Assembly (NCBI RefSeq): GCF_029873635.1
Contig: NC_080425.1
Coordinates: 39,869,390-39,933,389 of the forward strand
From: Malania oleifera
Taxonomy: Eukaryota; Streptophyta; Magnoliopsida; Santalales; Ximeniaceae
Direction: 5' to 3'
Length of the DNA: 64,000 bases
The first letter of the stretch is position 1. Each line of letters begins with the position of its first letter. Below, one piece after another: positions 1 to 64,000 of the stretch. The notes beneath the pieces are model-generated. The model saw only the letters and a program-made list of their open reading frames with translations. It ran no database searches and was not told the DNA's origin. A program made the position numbers and the translations under genes.

Positions 1-498
1 ATCATATGTCAATGTTTTAGGAATTTGAATTGTACTCACCAGCTTTTGTTAGAAGCATTGTTTTTGAGTGTATTTTCCAGATTCTATTGTATACATGGTT
101 CGGTGTGTGAACCGGTGTGAGAGGAGAGAGCTATATCTCTTGTAAGCAGCAGAGTAGGAGGAAGCTGTGCCTCTTGTAAGCAGCGGATTGTAAGGGAAGC
201 TCCGTCCCACTTTATGGAGCAGGGTTAGTGAATCCTTGAGTGGTTGCTCAAGGCGAGGACGTAGGCCAGGTAGGCTGAACCTCGTAAAATCATGGTTGCA
301 TTCTCTCTTCCCTTATCTTTTTTATTTTCCGCATCGTATTTCAATTTCCAGTTTGCTTGTGTATGTTAAATAATTTCATACCAACTTGATAAGTGACTAG
401 TTAAACTTAGATATAGGGATTGATTGGTAAATAGGTTTCAAAGAATTTTTTAAAATACCCAATTCACCCCCCCTCTTGGGATTACACCTTAATCAACA
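1..498 (+). repeat. 5' LTR (3' part) of Sirevirus-like Copia, family A
   Basis: The window opens inside this LTR. The end is fixed by the terminal ATCAACA at 492-498 followed two bases later by a Met-tRNA primer site. It contains the Sirevirus-type R/U5 block GGCGAGGACGTAGGC ... GAACCTCGTAAAA (about 261-290) and the U5 tail CCCCCCTCTTGGGATTACA. The same blocks recur at 42400-42923 and, inverted, at 43905-44480, which defines family A. U3 and the promoter lie outside the window. Confidence 0.88.
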
Positions 499-515
499 TT
501 TGGTATCAGAGCGGG
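499..515 (+). other. Primer binding site (initiator Met tRNA)
   Basis: TGGTATCAGAGC at 501-512 is the canonical plant Copia primer site complementary to the 3' end of initiator Met tRNA. It starts two bases after the LTR end and sets the direction of the element as plus. Confidence 0.93.
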
Positions 516-553
516 TGTACATAGACGTAATTGTTAATTTGTAAAAAGATCAC

Positions 554-1830
554 ATGGATTATTTTGGTGTATCCCCAATTGGTGTGAAACAAATCTCTAC
601 AAGACCTCCAATGTTTTATGGTGAAAATTTCACCGAGTGGAAAATGAGAATGACAATTTTTATAAAATCCATGGATTGGAGAACTTGGAGAGCAATTGAT
701 CAAGGAAACCTTGTTCCTATGAAAACTTTTGATAATGTTGAAATCCCTAAATCTGAATATGAACTGAATGAGAATGACATGAAATTAATGCAAATAAATT
801 TTAGCGCTATGAACATTCTATTGCTTGGCTTAGATACTAATGTTTTTCATGAAATCAAGTCATGTCAAAGTGCTAAGGAGATATGGGAAGAACTCGATAG
901 GAGATTTGGAGAGACCAAAGGAAAGAAGGCCTTTACTTGGGAAGATCCATACTCAAATGATAAGGTAGTAGAGAAATGTGGCCTTGTTGCATTGGTTGAT
1001 GAAGAGGTATACTCTACTCATTTTACTTCTTATTCAAATTCTCAAAATGATTCATGCAATGACTGTGATACATCATGTGATACTTCTAGTAGTGAATATT
1101 GTGATGAATCTGATAATGATAACATGCCATCTTATGAAGAAGTACAACAAGGACTTGCTAAAGTTCTTAAAATGCTAACAAGGATGACCAACAAGAAAAT
1201 AATGTTGGAAAGAGAAAATAAAGACTTAGAAAAACAGTTAGTGGATCTGTGTGAGTCTCAAACTTCTTGGAAAAAAGAAAAGACTGAAAAGGATTTAGAA
1301 ATTATGAAATTAGAAAACAAGAACGATATGATGGCAAAAGAGCTAAAAGAGTTAAAATCTAAGATTTTGAGTGATAATGTAAAAGATCTTAAAATCTTTG
1401 AACTTGAATGCAAAGCAAACAAAGTGACTAATGAATTGGTAAAATTACAAGATGTTTTCCAAGGCTTAAAGAATCCAAAATTTCAAGACCTAGAAAGAAA
1501 GATAGAGGATCAAGTTAAGATCATCTACACATTCACTAAGGGAAAAGAAAATTTTGACAAACTCTTAGGTTCCCAAAAATGACCTTAGACAAAGAAGGTA
1601 TAGGTTACAATGGAATTGAAAATAGAAGAAGAAAGAATCGATACATGGGGTATTTTGTTAAAGAGTCAAAATTCTATGCTGGTACCTCCTACGGTCTGTA
1701 TACTCACACGACCTGCGCATTATGTAAAAATAAGGGACACATTAAATTTGATTGTCCGTTTAAAAGGAAAGGTGTTAAAACGAAACAAGTGTGGAAAATA
1801 AAAGAAAATTGTGATTTCACACATAAATAA
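554..1830 (+). pseudogene. gag: gag of non-autonomous family A Sirevirus, split into two frames
   Basis: Structural nucleocapsid precursor of a Copia element. ORF 554-1582 (342 aa) opens with a Sirevirus/Copia gag N-terminus (STRPPMFYGENFTEWKMRM about residue 17-35, then EIWEELDRRFGE about 108-119). It then jumps to a Ser/Asp-rich segment and a long Lys/Glu coiled coil (about 205-320). The middle of the usual UBN2 core, present in the related gag at 38991-39917, is absent. A -1 overlapping ORF 1579-1830 (83 aa, ATGA overlap) continues the protein with a zinc knuckle: C46, C49, H54, C59 in CALCKNKGHIKFDC. No protease, integrase or RT follows, so the element could move only with help in trans. 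The frame change may be a mutation or a programmed shift; I favour mutation. Confidence 0.85.
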
Positions 1831-2190
1831 AATAAAAATTGAATTGTTGGCCAAAATTGTAGGATGTCTTTTTACAAGGCTTAACTTAATGAGACATATA
1901 GAAAATATAAAATCTGAGCTTATCATATAAGTGCCTTGATATTATGTACTACATGCCTACTTGGCTACATGTGATGTGATGATATGATGTATGTTACATG
2001 TGTATTAATTGACCTGACTTGATGTTGAAAAGCATGGTTCACAATGTTAAAAATTGAGAATGAGAATATTGAACTTAAGCATAAATTTTTGATATAAGGA
2101 AAATTCTTGAAGCATTATATAATAAGGGAAATAAGTTAGAGAGGTTCAAATCAAAGAAATAAGGAAAATTCAGAAGTTGAAGCACTTCAA
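1831..2190 (+). other. Non-coding spacer after gag
   Basis: AT-rich sequence with no ORF and no recognisable pol remnant. In an autonomous Sirevirus about 4 kb of pol would lie here, so pol appears to have been lost between gag and the internal motif array. Confidence 0.6.
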
Positions 2191-2194
2191 TTGA

Positions 2195-2360
2195 CTGAGC
2201 TGACATCCTCAGGCTCCTACATGTACCTCAGGTGCCTAAGCCTCAAACCTCAGGCGACCGAACAACTCCTGTCTGTTGAAATTTCACCTAGGAAATTCTT
2301 CAGGCGCCTACACTTATTCTCAGGTGCCTGAAGTCACGGAGTTCTTTTATTTAAAACACA
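2195..2360 (+). promoter_or_regulatory. Internal palindromic-motif array and TATA-like element upstream of second ORF
   Basis: At least six diverged copies of a motif resembling CTTCAGGCGCCTGAAG lie at about 2203-2340 (for example CCTCAGGTGCCTAAG, CCTCAGGCGACCGAAC, CTTCAGGCGCCTACAC, CTCAGGTGCCTGAAG). They are followed at about 2347-2358 by TTTATTTAAAAC, a plausible TATA element, about 190 bp before the second ORF. The same motif type occurs in this element's own 3' LTR at 4688-4885. A promoter role is inference. Confidence 0.5.
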
Positions 2361-2542
2361 TGAAACCATATTTCAGTTATACTCTAGGCTCCTAAACTAA
2401 GACTCTCCACTTACCCGAAGTGCCAAACGTCTTACCCCCTTTCAATTTCCAGTGATAAAATCTTAGATTTCAAGCCTCCAAGTTCGATTATACATACTCT
2501 AGGGTTTGAAAGGAACCTTTTGCTACTCAAGGAAACCTCATA

Positions 2543-3541
2543 ATGCCTCAAACTAAGCAAACGACTAGTCGTGGTTCATCCTCTGGTAAAGATGACCCAA
2601 ATATTGAACAATGGTTGGTATCTTCTCAATCTAAACATCGGTATAAAACTAGACTCCTTACAGTTGAACCAATCTTTGGTAAGATACTTGACCTCCAGTT
2701 CTTCAAACCTGAATTTCCTGAGATTTTATCCTTGTTCCAAAACATTGGCTGGAAAAACTTCATTGAGTATCAAGCAAAGGGGACCTTTCCTAACTTAATA
2801 AAAATTTTCTATGCAAACATGACTCTTGAAGAAAATTCTTTTTCAACGGAGGTGAAGGGTAAGAATATAGTGCTTTCTCTTGAATCTTTAGCATCTATTC
2901 TAAATGTCTCTCCTGGAAATTTTGAATGTCCAACATTAGGTCAATCATGGATGCTTCAACAAAATTTTACACTTGAGGAATTTTTGCCATTGGTCATGGA
3001 GAATGGACCAACTTACTTTGGGAATCCACCATTGTATAAGCAACTAAACCTCAAAGCACAAATTCTCCAAAAAATTATCACCAACAACATTCTACCACAA
3101 GCTAGATCCTACGACCATCTTTCGTATGCCGATTGTTTTGTTACGTGGTGTTTGTTAAAAGGAAAGAAACTTGATTTAACTAGCCTTATCAGAAAATGGA
3201 TGTGGGCAAAGCTTGATGCATCTCGAATTACGCTTCCTTACGGTGGAGCTCTCAGTCTTCTTTTTTCAAAATTAAGTGTTGCCTCACCGATAAACCTGTT
3301 CATCAAGAGGACTAGATATGAACTCTTCACCTCAACTACTCTCAAACAGATGGGATATGAAAAACGGAATCAGGAGTGGTTCTTGAAAGGGGGAAGACAA
3401 CGAAGAGTAGCTACTGCACCTCCTATTTCACCTTGGACTCAGCCACAAGAATCTGTAATTGAAACTCCTTTTTGGTTCATGCCATTCTATAATGAATTCA
3501 CATCTTTTAGTCAAGATATGCGTGATGTCTTAAATCCATAG
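2543..3541 (+). CDS. Second ORF of family A element, putative plant transposon protein domain
   Basis: An intact 332-aa ORF starting at the first ATG after a non-coding leader. The N-terminus (about 1-35) is Ser/Gln-rich. The core (about 45-260) resembles the plant transposon protein family known as Transposase_32 (PF20167): LGW-type IGWKNFIEYQ near 68-77, FPNLIKIFYANM near 82-93, RSYDHLSYADCFVTWCLLKGKKLDLTSL near 190-217 and LPYGGALSLLF near 233-243. No DDE catalytic triad is evident and the biochemical function is unknown. The C-terminal block TTLKQMGYEKRN...WF...PFYNEFTSFS matches a remnant at 31715-32130 (minus) in the family B element. It is one of very few undamaged ORFs in the window. 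The family assignment is from memory of the family's look and needs an HMM search. Confidence 0.75.
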   Translation: MPQTKQTTSRGSSSGKDDPNIEQWLVSSQSKHRYKTRLLTVEPIFGKILDLQFFKPEFPEILSLFQNIGWKNFIEYQAKGTFPNLIKIFYANMTLEENSFSTEVKGKNIVLSLESLASILNVSPGNFECPTLGQSWMLQQNFTLEEFLPLVMENGPTYFGNPPLYKQLNLKAQILQKIITNNILPQARSYDHLSYADCFVTWCLLKGKKLDLTSLIRKWMWAKLDASRITLPYGGALSLLFSKLSVASPINLFIKRTRYELFTSTTLKQMGYEKRNQEWFLKGGRQRRVATAPPISPWTQPQESVIETPFWFMPFYNEFTSFSQDMRDVLNP

Positions 3542-3547
3542 ATCAGC

Positions 3548-3594
3548 AAGAAGAAGAAGAAGAAGAAGAAGAAGAAGAAGAAGAAGAAGAAGAA
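3548..3594 (+). repeat. (AAG)n microsatellite, probable decayed acidic tail of second ORF
   Basis: About 15 AAG/GAA units begin six bases after the stop of the second ORF. In the frame CAG CAA GAA GAA the tract reads QQEEEE and continues as LSNPKEKELLKTVTLTRM, whereas the ORF's own frame would read poly-Lys. The related family B remnant ends in an acidic run, so the tract may once have encoded the C-terminal tail. Confidence 0.7.
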
Positions 3595-4224
3595 CTTAGC
3601 AATCCAAAGGAAAAAGAATTGCTGAAGACAGTGACACTGACTAGGATGCATAGACGTTAGATGATTTTTTTTTGCTACTTAATATGTTACACATGCTTAA
3701 AATTCTGACTATCATTTGTTTTTGTTTTTGTAAAAGGAAAAGTATGTGTGAGCAAAGACTACGAGTCTTTCTAGGTATTTGGTTCTGGCTTTGAAGTTCT
3801 AAAACTTTGAAATGTTTTGTTATCTGGTTGATGTATTGCAAGTTCTATTGTTAATGATAAATTTGCAAAACTTTGAAACTTCTGAACTTTAAGAGAAACT
3901 TTTGAAGTATGCTAATTATAAGGGGGAGTGTTAAAGATTTAATACTTGGTTCCCCAAATGCATATATTTCCTTGCTTTTTGAATTCAAATTATGCACCTT
4001 TTTGTAAATGTCAAAAGGGGGGAGAAAGTTTTGGAAGCAAAAATAATAAAATGGATTCAAATAATAATATCACATTTATCATGAGCATATTTCATATCTC
4101 ATTTGGATTCGAGCTAAATATTGTGTATATGAATATGAGCATATTGCCATTTGATGCATTAATTGAGGGGGAGCCTTGTTAGCCGTAACCCATTATATAT
4201 TTTTGCTCATGCATTTGTCATCAT
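3595..4224 (+). other. Sirevirus 3' non-coding region with multiple polypurine tracts
   Basis: No gene. It holds three AGGGGGAG-like tracts (3921-3929, 4017-4026, 4166-4173) spaced through AT-rich DNA before the terminal tract. Repeated polypurine tracts ahead of the 3' LTR are a recognised Sirevirus trait. Confidence 0.7.
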
Positions 4225-4239
4225 AAAAAAGGGGGAGAT
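4225..4239 (+). other. Terminal polypurine tract
   Basis: AAAAAAGGGGGAGAT directly abuts the LTR start TGTTGAC, as expected for the plus-strand primer. The same arrangement occurs at 28264-28278. Confidence 0.88.
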
Positions 4240-5060
4240 TGTTGACTCTATGAGTCCAATCTGATTTTTGATAATAAAAAATCACTTGATATTTGATCTG
4301 TGCATTGAGTTTGTGAATAGGACTTACATTGAGCATGTAAGGAAAGATAACGGGTCATGGACGCCATAAAGAAAAGCTAATACATATTAGAAAGTACCAT
4401 GGAACTCAAAGAGTATGAGAATCAAGATGCAAGTGGCAAAATTCAAGAATGTCTTGGGAATGGGTATTTAGAATTCATGTACCTACATTTTCGTATGTTT
4501 TATCTTGAGGCTCAATACAACTTAGAATGATTTTAGGATTCATGCATTTCATGTACATCATTAGAGTACTTACATGGGCTTAGAAATGTGTTTAAAATAA
4601 TGGAAAACTTGTTTTATAAAAGACCCAAGCAAAGAATTAAAGTAGAATTTTAAACTGGAAATGAATATGTGTGAAAGAGGGGACTTCGGTAGCCTGAAGT
4701 TATCCTCAGGTGCCTGAAGAATTTCTTCAGTAGCCTGAACATTAAGTTCGGTAGCCTGAAGAATTAAATGGAAAATACAGAACTTGTGAGAGGTACCTCG
4801 GTCGCCTGACATTGGAACCTCAGGCGCTTGAAGTTGACACTTCAGGAGCCTGAAGTCGAGTTCGGTTGCCTGAACTCACGGGAAAGCCTAAAAATCAGTT
4901 CTTTATTAAAAAGACGCGCGAGGACTCTTATTGATCCAACGGCTGAGATCAATCCTAAGGGTCATATACTATATATTATGAATATCTAAACAAAAAAATT
5001 TTCTATTTTTCAGGTTATTTTTCAAAAATACTTTGCTCTTTTGCTTTGTTTCTTTATAAA
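4240..5060 (+). repeat. 3' LTR (5' part) of family A element, truncated
   Basis: Starts TGTTGACTCTATGAGTCC after the polypurine tract and matches LTR starts at 28279 and 63322. It includes a motif array at 4688-4885. The U5 half seen at 1-498 is missing. The sequence runs into an inverted family B LTR end near 5065. The junction is placed by eye and could be off by about 40 bp. Confidence 0.75.
4688..4885 (+). promoter_or_regulatory. LTR palindromic-motif array (CTTCAGGCGCCTGAAG type)
   Basis: About nine diverged copies: TTCGGTAGCCTGAAG, CCTCAGGTGCCTGAAG, CTTCAGTAGCCTGAAC, TTCGGTAGCCTGAAG, CTCGGTCGCCTGACA, CCTCAGGCGCTTGAAG, CTTCAGGAGCCTGAAG, TTCGGTTGCCTGAAC. The consensus is close to self-complementary. 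It lies in U3, where Sireviruses are known to carry palindromes. Confidence 0.7.
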
Positions 5061-5064
5061 AAAT

Positions 5065-5483
5065 ATATTTTTCAAGGTTTTAAAACAAGGTTTCAAAGTC
5101 CAAGACAAACCCTAAAGTGCTTCAAACCATTTCACATGATATTTGAATATGAAGTACTTACAAAGTTCATCCTAAAACCTTAAATACTCTAAGCTTGAAG
5201 TCTTTATGGTGTCTCTACTTTGAGTCCTCTCAGACTTGAGCTTGAGTCAGCTTTAAGATTTCCACAAGCTTTGATCATTTTGGTTCACTTGAGCTTCCTT
5301 TGGATCACTTTGAAGATAAGTGTGGCTTTATGGTCCTTGGTGATCTTTGAACTTGCATTTCCTTTGACCTTTTGAACTTTGTTAATTAAGCATTCTTGAA
5401 ACATAATCACTTAACAACACATATTAAATCAACCTTTATTTGTTATCACCAAAACGAGATTCGAAAGCCATGTTAGGTCAACA
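5065..5483 (-). repeat. Family B Sirevirus LTR end fragment, inverted
   Basis: The last bases (about 5440-5483, ending GTTAGGTCAACA) are the reverse complement of the family B LTR start at 60288 (TGTTGGCCTAACATGAC). The upstream text, with its Ser/Leu-like CTTGAGCTT and TTGATCACTT phrases, matches 41470-41798. Only about 420 bp of the ~1.8-kb LTR remains, fused to the broken family A LTR. Confidence 0.78.
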
Positions 5484-7220
5484 CAGGTATTTTCTATTTT
5501 TACTTCAGTGGGGACACTGAAGTCTTTAGTTGGGGGTTATGGGGTTAGGAAGGCACTATACGTAGCATCTAGGGCACAAATATGACATGTTTTTAAATTT
5601 TTAGTGAACAATGTATGCAGTATGCCATGATAACACACTTTATGCCCTTTACATACTTTTATATAACATTTGTGTTACAATTTCAAGATGTATCTTGTAA
5701 ATGACTTGATTATGCTCACCAACAATGAAGTGATTTGTTTATGCATAGTTTCATAAGGTATAGTTAGTGTTCCTGTTTGGCAACTCAATGAGGGTTGATT
5801 AGGGGTTCATTCGCTTTAATGTTGTTATATAAGTTTTAGTATTTACATAGTGTATTACAAGGTTGAGTCAACACTTTCACATGATTTGTTTCACTTAGGT
5901 GTCCTTGTGAGCACTGAGAGAACAACTGTGGTGACTATGACACCTTGTGAGGATTTTGTTGAGTCCTTTGTTTTTTGTGAGAGTCATTTACATAAACTCT
6001 GAGTTCATGAAACTCAACCTTTCCTCACCAGATGTTCTTTATATGCTAGTATTGATATTTGAGTTGCTAGCCTAAAGGTGATGTCTAGTGGGAAGATATA
6101 AACCTAGGTCTTGTAGCCTACTCAAGACGTGAGTATTAAGCCACCCCTAGAGATGAGCATAATTCATGAACTTTATTTTTGAGTTTAGTTCCCCATCGGT
6201 AGCACGAAGACAATATAAGTTGTAATGATTGTCCTAACTGGCCATGAAAAAGAAAAAAAAAAAAAGAAAAAGAAGAATGAGTAGAAAGGAAAGAAAAAGA
6301 CAAAATGAGAAAAGCACGTAGATATCTGCTCCAAAATGAAAAAAGAAAAAAAAAAGAAAATGGCCAAGCTAGGGACACAACACATCACATTTTTGCACAT
6401 ATGAAGCTTATTCAGGTGTTCCAGTGCATATGTATGGATTCATAAATTAGTTTATGAATTATCAATCTAAGGTGGTCTTGGTAGGATGTGGCGAGTAGGT
6501 GAGAAGGCGCTAGGGTGAAGGACCTGAAACTTCGTTATTACGCTGGATTCCATTCTTATGAGGATTAGTTCACTTCATTTTCATTGTTGGTTCTTTGATG
6601 TATGTGAGATGTTTGATCATGTATGTTTTTCCTCACATACAAGAGTGAACCCCTTTTTCATGAGTGTTTTTGAGAGTGTACCGGTGAGGCCGAGTTAAGA
6701 CAACCGTTTTGTAGGTATCCAAGGATGACTCGAGTGGGATGAATCATTCACTTTACATATGCCTTATGACTGTGCTTGTTTATACTCATATTTATATGAT
6801 GATATTAACTCTAAATTGGAATTATTGATTGACTCTCTAAGGGTTATGATTTTCTTAATAGTTGTATCTTGTTGAGACATGTATGAGTGATTTGTTCCAG
6901 AGTTGTCTTTATAATGGAGTTATTTCTCAAGGAGCATGATGGTAATAATGGCATGTATGTATATGTGAAATGGCATAGTTGTGCTACTTATTGATTTTAA
7001 TTGACATTCACTTGGATAGGTGTTTGTGGGTATCGCACTAGAAACCCTCACGAGACTATAACTCATCCACTAGAGCCACCTATGGGTTTAAAGCCTTGTT
7101 GCATATAGTAAATGCAATCGTGTTTCCCACGAAAGAGGAGGTAGATAAGAGTTTGTTTATCTTTTGTAGGTTTTTTAGTTTTTCTTTACTCGAGGACTAG
7201 CAAAGTGTAAGTTGGGGTTG
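5484..7220 (+). mobile_element. Athila-type Gypsy, 3' untranslated region of first copy
   Basis: Non-coding. From about 5510 it is collinear with 16183-17870 of the second copy (both begin near TTCAGT.GGACACTGAAGT and end GAGGACTAGCAAA...AAGTTGGGG). It includes an A/G-rich block at 6245-6365. Short ORFs here are low-complexity shadows. Polypurine tract AAGTTGGGGTTG at 7209-7220 precedes the LTR. Confidence 0.78.
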
Positions 7221-8766
7221 TGATGTGTTCCTAAAATGTACTATTTGGGCCCTCATTTACTTATGCTTCATTCTCATTTTTCTGGTAATTATCCTTTTTT
7301 ATCTTAGTTTAGAGTTAGAGCTGAAACTGAGGAGTTAAGCAATGCAAGAAGCCGAGGAAGCAATTGGGAAGCACAAGGCTCGACCAGGTCTCCAAGGTCT
7401 CAGTCCATCCAAAGCAATATGACCCTGCTTGACCATATGGTGTGACCAGGCCATCACAAAGGGTGACTAGGTCGTGGAATGAAGACTCCAAAATTCTGAC
7501 TAAACCAGAGATACCGAGAGCTTCGACCAAGGGCGTGACCAAGAGGCATTGGGGTGTGCAACTTGGTTGAGGAATGTTTCAGTTGAACCCTAGATTTTCT
7601 AGAATGTCTACACCAAGGCGCGACCGGGGGAACCTATGGTGTGACTAGGTCGACTGCCTTTGTGTTCAAAAATCTGCTGCGCAAGATTCAGGTGAAACTT
7701 TCCTAATTTGAATTCAATCGCTTGTAAACCCTCTTGGGTATAAAATCAAACTTTGAATAGGTGATTAGGGTTTCCTTTTGGTTCCTCCTTGGTTAGTGAT
7801 AGACCTTGAGTGCCAATTGGAGCAATATAGATTAGTTTTATTGCTTTCTTTAATTTCAAGTTGTAATCTAAAATGGTGGTTGCCCGTAGTTTTTCTTTGG
7901 TTTGTGACAAACTCAAGAATGTTGTTGGGTTGCTGCTAGAGTAGTGGTAGTGTAGTTTGGTTTTCCTTTGATTTCTCTTTGGTTAGTGATAGACCTCGAG
8001 GTTCATTGGATGCCATTAGATTAGATTTCAATACCCTTGTCAATTTATTGCTTTGTTTACATTCAAGTGCAATTTCAATTAAAGTCATGTTTTCAATTTC
8101 ATATTTCAATACCTTGTCTTTATTTTCATGCACCATGAGTAGCTAGTTTAGTTTGATTCTCTGGTTGTGATGAAACCCTAGGCTAAGAATGACATAGCTA
8201 GGATTCAGGAAATTGTGTATAATAGGGTTGGTGCTATAATGTAATCGACGTTCGTTGGATAGGGTATACTCCGTCTCCCAATCGTGCTTCAGACAATTGG
8301 TGCAACCTTGCTACCCTATGCCACTCAAGTGGATTACACTAAAATGGAATTCACATTCGTTGGATAAGGTATACTCCCTTCTCCTGATCCTGCTTCAGAC
8401 GATTGGTGCGAACCTTGCTACCCTATGCCACTCGAGTGAATGACTTATATTTGACACCTTATTATAGGAGAATTGACCGAACCTAGTTATAGCTCAGTAA
8501 AGACTAGGGTGGATTCATAACTAGGGAATCACCTTTCCATAATTACTTCAATTTATTTTAATTGCTTTCTTAGTTTAGTAAACAAACCAAAATTCCATCT
8601 TTTCATTCTTGTTCATGAGAAGTTCACTATTTTAAAAATTAGTGCACTGCCGCACTAGAGTCCCTCCAACCGATGCCCAACTCACTCCTCGTTCTACTGA
8701 ACTTGGGATTAGTTAGGTTATAAATATTATTTTTGGTAGTTAAGGACCCAAGCCTTAGCGAGCCCA
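7221..8766 (+). repeat. Athila-type LTR, first copy
   Basis: Starts TGATGTGTTCCTAAAATG after a polypurine tract and is collinear with LTRs at 8768 and 17871. U3 carries a GCGACCAGGTCG-type array (7375-7660) and a TATA box TATAAAAT at 7739-7746. Two diverged blocks reading GGATA(G/A)GGTATACTCC near 8260 and 8365 show a local duplication of about 105 bp. The end is placed at CCCA (8763-8766) because the next LTR begins at 8768. Confidence 0.8.
7375..7660 (+). promoter_or_regulatory. Motif array and TATA of Athila LTR, copy 1
   Basis: Copies include GGCTCGACCAGGTC, GGTGTGACCAGGCC, GGTGACTAGGTCG, AGGGCGTGACCAAG, AGGCGCGACCGGG and GGTGTGACTAGGTCGA. The core GCGACC..GGTCG pairs with itself. It ends about 80 bp before TATAAAAT at 7739. 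Confidence 0.65.
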
Positions 8767-8767
8767 T

Positions 8768-10100
8768 TGATGTGTCCCTAAAATGCACTATTTTAACCCC
8801 CCATTTACTTATGTTTTTTCCTAATTTATCTTGTATTTACCCTTTTTTATCATAATTCAGAGCTATAAATGGTTTGTTCATGTTTCAGGAAAATGAAGTT
8901 AAAACCAAGGATTTAAGCAATGTAAGAAGCCAAGGGAGAAATTAAGAAGCACAAGGCTCAACCAATTGCATAACCAAGTCCCCAAAGCCTTAGTTCATCA
9001 AAGAAAACAAGACCTTTCTTGACCATGTGGTACAAACAGCAAGCACAAGGAGTGACCAAGTCACAGAAGGAAGGCTCCTAGGTTTAGAGTGAAATTGAGA
9101 TGCTGAGAGGTTCAACCATTGGCGCAACCAAGTGATCCTGAGGGGTGACTAGGTCGGCTGAACAGAGACTGACTAAAGTTGAGATCTCGAGAGTTTTGAC
9201 TAGTGGCACGACTAGGAGACATATAGGCATGACCAGGTCAAGAAAGCCTGAAGTTTGAACCCTAGAATTCCCGCGAGTCTTGACCAAGGCGTGACTAGGG
9301 AAAGAACATGGTGCGACTAGGTCGCCAGGCACGAGCCCAACAATCTTCTTCATGAGATTTTTTGCAAAAAAGATTCTTGATTTGAATTCAAATGCTTGTA
9401 AACCCTTTTAGGTATAAAACCTAACTTCGAATATATGATTAAGGTTCCCCTTTGACCCTTCTTTTGTTAGTGATAGATCTAAAGAGTCTTTGGGTGCCAC
9501 TTAGATTAGATTTACTACTTTCCTTTCAATTTCATGTCTGGTTTAGATTCTGATTCTGCAAAGGCCTGTAACAACCTTTGAGTTCTGGGCGCTGCTGCAT
9601 AGATAGTTGGTCTTTGATTGTAATCCTGATCACTAGTGACAGGCCTACGAGTAGTAATTGAAGACATTTTCAATACATGCTTCTTTATTCTGCTTTGATT
9701 TAAATTTTGCACTTTTAATACCTTTTATTTAATTTCCATGCACTTTTACTTCTCTGATTGTGATGAAACCCTAGGGGATAGGATAGCATAGCTAGGGATT
9801 TAGTCATTTATACGTAAGAGGTTACAATTCCTATAGGGTGTTCTCATGCTTACTAGATAGGGTATAGCCTGGTTCGCGATCGTGCTCTGAACGATTGGTG
9901 CACCTTCGCTACCCTATGCCACTCGAATGGTTCACTTTACCATCTAATTTAGTATGGATAGCTAACTGAACATATTTATCGCGAATGGCATCCTAAGCTG
10001 GACAACTGCACTGAGTCCCTGAAGTTCAAAACCCGAGTCACTCCTTGTTCTAGTGAACTTGGGTGTAAACCAATTTATAGTTTAAAGTAATACATGTTTT
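8768..10100 (+). repeat. Athila-type 5' LTR of second copy
   Basis: Starts TGATGTGTCCCTAAAATG directly after the preceding LTR, with one intervening base. It is collinear with 17871-19351 through the array (8955-9335), TATAAAA (9413-9419) and the GGATAGGGTATA...CTACCC block. It lacks about 150 bp near 10000 that the other copies have, and its last ~50 bp differ, so the LTR end and primer site are not clear. The end coordinate is approximate. Confidence 0.78.
8955..9335 (+). promoter_or_regulatory. Motif array of Athila 5' LTR, copy 2
   Basis: Diverged GCGACCAGGTCG-type units such as GGGGTGACTAGGTCGG, GGCATGACCAGGTC, AAGGCGTGACTAGGG and GGTGCGACTAGGTCG. Many CG positions have become TG or CA, as expected from deamination of methylated cytosine. 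Confidence 0.62.
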
Positions 10101-10173
10101 GTTTTTCTTTATTTTCTTTTGTTTTTAATTTTTGTTTGATATTTGAAGTCTTGATTGTGAGCTACATGTGTAT

Positions 10174-12876
10174 ATGCTAGGTTTGTGCTCTTTGGATCCT
10201 GAGTTAGTGCCTATAGAACCCGAGATTGAGAGATCACATAGGTCAATTAGGAAGTCTACCTCTAGTCTTGAGTTAGCCGAGTATTTTGAACCCAAAGTCA
10301 TGGTTGAACATCAATTGGTTCCTGCCTTTCATGACTTGGAACCTTAAGCTCCCCACCGACTAGCGGCGGAAGAGCAACCTCTTTGGCCCCTTAGAGACTG
10401 CTTTACACCCAACGCATACACCTCACCTTCTTGTATCCGGTTTCCAAAGGTCGAGGCAGCACAATTTGAAATTAATACTTCTATCTTCTCAATGCTTTCC
10501 AACTTCTTTAGGAATTCGATCGAAAATCCAAACAAGCATCTAAATGAGTTTCTTAAAGTTTGTTCCACCGTCGCTATACCTCACTTTGGTGATGATGCCC
10601 TCCGATTAAGGCTATTCCCATTCTCTTTAAAGGATAAAGCCAAATATTGGTTGAAATCCTTAGATTCGAACTTGGTGACCAATTGGGCCACTATGCATTA
10701 TGAATTCCTGAAAAAGTACTTCCACATTGGGGAAACTAACCAGATGAGGAAGAAAATCACTACTTTCTCATAGATAGATGGGGAACAATTTTTTGAGACT
10801 TGGGAACGCTTTAGGGACCTCCTGCGTAAATTCCCTCACCATCAAGTCCCAAGGTGACAGTTAGTCCAAACCTTCTGTGAAGGTTTAGGAGAGTATAACC
10901 GGTCCATGGTTGATGTATCTTGCGGGGTTACTTTTCTCACGAAGCACGATAATAAGGTTTGGGCTCTCTTTGAGACCCTTGCCAAGAATTCTGATAAGCA
11001 TGCTGTTGCTATAGATAGACCCTACCAACCTTCTTCTTCCCATCCTAAAGGAGTTTATGAATTAGCCACTAGACATGACCTGGCACCTACCTTGCACACC
11101 ATCGGTAAGAAATTAGATCAGGTCTTGTCCCTAGGACAATCACTTCTGTCTGTGACATGCGCCGAGGTGTGTGCCATTTGCTCTGACCCCTCTCATACTT
11201 GCTATATCTGCCCCCATGTGTCTCCCACACCTGATTTTGTGCAGGAAGAAGTTAAGGCCACCTATAATTGGTACAATATGCCGACCAATGGTCCCTACTC
11301 TAACAAGTACAATCCTAGGTGGAGTAAACATCCTAACTTCTCTTGGAGGCCACAAGCTCCGGGTTTTCAAGCTCAAAGACCTCAAAAATCACCCACTGCT
11401 CCACCTCCTCACCCATTTAAGAATCCTCAAAATCCTTCTGTGTGTTCTCCCCTCAACAATCAGCGTTTCAACCACCATCTCCTCCTCAGCCCCAATATGA
11501 TAGATCTTTTCAAGAGATGGTGTTAAAAGCACTTAAGGGCATTAAGGCTGATCCCCAAGTGTATCAGCAACTACTCCACTCTTACTCCCAATCTATCGCC
11601 AAGTTAGAAGCCACCATGGGCCAACTAGCTACATCTTTGAGTGGGAGATATGAGGGTAAATTGCCAAGTTAGCCTCCAATGAATCCTAAAGGCTAGTATG
11701 GGTTAGAATGTGAGCCAGTTGCTAGTCCTTCATCATATCATAAGCAAGCCCAGGCTGTGACCATTCGTTAGAGTGGTAGGGAGGTAAATAATAGGGCTGG
11801 GGAGAAGTTAGACCAAGAAAAGGGTAGGGAGAAGACGAGGGAAGAGCCCGATGCTGAACCATGTAATCTTCCTTCCTCCAATATGGTAACTGATATCGAG
11901 ATACCTACCCCCTCCAATTTTGGAGCACTTCCCCATTATGTTCCTGTAGTGCCATACCCTGCAGCTCTTTATGCACCCTCGAAATATAAGAAAGAAAACA
12001 ATACTGAGTCCATTATGGACACATTCAGGCAAGTCAAGGTCAATATTCCTCTCTTAGATGATATCATGCAAGTGCTTGTGTATGCCAAGGTCCTCAAGGA
12101 CTAGTGCACACAAAAGTGCAAGTCAAGGATGCACATGAATAAACAAGTTAGGCTGACTGAGCATGTGAGCTTAATTATTTTAGGTCATATTCCTCCAAAA
12201 CTTAAAGACCCCAATGCTGCCACCATCTCATGAGTAATCGGAGATTACACTATTGATAGGGATCTTTTAGATTTGGGAGTGAGTGTGAACCTACTTCCCT
12301 ACTCGATCTACAAACAATTCAATTTAGGAGAGTTGAAGCCCACCCCAGTCACATTAAGCTTCGCCGACCGATCAGTGAAAAAACCCCGACGTGTGATAGA
12401 GGATGTTTTGGTCAAAATCAAAGAATTCTATTACCTTGTTGACTTTGTTGTCTTGGATATGGAACTTGCCGACCCAACCAAGGATCTGATCCTTATCCTA
12501 TTATGATGATCCTTCTTAGCTATGACTAATGCCTGCATCCAGTGTAGGATCGGGATCATGGATGTGTCCTGTGGTAATATGCAACTCTGACTGAATGTAT
12601 TTCATGCTTTCCAACATCCACCTGATGACGTCCAAGCTGTAGATGTTGAATTGATTAATGAATGTGTCAAGGGAGTGGCTCCCTCATTTTATTGGAGGGA
12701 CCCCCTTAAGGTGATACTTCATAGTGATAGCCCTTTCATATATGGCTTGGAGGACCAATATGAGCAAATCTTTGTCATTTATGAATCGGTCTCTAGCTTA
12801 AAGGCAGGGCTTTGGGTAAGTGAGAAATGGTTTAATGGGGTCATGTTGGAAGATACTCCTATTTTTGAACCAGGTT
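10174..12876 (+). pseudogene. gag-pro: Athila-type gag-protease polyprotein, degraded
   Basis: A broken open frame begins at ATG 10174 (or earlier) with a stop at 10345. The gag core at about 10480-10770 reads NPNKHLNEFLKVCST...LRLFPFSLKDKAKYWLKSL, a Retrotrans_gag signature. A downstream stretch (10906-11526) includes a Cys/His cluster CAICSDPSHTCYIC and YNMPTNGPYSNKYNP. After frameshifts, 11442-11672 carries IAKLEATMGQLATSLS. The protease region (12010-12506) shows VKVNIPLLDDIMQVLVYAKVLKD and LDLGVSVNLLPYSIYKQF, where DLG stands in the aspartic-protease DTG position. 12520-12876 continues through GRPFLAMTNA-like text to the protein's end. Reverse transcriptase, RNase H and integrase are absent. 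Multiple stops and frameshifts make it non-functional. Confidence 0.85.
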
Positions 12877-13037
12877 GAGTTCAAAATTAGCATTTATTGC
12901 GTCTGGCTAAAGACTGTAAACCTAGTGCTTCTAGGAGGTAACCCAATTGTATTTCTTATTTTTATTTCTTCTCCGAGTCCGTAGGTTTTCCATTGTAGAA
13001 TAGGTTAAGTTTAGGGTTCTTAGAATAGGTCATAGGT
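12877..13037 (+). other. Athila junction replacing RT-integrase
   Basis: Contains AAAGACTGTAAACCTAG...GGAGGTAACCC (about 12912-12945), which resembles the conserved non-coding stretch normally found just after integrase in Athila elements. Its position right after protease dates the loss of RT and integrase to a deletion inside pol. Confidence 0.55.
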
Positions 13038-13336
13038 TAGTTGAGGTGTGACTAGGGTGCGACCAGCACACATAGGTGTGACTTGGTCGAAGCCCTGAAA
13101 GTCTTCTGAACTTCCAAATTCCTATAAAGCTCAACTACGGTGCGAATAGCACTACCCCTGGCGTGACCTAGTTGAGCAACTAAATCTTCTGAACTTCCAA
13201 ATCACTGAGGAGTTCAATTAGGGCATGACCTGGTCGGGAGCCTATTTTCCTGATTTAGTTGGGGGTGCGACCAGGGCGTAACCAGAACAAAGCTGGTGCG
13301 ATCTGGTCGACCCAGTCAAAAATCATGTTTAAACTC
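13038..13336 (+). promoter_or_regulatory. Internal palindromic-motif array and TTTAAA upstream of Athila second ORF
   Basis: Copies include GGTGCGACCAGC, GGTGTGACTTGGTCG, TGGCGTGACCTAG, GGCATGACCTGGTCGG, GGTGCGACCAGGGCG and GGTGCGATCTGGTCGAC, the same type as in the Athila LTRs. It is followed by GTTTAAACTCC at about 13327. An 18-bp phrase TCTTCTGAACTTCCAAAT is repeated at about 13103 and 13185. Downstream sequence to 13700 is C/T-rich and leader-like. Confidence 0.5.
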
Positions 13337-13690
13337 CTTTTTCCTACAAAGCCCTAACCACTTGTTTTCCTTGTTCCTTCATCTCTCCTTTTTGTACCCA
13401 AGCCCCAACCTGGTCATCCAAGCCTCCTCCACCTTCCCAGAGCTCCGGTAATCCTTCGGTGACCTGCCCTATCTCCGGTCATCCCCTTCTTATGCGAAAC
13501 TTCATTCCTCATACCTAGGGTTTTGACCATTAATCTCCCTTGCGCACGAGGGCTTCTCTTCTACCCTTTTTGTGCCTGTATCCCTTCTGCTTCTTTATCT
13601 TCAACCTTCCACTTCGCCTTTATAGTTCTCCACCTTCATCGAGTTAGTTCATCCCCATTTAGCATTCTTTGATGATGCTGTGCAATTCAG
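13337..13690 (+). other. Pyrimidine-rich leader before Athila second ORF
   Basis: No ORF of substance. It is C/T-rich (CCCTAACCACTTG, CCTTGTTCCTTCATCTCTCC) and resembles a 5' untranslated leader, which suits a separate transcript for the second ORF. Confidence 0.4.
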
Positions 13691-13694
13691 AGTC

Positions 13695-15836
13695 CTAAGT
13701 TGCTTCCAAGCAACTCCAATCCTCACAATTTGCCTCCAAATGAAAAAAGGGTTTAGGATCAACCATGGGATGAGTCTTCGTCCCGGGTCCAACCATGCTC
13801 CACCTGTGCAGGGGACTACGAGGGGTCACGCGGCCTAGAGAGGGCCCATGTACAAATATAGACTTGTGCCCACCCTCACTAGAGATGCTGCGTAAAGGTT
13901 CTTCAGGGAGGAAGATGGACCATTATATGACCCCGCCCATCACCACATACCATCTAGTTTTGGTCCAGGAAGTCTATCAGAACCTATAACAAAAATAATT
14001 GGATAGGCATCTTGTCCACCGCTGTTCAGGGCATGGGGTTTGATTTGATGCCAACATTGATCGAGAGGGCATGGTCCCATGAGGAGGTAGATGATACACC
14101 GTGGGGGGCCCTCGACTCCTCAAAAGTCCACCACATCATCAGTCATTTGTTTCACGGCCTTTACTCTGATGGTGGTAATATGCAGTAAGGCACATGCATG
14201 GCACAGAGTAGGATACCCGATACCTGCTTCTTTTAGACTTGATCCTACAACGCAATATCTGCACATCTGGGCATCACTTTAAGAGGCGCGACATTCATCT
14301 GCAGGTTTTATACGCCGCGCACTAGAATAGAAATATAGAAATTCCTCAATTCATTATGGACGAGATGATCATGTTCTGCGAGAGGAATGTGAGGCACTCG
14401 AGGCTGAGGAGGCCTCTGCTGAGGCTAGTGCACATTCAGGCCACTAGGGGAAACGAAGAGGCCCCTCATTACATATGCCCAGCTCATCATGTCGATCCTG
14501 ATGTGCAAGAAGATAAACTTGGGCAATCTAGATGTGAACATCCCCATTGGAGAGGTCACCATTGAGTGGACATGGTGTTTGAGCCTAAATTTGGTGGCCA
14601 CAACACAGCTGAAAGTTCACTGGTGGGTAGCGCTTAAGGGTTAACCGGGGTTGAATTTCTAGTGCCCCTTTTCTATCATGAACTCAAGGAGCCAGCACAC
14701 TCACTAGTGCTACCACGTTGAAGAGTACAAAAGAAGAAGAGGAGGATGACTGTTGAGCCCTCCACCTTTGCTGTGACACCTTCAGAGCCAGCACCTCCAG
14801 TGTCGGCACCTCCTCCACCGGGATCCACCACTATGGAGGAGACAAAGGAGATGATTTCTCAGGGATTTGGAGCACTTGTAGAGGCAGTCTGAGTCTACTT
14901 CCTTAGTGCGTTGGTGACATTCAGATTTGCAGGGTTCGCAGCTTCAACCTCGACCCCTGGACCCTCAATTCCTCTTGCTCCTCCATCCCCCACAACTACA
15001 CAGGAGGTATCTTCCTTATCTTCTCCTCACCCATCACCAATTCTGCCTCCTTCAGGAGCTGTGCAGCTCCTGCTCCTCGATGCCCTCCACCACAGCCTGG
15101 CCATCAGTCTCCTGCACCACAGATTACTCCCCCAGCAAGTTTGGTGGTGATGATTGGGATAGAGATGAGCAGTGAGGATGAGCCGACGCCTCCTACTAAG
15201 GAGACATCTATGCTAGCCACTGATACCATGGGTGAGGCATAGTCTCTCGCGAGTCCACGTGTGCCCATGGATGTGCCACCCATAGGAGAGCTACCTACTG
15301 AGCTAACCGCTACTCCAGCATCTACGGTTGTTGCTGTAGAGCATGCGGAGGTGGAGCATGCCTATCCAGATCCCTCCATGATGATCGCTCTTATCTTACA
15401 TGTGGATATTTTGGTGCCCCCAATGACTCTTTCCATCGTCACACCTCCTATTCCTGGCCAATAACATGTATTGGCACAGATGTCGAGAAACCAGTACGCT
15501 AGAAGAGTAGCCACCTCATCTACTTGACCACCTTCTGTTTCCCTGTGTGCACCCACCCCAACCCTTCATGCTCCACCTGTAGCCTCAGTTTCGCACACAC
15601 CACCTTCTCTACCCACCCCACCCCTGCCTATTCCTACTAGCATTCCATCTGCGGCCTTAGCATCACCCGAATCACTAGCGGTATATGGTAGTTTTTTCAA
15701 CGAGGATGAGTCAGCTTCAAGACCGCAATCTGATGTGGCTCACTAATCTGATGTGAGCACTCCATCTGATGCGTCCGTTGATCTGGGGGGTGGCAATTCT
15801 GATTATGATGCCAGTTGTTCTACTGAGGAGGATTAG
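13695..15836 (+). pseudogene. Athila second ORF (env-like position), degraded
   Basis: Several short frames can be strung together: FGPGSLSEPIT, NNWIGILSTAVQGMGFDLMPTLIERAWSHEEVDDTPWGALDSSKVHHIISHLFHGLYSDGG (about 13990-14190) and TYAQLIMSILMCKKINLGNLDVNIPIGEVTIEWTW (about 14475-14575). A Pro/Ser/Thr-rich segment (14750-15660) and an acidic tail FNEDESASRPQSDVAH...NSDYDASCSTEED ending at 15836 follow. This is the place of the env-like ORF of Athila. No signal peptide or transmembrane segment is visible. The pattern is closer to the plant transposon protein type seen at 2543 than to an envelope. At least ten stops or shifts. Confidence 0.6.
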
Positions 15837-17857
15837 GGTTAGCCATTTAGGATCCTTTGATATGCGCTCTCCTTTGTGATTATATTGTGCTCAGGAACAC
15901 AAATTTTTTTTTTTTTCTGTATTTCTTGTTTCTTTTGTATCACCTTACCTTTGGTTGGTTGTACTTGTGCTTATAATGTCTCTATTTTCAGTTGTACTGC
16001 CTCTGTAATTAATGAATATATGGTAATTTGGTTCCATCTATCTTTTGTGCTGAGTGTACCATTGCTCTTATCTATATATCTTGTTTTTATGTTAGATGCT
16101 TCCTTATGCAGCTACACTTGTTTGATCTTTAGTCACCGTGTCGTGCTTCCTTCCCGTGCTTTCCAGGTTCTTTCTGTCCATATTTCAGTAAGGACACTGA
16201 AGTTTTAAGTTGGGGGTAGTGGGGTCAGGAGAGCACCACACAACACATTTTGGGTACAAAAATGACATAATTTTTTAATTTTCAGTGAATATTGTATGTT
16301 TCATGCCATGTTAAAACATTTTATACCCTTTACATACTTCTATATAGCCTGTATGTTACATGGTTAGGCTATCTTTTAGATGAATTTATTATGCTCACTA
16401 ACAATGTAGTGAGTTACTTGTGCACAATTTCACGCGATATAGTCAATTCACTTGTTTTGTCACTTGATGAGGGCTGACCAGGAATTCATTCGTTTTAATT
16501 CTGTTGTATAAGTTCTTGTATTCACATGGTATTTTACAAGGCTAGGATGCACTTTCACACTATTTGTATCACTTAGGGTTCCTTGTAAGCACTGAGAGAA
16601 TAACTGTGGTAATTATGACACCTTGTGAGGTTTTGTACAACCTTTCATTTTTTGTGAGAGTCATTTATATGAACTTTGAGTTCACGAAACTCAACTTTCA
16701 TTTTCTAGATATTCTTTGCATACTAGTCTTTGTATTTGCATTTTCTAGCCTAGAGGTGATGTCTAGTGGGGAGATATAAACCTAGGTCTTGTAGCCTACT
16801 CAAGACATGAGAATAGCCTCCCCTAGAGATGAACATAATTCATGAACTCCCTTTTTTAGCTTAATTTCCTATTGGTAGCATGAAGATGACATAAGTTGTG
16901 ATGATTGTCCTAACTGACCATGGAAGAAAAATACATAAATAAAAGAATGAGTAGAAAAGAGAAAAGAAAAATAAATAAGAAAAAGGCATAGCATACCTGC
17001 TCCAAATACAAAATAGTTAAGATAGGGACATAACACACCATATCCCTACATGTATGAAGCTTCTTCGGGTGCTCTAATGCATACAATGTATTCACACCTA
17101 GTTTTTGAATGTTCCATCTTGGGTGGTCTTGGTTGGATGTGGTGAGTAGGTGAGAAGGCGCTAGGGTGAAGGACCCAATACCTCGTTAATAGGCTAGATC
17201 CCATTTTTATGAGACTAGTTCACTCCATTTTCATCGTTGGTTCTTAGAAGTATGTGAGATGTTTGATTATGCATGTTTTTCCTCACATACGAGAGAGACC
17301 CCATCTTCTTGAGTGTTTTTGAGAGTATATCGGTGAGGTTGAGTTAAGACGACCGTTCTATAGGTGTCTCATGGTGCCCCGAGTGCAACGAATCAGTCAC
17401 TTTACACATGCCTTATAATCATGCTTGCTTATACTCAGATTTATATGATAATATTAAATTTGAATTGTAATTTCTGGTTAATTCTCTATGAGTTATGAAT
17501 TTCTTGATGCCTATACACTGTTGAGACTTGTTTGAGTGACTTGCATTGGAGTTGTTTGTATAATGAAGTTATGTATGGAGGAGCCTGACTATAACAACGT
17601 TATATTCCTATATGTGAAATGGCATGATTGTGTCACTTGTTGATCTTATTGAATGTCCATTGAGATTGGTGTTTATGGATATCGCCTTAGAAACCCTCAC
17701 GAGACTATAAGTCATCTACTAGGGTCACCTAGGGGCTTAAAGCCTTGTTGCATACGATAAATGCAATCGTGTTTCCCACGGAAAAGGAGGTAGATAGGAT
17801 TTTAGTTATCTTTCATAGTTTTATTAGTTTTGCTTTGCTCGAGGACTAGCAAATTCT
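15837..17857 (+). mobile_element. Athila 3' untranslated region, second copy
   Basis: Non-coding and collinear with 5510-7208 over most of its length. T-rich ORFs here are shadows. It ends in GAGGACTAGCAAATTCTAAG before the polypurine tract. Confidence 0.75.
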
Positions 17858-17870
17858 AAGTTGGGGGTTG
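17858..17870 (+). other. Athila polypurine tract
   Basis: AAGTTGGGGGTTG abuts the LTR start TGATGTG. The same tract occurs at 7209-7220. Confidence 0.82.
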
Positions 17871-19351
17871 TGATGTGTCCCTAAAAGGCACTATTTTAGG
17901 CTCCCATTTACTTATGTTTTGTCCTCATTTATCTTGTATTTACCCTTTCTTATCATAGTTCAGAGTTATGCATGATTTGTTCATGTTTGAGGAAAATGAA
18001 GTTAAAGTCGAGGAGTTAAGCAACGCAAGAAGCCAAGGGAGAAATTGGGAAGCACAAGGCTTAACCAAGTGCTGAACCAAGTCCCCAAAGCCTCAATTCA
18101 TTGAAGCAAACAAGACCTTGCTCGACCATGTGGTACGACCAACAAGCACAAGGGGTGACCATGTCAAAGAAGGAAGACTCCAAGGTTCACACTGAAATGA
18201 AGATGCTGAGAGGTTCGACCATTGGCGCGACCAAGCGACCATGAGGGACGACCAGGTCAGTTGAATAGAGACTGACTAAAGCTGAGATCCTGAGAGTCTC
18301 GACTAGTAGTGTGACTAGGAGACCTATAGGCGCGACCAGGTCGAGGAAGCCTGAAGTTTGAACCCTAGAATTCCCGTGAGTCTCGACTAAGGGAAGAACA
18401 TGGTGCGATCAGGTTGCCAGGCATGAGCCCAGTAATTTTCTTCATGAGATTTTCTACAAAAATTTTTCTGATTTGAATTCAAATGCTTGTAAACACTTTT
18501 GGAGTATAAAAACTAGCTTCGAATATGTGATTAGGGTTCCCCTTTGGTCCTTCTTTGGTTAGTGACAAACATAAAGAGTCTTTGGGTGCCACTTAGGTTA
18601 GATTTACTTATTTCCTTTCAATTTCATGTCTGGTTTCGATTCATATTCTTTGAAGGCCTGGGAAAACCTTCGAGTTTTGGGTGCTGCTGCATAGATAAAT
18701 GGTTTTCGATTGTAATCTCGATTGCTAGTGACAAGCCTTCGAGCTACAATTGAAGCTGTTTTCAACACATATTTCTTTACTCTTCTTTGATTTAAATTCT
18801 ACACTTTAAAAACCTTGTCTTTAATTTCCATGCACTTTTACTTCTTTGATTGTGAGGAAACCCTAAGGGATAGGATAACATAGCTAGGGATTCAGTCACT
18901 TATATGTAAGAGCTTACGGTTCCTATAGGGTGTTCTCGTGCTCGCTGGATAGGGTATACCCTAGTTCCTATGATCGTGCTCCGGACCATTGGTGCACCTT
19001 TGCTACTCTATGCCACTCGAATGGTTCACTTGACCATCTAACTTAGTACAGATAGCTAATCGAACATAGTTATCGCAAATGACAGCCTAAGTTGAATTCA
19101 TTATTTGAGACCTGCTTTTTAATAGTAGTGTTAATGTAATTTACTTGCTTTCGTAGTTAATAGAAGCACCAGAGATCTCATTTTTTTTTCCTTTCATACA
19201 AAGTGTAGTAAATTAGGCTAGAAGTCATAAACAAATGCACTGAGTCCTTGAAGTTCGACAACCGACTCACTCCTTGTTCTACTGAACTTGGGCGTAAGTA
19301 GGTTATAAATATTATTTTTGGTAGTTAAGGACCCAATCCTTGGCAAGCCTA
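17871..19351 (+). repeat. Athila-type 3' LTR of second copy
   Basis: Collinear with 8768-10057. Includes the motif array (18045-18425), TATA box TATAAAAA at 18505-18512 and the closing text GTAGTTAAGGACCCAA.CCTTGGCAAGCC shared with the end of the first-copy LTR. The end is set from that match (CCTA here, CCCA at 8763-8766). Confidence 0.8.
18045..18425 (+). promoter_or_regulatory. Motif array of Athila 3' LTR
   Basis: Copies include GGCGCGACCAAGCGACC, GGGACGACCAGGTC, GGCGCGACCAGGTCG and GGTGCGATCAGGTTG. It keeps more intact CG than the 5' LTR array and stands about 80 bp upstream of TATAAAAA. Confidence 0.65.
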
Positions 19352-21340
19352 CCACCTACCAGTAAATGAAAGCCTTTTGAAGATATTAGGTTTAGGAGTA
19401 CAATTGTGCATAGGGATTGTAACGTTTTAAATCCTCATTTTTGAGAATTTAAAGGGTTAGCATCTTAAAACACCCATTCCATTGAATGGTTGCCATGCTT
19501 ACCTTATGTGTGTCTGTGCATCCCATTTGAAATGATTTTTGAAAGAACCAACTCTTAAAAAGGCTTTCATAGGATTTATAAAAATCCTACTACTTTGAAG
19601 CCAAATAAAAAACAAAACAAAAAATAAAAAAAGACATATAACATACACATGCATACCAAACATGCGGTAAGGGGATTTGAGTTTTTGTTTGTTATCGCTA
19701 AATATACAAATAGAGTGCCTACATGCCCTTAAAAGAGGAATCAAGTCATCTATAGTTCAAAAAAATAATTTTATTTTTGAAAGAGACATCAAACAACATG
19801 AATTTGCTTGATTTTTGGTTTCTTTGGGAGGGAGACCATAAAATTAAACTTGAAATCCCAATTTATCTTCTAGAAAAGAGGCCTTTTAATCCACTCAACT
19901 ACCACATCATAAATGGTCCATTAAAAGGGTAAATTCCCTAAAAGACATATATGGTTTATTTTGAAGGAAAACCATGAAAATCATCTAAAAAAATATGGAT
20001 TTCTGGGAGGAGAACCACAAACCCGCCTTGATTGTTAGTTTGAAAAGATTGGAGAACACCTAAATGCTGCTTCATAGGTGTATGACCTTAATTAAAATGA
20101 AGAGATTTGCAAAAAACATTGATGTCTTTAAGATGAAAAGATTGGAGAACACCCATATGACACTTTACGGATGTACGACCACAGATGATTTGAAAACTTT
20201 GCAAACGCATTGATGTATTTTTAGAAAACTCTTGTAAATCCCTTTTTTTTTTTTTTTTTATGAAAGAGTGATTTTTTTTGTAGAAAAATCCTGAAAATTT
20301 ATAAGAAAAAATCCCTTAATATCAATCATAGGTACTCTACCATGTGTAGAGACATTAACATACTCAAAATCACCAAAAACAAAAATCAAATGAGCATATA
20401 AGCTAGGCATTCTCAGGATTTGGTGGGTGACCAAATGCAAAGGTCGGCCGACCACTTGCAGGCAATAGCTACATTTTCAAAAAGAAGATACGTTGATCGA
20501 TTACTTGGTGTGGCCGGTTCATTGCTTGAACAATAACTTTAGCACACACATATATTTTGACACTTTAGCATATTTTTTCCCATGCAAAGATGAACGAAAC
20601 ATTTCTTATGATTGCTAATATGCAGTTTTGACATCGGAATGACGAGAAACGATGAAGTACGAATCATAACATTCAAATAACCATATAAACATGCCAAAAT
20701 GAATGTAATGTATGGAAGTGTAATGAAGGAAGGGGTTTGACACTGGCCTTTTTCGAGAATAACCCTCTATAGATCAAGTGGAAGACCCTTCACTTTGAAT
20801 GACACAGCCAAAATCTCCTTTAGGAGAAAAGAAGTGTGATTTATCTTATTTCTCCCCTTCAAATAAAAATCCGCTTGAAACTTACAAAATTCCTTTTGAA
20901 AACCCTCATTTTACCCTCTCTTCGATCTCCCCCTAAAGTCTTTTTGAAAATGTCCTTTTATAGGCCTTCAAAGGAGGGAGGGAAAACCATTTTTATTTGA
21001 ATTCAAAAATAACTATTGATAACTGCCACCCAATAACCACATATGTCGGAGGTTGACATGTGGTATTAATATGACATGTGTTTGACCAAAAATCTATAGT
21101 CAGTCACGTGGATACAACTTAAAAAATTCAAATTTGTCTTGAGTTGATCGACCACCTTGAGGGGCCAGTTACCTACGAGATTGTGCCAACATCTAGAAAT
21201 GGAGAAAGGGTTGGTTGATCGCCCTAAGAGGACAACTAACTTTGAGTGCATTTTTTGGCTCTTCTCTTCATTTTCTTGGATTTTAGAATCTTCTTTCAGG
21301 TCAAAGTTTGTTTGGTAAAACAATTGACTATCAATAATCC
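19352..21340 (+). mobile_element. Tat/Ogre-like Gypsy leader fragment, non-coding
   Basis: 19360-19495 matches 52672-52800 closely (AAATGAAAGCCTTT ... GAATTTAAA.GGTTAGCA..CTAAAACACCCATTCCATTGAATG), which resembles the conserved leader downstream of the primer site in Tat/Ogre elements. A two-copy repeat of about 95 bp starts at 20041 (GAAAAGATTGGAGAACACC). Palindromic motifs GGTCGGCCGACC (about 20442) and TTGATCGACCACC (about 21143) are present. No ORF is convincing. Confidence 0.55.
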
Positions 21341-22620
21341 TTAGAAAAAGAAAATAGGACTGTTATTAGGGATCAGATGATCCCTAATTGTCTTGTCCTT
21401 AGAAAGAGAAAATAGGTTAGATCAAATTGATTTGATGACATTTAACTGACTTGTCCTTTGTAAAGGAAGGAGAATGAACCTTAAGGATATGATGACCCTG
21501 AATTAACTTGTCCTTTGAAAGGAAAAAAGGAAAAGTTTCAGGGGGTTTGATGACCCCAATTTGACTTGTCCTTTGATGTAGGGGTTTGATAACCCTAAAT
21601 TGAATTGCTTTTAGAAAAGAAAAAGGTACAAACCATAGGGGTTTGATGACCCTAACTTGACTTGTACTTTGAAAAGAAAAGAGGACAGACCTCAAGGGTT
21701 TGATGACTTTGAATTGACTTGTTCTCTAAAAAAGAAAAGGGGATAGTCCATAGGGATTTGATGACCTTAAACTAACTTGCCTATTGAAAAAAAAAAAGGA
21801 TAGTCTTAAGGATTTGATGACCACGAACTAACTTGTCTTTTAAAAAAGAACAGGGTATAGTCCTCAGGAATTTGATGAACTTAAAACTGATTTATCTTTT
21901 AGAAAAGAAAAAATGTAGTGCTTATAGATTTGATAACCCCAAATTGACTTGGCCTTTAGAAAAAGAAAAGAGGACATGCCTTAGGGGTTTAGTGACCTCA
22001 AATTGTCATATACTTGAAAAAGAAAAGAGGACAATCCTCAAGGAGTTAAGGACCCCAAATTGTATGTCTTTTGAAAACAAAGGAGGATAAACCTCAACAA
22101 TTTGATGACTTTGAATTCGTTGCATTTTTTGAAAACAAATGAGGCTAGACCTTATGGATTTGATCACCTCAAACTAACTTGCCCATTATAAAAAAAAAAA
22201 AAGGGGGGGGGGGGGGCGATAGACCTTAGGGACTTGGTAACCCCCAACTAACTTGTCCTTAGGAGAGAAAAATGGACAAACCTTAGAGATTTTCTAATGC
22301 CAATTGACTTGCCTATTGAAAAGAAAAAAAGGATTGACCTTAGGTATTTGATGGCTCTAAACTAACATGCCTAATGATAAGAAAAGAGGAAATACCTTAG
22401 GGTTTTGATGACCCCAACTAACTTGTACTTAGGAAAGAAAAAATCATAGACCGCAAGGATTTGATGACTATAAACTCACTTGCCCCTTGACAAGAAAAGA
22501 GGATAGAACTTAATAATTTAATGACCTGAACTAACTTGCCCTTAAAGAAGAAAAGAGAACAGACCTTATGGATTTGATGACCCCAAACTATTATATCCTT
22601 CACAATAACAAAAATTCTAT
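21341..22620. repeat. Minisatellite, about 20 degenerate units of ~60 bp
   Basis: Recurring unit close to GAAAAGAAAAGAGGACA, then CCTTAGGGATTTGATGACC, then CCAAACTAACTTGTCCTTT. Spacing between successive AAAAGA blocks is about 55-62 bp. A homopolymer A13-G14 sits at 22190-22216. ORFs crossing it on either strand are by-products of the repeat. Confidence 0.85.
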
Positions 22621-23277
22621 TTAATGCAAGTGGGGAGCAACCAAAATTTAAAATATATATTAGTGCAATGCTTACCTAGTAAAGTCCCTAGTCAATGATT
22701 TTTTTTTTCAATGATTCTTCTATGTTTCCAAAAAATTTTAATATTTTGGAAACCACATGGATATTGTAGAATTAGAACCTAAAATCAATTTCCTTACTAC
22801 TTGTTGATGCCTATTTGACCTAGGAGTTTTCTTACTTGGGTTAATGGGCTTAAGAGAGGTCTAAAAGGGTTTAATTGAAATTTAGAGGCCCCTCGAGGGC
22901 CTCACGATGTTTTATTGGTGTTATGGGGGTTTTAGGAGAGCCCTAAGGGTTTTGGGGCATCTTAAGGTTTCTCTAGATCTTTTGAAGGGCTCTTTGCGAT
23001 ATTATTGGGCCTAGTTGGCCCACAAGGCCTCTTTGGGTTTCTTTATTCCATTTTGGGCCTCTTTAAGGTTTTCAAGGAGGCTCCTTGTAGCCTTAGGAAG
23101 CTCAATTGGGCCCCAAGGGAAACAAGAGCTTACTACTTAAGCTCCAAGGGCAAGGTTGTCATTAACCTTGCCCCCTAAGGACAATTTTGTATTTTTATTT
23201 TTTAAGAAGCCCTAGCTCCTTCTCCTTGCCTATAAATAAAAGCAAGAGGAGGGTGGGAGCTCACTTTGGGTGTGAAA

Positions 23278-23280
<3 letters not shown>
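22621..23280. other. Non-coding Tat-like region with TATA-like element
   Basis: Contains G/T-rich text with repeated GGGCCTC/TTTGGGC phrases (22880-23110). CTATAAATAAAAG at about 23231 could be a core promoter. The GA microsatellite follows. No ORF. Confidence 0.4.

Positions 23281-23320
<40 letters not shown>
23281..23320. repeat. (GA)20 microsatellite
   Basis: Forty bases of uninterrupted GA. The overlapping 96-aa ORF is an artefact of this and the purine-rich sequence downstream. Confidence 0.97.
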
Positions 23321-23322
<2 letters not shown>

Positions 23323-23838
23323 AGGGTTTAGAGAGTAGGGGTCAACCATATATATATATTAGATCAGAGACTCAGAAAGGGGGGTGCATGACCATAAGGA
23401 GAAAAAACAAAGAAAGAGAAAGAGAGACTAGGGCTATGACCAAAAAGAAGAAGAAAGAAGAAAAGAACAAGAAGTAAGCTACGACCATTAGAAGGGCAAG
23501 AAGAAAGGAGGAGAGTAAGAAAATGAGGAAAGTGAGAAGACGAGGAGAGCAAAGAGGAAGGAGAAGTACCCTTTCGACTATACAAAGAAGAACTAAAGGA
23601 AAAGGTTGAAATATTCAATATTTCAAAAAGTTAGCCTTCTTTTCTTGAATTCTTTATGCATTTTTCTCCTTGTGGGTTAATCTTCTTATTGTTGCTTGTA
23701 GGTTCAGGGTCTTAAGGTTCCAAGGGTAAGAGTGTTAGAAGGATGCTAGGGTTTTATATCATGGCTGCTTATATGTCTTTTATGGCTGTGTTGAGGTTGA
23801 ATAAATAGCAACCAAAATGGGGTTGCTTGCTTTGCTTG
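23321..23838. other. Purine-rich non-coding DNA up to truncated gag
   Basis: A/G-rich to about 23600, then AT-rich. No supported gene. The join to family A gag sequence is near 23840. Confidence 0.45.
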
Positions 23839-23839
23839 G

Positions 23840-24780
23840 CAAATGACTGTTAAAGGAAAATGCTTGAAAATGAATGAAAATGATTTTAGTGCAGAGAATT
23901 CAAATGCTATGGATAGGTTATATTGTGCTTTAGATTCTAATGTCTTTCATAATATCTTGGCATGTAAAAATGTGAGGGATATATGGGAGGAGCTGGAAAG
24001 GAAATATGGAGAGATCCAGGAGATGGAAACCATCACTCCAAAAATGTCAAGCTTAACTGATTAGGATATGGTAAATCATGAGCAAATAGCATTAATTGAC
24101 AAAGAGGTATATGTATCTATCTCTACCTCTATTGATGATTCTAGTGCTAATTCTTTCAATATATTTTGTGTTGCATCGTTTGATAATACATGTGATAATC
24201 CTGAGTATGATGCAAGCAATGATTCATATGATAATAATTGTAATAATTCCTATGATGAATCATGTGCTAAATTGATAAATGGAAGCATGCCTTCATGTGA
24301 AAAATTGGAAAATGCTTTATTGAAAATGAATAAGTTTCTAGTTAGGATGAATAAGAAGAAAATATTTTTGAAAAATGAAAATGAAAGGATAGCTAAACAA
24401 TTAGAAAAAATGAAAAAAAAAAAAAAAGATCATGCTATTCTAGAGAAGAAAAAGATTAAGAAGATATTGAAAATTATCTTCCTAGAGAAAGAAGTAGATG
24501 ATTATTCTAGAGCTTCACTCAGAGTTAAAAAAGAAAAGAATAATCATGTAAAACCCCTAGAAGTTAAAAAGAAAAATATTTTCAAAAAGGGTTCATGTTT
24601 AGGTTATCAAACCCATAGTCTTGCTTCATCAAGTAAAAATGAAACAAATAATCATAATATTTCACTTGCTTATTTTGTAAAAGAAAAGGGCACATTTGGT
24701 TTAATCATCCATTTAGAGGTGCCAGAGGCATAGATAAGAAAATGATATGGGTAATTAGAAAGGCAAACCTTGTAGGACCT
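23840..24780 (+). pseudogene. gag: gag of second family A Sirevirus, 5'-truncated and broken
   Basis: Two frames, 23843-24064 and 24068-24733, are separated by a stop at 24062. The first reads MNENDFSAENSNAMDRLYCALDSNVFHNILACKNVRDIWEELERKYGE. The second begins VNHEQIALIDKEVYVSIS, has Asn/Asp/Ser-rich text, a Lys-rich coiled coil and SLAYFVKEKG. A shifted frame near 24688-24780 continues as GHIWFNHPFRGARGIDKKMIWVIRKANLVGPKENGFN, the end of the nucleocapsid, with the zinc-knuckle Cys residues lost. As at 554-1582 it moves straight from the WEELER block to the EVY block, so both family A gags lack the same UBN2 core. 5' LTR and gag start are missing. Confidence 0.8.
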
Positions 24781-27700
24781 AAGGAAAATGGATTCAATTG
24801 AAATTACCTAATTAGAGAATCTTTCCTTAGTTCTTAGGTTCAGGGGGAGTGATAACTAAGTGGCTTAGGAAGTGGTTCAGGCTTAAAATGTAGAAACTTA
24901 GTACATGCACTACACAAAATTTTATATACTAAGAATCTTGGAAAATGAAGCCAATATGAAAATTCATATAAAATATCCAATTTGAATGTAACACATAATG
25001 ATTGGGTAAAATATAAAGCTATTGGCTGTAGCATGCATACTTTGAGCTGAAATGGAATGAGACATTCTCTGTTTGAGTGGATGTCATCTCCCACATAATT
25101 CATATCATTCCTTTGAATTGTTCAAAGTAATAGTTATCGGTTTATCTGAGTCATATCTTGAACCTTACTCTTTTGAGATTAAGTACACAAATCATCATAT
25201 CTCTGTTAGTATCTCAGAGGCTTGGTAAAGAAAATCCACTCCCAAATGGACAAAGGCATCCTTGCCTAGTAAATGATTTCTATCGCTTAACTCATGCTAA
25301 AATATAAACATCTTAAGTTAAGCATACTTTTTTCCATTGCACAAGATTGAGCTTTAGGAATCTATCTTATACCATATATCATTTTATCCGAAACTCATTT
25401 TTGAATATGAAAGCCTAAATCAAAATTTAGTCATCATTTTAGGTATAAGCACTAATGATAATTAATTCCTATTCTACTAGTTCCAATTAAAAGTCATCCT
25501 TCTTGTAATCAAAATTAGAGATATCTACTAAGGGATTCATTTTTATTGTTAAATCAAATTATTCCCTTTGAGTTTAAAATATAAATCCTCTAATCTTGAT
25601 TCACCTATCTCCTTCATAGGAAATCCTAACCAAACCATGATCATATTCGATAAGGTTTCACCTATTCACCTACTTGTATCCTTGCTCCTAATTATGATCA
25701 TATCTAAAGGATACTTTCTATCCCCCAAAGAGCACTATTCTAAAAATAATAATATACCCTTAGCTGCTCTTTTCCAAAAGGTGTGGACATATTCGCTAGC
25801 ACGAAAATATTTTGAGTATTGTCCACTTGTGCCCATTCTTGAATACTCTTCTAAACATAATAGAAATTTTATTCTTTAAGAGCATTTTTTTTGTACTTCT
25901 CTCACAAGCTCTCAAATTTTAATTAAATCTTTTAGAGCTTCATATCTTTAGTGAAGTTGAATGGCTAAGATGATTGGACTAGGTTTCAATTTAATGAAAA
26001 TGCAAATGGCTGAGAAACATATGCACGAACAATAAAAATTCAAAGTCATTTGAACTTGTGCCTCTTATGTATTGAGATTCATAAAAGAGGCAATAGCAGA
26101 CTTATCACATCTTAAGCAACATTTATTGTGACTTTTGGTTCGATAAGCCTAGGCAATCGAAGCCAAGTTTTAACTCACTGAAAATCTAGAGCACTTGGCT
26201 AAGAACTTGAAAAATGGAAAGATGAAAAAGGAATAAGATGGAAATAGTGCATAACTCAGGTGAAGCGTTTCTCCTTCATGACTATAAATACTAAATGCTT
26301 ACATGATCATATTTTATTTCCATATGCCTTTGTGAACAATATTGCATTGAACTCATAACTATCCATTGTTGCTTATTGATTCATATTATCTTTGTGGATA
26401 GTTAATTTTTCTTAAATGCGTTTGAGCTACCTGATTGCATGCTTAATCTAAAATGTCTCTTGTGTGGCAGATGCAGTGATGTGAATTGCATGCTGGTAGT
26501 GGATTTTAGGTTGTTGTATGCTTTATATGAACTATTTATTAAAAATAACTAGGTTTCAGGTACATGGTAAAATGGGAAATTATTCAATTTATAGATGGCA
26601 TGCTGCCAAAGTTTTGTTAAAATTTTCCTAAAATAAAACCATGTGCTAAAGATGATTATGATAAAATTAATGTTAAAATATTTTTGAAAGGATGAGTGAA
26701 AACTAAATAAATATCAAACTTTATCCTTGCATAATCATCAAATATTTAGGGGAGTTGAGCTCTATCCCTGTAGACAGAACATAAAGGACTCATACGCATC
26801 ACACATTTTTTGCTTTTTGATTATTGAGGCTCTTCTGAAAACCTTGAACATCATATTCAGTTCTTAAAGGTCTACAATCTAATATGGATTGTTCTAGGTT
26901 CTGAGCACTATTGCAATGTCTTAATATATTTTCTCCGATGCATCTGTGGCCTATAGTGATGACCATACTGATCAATATATAGTTTATAAGTTATCAGTAT
27001 GGTTAGTTTGAAGGTTCAAAAAGATTGCTTATACTGCTTGACATTCTTAGTAAAATCAGTAATTATTAAGTATAAGCAGTTATTTCATATAAGCTTGAAT
27101 TCAAATATAAAGGAAGAGACTTTATAAAATCCTATTTAATATGCTCACTTTACCTTTAGCTTAGACCTTTAGCTTACTATGGTCCGTATGCTTAGAGTAA
27201 TGAATTTCATTCCACCCACAGTAAATCTAAAATTCTTGGCATCTAAGCTCATACTCAAATTCATAGGGGGAGTTCTTGAAATCTTGTTTTGCTCACTTTT
27301 TCTTAAGATTAGATGTGTATTGAGCTATAATGTGGCATGGCATATGATCCCTATTTAAAATGTGTTGATATCCTTAGGATTCATATGGTTGGTTTTTCTG
27401 GTCATGTTTTAAATTGTGCGTGAATGTTTAACCAGAAAAATGTGGCTTGCATGATCTTTAAAGTTCTTTTTAGAAAGCACAATCCCCAGCATTTATTGAC
27501 AATTATAAGTTGATATATATTTATGTATATTTATATATTTGTATGGCATGATGACTTCAAAACTATAATGTAACTTATCTCTTGCTAGTGTGCTTAAATG
27601 CTTTCATGACATGTGCTATGTCGGTTTTAAATTTTTTGTGTCATGGAATTAATTTTTTTAATCTTTTTAAAATGGGCATTGCATGACTAGGTCATTGATC

Positions 27701-28263
27701 GTATGTAAAAATGCATGCTAACTAGCTAGACCGAATTTATATTCAAACATACATGTGCTATCATAAGCAGTATGTTTTCAAACTCCATTCTTTTCCGGGT
27801 CTTATGATATGTTTTAATTGCAATGGTATGAAGATATTTCTGGTCTGACCATGTTTGTCTTGTTATTTTATCTTAAATGACCAACTATACTATTTTGTAT
27901 GCAATAATGCCAAATATTTTTAAAGCAATTATAAAACTATTTGCTATGGCTAGTTTCTTTTTAGGCTATTTTTCTAAAGCTAAGAGATTTTTTCTCTCAA
28001 GTTGTTTTACACTTAGCTTAACCCTTTTTGTTGACATTAAAAGAGGGAGAAATGTACTTACAAAATTGGGGTATAGATGTATATTTCGTATTTGAGTATT
28101 AGTCTTGATACTTGAGCTTAAATGGCAAACTTGAATGCTTTTTGTATTTGAAATGTCTTCTTTTATAGATATTCTTGATCTACATTAAAAATTTGAAATT
28201 ATGCATATTCTTAAGGGAGCCTTCTTAGGCCATACCCACTTTTACATTTATATTTTTCATCAT
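24781..28263 (+). other. Family A internal non-coding region without pol or second ORF
   Basis: About 3.5 kb of AT-rich DNA. Begins with an AGGGGGAGTG tract at about 24842 and holds GGGGGAGTT near 27267. No pol motif was found on either strand. A 103-aa ORF at 25568 has no recognisable domain. No motif array occurs here, unlike the element at 1-5060. An 11-bp-stem hairpin lies at 26962-27003. Confidence 0.6.
26962..27003. other. Inverted repeat, 11-bp stem
   Basis: ACCATACTGAT (26962-26972) and ATCAGTATGGT (26993-27003) are perfect reverse complements around a 20-base AT-rich loop. Significance unknown. Confidence 0.6.
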
Positions 28264-28278
28264 AAAAAAGGGAGAGAT
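28264..28278 (+). other. Terminal polypurine tract of second family A element
   Basis: AAAAAAGGGAGAGAT directly precedes the LTR start TGTTGACTT at 28279. Confidence 0.85.
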
Positions 28279-29254
28279 TGTTGACTTTTTGAGTCCTATC
28301 TCGTTTTGATCATGAAAAATACAAAGTATCTTACCTATGCATTGAGTATTTGAATAGAATCATCATTTAGCACACATGGATGGTAAGGTACAAATGAAAG
28401 CAATGAGGATCGGAAAGATCATGTCATCTAGCATATGGCATGGCATTTGAAGTGCAAAACGAATGAAGTCCATTTTTGTTAATTGTAATCACATTAAATT
28501 TTTGCTTTGAATCTATAATAATATGGTATGTAATAATGCATTACATGCATGATAGGATTTAATGCTTAAAGGCCATAAATTGACCTTAGGTCCCTAAGCA
28601 CTTCATGAAAAATCCCTTAAGCTTAAATGCCATACTTATACAAACAGGGATAAATCTTATAAGGTCAAAGATAAGCAATACCTTGATTCTTTGAGGGCCT
28701 TGGTCGACCGTCCTTTTGGCGTTATAAATGCCTTAGTCAATCGACCAGGCCAGAAGTCAAATGTTTGACTTGGCTCGGCCGACTGACCTATTTTTGAACT
28801 AAGCTTCCACGGTTGACCGACCTTTAAAATTGACTTTTTCTACCTGCCCTGATCCACCGAACTTTTAGTTTAAAAACACCTCATCCTACAAAACCTACGA
28901 AGGTTTGGGAAATTGCCTTGGCTCAGCCAATCGACGCCTCGCATGGCAAACCGAACCCAAAAGTAAATTCAAAATCTTTAAGTGAGGTCAACCGACTAAT
29001 CCTTGCTCCAGTCGACCGAAGCTCTTGGATTCCCCAATTTTTTATTGCGTTAATCAGAATTATTTTTAATTAAACATTTCCAAAATACTGGTCGTGTCCC
29101 TAACGGTAATATTTTTTGGGAAACTATATACTCCTTTTCCTCTGATTAGCAATAGATTAGCACAAAATCCTCTTAAAATTCTTAAGCTATTTTTTACACT
29201 CTTGCAAGCACATACTACTCTCTTGCTCATTGTCTTGTGAAATTTATTTAAGAG
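28279..29254 (+). repeat. Family A 3' LTR, left part
   Basis: Starts TGTTGACTTTTTGAGTCCTATC, close to 63322. Includes a GGTCGACCGA-type array at 28690-29035. It is interrupted at 29254 by the family B element and resumes at 41799. Confidence 0.85.
28690..29035 (+). promoter_or_regulatory. LTR motif array, GGTCGACCGA type (family A)
   Basis: Units include TTGGTCGACCGTCC, TCAATCGACCAGG, GGCTCGGCCGACTGACC, ACGGTTGACCGACC, AGCCAATCGACG, GAGGTCAACCGACTAA and CCAGTCGACCGAAGC. It differs from the CAGGCGCCTG type of the family A element at 4240. Confidence 0.72.
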
Positions 29255-31088
29255 TGAAAAGCTAAGGTGTTCTCCCAAGAAGGGGGGTGAATTGGGATTT
29301 AAAACTTTCTTTGAAACTCTTTTTATAAATTCTTTCTCAACTAATTTTTGGATTCAACAATCACACATGTATGATTTGATTTTCAATTCACAAGATCAGT
29401 CAAGACACAATTTAATTTAAATATTTATGGATGAGTATTTAATTTGAATTCTTTGTAAGTTTCCCAATATTTCTTTCAGCAAGTTAAACCAAAACTCAGT
29501 AAGTCAATTCAATCAATCAAGATAAGCTTCATAATATGAATCAATATAGATATTCCAGTAAGCCCCAAGATTCTGATTTTAATATTGGATTCAAGTATGT
29601 AGTAGATGCATGAATGACCTATATTAATCAACATACTCCCTTAGAAGGTTTCCGCGAGATTTAATCAACGTACTCCTTTAGAAGGTTTTCGCAATTCTCA
29701 ATCACAAATTAATTTCAAGCAGTTCAATAAGCATCCACACAGTTTATATATGTTTTGAAATTTAAAAGAGAATAGGGAAGAGAGTGACACCGAGATTTTT
29801 ACGAGGTTTGGCTATACGCGCTTATGTCCTCGCCTTAGGTACACCACCCAAGGATTACACTATACCACTCCTTTAACCGGACGGAGCAAACCGTTTACAT
29901 ACTCCTTCAAGTAGGATGTCCTCTCCAAGCGATACCCCACACTCAATATTCCAACGATTCAATAATCCTGAACCATAAAAAAACAACAAGAACAAGAAAA
30001 ATTCTTTTGTACAAAGACACTCTCAAAATAAAGCTTATTAGTACAAGATTAAACACAACTAATATACTTCAATTTAAATATCAATAAATAATGATTTGAA
30101 GCTCAAGAAATTAATCACCGGGTTCTTCTTTAAATTGAAAAAATCTCAGTAAGAGCACAATAACCATATGGTTGTATCAGTAGAAACTTCGTAATACTTC
30201 AAAAAAAATGTGTAAGCAAGAAAGCTTTTGAAGAGTGAGAGCAATATAGCTTTGATTTGCTGATTGTAATTATTGATGTATGAAATCTTTTGGTTTTTCA
30301 TGTATTTATAGTTAAAATGTAATTTTTTTTCATATTGCCCAATTTGCTTGGAGTGTTTTCCAAGTTTTTACAAAGTTTGGGGTCCAAGAAATCTAATTTG
30401 AAAACTTTTCTTCATTATTTAAAAATAGCCGTTACGAAGTTTAGTTGACTAGATTTATCGGGGTCAGTCGACTGGACTTTGAAAATCAGCGAAAAATCAA
30501 ATTCAGAATGGGGTCAATCAACTAGACTCATAGGGCTCAGTCGACTGGGCCTATTCTATCTTCCAAAAAATGCTTCAGCATAAATGTCTGTCGCTTGACC
30601 ATAATGGTTCAGTCGCCTGGATAGGTAAAGCTCATGCTTTTAATTTTGTTTCCAAAAACTTTTGCCAAATTGTTTTGAGACTTTTGAAAATGTTTTTCGG
30701 GGTTTTCAAAATTTGGTCTATAAGTCAATAATTAATCCTAATGAACTTCAAAGCATCCATATTGACTTTTAATTGAAGTACATACATAAGACTTTCTTAA
30801 GACTTCAAAACTTTCTAAACAAGAAGTCTTCATGTATGTCTTTCTTTGAGTCCATCTTGACTTGAGCTTCAATATCCTTTAAGCTTTCATAAGATTTGTC
30901 TTTCTTTGATCGTTTGAGCTTTCTTTTGATCACTTGTCTTTAGAATGTAGGCTTTTATAACACTTGTGATCACTTGATCTTGAACTCTAATGCTTGATTC
31001 CTGAAACATGATCACTTTAACCAAAACATGTTAAATTCCCTTGATTTGTTTTCATAAAAATAAGATTCGTAAGCCTCATTAGGAAAAA
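29255..31088 (-). repeat. 3' LTR of family B Sirevirus
   Basis: On plus coordinates it begins TGAAAAGCTAAGGTGTTCTCCC and ends near AAGCCTCATTAGGAAAA, the reverse complement of the LTR start. Collinear with 39976-41798 and with the solo LTR at 60288-62132. TATA box (TATAAATA on minus) at 30303-30310, array upstream of it at 30435-30625. Confidence 0.87.
30435..30625 (-). promoter_or_regulatory. LTR motif array, CAGTCGACTGG type (family B 3' LTR)
   Basis: Units on plus: TAGTTGACTAGAT, CAGTCGACTGGAC, CAATCAACTAGAC, CAGTCGACTGGGC, TGTCGCTTGACC and CAGTCGCCTGGAT. On the minus strand it ends about 125 bp upstream of TATAAATA (30303-30310). Confidence 0.72.
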
Positions 31089-31700
31089 AATATCCTCCTT
31101 TTTGATAATGACAAATGAGGAGCAAAAGTGAGTGAACGTTGATAAGGCTCCCCCTCAATAAGCACACTTATAGCAATGTTTTGAAAAAAATAATCATTCA
31201 TATAATCAAATAGTTCGAGATTCAATTTCAGATTCCATGTAAGTTCAAGATCTATATATCAATCAAGTATCAATGTATCATAGTTCATATCATCCTATCA
31301 GTATTAGCAACATCATATCATGTCTTATATCATCATATCTTCATCATGGTCATATTCTTTTTCGGTTTTACCTCAATTTTGCATTTAATCTTAATTTTGC
31401 TCAAATTTCTCAACTTTGCATTTTATATCCTCAATGTTGCTATTCATCTCAAATTTTCTAGTTATCTCAATTTTGCTCACACTTTCTCCCCCTTTGGACA
31501 TCAATCAAAAAGAGAAAAGTGACAAAGTAAAGCAAGCATAGACACAAAATAGCACATAAAAAAAATAATCATATTCATCCAGAGGTGTATACAGTGTCAA
31601 AAACATCTGGAGATACAAACCAAAGTAAAAAAAAAAAAAAAGAAATAGAAAAATGAAAAGCAAGTACAAATAGATAACTGAGATACATAACACAAAATGC
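31089..31700 (-). other. Family B 3' non-coding region with multiple polypurine tracts
   Basis: Plus-strand pyrimidine blocks TCCTCCTTTTT (31093-31103), CTCCCCCT (31148-31155) and TCTCCCCCTTTGG (31485-31497) are polypurine tracts on minus. The order and surrounding text mirror 4017-4239 of the family A element. Confidence 0.68.
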
Positions 31701-31714
31701 AATAGAAAGAGATA

Positions 31715-32135
31715 TCAATCATCATCAGCTGCATCATCTGCATTTTCTTCAGTGCTTTCATCATCACTTTCATTTTCCTCAGAGTCCTCATCAGATGCAT
31801 CATCACTGGGAGGTACAAAGCTGATGTCCATAGGATCTACTCTTTGTGAGGAACTAGCTTGATGATGTTCCATACGACTAAGTCACTGGTCAAGTGAGGA
31901 ATAGGTAGACTGAAGTGAGGCAAAGATTTCCTAAAGAGACTGAAGTCCTAAACACATATCACTACTGAAAGTAGTGAACTGATGATGGAATGGAATAAAC
32001 CAAGAAGGAGCTTTAAGCTCGGGTTCTTGTTGCTGATCAAGAGCTGGTCCAGTTGCTTGTCTTGGTGGTCGTCTTCCTTTTAGAAACTAACCCTGCTCAT
32101 GTTTTTCGTATCCCATTTGTTTTAGGGTTATGGAG
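31715..32135 (-). pseudogene. Second ORF of family B element, C-terminal remnant
   Basis: Minus-strand reading from about 32125: KQMGYEKHEQG, FLKGRRPPRQATGPALDQQQEPELKAPSWFIPFHHQFTTFSSDM, then after stops DPMDISFVPPSDDASDEDSEENES and a further Asp/Glu-rich run to about 31718. It aligns with the C-terminus of the ORF at 2543-3541 (KQMGYEKRN, FLKGGRQRR, PFWFMPFYNEFTSFSQDM). The N-terminal and central domains are deleted, between leader-like DNA and the KQMGYEK block. The acidic tail is retained. Confidence 0.72.
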
Positions 32136-32457
32136 GAGAAAAGATCGTATCAATGTAGATCATGAGAAGGGAGTTCGGGTGAGTGATGAAATAGGGTTAG
32201 TTGACTGGAATCTGAAAAGTTAGGGTTTTTCGCGAAGGAGTATTTAAAGTTCTGTCAATCTAGTCACCTAGGGTTCTGAGGTTAGTTGCTTGACAATTAG
32301 CGAATTTTAATTTTTATAAGTCAGTAGCTTGTTAGTCGACTAGGGTCATAGGCTCAGTCGCCTGACCTTACCAATCTTTCAAATAAACTCTTTTCACTCA
32401 TCATGTATCCTTCCTAAACAACTTCCCTACTATGTAATAGGCCAAGTTCTCTTCTTA
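32136..32457 (-). promoter_or_regulatory. Internal motif array and TTTAAA upstream of family B second ORF
   Basis: Array at about 32255-32375 on plus: TCTAGTCACCTAGG, TTAGTTGCTTGACAA, TTAGTCGACTAGGG and CTCAGTCGCCTGACC, the same type as the family B LTR. In the minus direction it is followed by ACTTTAAATACTCC (TATTTAAA at 32241-32248 on plus) and a leader with ACCCTAAC text, then the ORF remnant. Confidence 0.5.
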
Positions 32458-32576
32458 TTGATATAAACCTATCTTCTCGAAGAGGTTTGGTGAAAATATC
32501 TGCCGATTGGTCATTTGTATTCACTAATTGAAGTAATATATCTTCTTTTTGCACATGATCTCTTTAGAAAATGATG
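32458..32576 (-). pseudogene. pol: RNase H C-terminal end and pol end, family B
   Basis: Minus reading: RDHVQKEDILLQLVNTNDQSADIFTKPLREDRFISIRRELGLL, the usual end of Copia pol. It is separated from the rest of RNase H (35258-35751) by the inserted solo LTR and becomes collinear with it when the insertion and one TCTTA copy are removed. Confidence 0.85.
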
Positions 32577-32691
32577 TCTTATGTAATGACCTGAAAAAAT
32601 TTAATGATTAAGTAATTAGTAAAATGATATATGGAATAGATAAATAAGGAATAAAATGGAAAAGGGAAAATTTTGGAGGAAGGGAACTACG

Positions 32692-32912
32692 GACCTCGTT
32701 GACGAGTTTCATGTCCTCGTTGATGAGTGTTCCACTAAAGATCGTTCACGAAGTTTAGTTTCTCATCCATGAGAAGATCTTAAGTGAGTAAATTTTAGAT
32801 TTTAAAACTCATCAATGAATGAATCACCTCATCAACGAAGTTCCTTCCGTGACTTGTCGATGAATCTTGTCTACTTGTCGATGAGGCCATATGGAAAATT
32901 TGAGTATAAAAG
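32692..32912 (+). promoter_or_regulatory. Motif array (CTCGTCGATGAG type) and TATA of Gypsy solo LTR
   Basis: Units: CCTCGTTGACGAGTTTC, TCCTCGTTGATGAGTG, CCTCATCAACGAAG, ACTTGTCGATGAATC and ACTTGTCGATGAGG, followed by TATAAAAG at 32905. A TC-rich leader CTTTCTCTCTCTAAAATGTCTCTC starts near 32955. Confidence 0.7.
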
Positions 32913-33696
32913 GTCCAAGGAAGCTTCTTGGCAAAAAAAAAAAAAAATTTTCCTCCGTTCTTTCTCTCTCTAAAATGTCTCTCTCCTTTCTCTCTAAGAA
33001 TCCGACACAGATTCAATCTGAATCAACGATCAAAAACCGCTACGGCGTTCTAGGGAAGATTCTCTACACATCTAGAGGAGTAGTTTTCTAAACTAAGCTT
33101 TTCGAGAAACGCTCTGAAGTTGAGGTAAGGGTTAAGATTCTCAGTTTTTGGTTTTCAAAGGTTTATTTAAAGTTTATAAGTTGAGAAAATGTAGAAATAG
33201 TAGTTTATTTAATTAAACTAGGGTTTTTGAACCAGGATTCAGGTGAGCGTCACAGGCATCTTTTGGGGATTCCTGTTGGCATAGTTCTAGAAAGCAGGTA
33301 AGGGGGAATATATATTAAACCAGGATTTTATGATTTAAAAAGATAAAAAAAATGGATAATTTATGTATATGTTTTCTTATGGGTTAAAAATGCCAACTGT
33401 TTAAATTATGACTTCTAAGCCTAGGGCTATTTTATTAGATATGTATATGTTAAAATGGACATATGAAAGTGGAAGATTTTTCAGAATAATTATGTAAGAA
33501 ATTAAAGGTATAATTTTAGTATAAGAATAATAAATGAGGGTTGGCTTATTTTACAAAACATATTTGAAATATATTGCTAAATTGTGTGGCATGAGTAAAT
33601 TGGAAATTATGTGATGAATTATGATATGTACATTTATGAGATGGTGGGAATACTGAAATGTGATAAAAATATGTATTGCATGTGTATTGTTTGATA

Positions 33697-34165
33697 TGAC
33701 ATGAGATCCATGTAAGATGAACTTTACACGAGATCCACGGGATGTCGACTGTTACAGATGATGTATATGACATGAGATCCACGTAATGTGGACTTTACAT
33801 GAGACCCACGTAGTGTAGACTTTACATGAGATCCACGTAATGTGGACTTTACATGAGACCCACGTGATGTCGACTTTACATGAGACCCACGTAGTGTAGA
33901 CTTTACATGAGATCCACGTAAGTTGGACTTTATATGAGATCCACATAGGTTGGACTTTACATGAGGTCCACATAAGTTAGGCTTTACATGAGATCCACGT
34001 AGGTTGGACTTTACATGAGATCCACGTAAGTTGGACTTTATATGAGATCCACGTAGGTTGGAATTTACATAAGCTCCACGTAGGTTGGACTTTACATGAG
34101 ATCCACGTAAGTTGGACTTTACATGAGATCCACGCAAGGTGGACTTTATATGAGTTTTATGTAAT
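33697..34165. repeat. 27-bp minisatellite, about 17 units
   Basis: The unit is TTTACATGAGATCCACGT followed by AAGTTGGAC. Because 27 is a multiple of three, long ORFs appear in more than one minus frame with a 9-residue period; they are not genes. The ACGTGG core CCACGT is kept in most units. Confidence 0.92.
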
Positions 34166-35000
34166 TTGAACTATAAAAGTGAACTACGTAATATGAACTA
34201 TAGAGAACATAAAAAGATGTATATACAGAAATAACAGATACCAAGTAAAGTAAGAATGAATTGTATATTGCAATATCAGTATTCACGCTAGTATGATATG
34301 TATTTATATGGGCAGGGCAAACTCTTTGCTCGAGGGCTTGCTAAGAAAGGCGAGTGCCCTAGTAGACATCAGATGTAATAGTAGGTTGCATAACGTATTT
34401 GGGTAGAGGGAAATTACTTGTATGGGCAAGTAAATTTCCTTATTCTCAGGAGCCTTTGCAGGTAAACCATTGTATGATCTGTGTGAGTACGAGATTACCT
34501 CTTCACCTGAGGCCTTACTGAGTAAGGTAAGTGCCCTGATTTACTTCAGTTATGACCATTGGTTGCCTAAAGTATCAGAGCAGAGGGGTGCTACTTGTAT
34601 GGGCGGGTAATCACCCCAATCCTTAGGAAATTTCATTGGTAAAATACCTTGCATGTGTTGATCAAGCTAAGGAAAGGTTTTTAGAAATTATGATTAAGTG
34701 CAAATGATGATTTTATATGTTATTTACAAACTTCATGTTGGCCACACACTGATTTAATATATATTGTTTCTTCCCTTACTAAGATGTGTTTCACCCAAAT
34801 GCAAATTTATCTTTTTCAGGACCTTCATGGGATTAAGCTTGGAGAGCTTGAGATTATTATAGCATTTTTTTGGGTTATAGATAAGGGAAAGGGTATAATT
34901 TTGATGATATTTTTGGGATATAAATATTTTATGATTTATGTTTTATGTTTTAAGTCTTCTGGGTTGTGAATACTGGAAGTTGTTGGTTATGTTTTTGGAG

Positions 35001-35003
<3 letters not shown>

Positions 35004-35034
<31 letters not shown>
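35004..35034. repeat. (TA)n microsatellite
   Basis: About 15 TA units inside the Gypsy solo LTR. Confidence 0.95.
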
Positions 35035-35036
<2 letters not shown>

Positions 35037-35257
35037 ATTATTATAGAATGTAGATAGAAGTAGAAAACTCTGGTATATTATTGATAGAGGACTGTAGTTA
35101 TGTTTTCCTTTGCATAATTATTAATGGAATAATAGGTATAGGAAAATGAATGACGTGGTACCCGGGTTCCACAAGGCGGGTTCAGGGTGCCACAAAGCAC
35201 AGTTAATCAAGTATAACGCACTGAACCGGGTTTACGGGTTCGGGGTGTTGCATCTTA

Positions 35258-36760
35258 TGTCTATATGCTTTTTTTTTTTAGTGTGATATCGGATTTTTGG
35301 AAATATTTATAGTACTTGTATTATCACACTTTATAGGTATAGCTGAGTACTCTAAATTAAAGTCTTTTAATTGTTACTTCATATAGAGTGTTTGTGCACA
35401 ACAACTACCTGCTGCCACATACTCAACTTTAGCAGTCGATAAGGCTATGAAATTTTGTTTCTTAGAGAACCAAGACACAAAAGATCATCTTAGAAAATGA
35501 TAAATTCCATTTGTGCTTTTCTTATCAATTTTACATCTTACATAATCTGCATCTGAATAACTAATCATCTCAAAGCCAATGTCCTTGGGATACCATAGAC
35601 CTAAGTCAATAGTGCCTATCAAATATCTTAAGATTCTTTTTACCGCTATCTGGTGAGATTCCTTAGGAACTAATTGAAAATGGGCGCACATGCATACACT
35701 AAACATTATATCTGGTCTACTAGCTATAAAGTATAGCAGATTACCTATCAAGACTTATGGAAGTACTCATTGGTGTTCCTATAGGCTTGCTACCTTCTAT
35801 GTCAAACTTCTTAAGCATGTCCCTTATATATTTTGATTGATTTATAAATGTTCCAATTTTAACTTGCTTGATTTGTAGTCCTAGGAAGTAATTTAACTCT
35901 CCCTTTTTACTCATTTCAAATTCATCTTGCATACATTTTGAAAATTCCTTACATAAATCATCGTTTGTTGCACCAAATATGATATCATTAACATAAATTT
36001 GTATGATAGGCGTATCTTTATTCTTGGCTTTAATGAACAAGGTGATGTCCGCCTTTCCTCTTGAAAATCCATTTTCTAGTAGAAATCCATTTAACCTCTC
36101 ATACCAAGCTCTAGCTTGTTTGAACCCATATAATTCTTTTGTTAATCTAAATACATGATCAGTGTTATTTATATCCTCAAAATCAGGAGGTTGTGCCATA
36201 TAGACTTCTTCATTTATAAATCCATTTAAAAATGCACTCTTCACATCCATTTGATAGAGTTTAAATTCTTTATGAGATGCATATGCTAATAACATTCTTA
36301 TGGCTTCCATTCTTGCTACGGGAGCAAAGGTCTCATCATAGTCTATTCTTTCTTCTTGATTATATCCTTAAGTCACGAGTCTTGCCTTATGTCTTACTAC
36401 AATACCATTTTCATCCTTTTTATTCCTAAATACCCATCTTGTTCCAATTATTAAATGATCATTGAGTCTAGGAACTAATTTCCATGCTCTATTTCTTTCA
36501 AACTAATTTAATTCTTCTTGCATAGAAATTATCTAACAATCATCATTTAAGGCTTCTTCAATGTTCTTAGGTTCTTCTTGAGATAGAAATGCATAATGAT
36601 TATATAGGTTTTTCAATGAAGATCCAGCTGATACTCCTCGTGTTGTTTCTCCTATGATTTGACCTTTTATATAATTTCTTACAAATTTCCATTCTTTAGG
36701 TAACTCATAATTTTCAGTAGAATAATTATTTGGAGTTACTTCATTTATCTTTTCTTTCAC
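35258..36760 (-). pseudogene. pol: Reverse transcriptase and RNase H of family B Sirevirus
   Basis: Copia RT and RNase H. The 189-aa frame 35741-36310 has YQMDVKSAFLNG (catalytic Asp22), LYGFKQA.RAWYERL (the usual Pro of QAPRAW missing), IYVNDIIFGATND (residues 105-117; the YVDD box reads YVND, Asn108 for Asp) and YFLGLQI. 35485-35751 continues with GNLLYFIASRPDIMFSVCMCA and SYSDADY.RCKIDKKSTNG. Beyond a stop, 35258-35480 reads WFSKKQNFIALSTAKVEYVAAGSCCAQTLYMKQQL and IKCDNTSTINISKNPI. 36360-36530 holds RAWKLVPRL and KARLVT.GYNQEE.IDYDETFAPVARMEA with stops. Loss of the second active-site Asp and multiple stops make it inactive. Confidence 0.9.
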
Positions 36761-38110
36761 TTCTATGATTTCTAAGTCTTCTAGTTTTTGTGTAGCATCA
36801 ATTTTAATACTTTCAAAATCAATTGCTTGTGTAAATGGATTTACGAATTAAAGGTTACATGAATTGATTCTATAATTGTGAGAGTTCTTTTATTATAGAT
36901 TCTGAATGCTTTGCTATTCAACGCATATCCTAAAAAGATTCCTTCATCTAGTTGTGAATCAAATTTCCCTAAGTCATCTTTATCATTTAGTACAAAGCAC
37001 TTGCATCCAAATACATGAAAGTAAGCTATGTTAGGTCTTCTTCCTTTCTATAGTTCATAGGGGGTTTTATTTAAGGTTGATTTTATGGAAACTCAATTTA
37101 TTACATAACATATGGTATTAAACGCTTCAGTCCCAAAGTACTTAGGTAACTAGTGTTCATTTAAAATGGTCCTAGCCATTTATTGAAGGGATCTATTCTT
37201 TCTTTCAACAACTCCATTTTGTTGTGGAGTTCTACGTGCTGAAAAGTTGTGTTTTATTTCATGTTCATTGTAGAATTTATCAACATCTTTATTATTGACT
37301 TATCTTCCTTGATAACTCTTGATATTTAAAACACCATATCCTTTTTCATTTTGAAGTCTTTTACACAGGTTTATCAACATATTGCAAGCTTCATCTTTGG
37401 AGGCTATGAAGAGTACCTAGGTAAACCTGGAGTAGTCATCAACAATGACGAAAGCATATTGCTTTCCACCTAAACTTTGTGTTCTAGTAGGGCCAAATAA
37501 ATCTAAGTGGATAAACTCTAAGGGTCTACTAGTGGAAATATGTTTCTTCTTCTTAAAGTTGGATTTATTTTGCTTTCCTAGTTGACAAGCATCACATATT
37601 TTATCCTTTACAAACTTAGTGCTTGGTAGTCCTTTAACTAAGTACTTTTTAACTAATTTTGATAGTAAGTCCATACTTGCGTGTCCTAATCTTCTATGTC
37701 ATAGCCAACTTGCTTCATTCATGGCTGCTAAGCATGTGATATCTTGAGATTTTATATTTTCAAAATTTATGCAATACGCGTTATCAACTCTTTTAGTAGT
37801 AAATAGAACATTATGTTTTTCTCTATTTTCAACAATGCATTTGTCTTGTTTGAAGATTATGTCAAATCCTTTATCACTTAATTGGCTTATACTTAAAAGA
37901 TTATGTTTCAACCCATCTACCAACAAAACATCATCAATGGTCAAAGAAGGTTTTTTTACTTATTTTTCCAATTACAATGATTTTACCTTTAACATTTTCG
38001 CCGAACGTGACGTATTCACCATCTTTTTTGCATTAGTGTGGTGAATTTAGATTTATCTCTGGTCATGTGCCTTGAACACTTGTTATCCAAGTACCATTTG
38101 TCTTTTGAGG
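36761..38110 (-). pseudogene. pol: Protease remnant and integrase of family B Sirevirus
   Basis: Minus reading from about 38100: KWYLDNKCSRHMTRDKSKF, a decayed Copia protease site where DSGC reads DNKC. 37699-37944 is the pre-integrase stretch VLLVDGLKHNLLSISQLSDKGFDIIF. 37417-37674 gives the zinc region end CDACQLGKQ and the first catalytic Asp in FIHLDLFGPTRT, then VDDYSRFT. Further on, RRTPQQNGVVERKNRSLQ carries the catalytic Glu (about 37200), and the C-terminal part reads FHVFGCKCFVLNDKDDLGKFDSQLDEGIFLGYA (about 36920-37020). Several stops and at least two frameshifts. Confidence 0.87.
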
Positions 38111-38779
38111 GGTTGTCTTAAAGCAAACCTACAAGAAGGGTTCAATGTGTTATTTTTAGGTACCCAAACCTTCTTAGGTCCTTTTATTTCAGATTTATTT
38201 TCTTTGACTTTCCATACTTTCTTGACTTTAACATTTTTTCTTTTTAAATGGGCATGCAAATTTTATATGTCCCTTTTTTCCTACACAAGAAGCACGAAGT
38301 GTGTTCATAGATATTTGTGGAAGATGTGCTTGCATAATACTTTGATTCCTTTACAAAGTATCCCATATATAGATTCTTTTTTTTTTTCGTTCTCAATTTC
38401 ATTATATCCAATTCCTTCTTTTTCTAATGACATTCTTTGGGTTCCAATCAACTTTTCAAAGTTCTCTTTTCCTTTTGTAAAATTGTAGATGATTTTATCC
38501 TTATCCTCAATTTTACTTTTTAAGGTCTTTTATTTCTAACTCTTTCTTGCTTTCACCATTTACTTAAAGTTTTACCAAATCTTGAAACATCTTGTTTATC
38601 TTCTTCATGAGTTCATCATTGTGTGATTCCTTTTCTTTTTAAACTAATTTTGAAGTTTCTAGTTGATTTTTGAGTGTTTCATTTTGTTCTTTTATAGTTA
38701 TGTTTATTTTTGTTACTTTTATAAACCTATTATCTAATGCAAAAAACTCAGCCTGAATTTCTCTATATGAAGGCATACT
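38111..38779 (-). pseudogene. gag-protease linker of family B Sirevirus, decayed
   Basis: No long frame on minus. Short Lys/Glu-rich pieces suggest the gag C-terminal coiled coil, and TC-rich runs lie near 38370-38430. Plus-strand ORFs at 37769 and 38072 are antisense shadows. Confidence 0.5.
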
Positions 38780-39917
38780 TTAACATAAGTCACTGCACGA
38801 TTCATCACTAAACTCTTCATATGAGCTAGAATAGGAATTTACCTCATCATCTTTTACCATGAAGCAGATGCTTGCCACTTCTTGTTCACTTGATTCACTC
38901 TCCGATTCACTTGAGCTTGTGTCATCCCATGTAGTAGCTTTCATTACCTTCTTCTTCTTCTTCATTTTGTCTTTCTTGAGCCGTGGACAATCAGATTTTA
39001 TATGTCCAATCTTTTTTTGCAATTGTAACATGTAGGAGGTTCATTTTTGGTTTCCATTTTTCTTGTTTCTCCTTTTTCAGATTTTGAGCCACTGGATTTC
39101 TAGAAAATTTCTTATTTCTCTTAAAGAACTTTCCAAGTCTCCTAGTGAGTAATAATATTTCATCATTGTCTAATTCGTTTTCATCTTCTTCTTCACTAGA
39201 GCTTTCTTTTGCAACTTTAAGTGCTATTGATTTCTTGTTTTTGTTATTTTCAGAATTTCTTTCATTCATAGCCATCTCATTAGTGAGAAGAGATCCAATT
39301 AAATCATCTAAGGAAGTATTTTTCAAGTTTCTTCCTTCTATTATAGTAGTTGCCTTAGGTTCCCATATTGGAGGAAGTCCTTTAAGGATTTTTCGAATCA
39401 TCTCATAGGTTGAGTAATTTTTCCTTAAAGCATTGAGGGAGTTTATTATATGGGTGAACCTAGTGTACATGTTAGTAATAGTTTCATCTGGATTCATCCT
39501 AAAGTCCTCATACTCGCTTGTGAGCATATAAATTCTACTATCTCTAACATCAATTGTTCCTTCATAGGTTACCACTAATTTATCCCATATTTCTTTGGTT
39601 GATTTACATGCCATGACCCTATTGAATTCATTTGCATCAAGAGCACAATATAATTCAGTCATAGCACTTGAATTTACTTGCAACATCTTATGGTCATTGT
39701 CGGTTATCTCTTTTTCTTCTTTAAGTATTTCTTTATCATCCATAGTTTTAGTGGGGATAAGGTCACCTTGTGTAACAACTTTCCATGGTTTCCAATCCAT
39801 AGTTTGTAAGTAAATTCTTATTCTTTGTTTCCAAAAGGTGTAGGTAATACCACAAAAGATAGGAGGTCTTGTTGAGGATTGACCCTCAGCAAAGGGAGAT
39901 ACGCCTAGGCGTGTCAT
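38780..39917 (-). pseudogene. gag: gag of family B Sirevirus, frameshifted in the zinc knuckle
   Basis: Frame 38991-39917 (308 aa) is a near-complete Copia gag: STRPPIFCGITYTFWKQRIRIYL (about 15-37), ALDANEFNRVMACKSTKEIWDKL, then the UBN2 core LTSEYEDFRMNPDETITNMYTRFTHIINSLNALRKNY...ILKGLPPIWEPKATTI (about 130-205), LTRRLGKFFKRNKKF and a Lys-rich end. An extra A in a run of seven near 39015 shifts the frame in the middle of CYNCKK.GHIKSDC. The rest, 38780-39031, continues with SDCPRLKKDK and a Ser/Glu/Asp-rich end. The start ATG 39917 lies about 40 bp after the primer site. Confidence 0.9.
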
Positions 39918-39956
39918 AGGAATCTTTGTGTAGCTTCTAGGTTAAGATTTACTCCA

Positions 39957-39975
39957 ACCTCGCCCTAATACTAAT
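39957..39975 (-). other. Primer binding site of family B Sirevirus, mutated
   Basis: The minus strand reads TAGTATTAGGGCGAGGTT next to the 5' LTR, versus TGGTATCAGAGC. Two of the three changes in the 12-base core are G-to-A or C-to-T, as from deamination. Confidence 0.72.
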
Positions 39976-41798
39976 TGAAAAGCTAAGGTGTTCTCCCAAT
40001 ACATGAGGTGAATTGGGATTTAAAACTTTCTTTGAAACTCTTTTTATAAATTTTTTCTCAACTAATTTTTAGATTCAACAATCACACATGTATGGTTTGA
40101 TTTTCAATTCACAAGATCAGTCAAGACACAATTTAATTTAAATCTGTATGGATGAGTATATTAATTTGAATTTTTTGTAAGTTTCTCAATACTTCTTTCA
40201 GCAAATTAAACCAAAACTCAATAAGTCAATTCAATCAATCAAGATAAGCTTCACAATATGAATCAATATAGATATTCCAACAAGCTCCAAGAATCTGATT
40301 TTGATATTGGATTCAAGCATGTAGTTGATGAATGAATAACCTGTATTAATCAACGTACTCCCTTAGAAGGTTTCCGCAAGATTCAATCAATGTACTCCTT
40401 TAGAAGGTTTATGTAATTCTCGATCACAAATTAATTTCCAGCAGTTCAATAAGCATCCACACAGTTTATATATGTGCTAAAATTTAAAAGAGAATAGGGA
40501 AGAGGGTGACACTAAGATTTTTACGAGGTTCAATTATACCTGCCCATGTCTTTGCCTTAGGTACACCACCCAAGGATTACACTATACCACTCCTTTAACC
40601 GGGTGGAGCAAACTGTTTACACACTCCTTCAAGTATGATGGAGCCCTCCTCTCCAAGCGATACCCCACGCTCGGTATTCCAACTATTCAACAATCCTGAA
40701 CCATAAAAAAACAACAAGAACAAGAAAAATTCTTGTGTACAAAGACACTCAAAATAGAGCTGGTTAGTACAAGATTAAGTACAACTAATATACCTCAATT
40801 TAAATATCAATAAATCTTGAATTTGAAGCTCAAGAAATTAATCACTAGGTTCTTCTTTAGATTGAAAAAATATCAGTAAGAGCACAAGAACCGTGTGGTT
40901 GTATTAGCAAAAACTCAGTAATACTTCAGTAAGAATGTGCGAGCAAGAGAGCTTTTGAAGAGTGAGAGCAATGTAGCTTTGATTTGCTGATTGTAATTCT
41001 TGATGTATGAAATCTTTTGGTTTTTCATGTATTTATAGAGTTAAAAATTAATTTTTTTTAATGTTGCCCAGGTTGTTTGGAGTGTTTCCCAAGTTTTTAC
41101 AAAGTTTGGGGTCCAACAAATCTAATTTGGAAACTTTTCTTTGCTGTTTAAAAATAGCTGTTGTGAAGTTCAGTCGACTGGACTTATCGGGGTCAGTCAC
41201 ATGGACTTTGAAAATTAGTGAAAAATTAAATTCAGAATGGGGTCAGTCGCCTGGACTCACAAGGATCAATTGACTAGGCCTATTCCGCCTTCCAAAAATT
41301 GCTTCAGCATAAATATCAGTTGCCTGGACAGGTAAAAACCTTATGCTTTTAATTTTGTGTCCAAAAACTTTTGCCAAATTGTTTTTAGGCTTTTGAAAAT
41401 ATTTTCCAGGGTTTTCAAAATTTGGTCTCTAAGTCAATAATTAATCCTAATGAGCTTCAAAGCATCCATATCAACTTTTAATTGAAGTACTTACATAAGA
41501 CTTTATTAAGACTTAAAAACTTTCTAAACCCGAAGTCTTCATGTATGCCTTTCTTTGAGTTCATCTTGACTTGAGCTTCAATATTCTTTAAACTTTCATA
41601 AGATTTGTCTTTCTTTGATCATTTGAGCTTTCTTTTGATCACTTGTCTTTATAATGTAGGCTTTCATAACACTTGTGATCACTTGATCTTGAACTCTAAT
41701 GTTTGATTCTTGAAACATCATCACTTTAACCAAAACATGTTAAATTCCCTTGATTTGTTTTCATCAAAATAAGATTTGTAAGCCTCGTTAGGCCAAGA
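39976..41798 (-). repeat. 5' LTR of family B Sirevirus
   Basis: Begins on plus TGAAAAGCTAAGGTGTTCTCCC and ends GCCTCGTTAGGCCAAGA. Very similar to 29255-31088 throughout. TATA box on minus (TATAAATA) at 41030-41037. Confidence 0.88.
41165..41325 (-). promoter_or_regulatory. LTR motif array of family B 5' LTR
   Basis: Units on plus: CAGTCGACTGGAC, CAGTCACATGGAC, CAGTCGCCTGGAC, CAATTGACTAGGC and CAGTTGCCTGGAC. Compared with the 3' LTR copy, the CAATGG-side unit TGTCGCTTGACC (30589) is missing. Confidence 0.7.
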
Positions 41799-42923
41799 AA
41801 GCGAGCTTTGATAATCAATCTCTATTTGCATATTATTGCACTTGGAAGATTGATTGCTTTTATTGTGAGCTTCACATACTTGTTCAAAAATCTTTACTCT
41901 CACATATTTATTTTCCTTTATAAATTCTTTTGAGTGTAAGACTTAAAGTTCTTCCCATATTATTTGATTGATATATTTCTTTGGGAAAAACTTTTTCATA
42001 GCTTGTGAGTATTTACATACTCGTTGCAAGACTCAAAGGCTTGCTTTGTGTTTATTGAAAAATAATTTTTGAAGCTAATCTTCATTGCCACCTATACTTA
42101 ATTGTTAAATAATATTTGTGGTAGATATAATTTTGTGCATCGAAATCTTTGATAAATACATAAGAGTGCATCATACTTTAGCATCAAGGATCATAGTCTT
42201 TAGCATCTCTCACATTATTACATGATACATTTGCTTTGAGAGATATAAATTCAAATACTTTATTGAGCATTAATTCTTATCAAATTAGAGTGCATTGGTT
42301 GAATTGTTGTACATATCTTCTTGTGTAAGAAGCATCATTATTGTACACATTTGTTATTAACTGTTGTATTCCCAATGTGTGGTTAGAAGAGGATTGCACT
42401 GGCCTATAACGTGCACCGGATTGGTTCAGACCCGGTTAGGAGAACTAGGTACTCCATCCTGTAAAGGTGAGGTTGTAAAGGTTGAGGTCAGCCCTGTAAT
42501 CTGACTTGGGGTTTCCCTTACCTAGTAAGGAGAGGGTATTTTAATCGATATCACTCCACCTATAAGTGAGCTTTAGTGGAATCCTTAGGATGGTTAGCTA
42601 GAGGCGGGGACGTAGGCATAGAAGTAACACACCGTGTGTCACTGTTCCTTTATTCTCTTTATGTTCTTATGGTCGCTTGTTTGTTGATATCTACTGGATT
42701 CATTGCGCTAGTATTTAAATACATATTTGCGATTGCTTGACAAATACTGGAACTATTTAATATGCCTAGCTTATCTCAACATCTTTGTATCTATTGAATT
42801 GGAATTGTTTAGAAAAGCCCTAGGTTGAGTTATACTGGTTATGGATAGAATTTGAATATATTTGACCTAAATATTTTAAATATCCAATTCCCCTCCTCTC
42901 TTGGGATTACACCAATTCCAATA
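41799..42923 (+). repeat. Family A 3' LTR, right part (R/U5)
   Basis: Continues the LTR interrupted at 29254. Holds the GAGGCGGGGACGTAGGC block near 42602 and ends CTCTTGGGATTACACCAATTCCAATA. About 75 percent similar by eye to the reverse complement of 43905-44480. Confidence 0.82.
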
Positions 42924-43904
42924 GATAGTTTCCTTGGGGTTGGCAGTAGCTAAGACTGAGAAGAGATGCTTGGGGATGGTGGCTAGGGTTTCCAACAAAA
43001 CCCTACCCATGCGTGACACCCAAAAAAAAAAAAAAACCTTGGGCTACTCACATAGCTTGTGGTCGGCTAAGTTCTTTTTTCCTTTTCTTCCTTGTTTCCT
43101 TTTGATTCTTGTTTCCTTATATGTTACCACAATGTGTTGTTGATTTCTTTTAAATGCCTTCTTGTTTATGCATTTGTTGGTAAATTCAAGTCATCTTATG
43201 AACTGGAATTGTTGTATGAGGATGAGTTAAGTTTAATTTGTTTAGCTAAAGGTTCATATAGAGTTCTATAAGGTTGCATATGGGGATGGAAATACGCTGT
43301 TTAGTTTGATTCTTTTGGGATTTCCTCCCCTCATGTTCACAAGTTTTGGTGTTTAACTTGGTGACCTTGCACTTTATCACATGATGTGGCTTAGAAACAT
43401 GCTAATAAGGTTAGTATACATTAGTTTATTTATCAATTTGTGCTTGTCTTAAAATCCAATTCTTTGCATATTGGACATTCAAAAGCTAAACTTAGTTCTT
43501 TTGTGTTTTATCACATGATATGTTTTTTTTATGCTTGTTCTAATGAGGTTAGCATATATTGGTTTGCTTATCGATTTATGCTTCTGTTGAAAGTCTATTT
43601 ATAGTATGTTGAACTTTTAAACATTTAACTTGGTTCTCTTGCCTTTTGATACATATGACATGACTTTGGAAAACACTTATTCTAATGGTTAATTTAAGGA
43701 TAGTACATAATTGTTTCCCTATCAATTCATGCAGCCCATTATTTAAAATCCTAGGGTGTCTTGTCTTCAAGATTTGTTCAAAGGCTCCTAATCTGGTTAA
43801 TGATGGGATGATGAGGGGGATCTCACTATATTGTGTCCTATCTTTTTTCAACCCTAGGCAAAGGACGAGTGCTCTCTATTAAGCCTATATGGGCAAATGA
43901 GAGT
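42924..43904. repeat. Spacer with three ~135-bp tandem repeats
   Basis: 43351-43755 has three diverged units starting GTTTAACTTGGTGACC, GCTAAACTTAGTTCTT and CATTTAACTTGGTTCT. Each contains TTATCACATGAT..G and a TAGTATA.ATTGGTTT-like stretch. The remainder holds no supported gene. Confidence 0.65.
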
Positions 43905-45919
43905 TGTTGGAATTTTTGTATTCCCAAGAGGGGGAGTGAATTGGAAATTTAAACATTATTGCCTAGATAATGTTCAAATCCACAAGCAGTATACCACAAC
44001 CTAGGGTTTTTCTAAATAATCCTAATTATCACAAATATTCTACTAAGCAGATACGTAGACAATTAAAGCAATCACAATATATCAATCATTTAGAACAATA
44101 AATAAATAGCATACATATGTAGTAAATAAAGTGCTGAAATTAAAGAGTATGCACAAGATATGTTAGTGGGGTTCAGCCAATATTACCTATGTCCCCGCCT
44201 CATGCTAACAAGCAAGAGGATTCACCACTAATGCCCATTTACAGGTGGAGCGGCACCGATTACAACCTCCCTCTCCTTACTGGGCAAGGGAATACCCCAT
44301 GTCATATTTATAGGGCTGACCCAACCCTTTACAACCACACCTTAGAAAGGTGTGCCCGATTTTCCTAATTGGGGCTAAACCATCTGGTGCTCTCCTAACC
44401 GAGTCTAAGCAATTCAGGACTTTTCACAGGGTGAGTCTCCCTCTTTCAACTAACATGTCGGGAATACAACCAATAATATTTGTGTACAAATAAATTGCTT
44501 CTAACACAAGTTGATGTGTACACCAATAAGCACAATATGCACTCACGTATGATTTGAAAATAAGCTTAATGTGAGTATGGTGATTTTCTCATAAAATAAT
44601 CTTTGTATAAAAATGTTTATGATAAGTGCTCAAAGATTTTAACCCAAATAAGACATCCCTCCAAAAATATTTTTCTAAATAAAGTGCTGGAGAATATAGG
44701 GTTTATGGCTCAAAAATATTTTTGCAAGCACAAGCAAGTGAGCCTTTGAATCTTGCAATGGATGTGCAAGATTCACAAGTAAGAAATAGTTTTTCTCCAA
44801 GGATGTTTATTAATGAAAATATATGGAGAAAACTTAGGATTTACTCTCAAGATAATGATTTGAAAAATGAATGAGATATGAGAGTATAAGGAATATGATT
44901 TGTAAAAATAAAATTCCCAAGATAAAGAATAGTCTTTTAAAAATGATTTTTTGAATAAATAACAAAAAGAGGATAAAAAACTAGCTAGAAAGAGTAAAAA
45001 TAAGATATAAAAATTTTAGAGGTTTTTCGAGCTAATCATCATACTAATTATGAATTATGAAGGGGTATATATAGAGTTGGGTGAAAATCTGACCATTGGG
45101 GATATGCTGGGTATTATTAGAAAAGATTAATTAATTTTTAAACTCATTTCAACGCTAAAAAATGGTCTGACCCAAGATGTTCGGTTGACTCAGGCAAGAG
45201 GCTAGTCAGTCGAGCATGGGCGATTTCTGAACCCTTCGTGTGTTCGGTCGGTTGAGCAGAAAATTGATTTGCTGAGTGGGCACGCTCGGTCGACTGAGGC
45301 AATTTTGACCTAAATGGACGGTTGGTCAAGGATGGTGTAAAATCAAATTTTCACATGTCGGTCGACCGAGGAAGCTACATTCAAAATAGGGTCGGTCGAC
45401 TGAGCCATAGTCAAACTTTGACTTCAGGCTTTCAGTGTGGTCGGTCGACCGTGGAGGCTTAGTTCAAATTCGGTTGGTCGATCGAGCTTCTTAATTAAGC
45501 CAAAAATTGCAGTGTCGATTGACCGAAGTCTTTGTAAAGTTCATTGTAGCCTTAAATTTTGAACCTAACCAATTAGTTATTAAGAAAAGGTTTTTCTATG
45601 AAAATGTTGGTCCTAGGGTCTGTCTACGGTCGTTTTGAGCTTTCCATTCACATCATGCATGCAATGCATTATTACAGACCAAAATATAAAATCAAATGCA
45701 ATTACAATTGAAATGAACAAATGTCTTCTTTCATCTTTGCTCTTCTGTATGGAATTCACCTGAAATGCATGATCTTTAAGTCCATTACACTTCCATTTTC
45801 CGTATCTTATGTTCGTACTGAAATATAAACCTGTTGACGCACTAAGTGCACACATAAGATACAAATGCTTTGTCAACATCAAAACAGGGATTGGACTCAA
45901 AAGCCAACAGGAGTCAACA
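43905..45919 (-). repeat. Family A LTR, minus orientation, 2015 bp
   Basis: Plus-strand start TGTTGGAATTTTTGTATTCCC and end GGAGTCAACA are the reversed TG...CA termini. The R/U5 block near 44190-44470 matches 42380-42620 inverted. The array is at 45175-45540 and TATA (TATATATA) at 45066-45073. Flanking 5-mers AGAGT and CTTGT do not match, so no target duplication is visible. Confidence 0.83.
45175..45540 (-). promoter_or_regulatory. LTR motif array, GTCGGTCGACCGAG type (family A)
   Basis: The best-preserved array in the window: CTCGGTCGACTGAGG, GTCGGTCGACCGAGG, GTCGGTCGACTGAGCC, GTCGGTCGACCGTGG, TTGGTCGATCGAGC, GTCGATTGACCGAAG, TTCGGTTGACTCAGG and TCGGTCGGTTGAGC. On minus it ends about 100 bp before the TATA box at 45066-45073. 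Confidence 0.78.
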
Positions 45920-46135
45920 CTTGTAACATGGGATTGATGTTATGGGCAAATTTGGAATCTGGTTTTTCAAAAAATGTACGTTTTAAAAAAACCCTATTCA
46001 AATTCTTCCCTTTAATGGTCGATGATGAGTTTAGTAGCTTTCCAAAAACCTTCCTTTTTTGTCAAAATTGAAACTTTCCCTTTTCAACAATGTCAAATCC
46101 ATTTTCATAAATGATGTTTGTCTTTTCCTTTTGTT
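45920..46135. other. AT-rich spacer, nothing recognised
   Basis: No ORF, repeat or motif that I can support. Confidence 0.4.
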
Positions 46136-46139
46136 AAGG

Positions 46140-46660
46140 ATACTCAACCCAATTAATGCAATTGAATATCAAAGATGTCAAATCCTTCAATCAGAGAATT
46201 GACTAAATCTAGAGCATTAAACTCTAAATGACACTAAGGGTTTGAAATCCTCATAAAAGGTTGACTCTATCTTTTGCATTAAAATTCTAATAATCAATTA
46301 TGGATTTTCAAAATTCTCAATCATGAGATGACCCTATCTTTACATTAAAACCATGATTGTCAATAAGGATTTTTTAAAAAAAAAATCCTTAATCAATGGT
46401 TGACTCTATCTTCACATTAAAACCCTAATTATCAATTAGGGATTTTCAAAATCTTCAATTAAGAGTTGACTCTATTTTAGCATTTTACCCTAATAGTTAA
46501 TCCAAGATTTTAAACTCTTTATTAATGAATGATTTATTTCAACTCTTCATTAAGGCTTAAGGTCAAATCAAGAGATTTCCTACTCCATTAACTGTGAATT
46601 CTCTAATTTCAATCATTAGATTGGTCACACAAACCCCTATTTATTTAAGATTCAATAAAA
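46140..46660. repeat. Minisatellite, about seven ~70-bp units
   Basis: Recurring TTGACTCTATCTTTGCATTAAAACC and TAAT.ATCAATTAGGGATTTTCAAAATC phrases at about 46187, 46259, 46325, 46397 and 46463. Style and period resemble the minisatellites in Tat-like DNA at 21341 and 56860. Confidence 0.75.
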
Positions 46661-47502
46661 AAAAAAAACTCATCCATCTCATCTAATCCATGATTGGAAT
46701 TAAAAATTTTGATGCGAATTTCCCTAACTATAATTACAAAGGAAAGAGTCATCTTTGAATCAGAGGCAATCATTTAAAACACTTTTCATCATCTTTGATA
46801 TTTTAACTCTTGTTTTCAAAATTTAGGATATTTTGAGGCTAATTCCCCTTTTCAAACAAGAGTATAGCAGAACTTTTAGCTTTGTTGTTTGGACTATTAG
46901 ACAGTGATTCATCACTAAATGACCCAAAAGGGGGACTTTCCTTCCTTTCTTCCTTTCTTTCTATTCCTTTTTATTTCTCAGTTAGGACATACACAAAATA
47001 TAGTAGTAGCCATTCTTAGAACGGGTGTTAGTAGGGTGTTGGTTGGCTAAACTCCCTTAGAATGGTTAGTCTACCACCTTCCTTACATACAAATGTACTC
47101 CTGAACCTATGATCTCTATGTCATAGACTATTTTAGGGGGTTTTCCATTGTTTTCCCTAAACTAAAAATAAATAAATGTGTTGACTCTATATCTTCTATC
47201 TTTTGCATTTTCTTGAGTTTATTCCTCCCCTTAAACTATCTTATTTTAGGGAATGCCATGCCAGTAAATTTCCATCCGTCGACACAACCCCCACACCAGA
47301 ATTTGGTATCAACACTACTGTTGCGTGAGTGTAAACTATGAACTTGAATTTAGGCGAAATCTACAATTTTTATTTTTTCTTTTTGAAAAAAAAAATAGAA
47401 TGAGCTATGATGTTTTAGGACTAAGTATTGAAAATATGGCAAAGCTAAAGTTTAAATAAACCAATAAGGAGTACTCTTCATTAATCCATATACAAAAAAA
47501 AT
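46661..47502. other. AT-rich non-coding DNA left of Tork-type element
   Basis: No gene. CCAGAATTTGGTATCAAC near 47296 resembles a primer site but no LTR end precedes it. Confidence 0.4.
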
Positions 47503-47854
47503 TGTTATAGTATGTGACTTACATCGAGTGGAACACACGTACAGAGAAAGAAGGCTGAAGAAAACAAGGGAGTTGATCTGAAGAAAACCATTGACGATTA
47601 TGTTCAACATTGTTATTGAAATTTGAATTAGGAGGACTAATAGGTTGGGTGTTTAGGGGCAATGCCACCGCGGTACAATGATGTAACCATACTTTTGACA
47701 ATAGTAAATTTTAGCCGCTGCTTGCTCCCGTGGAAGTAGGCATTCTACTGAACTACATTAAATCTATGTGTGTTTCTTGCTTCCTTATTTCTCTATGTTT
47801 TTGTATAATTCATCATAATTTCTGCACCACACGATTGATTGTTTTTGCACAACA
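47503..47854 (+). repeat. 5' LTR of Tork-type Copia, 352 bp, internally deleted
   Basis: Starts TGTTATAGTATGTGACTTACATCGAGTGG and ends TTTTTGCACAACA. Matches the 3' LTR at both ends but lacks about 110 bp covering its motif array and a further stretch containing the TATA box. Confidence 0.85.
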
Positions 47855-47855
47855 A

Positions 47856-47869
47856 TTGGTATGAGAGCC
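47856..47869 (+). other. Primer binding site (Met tRNA) of Tork-type Copia
   Basis: TTGGTATGAGAGCC, one change from TGGTATCAGAGCC, immediately after the LTR. Confidence 0.88.
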
Positions 47870-47879
47870 ATAGATCACG

Positions 47880-48760
47880 ATGGCACGAATTTCTTCTATG
47901 AAGTTCGACATGGTCAACTTTAATGGATCTAGGAATTTCATATTATGGCAGAGGAGGGTCAAAGATCTGTTTCTGCAGCAGGGCATGGCGAAGGCGTTAT
48001 ACGGAAAGTAGGTGGAAAGCATGGGCAACATGAATTAAAAGGAACTGGAAGCGAAGATTGTGGCAACTATCAGGCTTTGTCTGACTGATGACATGATGTA
48101 TCACATCATGGATGAGGAATCACCCATGGCAGTTTGGCCGAAACATGAAATTTAGTATATGTCTAAGTCATTGACGAACAAGCTTTATCTTAAGAAGAAA
48201 CTGTATGGTATTAAGATGTCTGAAGGTTTGAATCTGAACCAGCACATCAACATGTTCAACCATATCATCAGTGATTTGAAGTGAGTTGATGTGAAGTTCG
48301 AAGACGAAGACAAGGTGTTGATGGTACTTAATTTCCTACCTGCTTCTTCTACGTATGAAAATTTGGTTACAACTTTGATGTTAGCAAAAGAAAATCTCAA
48401 ATTGGAAGATATCACAAGTGCTCTTTTAGGTTTTCATTAGAGGGAGAAAGCCATCGATAAGAATTTACAAGGTGAAAGTCTTGTTGTGAGGGGTAACCAG
48501 GAGCGTGGGAGAAGCGAATCCTAGAGTGGGCCGAGTAACAATAAATCTTGGTCCAATTCCAGGAAAAGGAAGGACATACTATGTTTTAAGTGTAGGAAAA
48601 AAGGGTATATAAAATGAGATTGTCTAGAGAAAGAGAAGGGCAATGTAGAGAATAAAGAGGGTCCATCAAAGTCTATGAATATAGTGGAAGAAGATGACTC
48701 AGAGAGCAGTGATAGGTATATGTTTTCTATTTCATCTAGTTCAGATCATCTCACAAATTC
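47880..48760 (+). pseudogene. gag: gag of Tork-type Copia, degraded
   Basis: Begins at ATG 47880: MARISSMKFDMVNFNGSRNF, then WQRRVKDLFLQQGMAKALYGK and a stop. Continues KLYLKKKLYGIKMSEGLNLNQHINMFNHIISDL, VLNFLPASSTYENLVTTLMLAKENLKLEDITSALL and a zinc knuckle CFKCRKKGYIK.DC (His replaced by Tyr, a stop before Asp). At least six stops. Confidence 0.82.
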
Positions 48761-49740
48761 TTGGATCTATGAAACCCAATAAAGATTGGTTTGACACCTA
48801 TAGGTTAGTAAATTAAGGTTCTGTTCTAATGGGTAACGATACATCATGTAAAGTTTTTGGATTAGAGAATATCAGAATGAAAATATTTGATGATGTTGTT
48901 AGAATGTTGTGTGATGTTAGAAATATACGGATTTAAGGAAGAATCTGATTTCATTAGGCACTTTAGATTATAACGATTTTAATTACAAGTCTGCAAGTGG
49001 TGTAATGAAGGTGAGCAAAGGTGTCTTAACATTGATAAAGGGGCAGAAATTAGCAGGAAATATCTATACACTGTTAGGTACTACAATTGTAGGTGAAGCT
49101 GCAACTGTAGAGTCAGAGTCAAATAGTACTATCTTGTGGCATATATGGTTAGGTCATATGGGTGAGGGTGGGATGATGCAGCTTCATAAGATAAATCTAT
49201 TGAAGGGTGTCAAAACATGCAAGCTTAATCTATGTAGGTATTGTGTTCTTGAGAAACAGAGTAAGGTGCAATTCAAGATAACCACACACAAGATAGAGGG
49301 AATTCTTGACTATGTTCATACAGATGTTTGGGGGCTAGTAAGGGTAGCATCACGGGGAGGACATACGTATTTTGTGAGTTTGACTACTCACTAAAGGTCT
49401 AGGTGTACTTCATGTGGCACAAGTCAAAAACATTTTCCAAGTTTAAGTTGTTGAAAAATAAAGTAGAAAACCAGACAGAAAGGAAGATCAAATGCCTCAA
49501 CTCCGACAATGGTATTGAGTACATAGATTCAAAGTTCACAAAGTTGTGCAAACAACATGGGATTAAGAGACACTTCACAGTACTCAAGACACCACAATAG
49601 AATGGTGTGGTAGAAAAGATGAACAAAACAATAGCTGAAAGAGCTCGATATCTTAGATTGAATGCACAACTTGCAAATAATTTTTGGGCATAAGTAGTGA
49701 ATATGGCATGTTTCTTGATTAATAGGTCATTAAGAGTAGC
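48761..49740 (+). pseudogene. pol: Protease-integrase region of Tork-type Copia, degraded
   Basis: The longest open piece, 49005-49394 (129 aa), has LRKNLISLG-like text before it, then LWHIWLGHMGEGGMMQLHKINLLKGV, CRYCVLEKQ and HTDVWG with the first catalytic Asp. 49403-49600 has IKCLNSDNGIEYIDSKF (second Asp) and KTPQ, stop, NGVVEKMNKT (catalytic Glu). The protease active site is not readable. Confidence 0.85.
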
Positions 49741-51830
49741 ACTAGATGGGAAAGTAGCAAAGGATGCGTGGACAGGCAGCACAGTAGACTACTCTAGTTT
49801 GAGAGTGTTTGAATGTCGAATCTACGTGCATGTTTCTAGTAAGGAGAGATCGAAACTTGATGCGAAGTCTAGACAGTGTATCTTTTTTAGGTATCAAAAA
49901 GGGGTGAAAAGTTTCAAACTCTGGGATCTGAAGGCAAACAAGGTGGTGATCAATAAAGATGTGGTTTTTTATGAGAAAGTCGTAATGTACAGCAATGAGC
50001 AACATGGTGCCAGGTGCTAGGTGCTAGAAAATTGTAGCAACAATGAGCACGTGGTGTAGGTGGAGCTAGAGACTCAAGGTATAGAAGACAATATTCAGAA
50101 TGTACGAAGTTCTAGCTTAGGAGATCAGTAGCATCATAGTCTAGCTATAGACAAACCCAAACGCACTATCAGACCACCCACCAAGTATGGTTTTGACGAT
50201 TTGGTTTCTTACACACTCATTACTAGTAGTGGCGATCCTACTACTTTTTAAGAGGAGGTGCACAACCAAGAGAAGAGTAGATGGATAGGTGATATGGTAA
50301 AGGAGATGGAGTCTCTACATAAGAATCAGACATGGGAGTTGGTGGAGCTTCCAGAGGGGAAGAGAGCGATAGGATGTAAATGGGTGTATAAGAATAAAGA
50401 AGCAATATCAGGAAAAAAAAAAAGGAGAAAATTTAAGGCTCGTCTAGTAGCAAAGGGTTACTTATAGAGGAAAGGGGTTGACTATGATAAGATCTTCTCC
50501 CCTACGGTCAGACACACTTCCATATGGGTAGTGTTAGGTTTGGTAGCACATTTTGATTTGCATTTGGTGTAGATAAATGTAAAGACAACTTTTCTTCATG
50601 GTGATTAGGAAGAGCTAATTTACATGGTACAACCAGAAGGGTTTAATTAGCCTAGACAAGAACACTTGGTCAGTAAATTTAGGAAATCACTTTATGGGTT
50701 GAAGTAGTCTCCTAGGCAGTGGTACAAGTGATTTGACTCCTACATGATCCGAATTAGCAGTAGGAGATGTGAGTATGATTGCTATGTTTATGTGAAGAGT
50801 CTTGATGATAATTCATTTATTTTTCTCATTACTTTATGTGAATGACATGTTGATTGCTACAAAGAGTATGAGTGAGGTCAACAAGTTGAAAACTTTATTG
50901 AGCAAAGAATTTGACATGGAGAATTTGGGCACGGCCAAAAAGATTCTTGGGATGGAGATTCGCAAGGACAAAGCTTCCTAGAGATTATGGTTGTCTCAAC
51001 ATAGCTACGTTGAGATGGTGTTGGAGAGGTTCAGCATGGATAATGCAAAACCAGTGACTACACTTTTGGTGAATCATTTTAGATTGTCTACCACCTAGTG
51101 GCTGAAAACAGATGATGGAGTTCGATTCATGTCAAAGGTCCCATATACCAATGCAATGAGGTGCTTGATGTATGCTATGGTTTGCACAAGACTAAATCTG
51201 GCACAAGTTGTCAGTGTGGTAACCAAGTTTCTATCAAATCCGAGACGACAACATTGGGATGCAGTTAAGTAGATTTTCAGATACTTGGGAGGTACTACAG
51301 ACTCTGACATCATGTTTGGTTGAAAATAGGGTGATCCTTCAATTGTGGGATATGTGGATATAGACTATGCAGGGGACTTAATTCACAGGAGGTCCACCGC
51401 AAGGTATGTATTCACTCTTGTGGGGGGGGGGGGGGCTATTTGTTGGAGGTTCATGGTTCAGTCTCTAATTGCACTATCTACCACTGAGTCAGAGTATATG
51501 GCAATTGCTGAGGTTGCCAAGGAAGTTTTGTGGCTTACATGGTTGGTCAAGGAGCTGGGTATTCAGTAAAGTAGAGTTCAGTTGCATTGTGATAGTCAGA
51601 GTTCCATTTATTTGGCAAAGAACTAGGTGTATCATACAAGGACCAAGCACATTGATCTGAGGTTAGGTTTCACATGATTAGGGAATTGGTTTCTTTTGGT
51701 GAACTATTTCTTGAGAAAGTTCACACTTCTAAGGATATAGCAGACATGTTGACAAAGCCTATTACCACAGATAAGTTCAAGCATTGCTTGGACTTGATTA
51801 ACGTCTCCAAATACTAGATAGGATGCGTCC
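49741..51830 (+). pseudogene. pol: RT and RNase H of Tork-type Copia, degraded
   Basis: 50258-50467 reads WIGDMVKEMESLHKNQTWELVELPEGKRAIGCKWVYKNK...RKFKARLVAKGYL. Later pieces include GVDYDKIFSPTVRHTSI, INVKTTFLHGD (RT Asp motif altered), SLYGLK and a broken LLYVNDML-type box near 50830. RNase H: 51345-51569 reads GYVDIDYAGDLIHRRSTARYVFTLVGGGGAICWRF...ALSTTESEYMAIAEVAKEVLWL, then LHCDSQSSIYLAKN and TKHIDLR near 51650. A run of 14 G at 51421-51434 replaces part of the SGGAISW block. Confidence 0.85.
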
Positions 51831-51889
51831 CAACCAATTTTCCTAAGTAGAGTTATGGGTTATGTTTTCATTATCTCCTAAGGGGTGAA

Positions 51890-51908
51890 TATTCGCCAAG
51901 GTGGATAT
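51890..51908 (+). other. Polypurine tract region of Tork-type Copia
   Basis: CGCCAAGGTGGATAT precedes the LTR, a diverged form of the usual Copia CCAAGTGGGAGAT. Confidence 0.7.
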
Positions 51909-52400
51909 TGTTGTAGTATATGGCTCATATCGAGTGGAATACATTTACATAGAAAGCAGGCTAAAGGAAATAAGGAAGCTGATATGAAGAAAATCATCTA
52001 CGATTTTCTATAGGTTCATCGATGGTTTCTTCTCGAGGCCAACTAGGAAGCTGGTTTGAAGAAAACTCGTCAATGTTTCATCAAACCATCAATGAGTTGA
52101 TGAAACCATTGGTGGTTTTTTTCTACATCGTTTTTTAAATTTGAATTGGGATGACTAATAGGTTGGGTGTGCGGGGGCAACGTCCCTGTGATATGTGTAG
52201 GGTTAGTATAAATATAATGATGTAACCCTACTTTTGATAATAGTGAATTTTAGCCATTCCTTGCTCCTGTAAACGTAGGCATTTTGCCGAACCACGATAA
52301 ATCTGTGTGTTGCTTATTGTTTTCTTAATCTCCATTGTATTTGCGTATTATTCATCATAATTGCTTCACTTTATTTTTCCACAAAAAATTTGCACCAACA
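51909..52400 (+). repeat. 3' LTR of Tork-type Copia, 492 bp
   Basis: Starts TGTTGTAGTATATGGCTCATATCGAGTGG and ends TTTGCACCAACA. Contains a CATCGATGG-type array (51985-52135) and a TATA box TATAAATA (52207-52214), neither of which is in the 5' LTR. Confidence 0.86.
51985..52135 (+). promoter_or_regulatory. LTR motif array, CATCGATGG type (Tork-type Copia)
   Basis: Units: ATCATCTACGATTTT, GGTTCATCGATGGTTTC, AACTCGTCAATGTTTC, AACCATCAATGAGTTGATG and AACCATTGGTGGTTT. They lie about 70 bp upstream of TATAAATA at 52207. Confidence 0.6.
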
Positions 52401-53810
52401 TTTGTATTGTCAATTCTTGACCATTATCGACTTTATCTTTTGTGGAACTATCACAATGCGACAACTTTGATGAACTTCAGGTATGATTCACCTTATTTGA
52501 TCCTCCTTGTTGACATTTGGCTTTGAAGACCCGGTTAGTATTGCCAACATTTGGTGACCATTTTGAAATAAAACAAGTTAGATACCAAACCATTGATACA
52601 CCCAGTTTGTCCTTTTTTTAATCTTTGAAAATAGAGTTGCCAATTTCATTTTATTTTTTGAAAAGGAAAAATAAATGAAAGCCTTTAGAAGAGATCAGGT
52701 TCTAGAGTAAAATTGTGCAAGGGAAGGTAACACTTTCAAGTCCCCAATCTTGAGAATTTAAAGAGTTAGCACCCTAAAACACCCATTCCATTGAATGATG
52801 TCGATGCAAGATTTTGTTTGGGGTGTTGATGAAAAGGAGATGGTGGTTCCTAAATGAGGAGAGTTTTGAAAAAAAAGGGTAAAATAAATGAAAAATTATA
52901 TGACATGGATTCACCACCTTATTGTTTCTAAAAACATAGGAAAAATAAAGAAAAACTTAAAAAAGGTTTGGTGAAAATCATATTTTGAGTTTAGGAGAAC
53001 ATTTGTGCATAGGGAACATGATTAACTAATTATAGTAATGATAGTTAGACAACTAGCACCCTTATTGGCACTTGTTCTTAGAATGGTTACTAAAATTACG
53101 TATATGTGCCTTCAAAAGAAAGAATTCAAAATGAAAGTAGAAAATACCCCTTTTGGTCCTCAAGTGTTAGTATCATTGTCTGAGCACTCTGGCATGGTTT
53201 CAAGGAGCCCAGAGTATTGCTCTAAAAGGAGGTTGACCTTAGGAACCTAATTTTGTTGAAAACATGATGATGAATGACTTGAAAACCAATGTTTGAGAAA
53301 AGGGGCATCGTGCTTGTATTACCAGCCTTTGAAGAAAGTGAAAATGGTGAATTTTGAAAGTGTTTTGAGTTGAAAAGTAGGACAAAATGCATGAGTTTTA
53401 GAAAATTTATAGCTTTATCATCGGTTAGTTAAAATCAATAAAAAATACTCAAAAAATATATTTTTGGAGTTTTTTTGAAAAAATTTTTAAGAAAGAAAAC
53501 TCTGACACTAAACAAACAAAAAAACATGGTTCGTTTGATCTAATTCAGTATGTTCGAGCCATAATCCTTCTCAAATCATATAATTTTTAAAGGTTAAAAA
53601 TCCATGTCATGCATAGGGATAAGGAGAAGAAAGTACTATATAATGAAATTCTCTCCTTTATCCCATCATAAACCAAAATTAGACTATGTGAACCAAGAGA
53701 CAAAAAATCATATTTTTGAGATTTTTCACATTTTTCAATTTTTTGGGATTTTCAATAATGACAAGATTAATAATAATAAAGCATACTAATATACATAGTA
53801 ACCCACACAA

Positions 53811-53812
<2 letters not shown>
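52401..53812 (+). mobile_element. Tat/Ogre-like Gypsy leader, non-coding
   Basis: GCCAACATTTGGTGACC at 52543-52559 resembles an LTR end followed by the TTTGGCGAC primer site of Tat/Ogre elements. Downstream come GAGTTGCCAATTTC and GAATTTAAAGAGTTAGCACCCTAAAACACC, the style of the conserved Tat leader, matching 19360-19495. No ORF. Confidence 0.55.
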
Positions 53813-53863
<51 letters not shown>

Positions 53864-54156
53864 CACATATAGACATACATAGACATACACTCACATATAT
53901 ATACACACATACCCCATATATGAACACACACACACACACACACATGCATATTTATGCATGCATGCACTCACTTACACGTGTCATGCATTCACATGTCCAT
54001 CCATGCATGTAAGCATACATTATGCATATTAATAAACATGAACATATACATAATAATAATATATACATATCAATACATACACATGCATCATTAGTATATA
54101 TATTTACACATATACTAAATATATACATATATATTAGATATATATATATATATGTA

Positions 54157-54188
<32 letters not shown>

Positions 54189-54256
54189 GATTTTACAATA
54201 TACATATTTATATATACAAACCTACTAATATATATTAAATACACACATATATATAA

Positions 54257-54318
<62 letters not shown>

Positions 54319-54320
54319 GC
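53813..54320. repeat. (CA)n and (TA)n microsatellite cluster, duplicated block
   Basis: (CA)n at 53815-53849, 53924-53943 and 54259-54295; (TA)n at 53849-53862, 54137-54188 and 54295-54319. The order (CA)n-(TA)n-TTTATGCATGCATGCACTC occurs near 53815-53965 and again near 54259-54340. All ORFs here are artefacts. Confidence 0.92.
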
Positions 54321-54749
54321 ACATTTTATGCATGCATGCACTCACTTACACATGCCATGCATTCACATGTATCACCATGCATTAATGTCCATATGTAACC
54401 ATGCACATTTATCCACACTATATCCATTAATGCATGCATACATGCATCATATGCATCATCCAACATCCATGTATGTTTATCATAGATGCATTCATGCCTG
54501 CATATCAACTCTACATCTATTCATGTATCCATACAGACATCATATGCATTATCCAACATTGATTCATATGCATATATACATATTTATGCATCCTATCCAT
54601 GCATGCATAAATGCACATGCATGCCTACTTGTTCACATATCTAACCATGCATGCGTTGATGCATCCATACACTTAAGCACTTGCAACACATCTACAACAT
54701 CACCCAAAATCATGCACGCATGGATTTTCATATGCTCACACATAATGCC

Positions 54750-54783
<34 letters not shown>
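54321..54783. repeat. CATG-rich low-complexity DNA ending in (CA)n
   Basis: Dense ATGCATGC, CATCCATG and ACATGCAT words, with a terminal (CA)n at 54752-54783. The 172-aa His/Met-rich ORF at 54328 follows from this composition. Confidence 0.85.
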
Positions 54784-54785
<2 letters not shown>

Positions 54786-54993
54786 GTGCACATACCATAA
54801 AAATCCTAGAAAAAGAAAAGAGAATAGAGAGAAATGGAAAGAGTAAAAGAGGTAATGAGAAAGGGGGAGAGAGAAAACTTACCTCGAAAGAGAGGGAGAG
54901 AGAGAGAACTTACCTTGATTAAGAGGGGGGCTCTAAGTCCTTTAGATAATAAAATGGGAGCAAAGATGGTGGGAACAGTGAGGGAAACAGAGG

Positions 54994-55055
<62 letters not shown>

Positions 55056-55411
55056 GGAAAGAAAATTAAGCAACCTCCACTAAATGAGATCCCTTTTGGG
55101 GATTAAATAGAAGAAAGGGCGAAAGAGAAAAGAAAAATAAATAAATAATAAAAAATGGATGGGTGCCAGTGTAGCCATTAGAGAAAAGTTGGTTGTGGTG
55201 GGGGTTCGATTGGCAAGAATTTTGAGGTGATTTGGCGGTGATTGTGATGGGAGAAGGTGAGAGGGAGACAAGGGAAGAGGAAAAGAGAAGGAGAGGGGCC
55301 TGCTGCCTTCACTAATCAACAATGGTGTCTTTGACAAGTTGTCAAAGCCTCACTAGAGATGCGAGGAAGAAGCAAAAGTAGGGGCCTATGCCAAATAGCG
55401 CCATTTTGACC

Positions 55412-55462
<51 letters not shown>
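54784..55462. repeat. Purine-rich region with (GA)n and (TA)n
   Basis: GA-rich from 54810. (GA)26 at 54999-55051. A stretch without repeats at 55052-55414 has no supported gene. (TA)n at 55415-55462. Confidence 0.85.
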
Positions 55463-55465
<3 letters not shown>

Positions 55466-55865
55466 CTTTAAAAACATGTCAAATGACGTTGTTTCGTTTA
55501 AGTGGTAGGTGTGTGGTACTAATATGCTTGCTATTTTAAAATAATTTTTAAATTTTTTAAATCAAAACCAAAACAACACTATTTTATGGGATACACATGT
55601 GTGTCCGCATGCGTGTATTTGTGGTCCTCCACACACTAGCACGTGCGACCACACACCAGCCTATTTTTTATTTTTTATTTTTTAAAAATTAATTTAATTT
55701 TATAATTTTTAAATTTTTAAATATTTTTATTTAAATATTATAATGTTATATTAAATTTTTTTTCAAAAAAGTTTTTTATTTGTCAAATTAAAGGGAAAGG
55801 TATGTGGAATCCACAAAAAAATGGCAAAAAATTCTAAAAGTGTCCAAAAATGCTAGAAAATTATA
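55463..55865. other. AT-rich non-coding DNA
   Basis: Nothing beyond AT-rich words; a TATTTTTTATTTTTTA stretch near 55665. Confidence 0.4.
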
Positions 55866-56560
55866 GAAAAGCTAGCATTTCATCTCAATTTTTATGTAAG
55901 AAGACAAAATTATAGTTTGACCTTTCCTTACCATTTTGGACCATTCTAGATTACCTAATGAAGTCAAATTTGGCCAAAAAAAAAAAGAGTTAAAATTCCA
56001 GAATTGATGGATCTCACCTTAACTTTTATGTCGAAAGGCAAAATCATTATTGGATACTTATTTACCATTTTAAACTTCTTCGAATCACCTAATGCAGTTA
56101 GAACAAGTAAAAAAAGATTAAAATAATAGGCCTAAATGGAAGGATTTTCTTTAATTTTTGTGCCTTAAGTTAAAATTACTTTTAAACCTCTTTCTGCCAT
56201 CTTAAACTAGCTCAAATCACATGGTACAGTCAAAATTGGCAAAAAGAGAATAGAAAAGCTCAGAATGACAGGGATTTCACCTCGATTTTCATGTCCAAAG
56301 TCAAAATCACTATTATACCTCTTCTTTTCATTTCAAATTGCCCCGAATCACCTACTGTGATCAAAATTAGCACAAAAGAGAGCAGAAAAGTTTGGAATGA
56401 GATGGGTTTTACCTAGATTTTTGTATCTAAGGTCGTATTGCTATCAAACCTTTCTGTATCGTTTGAGACTATCCCAAATCACTTGGTACAACAAAAAATG
56501 ACAAAAATGAAGTAGAAAGGATAGAAGCAATAAGTAAAATCTAGAGTGTGATAAAAAGGA
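55866..56560. repeat. Minisatellite, about five ~130-bp units
   Basis: The phrase CACCT(T/C)(A/G)ATTTT(T/C)ATGTC..AAG(T/G)CAAAATCA recurs near 55884, 56016, 56154, 56278 and 56411, followed each time by ACC..TTT..CCATTTTAAA and TCACCTA...CAGT.AAA.T. Confidence 0.72.
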
Positions 56561-56786
56561 CTTGCCAATCTCCATTTTGGTTTTGGTCAAAATGGCCATA
56601 GAAAACTACTCCTTTTTGGCCAACAACTTTAAAAATGGGAATAGACAAAGATAGAGATGTCCATTTTGACTGAATGTTGAACATAGGTTAGGGTGAGGAA
56701 AAAAATCAAGAAATGAAACTAAGGATAAATGATGTGATTAACCTCAAGAGTTGTTGATCCTGAAATATGAAATCACAAAGAATCAT

Positions 56787-56858
<72 letters not shown>

Positions 56859-56860
56859 TC
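56561..56860. repeat. Spacer with (GA)n microsatellite
   Basis: Non-coding, with (GA)32 at 56791-56855. The overlapping 95-aa ORF is an artefact. Confidence 0.9.
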
Positions 56861-58335
56861 CTATGGGGATCCTACCCATTTCAGAGCAATTTTAGGGAAC
56901 AAGTGTTTCACAAGGAAATTTGGTAAAACCTTATATATTCAAATCACTCGGAACAAAAAATGTCTATGGGGACCTTATCTATCTTCGACTAGCTTGAGAA
57001 GAAAAGTGTTTGACATAGGGATTTGTCAAGAACCCTAAATAATTAAAACATTGGAAAGGAGAAACTATCAATGGGGACACTACCTATTCGAATTAGTTTG
57101 AGGAGAAAAGTGTTTGATGTGGGAATTTGTCAAGACCCCTAAATTGTCAAATCATTTGGAAAGGAAGACTGATCTATGGCGACACTACCCATCTTGAACC
57201 ATTTTGAAAAGAAAAGTGTTTGATGCGGGGATTTGTCAAGACCCCTAGATTGTCAAGTTACTAGAAATTGGAAAGGAGAAATTGTCTATCGGATATTACC
57301 CATCTTAAACTAGTTTGAGGAGAAAAGTTAAGTGCTCGACGTGGGAATTTGTCTAGACCCCTAAATTGTCAAGACACATAAAAATGAAAAACAATACATG
57401 GGGATACTAACCATCTTGGAATAGTTTGAGGAGAAAAGTGCTTGACATGGGGATTTTTCAAGATCCCTAAATAGCCAAGAGACTTGGAAATGAAAAACTG
57501 TCTATAAAGACACAATCCATCTCAGACTAGTTTGAGAAGAAAAGTTCTTGATATGGGGATTTGTCAAAACCCCTAAATTGTCAAGTCATTTAAAAGGAAA
57601 AAACTGTCCATGGGGACACTACCAATATTGGACCAATTTGAGGAGAAAAATGCTTGACGTGGGGATTTGTCAAGACCCCTAAATTGTCAAGTAATTTGAA
57701 AGGAAGTTGTCCATGGGGACACTACCCATCTTAGGCCAACTTAAGGAGAAAAGTGCTCAATATGGGGATTTTTCAAAACAGCTTAATTTTCAAGTCACTT
57801 GGAAAGAAATACTATCCATGGGGACACTACCTATCTCACACCAACTTGGGGAGAAAAATTGCTTGATGTGGGGATTTTTCAAGATCTTTTGACTGTCAAG
57901 AAATTTGGAAAGGAAAGCTATCCATGGGGACACTACGCATCTCAGACCGGCTTAAGAAGAAAATTTTTTGACATGAGGATTTTTCAAGACCCAAAAATTA
58001 TCAAATCACTCGGAAAGGAAAATTGTTTGTAACGACATTACCCATCTTTGACTAGTTTTGAGGAGAAAAGTGCTTGATGTGGGGATTTATCAAGACACCT
58101 AAATTTTCAAAACTCTTTGAAATGAAAAACTGTTTGTGGGGACACTTCCCGTCTCGAACTAGTTTGAGAAGAAAAATGTTTATTGTGGAGATTCGTCAAG
58201 ACCCCTAAATTGTCAGAGCACTAGAAAGAAGAAACTGTGCATGGGGATACTACCCATCTCATACTAGTTTAAGAAGAAAAGTGCTCAACGTGGGGATTTG
58301 TCATGACCCCTAAATTGTCAATTCACTAGAAATTT
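56861..58335. repeat. Minisatellite, about fourteen ~105-bp units
   Basis: Unit phrases: CATGGGGACACTACCCATCTC, then GAGGAGAAAAGTGCTTGACG, then TGGGGATTTGTCAAGACCC, then CTAAATTGTCAAGTCACT. Spacing of the GGGGACACTACC phrase is 100-115 bp from 56862 to 58240. Confidence 0.9.
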
Positions 58336-58369
58336 GTTGTAAGGATTGGTACTCAAAGTAAAGATAATT

Positions 58370-58700
58370 ATTTTGCAAAAAGTGAATAGTTATGTGCATC
58401 TTGCATGCCCTAGATTGATTGAAAGGAGATAAGACTTACGTGCATCATATCACCTAGGTTGATTGAAGAGGTGATAGTACTTACATACGCCGAATCACCT
58501 AGAATGATCGAAAGGAGAGAACACTTATGTGCACTTTGCTTAGCTTGGAATGATTGAAAGGAGATAGGACTAACGTTCACTTTGCACAACTTGGAAAGAT
58601 TGAAAGGAGATAGAACTTATGTGCGCCTTGCACAACCTAGATTGATTAAAGGAAAAAAAGAAAAAAAACTTGTGTGCATCTTGCACAACATAGAATGATT
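58370..58700. repeat. Minisatellite, about seven ~46-bp units
   Basis: GATTGAAAGGAGATAGGACTT followed by ACGTGCATCTTGCACAACCTAG recurs near 58417, 58459, 58505, 58551, 58598 and 58643. It begins within 40 bp of the end of the 105-bp array. Confidence 0.85.
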
Positions 58701-60287
58701 GGAAGACACGAGCTCCTTTCTGGATCTCCATTTTCAGCAATGGGTTGTCTTCATGTCTTTGATCAAACTAGTCATTCGACTTTAACAATTATGAACACTT
58801 TGATTTCTCAAGTTGACTTGTATTAACACCTCTTGGCTTTGAAAATATCTCCACGAGTCAAATTTAGGTTATGAATTTCCTCCTTATACTTTAAGGATGT
58901 GGTTGAAAATACCCCTTCTTATTTCAGTAGCTTCAACTTTATCCAAGGGGAAGAGTGTGATATGCTCTACTTAAATCACTTTTTTTTTCTTTCAAGAAAA
59001 AACCCAGTTAGCACAAATTTGTGTAAATTCAAATCTTGAACTGCAAATGAGCTCAGAATTATGCATTTATTTTGAAAATTTCCTTCTCTAAAGGGACGAG
59101 AAGTCAAGTTTCAAAAACAGTTAGATTTGGCTTGGGATTTGGAATTGGTAACAAGGAGAAAGCACAAAGATGGGTTCTTTATGAAGATGAGGTGGCTATT
59201 GGCTTTGGGTTGTTTCATAGACTTTAGCATTCACTTGGTCATAATTTGAGATCATAATCAAAGGATTTTGAGGTTATCTTAAATTTTGTCTCACTCGAAC
59301 TTTGATGAAATACCCTTTTCGAACAAAAACTACCCCAATATCAAGAAAACATCTCCACACATCTATCTCAAAATTTCCTCTAGTGTGAAAGGTTGGGGAA
59401 TGGAACAAATTGCTCTAATCGTCCCATGTCAACCCTGAAAGAAAGTTCCGCTAGCATCATAATTAGGGTAAAATTTTGTCTTGACTTTCACACTTGATTC
59501 CTTCACTTAAACTACCCTAGTTTGGAATGGAAAGTTTCTCTCAATGTATTATAGGACATTGCATTTTCTTATTCCCCTTCTTTTGTTTTATCTTTTCTTT
59601 TTTCCTTTTCTTTTTCTTTTTTTTTTTCATCCTTCTTTATTGCATTTTTCTTTCCTTTCTTTCTTTTATGCCCATATTCCCCATTTGACGCCATTTTTTA
59701 TTTTTTCCAAGTGTTAGCTCTGCATATATACCGCCTTTCTATGTTTTCTCTATATGTGCAGATGTTTGACTATTTGGACTACATAAGGATCGTCATCCTC
59801 CATGGCTACATGTGAAGAGAGAATTGATGAAGCTTGTGAAATTTTGCCTTGTTTGTCTTTGTTTAGCCTTAAATTGTGATATTTGAGCAAGCGTTCTAAA
59901 GTACCATGCTAAACGTGTGATATTAGGGTGGATTTAATGACACGAGATGAAACGTTGGCTAGGTTAGGGGTTCAATAAATGATGGGAAACTAGGCACAAA
60001 AACCCAGAGTTAAGTCCAAGTCCCCTAGTACACATGGAAATGGTTGACTGACTAAAGTTCGCAACACATTGGTGGAAGGCCTACAAAAAGTTGGATTGAA
60101 GTTAGCAAAAATCTAGACTAAACTTACCTTATGTAATAAGCTACCTACATACCTAGTATGGGATCAAGTCCATCTATAGTTCGATCTTACTAATGTTACT
60201 TTGCTAAAGATCATATGGATGTCTCAATTTGAGAGGATTTTATTTTTGGGTATAATGAGGCTAGGGTATTGGGGTTAAGAAAGAAAG
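58701..60287. mobile_element. Tat-like 3' non-coding DNA, left of solo LTR
   Basis: No ORF. A T/C-rich tract at 59570-59680 resembles that at 62215-62345 on the other side of the solo LTR. TSD copy GAAAG at 60283-60287. Confidence 0.45.
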
Positions 60288-62132
60288 TGTTGGCCTAACA
60301 TGACTTTCAAATCTTATTTTGATGATAACAAATCGAGATAATTTAACATGTAGTGGTTTAAGTGATGATGTTTCAGGAAATCAAGTATATGAAGTTCAAA
60401 AGTTCAAGTATTATGAGTTCAAAATCACAAGTGTTATTAAAAGCTCTTATTCCAATAACAAGTGATCAAAAGGAAGATTAAAAGGTCAAAGACAGACAAA
60501 TCCTATGAAAGCTTAAAGAATATTGTAGCTCAAGACAAGATGGACTCAAAGCAAAGATATACATGAACACTTCAAGTTTGGAAAGTTTTAAAGTCTTAAG
60601 GAAGTCTTGTGTAAGTACTTCAACTAAATATCAAAATGAATGCTTTGAAACTCATTAGGGTTAATCATGGACTTAGAGATCATATTTTGAAAACCTGAAA
60701 AATATTTTCAAAAATATCAAAACAAGTTGGCAAGAGTTTTTGGAAACAAGTTTTAAAAATAGTGTTTTAACTGCCCAGGCGATTGACCCTTGTCTGGTTA
60801 GGCGACTGACATTTATGTTGAATTAAATTTGGGAAGACAGTATAAGCCCAGGCAACTAACCCCTGTGAGTCCAGGCGCCTGACCCTGTTCTGAATTTGAT
60901 GTTACGCTGAATTTCAAAAGCCCAAGTGACTGACCCCGATGAGTCCAAGCGCCTAACCTTCGTAACGACTATTTTTTAACAGCATTTAAATGTTTCCAAA
61001 TTATGTTGCTTGTGCCCCAAACTTTTTCAAAACTTGTGAAACACTCCAAGCAACTTGTGCAACATGAAAATATGACTTTTTAAGTCTATAAATACATGAT
61101 ATGACAAATAAAAATATACCAAGAATTCATAACAGCAATCAAGCATACAACTTTCATACTCTTCCAAAAGGTTTCTTGCTCACATACTTGCTGGATTTTT
61201 TCTATGATTTGCTGAGCTATTTTTCACTGATCTTTGAGCATAAACTCTGAGTTTGATCAATCCAAAGAAAGATCCCGGAGATATAATCTCTGAGCTTCAA
61301 TTATATTCTTCATTGATATTTAAATTGAAGTATTCTTAACTGTGCTTTAACTTGTACTAATCTGCTCTTTTTGAGAGTGATTCTTGTATGCAAGAAGTGT
61401 TTCTTGTTTTCATGTTTCATGACGGTTCAAGGTTGTTGAATCGTTGTATCGAGTGTGGGGTATCACTTGGAGAAGAGGGCTCTAACCTATTGAATGAGTG
61501 TTGTAAAGGTTTGCTCTGCCCGTAAAGGAGTGGTATAGTGGAATCCTTAGGTGTGCTACCTAAGGCGAGGATGTAGACGGGTATAGCCGAACCTCGTAAA
61601 AACTCGGTCTCACTCTCTACTTTTACTCTTTAATTTTCTACATATATAAATTACGTGGATGTTCATTTAAGTGTTGGAAATTAATTTAATATTGAGATTG
61701 AAGAAACTTTAATTAAAGGAAGTACGTTGATTGATCTTTTGCAGAAACCTTAAAGGGAGTATGTTGATTAATTGTTTGCAAAAACCTTGATTAAAGGAAG
61801 TGCATTGATCAAGAAACCTAATTGATAAAAAAATTTGAATCTTGGAAGCACTACTGCAATTCATATATTGTTTAATTGAACAACTTATGGATTGTGTTGG
61901 CTTATTGATTGATTGATTGGGTGTTGATTTAATTTGCTGCAAGATCAAATTGAATTACTCTTTCATAAAGATTTAAAAGTAAATTTGATTTTCAGCTAAT
62001 ATTGTGATTCAAACCATCCTTATGTGATTATTAAGAATAAAATAAGTTGGGAAAGAATTTATAAAAAAGAGTTTTTAAAAGAAATTTTTAAACCCAATTC
62101 ATCCCCTTCTTGGGACCACATCTTATATTTCA
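60288..62132 (+). repeat. Solo LTR of family B Sirevirus, 1845 bp
   Basis: TGTTGGCCTAACATGAC ... CTTATATTTCA with perfect 5-bp target duplication GAAAG (60283-60287 and 62133-62137). Matches the reverse complements of 29255-31088 and 39976-41798. Array at 60768-60965, TATA TATAAATA at 61087-61094, R/U5 block GGCGAGGATGTAGACGGG...CCGAACCTCGTAAAA near 61563. Confidence 0.92.
60768..60965 (+). promoter_or_regulatory. LTR motif array, CAGGCGACTGAC type (family B solo LTR)
   Basis: Units: CCCAGGCGATTGACCC, TTAGGCGACTGACA, CCAGGCAACTAACCC, CCAGGCGCCTGACCC, CCAAGTGACTGACCC and CCAAGCGCCTAACC. They stand about 120 bp upstream of TATAAATA. This is the orientation-reversed form of the B arrays at 30435 and 41165. 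Confidence 0.75.
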
Positions 62133-62137
62133 GAAAG

Positions 62138-63321
62138 GATATTTAGGCTTAAATTTACTTTGTACTGGGGTCAACAATTGTCATGGATCACCTTTTGCTT
62201 CTCCACTTTTTCTTTTATTTCCTAACTCTTTTCAGTTTTCTTTCTTTTCTTTTTCTTTTCAATCTACTTTCATCCTTTTCTTTTCTTTTCATTTTTTCAC
62301 CATTGTTCCTTTTGACACCCTCAGGTATTTTTTTTTTTTTTTTTACCAAAAAAAGAAAAAATCCCTAGTTTAGGGGTAGATTACTGATAGCTTGCCCCAA
62401 TGTGGGGGAGGGGGTGATCCTCTAACGGGGATTAAAATAATAGACTTGAAGCTCAAAATAGGGGTAGCTATGGATAAGATTCACTCAAAAGGATAGTTGA
62501 ATGATAGTCTCTCTTCATTTTGATTTATAATTTTTCTTTAGCAAAGTGAGGTACGAAGAGCCTACCTAAGGTTATTATATAGATAATTGTAAATAAAACA
62601 AAGGCTCATATAGGGCTCAACGGGTTAGCAAACAATGACTCTATATAGAACATTTGGGGTTATTATTCGACCAAATGATGGCCACCTGTCACTTATGCAC
62701 AATTTTAACTTGGTATTCTGGAGTCTACTCTAGACATTGAAGTGTAAATGCCTTAAGGTTTAAGGAATTTTGAAATGTTAACTTGTAGCTTTTTTGGCAT
62801 ATGTAATATTTATGTATCCTAAAAAATCTTGAATTTGTATAGATAATGTTCCTCTTGAGATTCAACCACTTATCCTTTCAAAAAAAACCTGGTACTTAAA
62901 TTTTCAACCAAAACCTTTATTAAATAGTCTATGAAACAAGGACTATTTTTGTGGGGGTTTTTCTTTATTTTTTTGTGAAACAAAAATGGAATGAGTTGAG
63001 GCAAGATAGTGATGCAACGAGGTATGAATGCAAGAGCCATGCATAAAAATAAGTTCATTATTATTCAAGGAAAAACGCTTGTCATAAAAAATCCCCTTAC
63101 CACTACAGGTAAAGCATGCAAGGGGTGTAGTGCTAACCATTGTTTACCACAAAAGAAAATTCACGATTCAAAGATAAATACTAGCTCAACATAAATCTCA
63201 TCCAAAAATTTGATTCAAAATGCTACTTAGCCCAACTAGTGAATGTTTGGCTACTTAGGATAATAAGGGGATGTGCATTGGCTCTGGTTTTCTTATGGAT
63301 GCCTAACTTTAAAAATAAGGA
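62138..63321. other. Non-coding DNA between solo LTR and last LTR
   Basis: T/C-rich tract 62215-62345 with poly-T. No ORF that resembles a protein family. No clear polypurine tract precedes the LTR at 63322. Confidence 0.45.
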
Positions 63322-64000
63322 TGTTGACTTTAAAAGTCCTATCCCATTTTGATTATGACAAATCCAAAGTATCTCACTTGTGCATCTAGTGCTTGAATAG
63401 AAAATTCTCTTAGAAGGCATGTAGAGTCGAGGTATGATCAAAATCATGAGGATCTCAAAGCTCACACTACATGATGGCAATCAGGAGAGCAAAAAGTATG
63501 AAGACATTTTATGTTGCATTGTAATACATTAAGTATTGGTTTGTAATTATGCATGATGGGAATGAAAGCTAAAACACAAGATCATAGACTGACCTTTGGT
63601 TCCAAAATTTTCATGGAAAACCCTTCACTTAAAATGTCATACTTATACACATAGGGTTGGAAAATTTTAGGGTCAAAATCAGGGCAAAACCTTAGGCTTT
63701 CACTGGCCTCAATCGACCAACCCATGCACATTATAACCACCTCAATCGACCGACCATAGCCCTTTGGCTAGAACACATAGGATCGGCTAACTTTTCTCCT
63801 AAAATTCCCAGCTGACAGGCCCTAGCTCTCGGCTAAGTTTAAATCCCCAATCGATTGGCCTTAATGAACTAAAAGGAGCCCTAGCCGACTGAACCTACGA
63901 AGGTTTGGAAATTACCTCTAGACCAGTCGACTAACACGTCGCTCAGTCGACCGACCTTTGCAAAAATTTGAAAATAAACAAAGGCCAGTCGACCAGTGAT
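63322..64000 (+). repeat. Family A LTR, 5' part, cut by window end
   Basis: Starts TGTTGACTTTAAAAGTCCTATCCC and follows 28279-28950 closely. The array begins at about 63705 (CTCAATCGACCGACC, CCGACTGAACC, CCAGTCGACTAAC, CTCAGTCGACCGACC, CCAGTCGACCAG). Whether this is a solo, 5' or 3' LTR is unknown. Confidence 0.83.

What the first reader, a model, noticed from the sequence alone, without database searches (positions are those of the whole stretch)
2195..32457. Second array plus TATA-like box inside three elements, each time just upstream of the second ORF
Family A (2195-2360, ORF 2543), Athila (13038-13336, ORF from ~13695) and Sirevirus B (32241-32375 on minus, ORF remnant 32135-31715) all have an internal array, then TTTAAA, then a leader, then the second ORF. 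Each internal array is of the same motif type as that element's own LTR array. The gag-only element at 23840-28278 has no second ORF and no internal array. This looks like a dedicated second promoter, controlled like the LTR.
Basis: partly seen in the sequence, partly recalled or inferred. Interest (0 to 1): 0.88.

Follow-up and report, generated by a model that had tools for sequence, protein, structure and literature searches.

The report
Second promoter-like array in plant retrotransposons
Three jumping elements in this plant DNA each carry, just in front of the place of their extra gene, a second copy of the short palindromic boxes that sit by their main promoter, which probably gives that gene its own switch; this was already reported for one group of such elements but, as far as the searches here show, not for the other.

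Summary
Box models trained on LTR arrays find box clusters in 64 kb only in 10 LTRs and at three internal places: 2187-2331, 13048-13319 and 32260-32365 (minus), each upstream of the second ORF, its remnant or its former position. Each internal array scores best with its own family's LTR boxes, 3 of 3; 0 of 400 control windows reach those scores. The gag-only element has neither second ORF nor array. Limits: the Athila-like "ORF" is decayed and unidentified. B keeps only a C-terminal remnant. TTTAAA follows in 3 of 3, but the LTRs' own TATA box is placed differently. The family A ORF is PF20167.

For Sireviruses this is in print: Bousios et al. 2010 (PMC2829016) describe palindromic LTR boxes repeated upstream of ENV and discuss an internal promoter. 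Apparently new: the same layout in a Ty3/gypsy-type element, its retention in two elements without detectable pol, and internal boxes that track each family's own LTR variant. Best reading: a second promoter sharing the LTR's factor. No transcript data; splicing from the LTR is not excluded.

The parts
1..498 (+). 3' end of family A 5' LTR (C-rich integrase signal near 461; ends CA)
   Evidence: sequence read; similarity to Sirevirus LTR ends
504..512 (+). primer-binding site TATCAGAGC of family A after TTTGG
   Evidence: sequence read; matches the Sirevirus junction described in PMC2829016
554..1582 (+). gag ORF of family A (PF14223)
   Evidence: (E 1.9e-6)
2187..2331 (+). internal array of family A, 6 boxes of type TCAGGCGCCTGA
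2350..2355 (+). TTTAAA, 19 bp after the last box
2375..2542 (+). ATG-free stretch before the second ORF, with telo-box at 2500 and acceptor-like sites at 2387 and 2452
2543..3541 (+). second ORF of family A, 332 aa, PF20167 Transposase_32
   Evidence: (E 6e-20)
4240..5062 (+). family A 3' LTR (5' part), after PPT AGGGGGAGAT
   Evidence: sequence
4686..4873 (+). LTR box array of family A, 8 boxes
8768..10068 (+). 5' LTR of Athila-like element
8970..9325 (+). LTR box array of Athila-like element (GCGACC-W-GGTCGC), two cluster rows
10348..10770 (+). gag piece of Athila-like element (PF03732)
   Evidence: E 9.8e-8
13048..13319 (+). internal array of Athila-like element, 8 boxes
13328..13333 (+). 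TTTAAA, 9 bp after the last box
13695..15743 (+). decayed, formerly coding-like region (second ORF position); family not identified
   Evidence: GC 0.45-0.53 over 13.5-16.0 kb against 0.35-0.39 after 16 kb; no retroelement family in 24 of 24 pieces
17871..19349 (+). 3' LTR of Athila-like element with box cluster 18227-18417
29255..31083 (-). 3' LTR of Sirevirus B with array 30441-30620
31715..32149 (-). second-ORF remnant of Sirevirus B (starts at the equivalent of A residue 259), acidic tail
   Evidence: (54% identity over 68 aa, E 9e-17)
32243..32248 (-). TTTAAA, 12 bp after the last box
32260..32365 (-). internal array of Sirevirus B, 4 boxes (one more, weaker, at 32197)
35744..36310 (-). 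reverse transcriptase piece of Sirevirus B (PF07727)
   Evidence: E 1.8e-43
39976..41796 (-). 5' LTR of Sirevirus B with array 41170-41327
23870..24733 (+). gag of the gag-only element; no second ORF, no internal array downstream
28279..29254 (+). 3' LTR (5' part) of the gag-only element with array 28700-29019

Best explanation
The internal arrays are U3-type enhancer arrays of a second, internal promoter. Each drives, or drove, a short mRNA for the accessory gene at the envelope position (PF20167 in family A). Because the boxes are the element's own LTR boxes, one DNA-binding factor switches on both the full-length RNA from the LTR and the accessory mRNA. Shown here: the arrays, their position, their match to their own LTR, and the absence of comparable clusters elsewhere outside LTRs. 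Inferred: that they bind a factor, that transcription starts there, and that TTTAAA or a start site near it is the core promoter.
For: Outside LTRs the only box clusters in 64 kb are the three in front of the second ORF or its place: 6 of 6 non-LTR rows, out of 27 rows. Own LTR class is best in 3 of 3, with 0 of 400 control windows. TTTAAA lies 9-19 bp on in 3 of 3 and a telo-box octamer within 200 bp in 3 of 3 (background 7.4% per position; the telo-box test was chosen after looking). The 168 nt before the intact ORF have no ATG. Family A has no pol, and the 960 bp between gag and ORF2 hold 21, 33 and 13 stops in the three frames, so readthrough as in SIRE1 cannot serve it. Bousios 2010: among elements with boxes, linker boxes are present in 9 of 9 ENV+ and 0 of 4 ENV-.
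Against: There is no canonical TATA[AT]A within 260 bp of the internal arrays (0 of 3), while LTRs have it (9 of 9). Once boxes are masked, internal and LTR regions are only weakly alike (z 1.4-3.6 on the same strand), and for family A the unmasked match is no better on the same strand than on the reverse (z 7.3 v 8.4), so a plain copy of the LTR promoter is not shown. The Athila-like and B leaders hold 4 and 1 ATGs. Bousios et al. could not conclusively identify a promoter there. Elements with the ORF and no boxes exist (7 of 16 by their tables). No transcript was examined. The Athila-like ORF is unidentified.
Confidence: 0.58

Rival explanations
1. ORF2 is expressed by splicing of the LTR transcript, as reported for Bagy2 and predicted for Athila; the internal array lies in the intron and is an enhancer or has no role in ORF2 expression.
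For: Acceptor-like sites (pyrimidine-rich tract then YAG) lie in all three leaders: A 2387 and 2452, Athila-like 13440 and four more, B 32205. That is 8 sites where the window average gives 2.95 (Poisson P 0.011). PMC2829016 states that splice acceptors are predicted for BAGY2 and Athila, and PMC7264820 that splicing has been reported for Bagy2.
Against: Windows of like pyrimidine content hold 5.1-9.8 such sites per kb, which gives about 6 for these leaders, so the excess is mostly composition. Splicing needs no array and does not explain why the array follows the LTR's motif and lies only in front of ORF2.
Confidence: 0.22
2. The arrays are chromatin sites (anti-silencing islands) rather than promoter parts: a protein bound to LTR and internal arrays keeps both non-coding regions unmethylated, as VANC proteins do on VANDAL elements, whose motif arrays lie in introns and upstream regions.
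For: VANC21 motifs form arrays in non-coding regions of its own family and evolve with the protein (PMC5735166 passages). CpG o/e is above the window's 0.38 in 12 of 12 arrays measured (0.41-0.99). Bousios 2010 finds RM clusters bordering CpG islands.
Against: VANC21 motifs lie in one orientation, these are palindromes. Conserved spacing to a TATA box in LTRs (86-88 bp in Athila-like, 131-133 in B) looks like promoter anatomy, though copies of one family are not independent. Not exclusive of the best explanation.
Confidence: 0.12
3. The internal arrays are a by-product: LTR-derived sequence copied into the linker by recombination or template switching, kept by chance.
For: Unmasked internal-LTR alignments are strong on the same strand for Athila-like (z 6.7-8.9, reverse 0.5-1.5) and one B LTR (z 7.9, reverse 3.4); the other two B LTRs give 4.5 v 3.8 and 4.0 v 4.0, and A 7.3 v 8.4. 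Same-strand similarity exceeds reverse-strand in 6 of 6 masked comparisons.
Against: Same position in three families here, and in 9 of 9 box-bearing ENV+ Sireviruses in print. Box-masked similarity is weak, so the boxes are kept better than the sequence between them.
Confidence: 0.05

Closest known systems
Sirevirus repeated motif (RM) boxes upstream of the ENV-like gene (Bousios et al. 2010, PMC2829016; parts 1-4 of 7 read)
   Same: Palindromic boxes in the LTR upstream of a TATA box, repeated in the linker in front of ENV; family-specific sequence; internal-promoter idea. Their Vitis box CGGTCGACCG is the core of the gag-only/45-kb/63-kb LTR class here.
   Different: They report it for Ty1/copia Sireviruses and call it absent from the other copia elements tested. 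Here it is also in a Ty3/gypsy-type element, in two elements without detectable pol, and TTTAAA follows the array.
Foamy virus LTR plus internal promoter, both bound by Tas (PMC12282171, abstract and introduction passages seen)
   Same: Two promoters in one element, the inner one serving accessory genes, both under one DNA-binding factor.
   Different: There the inner promoter's product is the factor itself; here the factor is unknown. Not a relative.
VANC/VANDAL anti-silencing system (PMC5735166, passages seen)
   Same: Element-specific short motif arrays in non-coding regions; different families with their own motifs.
   Different: DNA transposon; VANC21 motif lies in one orientation; the protein is known to bind.
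Grande accessory gene 'transcribed from its own promoter' (Gomez-Orte 2013, title seen in reference lists only)
   Same: A plant LTR retrotransposon gene with its own promoter.
   Different: Antisense gene (on Grande) in another element; no LTR-type boxes mentioned in what was seen.
Sunflower Athila 14 aORF(+) with PF20167 and predicted nuclear localisation (PMC11728184, passages seen)
   Same: Same Pfam family as ORF2 of family A.
   Different: No promoter array described in the passages seen.

Membership tests
Sirevirus (family A) | 5' LTR/PBS junction CA + ATTGG-like + TATCAGAGC | tested here: met
   CA/TTTGG/TATCAGAGC at 497-512; criterion; first intervening base differs
Sirevirus (family A) | AGGGGGAG PPT, AT, then TG of the 3' LTR | tested here: met
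   AGGGGGAGATTG ending at 4241; criterion
Sirevirus (family A) | copia-type gag | tested here: met
   PF14223 E 1.9e-6
Sirevirus (family A) | RT placing it in the Sirevirus clade | not testable with these tools
   no pol in the element
Sirevirus (family A) | palindromic LTR boxes with CGG-CCG signature | tested here: inconclusive
   boxes are palindromic but CAGGCGCCTG, not strictly CGG..CCG
Sirevirus (B) | copia gag and RT | tested here: met
   PF14223 E 1.7e-27, PF07727 E 1.8e-43; clade within copia not tested
Athila lineage (8768-19349 element) | Ty3/gypsy-type gag | tested here: met
   PF03732 E 9.8e-8; that this family marks gypsy-type gag is recalled
Athila lineage (8768-19349 element) | RT/integrase of the Athila clade | tested here: inconclusive
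Athila lineage (8768-19349 element) | env-position ORF of PF20167/ATHILA kind | tested here: not met
   no such family in 24 of 24 pieces; alignment to A protein barely above control; the gene is decayed
PF20167 Transposase_32 (A ORF2) | score above Pfam cutoff | tested here: met
   72.3 bits, cutoff 45
foamy-virus-like self-activated internal promoter | inner product binds both arrays | not testable with these tools
   no binding data; single-sequence fold pLDDT 37.8, unusable

The most novel reading that the evidence does not exclude
The second ORF encodes the factor that binds the boxes: a nuclear, element-encoded activator or anti-silencer that switches on both its own internal promoter and the LTR, as Tas does in foamy viruses or VANC on VANDALs, arrived at in both copia- and gypsy-type plant elements. 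Box and protein would co-evolve, which would explain why each internal array seen here carries its family's own LTR variant. 'Envelope-like' would then be a misnomer.
Probability: 0.2. Interest if true: 0.88.

Novelty: new variant of a known kind. Interest (0 to 1): 0.52.

Why it matters
How plant 'envelope-like' genes are expressed and what they do is still open (stated as controversial in PMC2829016, PMC3414828 and PMC7264820). If LTR and internal arrays share one factor in both superfamilies, the question becomes directly testable: find the protein that binds the boxes. If that protein is the second ORF's product, these elements are self-activating, and the gene is a regulator rather than an envelope. 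It would also offer a reason why elements without pol keep this gene.

Tried and rejected
Homologues: protein searches with ORF2 gave one relative, P0001 of Malania oleifera, a gene model that runs from gag into the middle of ORF2. It skips ORF2's N-terminal half and its support is unknown, so I did not count it for or against splicing. The gag search gave none. tblastn of the RT and ORF2 proteins against the held loci (121 records) gave no hit. Structure: single-sequence model pLDDT 37.8, discarded; no PDB sequence match.

Unseeded motif search was uneven. It worked for A. For Athila-like it gave a low-information motif, although the internal array was still the top cluster. For B at width 12 it failed (internal 5.2, best elsewhere 17.6), while widths 14 and 16 gave 21.5 and 21.7 with the 63-kb LTR array higher (35.0 and 37.1). 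The class of gag-only-type LTRs was set up after one search pointed to 45241.

Rejected: SIRE1-type readthrough for family A (no pol; 21, 33 and 13 stops in the three frames between gag and ORF2). A transmembrane envelope for A ORF2 is not supported by the highest 19-residue Kyte-Doolittle mean of 1.54 (the usual 1.6 cut-off is recalled). A simple shared CGACC half-site across all families fails: the A internal, A LTR and B internal arrays carry 1, 1 and 0 copies (the B LTR arrays were not counted).

Changed on checking: I had first called the density of acceptor-like sites in the leaders ordinary. Against the window average it is not (8 v 2.95); against pyrimidine-matched windows it nearly is. 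I moved the best explanation from 0.60 to 0.58 and splicing from 0.20 to 0.22. I had also first scanned only 15 of the pieces of the Athila-like element; searches scanned the rest (42 of 42 listed).
Full report
What is there. The window is plant DNA full of nested LTR retrotransposons. The only protein relative found for the second ORF is from Malania oleifera, so the host is probably that species or a relative; this is not proved. Self-comparison and sequence reading give the following. Family A is a Sirevirus-like element (PBS 504-512, gag 554-1582, second ORF 2543-3541, 3' LTR from 4240) without pol. An Athila-like Ty3/gypsy-type element runs 8768-19349. A gag-only element has gag from 23870 and a 3' LTR from 28279. 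Sirevirus B is on the minus strand, 41796-29255. Further LTRs lie at 7221, about 43910-45909 (minus), 60290 and 63322; the last three are named by similarity.

Test of the observation. An unseeded motif model trained on the family A LTR array alone finds the internal array 2187-2331 as the best cluster outside that LTR at three widths, and 0 of 300 shuffles reach its score. Four box classes were then trained on LTR arrays only: A TCAGGCGCCTGA, B TCAGTCGACTGA, G TCGGTCGACCGA, Athila-like GCGACC-W-GGTCGC. A scan of all 64 kb gave 27 cluster rows of score 15 or more. All 27 lie in 10 LTRs or at the three internal arrays, and the 6 rows outside LTRs are the internal arrays. That LTRs score is by construction; that nothing else does is the result. 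Each internal array scores highest with its own LTR class, 3 of 3, and 0 of 400 control windows reach it. A, B and G boxes are one palindrome, CRGKCGMCYG, with two symmetric variable positions (my reading of the class consensuses), and each internal array has the variant of its own LTR.

Second ORFs. Family A: 332 aa, PF20167 at E 6e-20. B: the part matching A residues 259-326 and a downstream acidic tail remain, with internal stops. P0001 also ends in an acidic tail. Athila-like: a GC-rich decayed region. Pfam finds no retroelement family in 24 of 24 pieces and no convincing similarity to the A protein was found, so this second ORF rests on position and composition. Gag-only element: no second ORF, no array. 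In the Athila-like element 42 of 42 stop-free pieces between 10147 and 17846 gave gag (PF03732, one piece) and no RT or integrase; decay could hide them. Two of the three array carriers thus seem to lack pol but keep gag, internal array and the second ORF or its place.

Core promoter. TTTAAA starts 19, 9 and 12 bp after the last internal box. Chance per site is 4.1%, or 12.6% for any of seven TATA-like hexamers. In 9 of 9 LTRs tested (the 63-kb LTR was not tested) TATA[AT]A lies 86-171 bp after the last box, with tight spacing inside families (86-88, 131-133). About 30% of positions have one within 260 bp by chance. Internal arrays have none within 260 bp, 0 of 3, which by that background is expected about a third of the time. 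So the boxes are shared with the LTR, the core promoter is not shown to be. TTTAAA after the LTR arrays: B 18, 18 and 29 bp; A 206; the 45-kb LTR 102; none in the gag-only and three Athila-like LTRs within 260 bp. Each internal leader has a telo-box octamer within 200 bp (3 of 3; background 7.4% per position). In family A, 168 nt before the ORF have no ATG (4.4% of windows), but one ATG lies just upstream at 2360, and the Athila-like and B leaders hold 4 and 1. The telo-box and ATG tests were chosen after looking and are supporting, not decisive.

Origin of the internal array. Unmasked alignments to the own LTR favour the same strand clearly for Athila-like (z 6.7-8.9 v 0.5-1.5) and one B LTR (7.9 v 3.4), little for the other two B LTRs (4.5 v 3.8, 4.0 v 4.0), and not for A (7.3 v 8.4). 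With boxes masked, z falls to 1.4-3.6 on the same strand against -0.3 to 1.3 on the other, six comparisons, the solo B LTR not included. That suggests old duplication or shared design with boxes kept by selection; it does not prove either.

What is known. Bousios et al. 2010 (PMC2829016, parts 1-4 of 7 read) describe Sirevirus palindromic boxes in LTRs and in the linker, 77 of 79 linker copies upstream of ENV. Boxes are in the linker of 9 of 9 box-bearing ENV+ elements and 0 of 4 ENV-. They cite an earlier internal-promoter hypothesis and say they could not conclusively identify one. From their Tables 2 and 3 I count 7 of 16 ENV+ elements with no boxes listed, so the ORF does not require boxes. 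The same table shows ENV- elements sharing nearly the box of an ENV+ element from the same host (Osr8 and Osr10 of rice; OPIE-2/PREM-2 core and HOPIE of maize), which fits a factor acting in trans, host- or element-encoded. I found no report of such arrays in Athila in the search listings or the passages read; most subscription papers are not held. PMC11728184 (passages) reports a sunflower Athila ORF with PF20167 and predicted nuclear localisation 0.80, which fits a regulator better than an envelope. PMC12282171 and PMC5735166 give the two-promoter and array-binding precedents.

Mechanism. Most likely a second promoter whose enhancer is the LTR's box array, so that one factor controls both (0.58). 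Splicing from the LTR with the array intronic is the main rival (0.22): acceptor-like sites exist in all three leaders, 8 where the window average gives 2.95, though their pyrimidine content explains most of this. Readthrough from gag or pol is excluded for family A by its anatomy. Whether the factor is the host's or the second ORF's own product cannot be told here. The latter is the most novel reading (0.2).

Verdict. Its Sirevirus half is already in print; the gypsy-type case, the carriers without detectable pol and the tracking of each family's own box are the additions. One window and one internal array per family limit all of this.

Noticed in passing
60288-62130: B-type LTR that looks solo, flanked by a 5-bp repeat GAAAG.
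   Followed up: partly
28279-29254 and 41797-42925: Sirevirus B appears to be inserted in the 3' LTR of the gag-only element; the LTR's 3' end seems to resume near 42400-42925.
   Followed up: partly
5062-5484: First 420 bp of a B-type LTR in reverse orientation, joined to family A's 3' LTR on one side and abutting an Athila-like 3' fragment (5484-8764) on the other.
   Followed up: partly
31715-31870 (-) and P0001: The second-ORF product seems to end in a long acidic tail; in family A a stop comes first and an AAG/GAA run follows it.
   Followed up: no
43910-45909 (-): Another Sirevirus-type LTR with a dense CGGTCGACCG-type array, no PBS or PPT seen beside it in the sequence; probably solo.
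   Followed up: partly
33770-34154; 56939-58327; 21345-22590: Tandem arrays with units of about 27, 106 and 57 bp; no box cluster lies in them.
   Followed up: no
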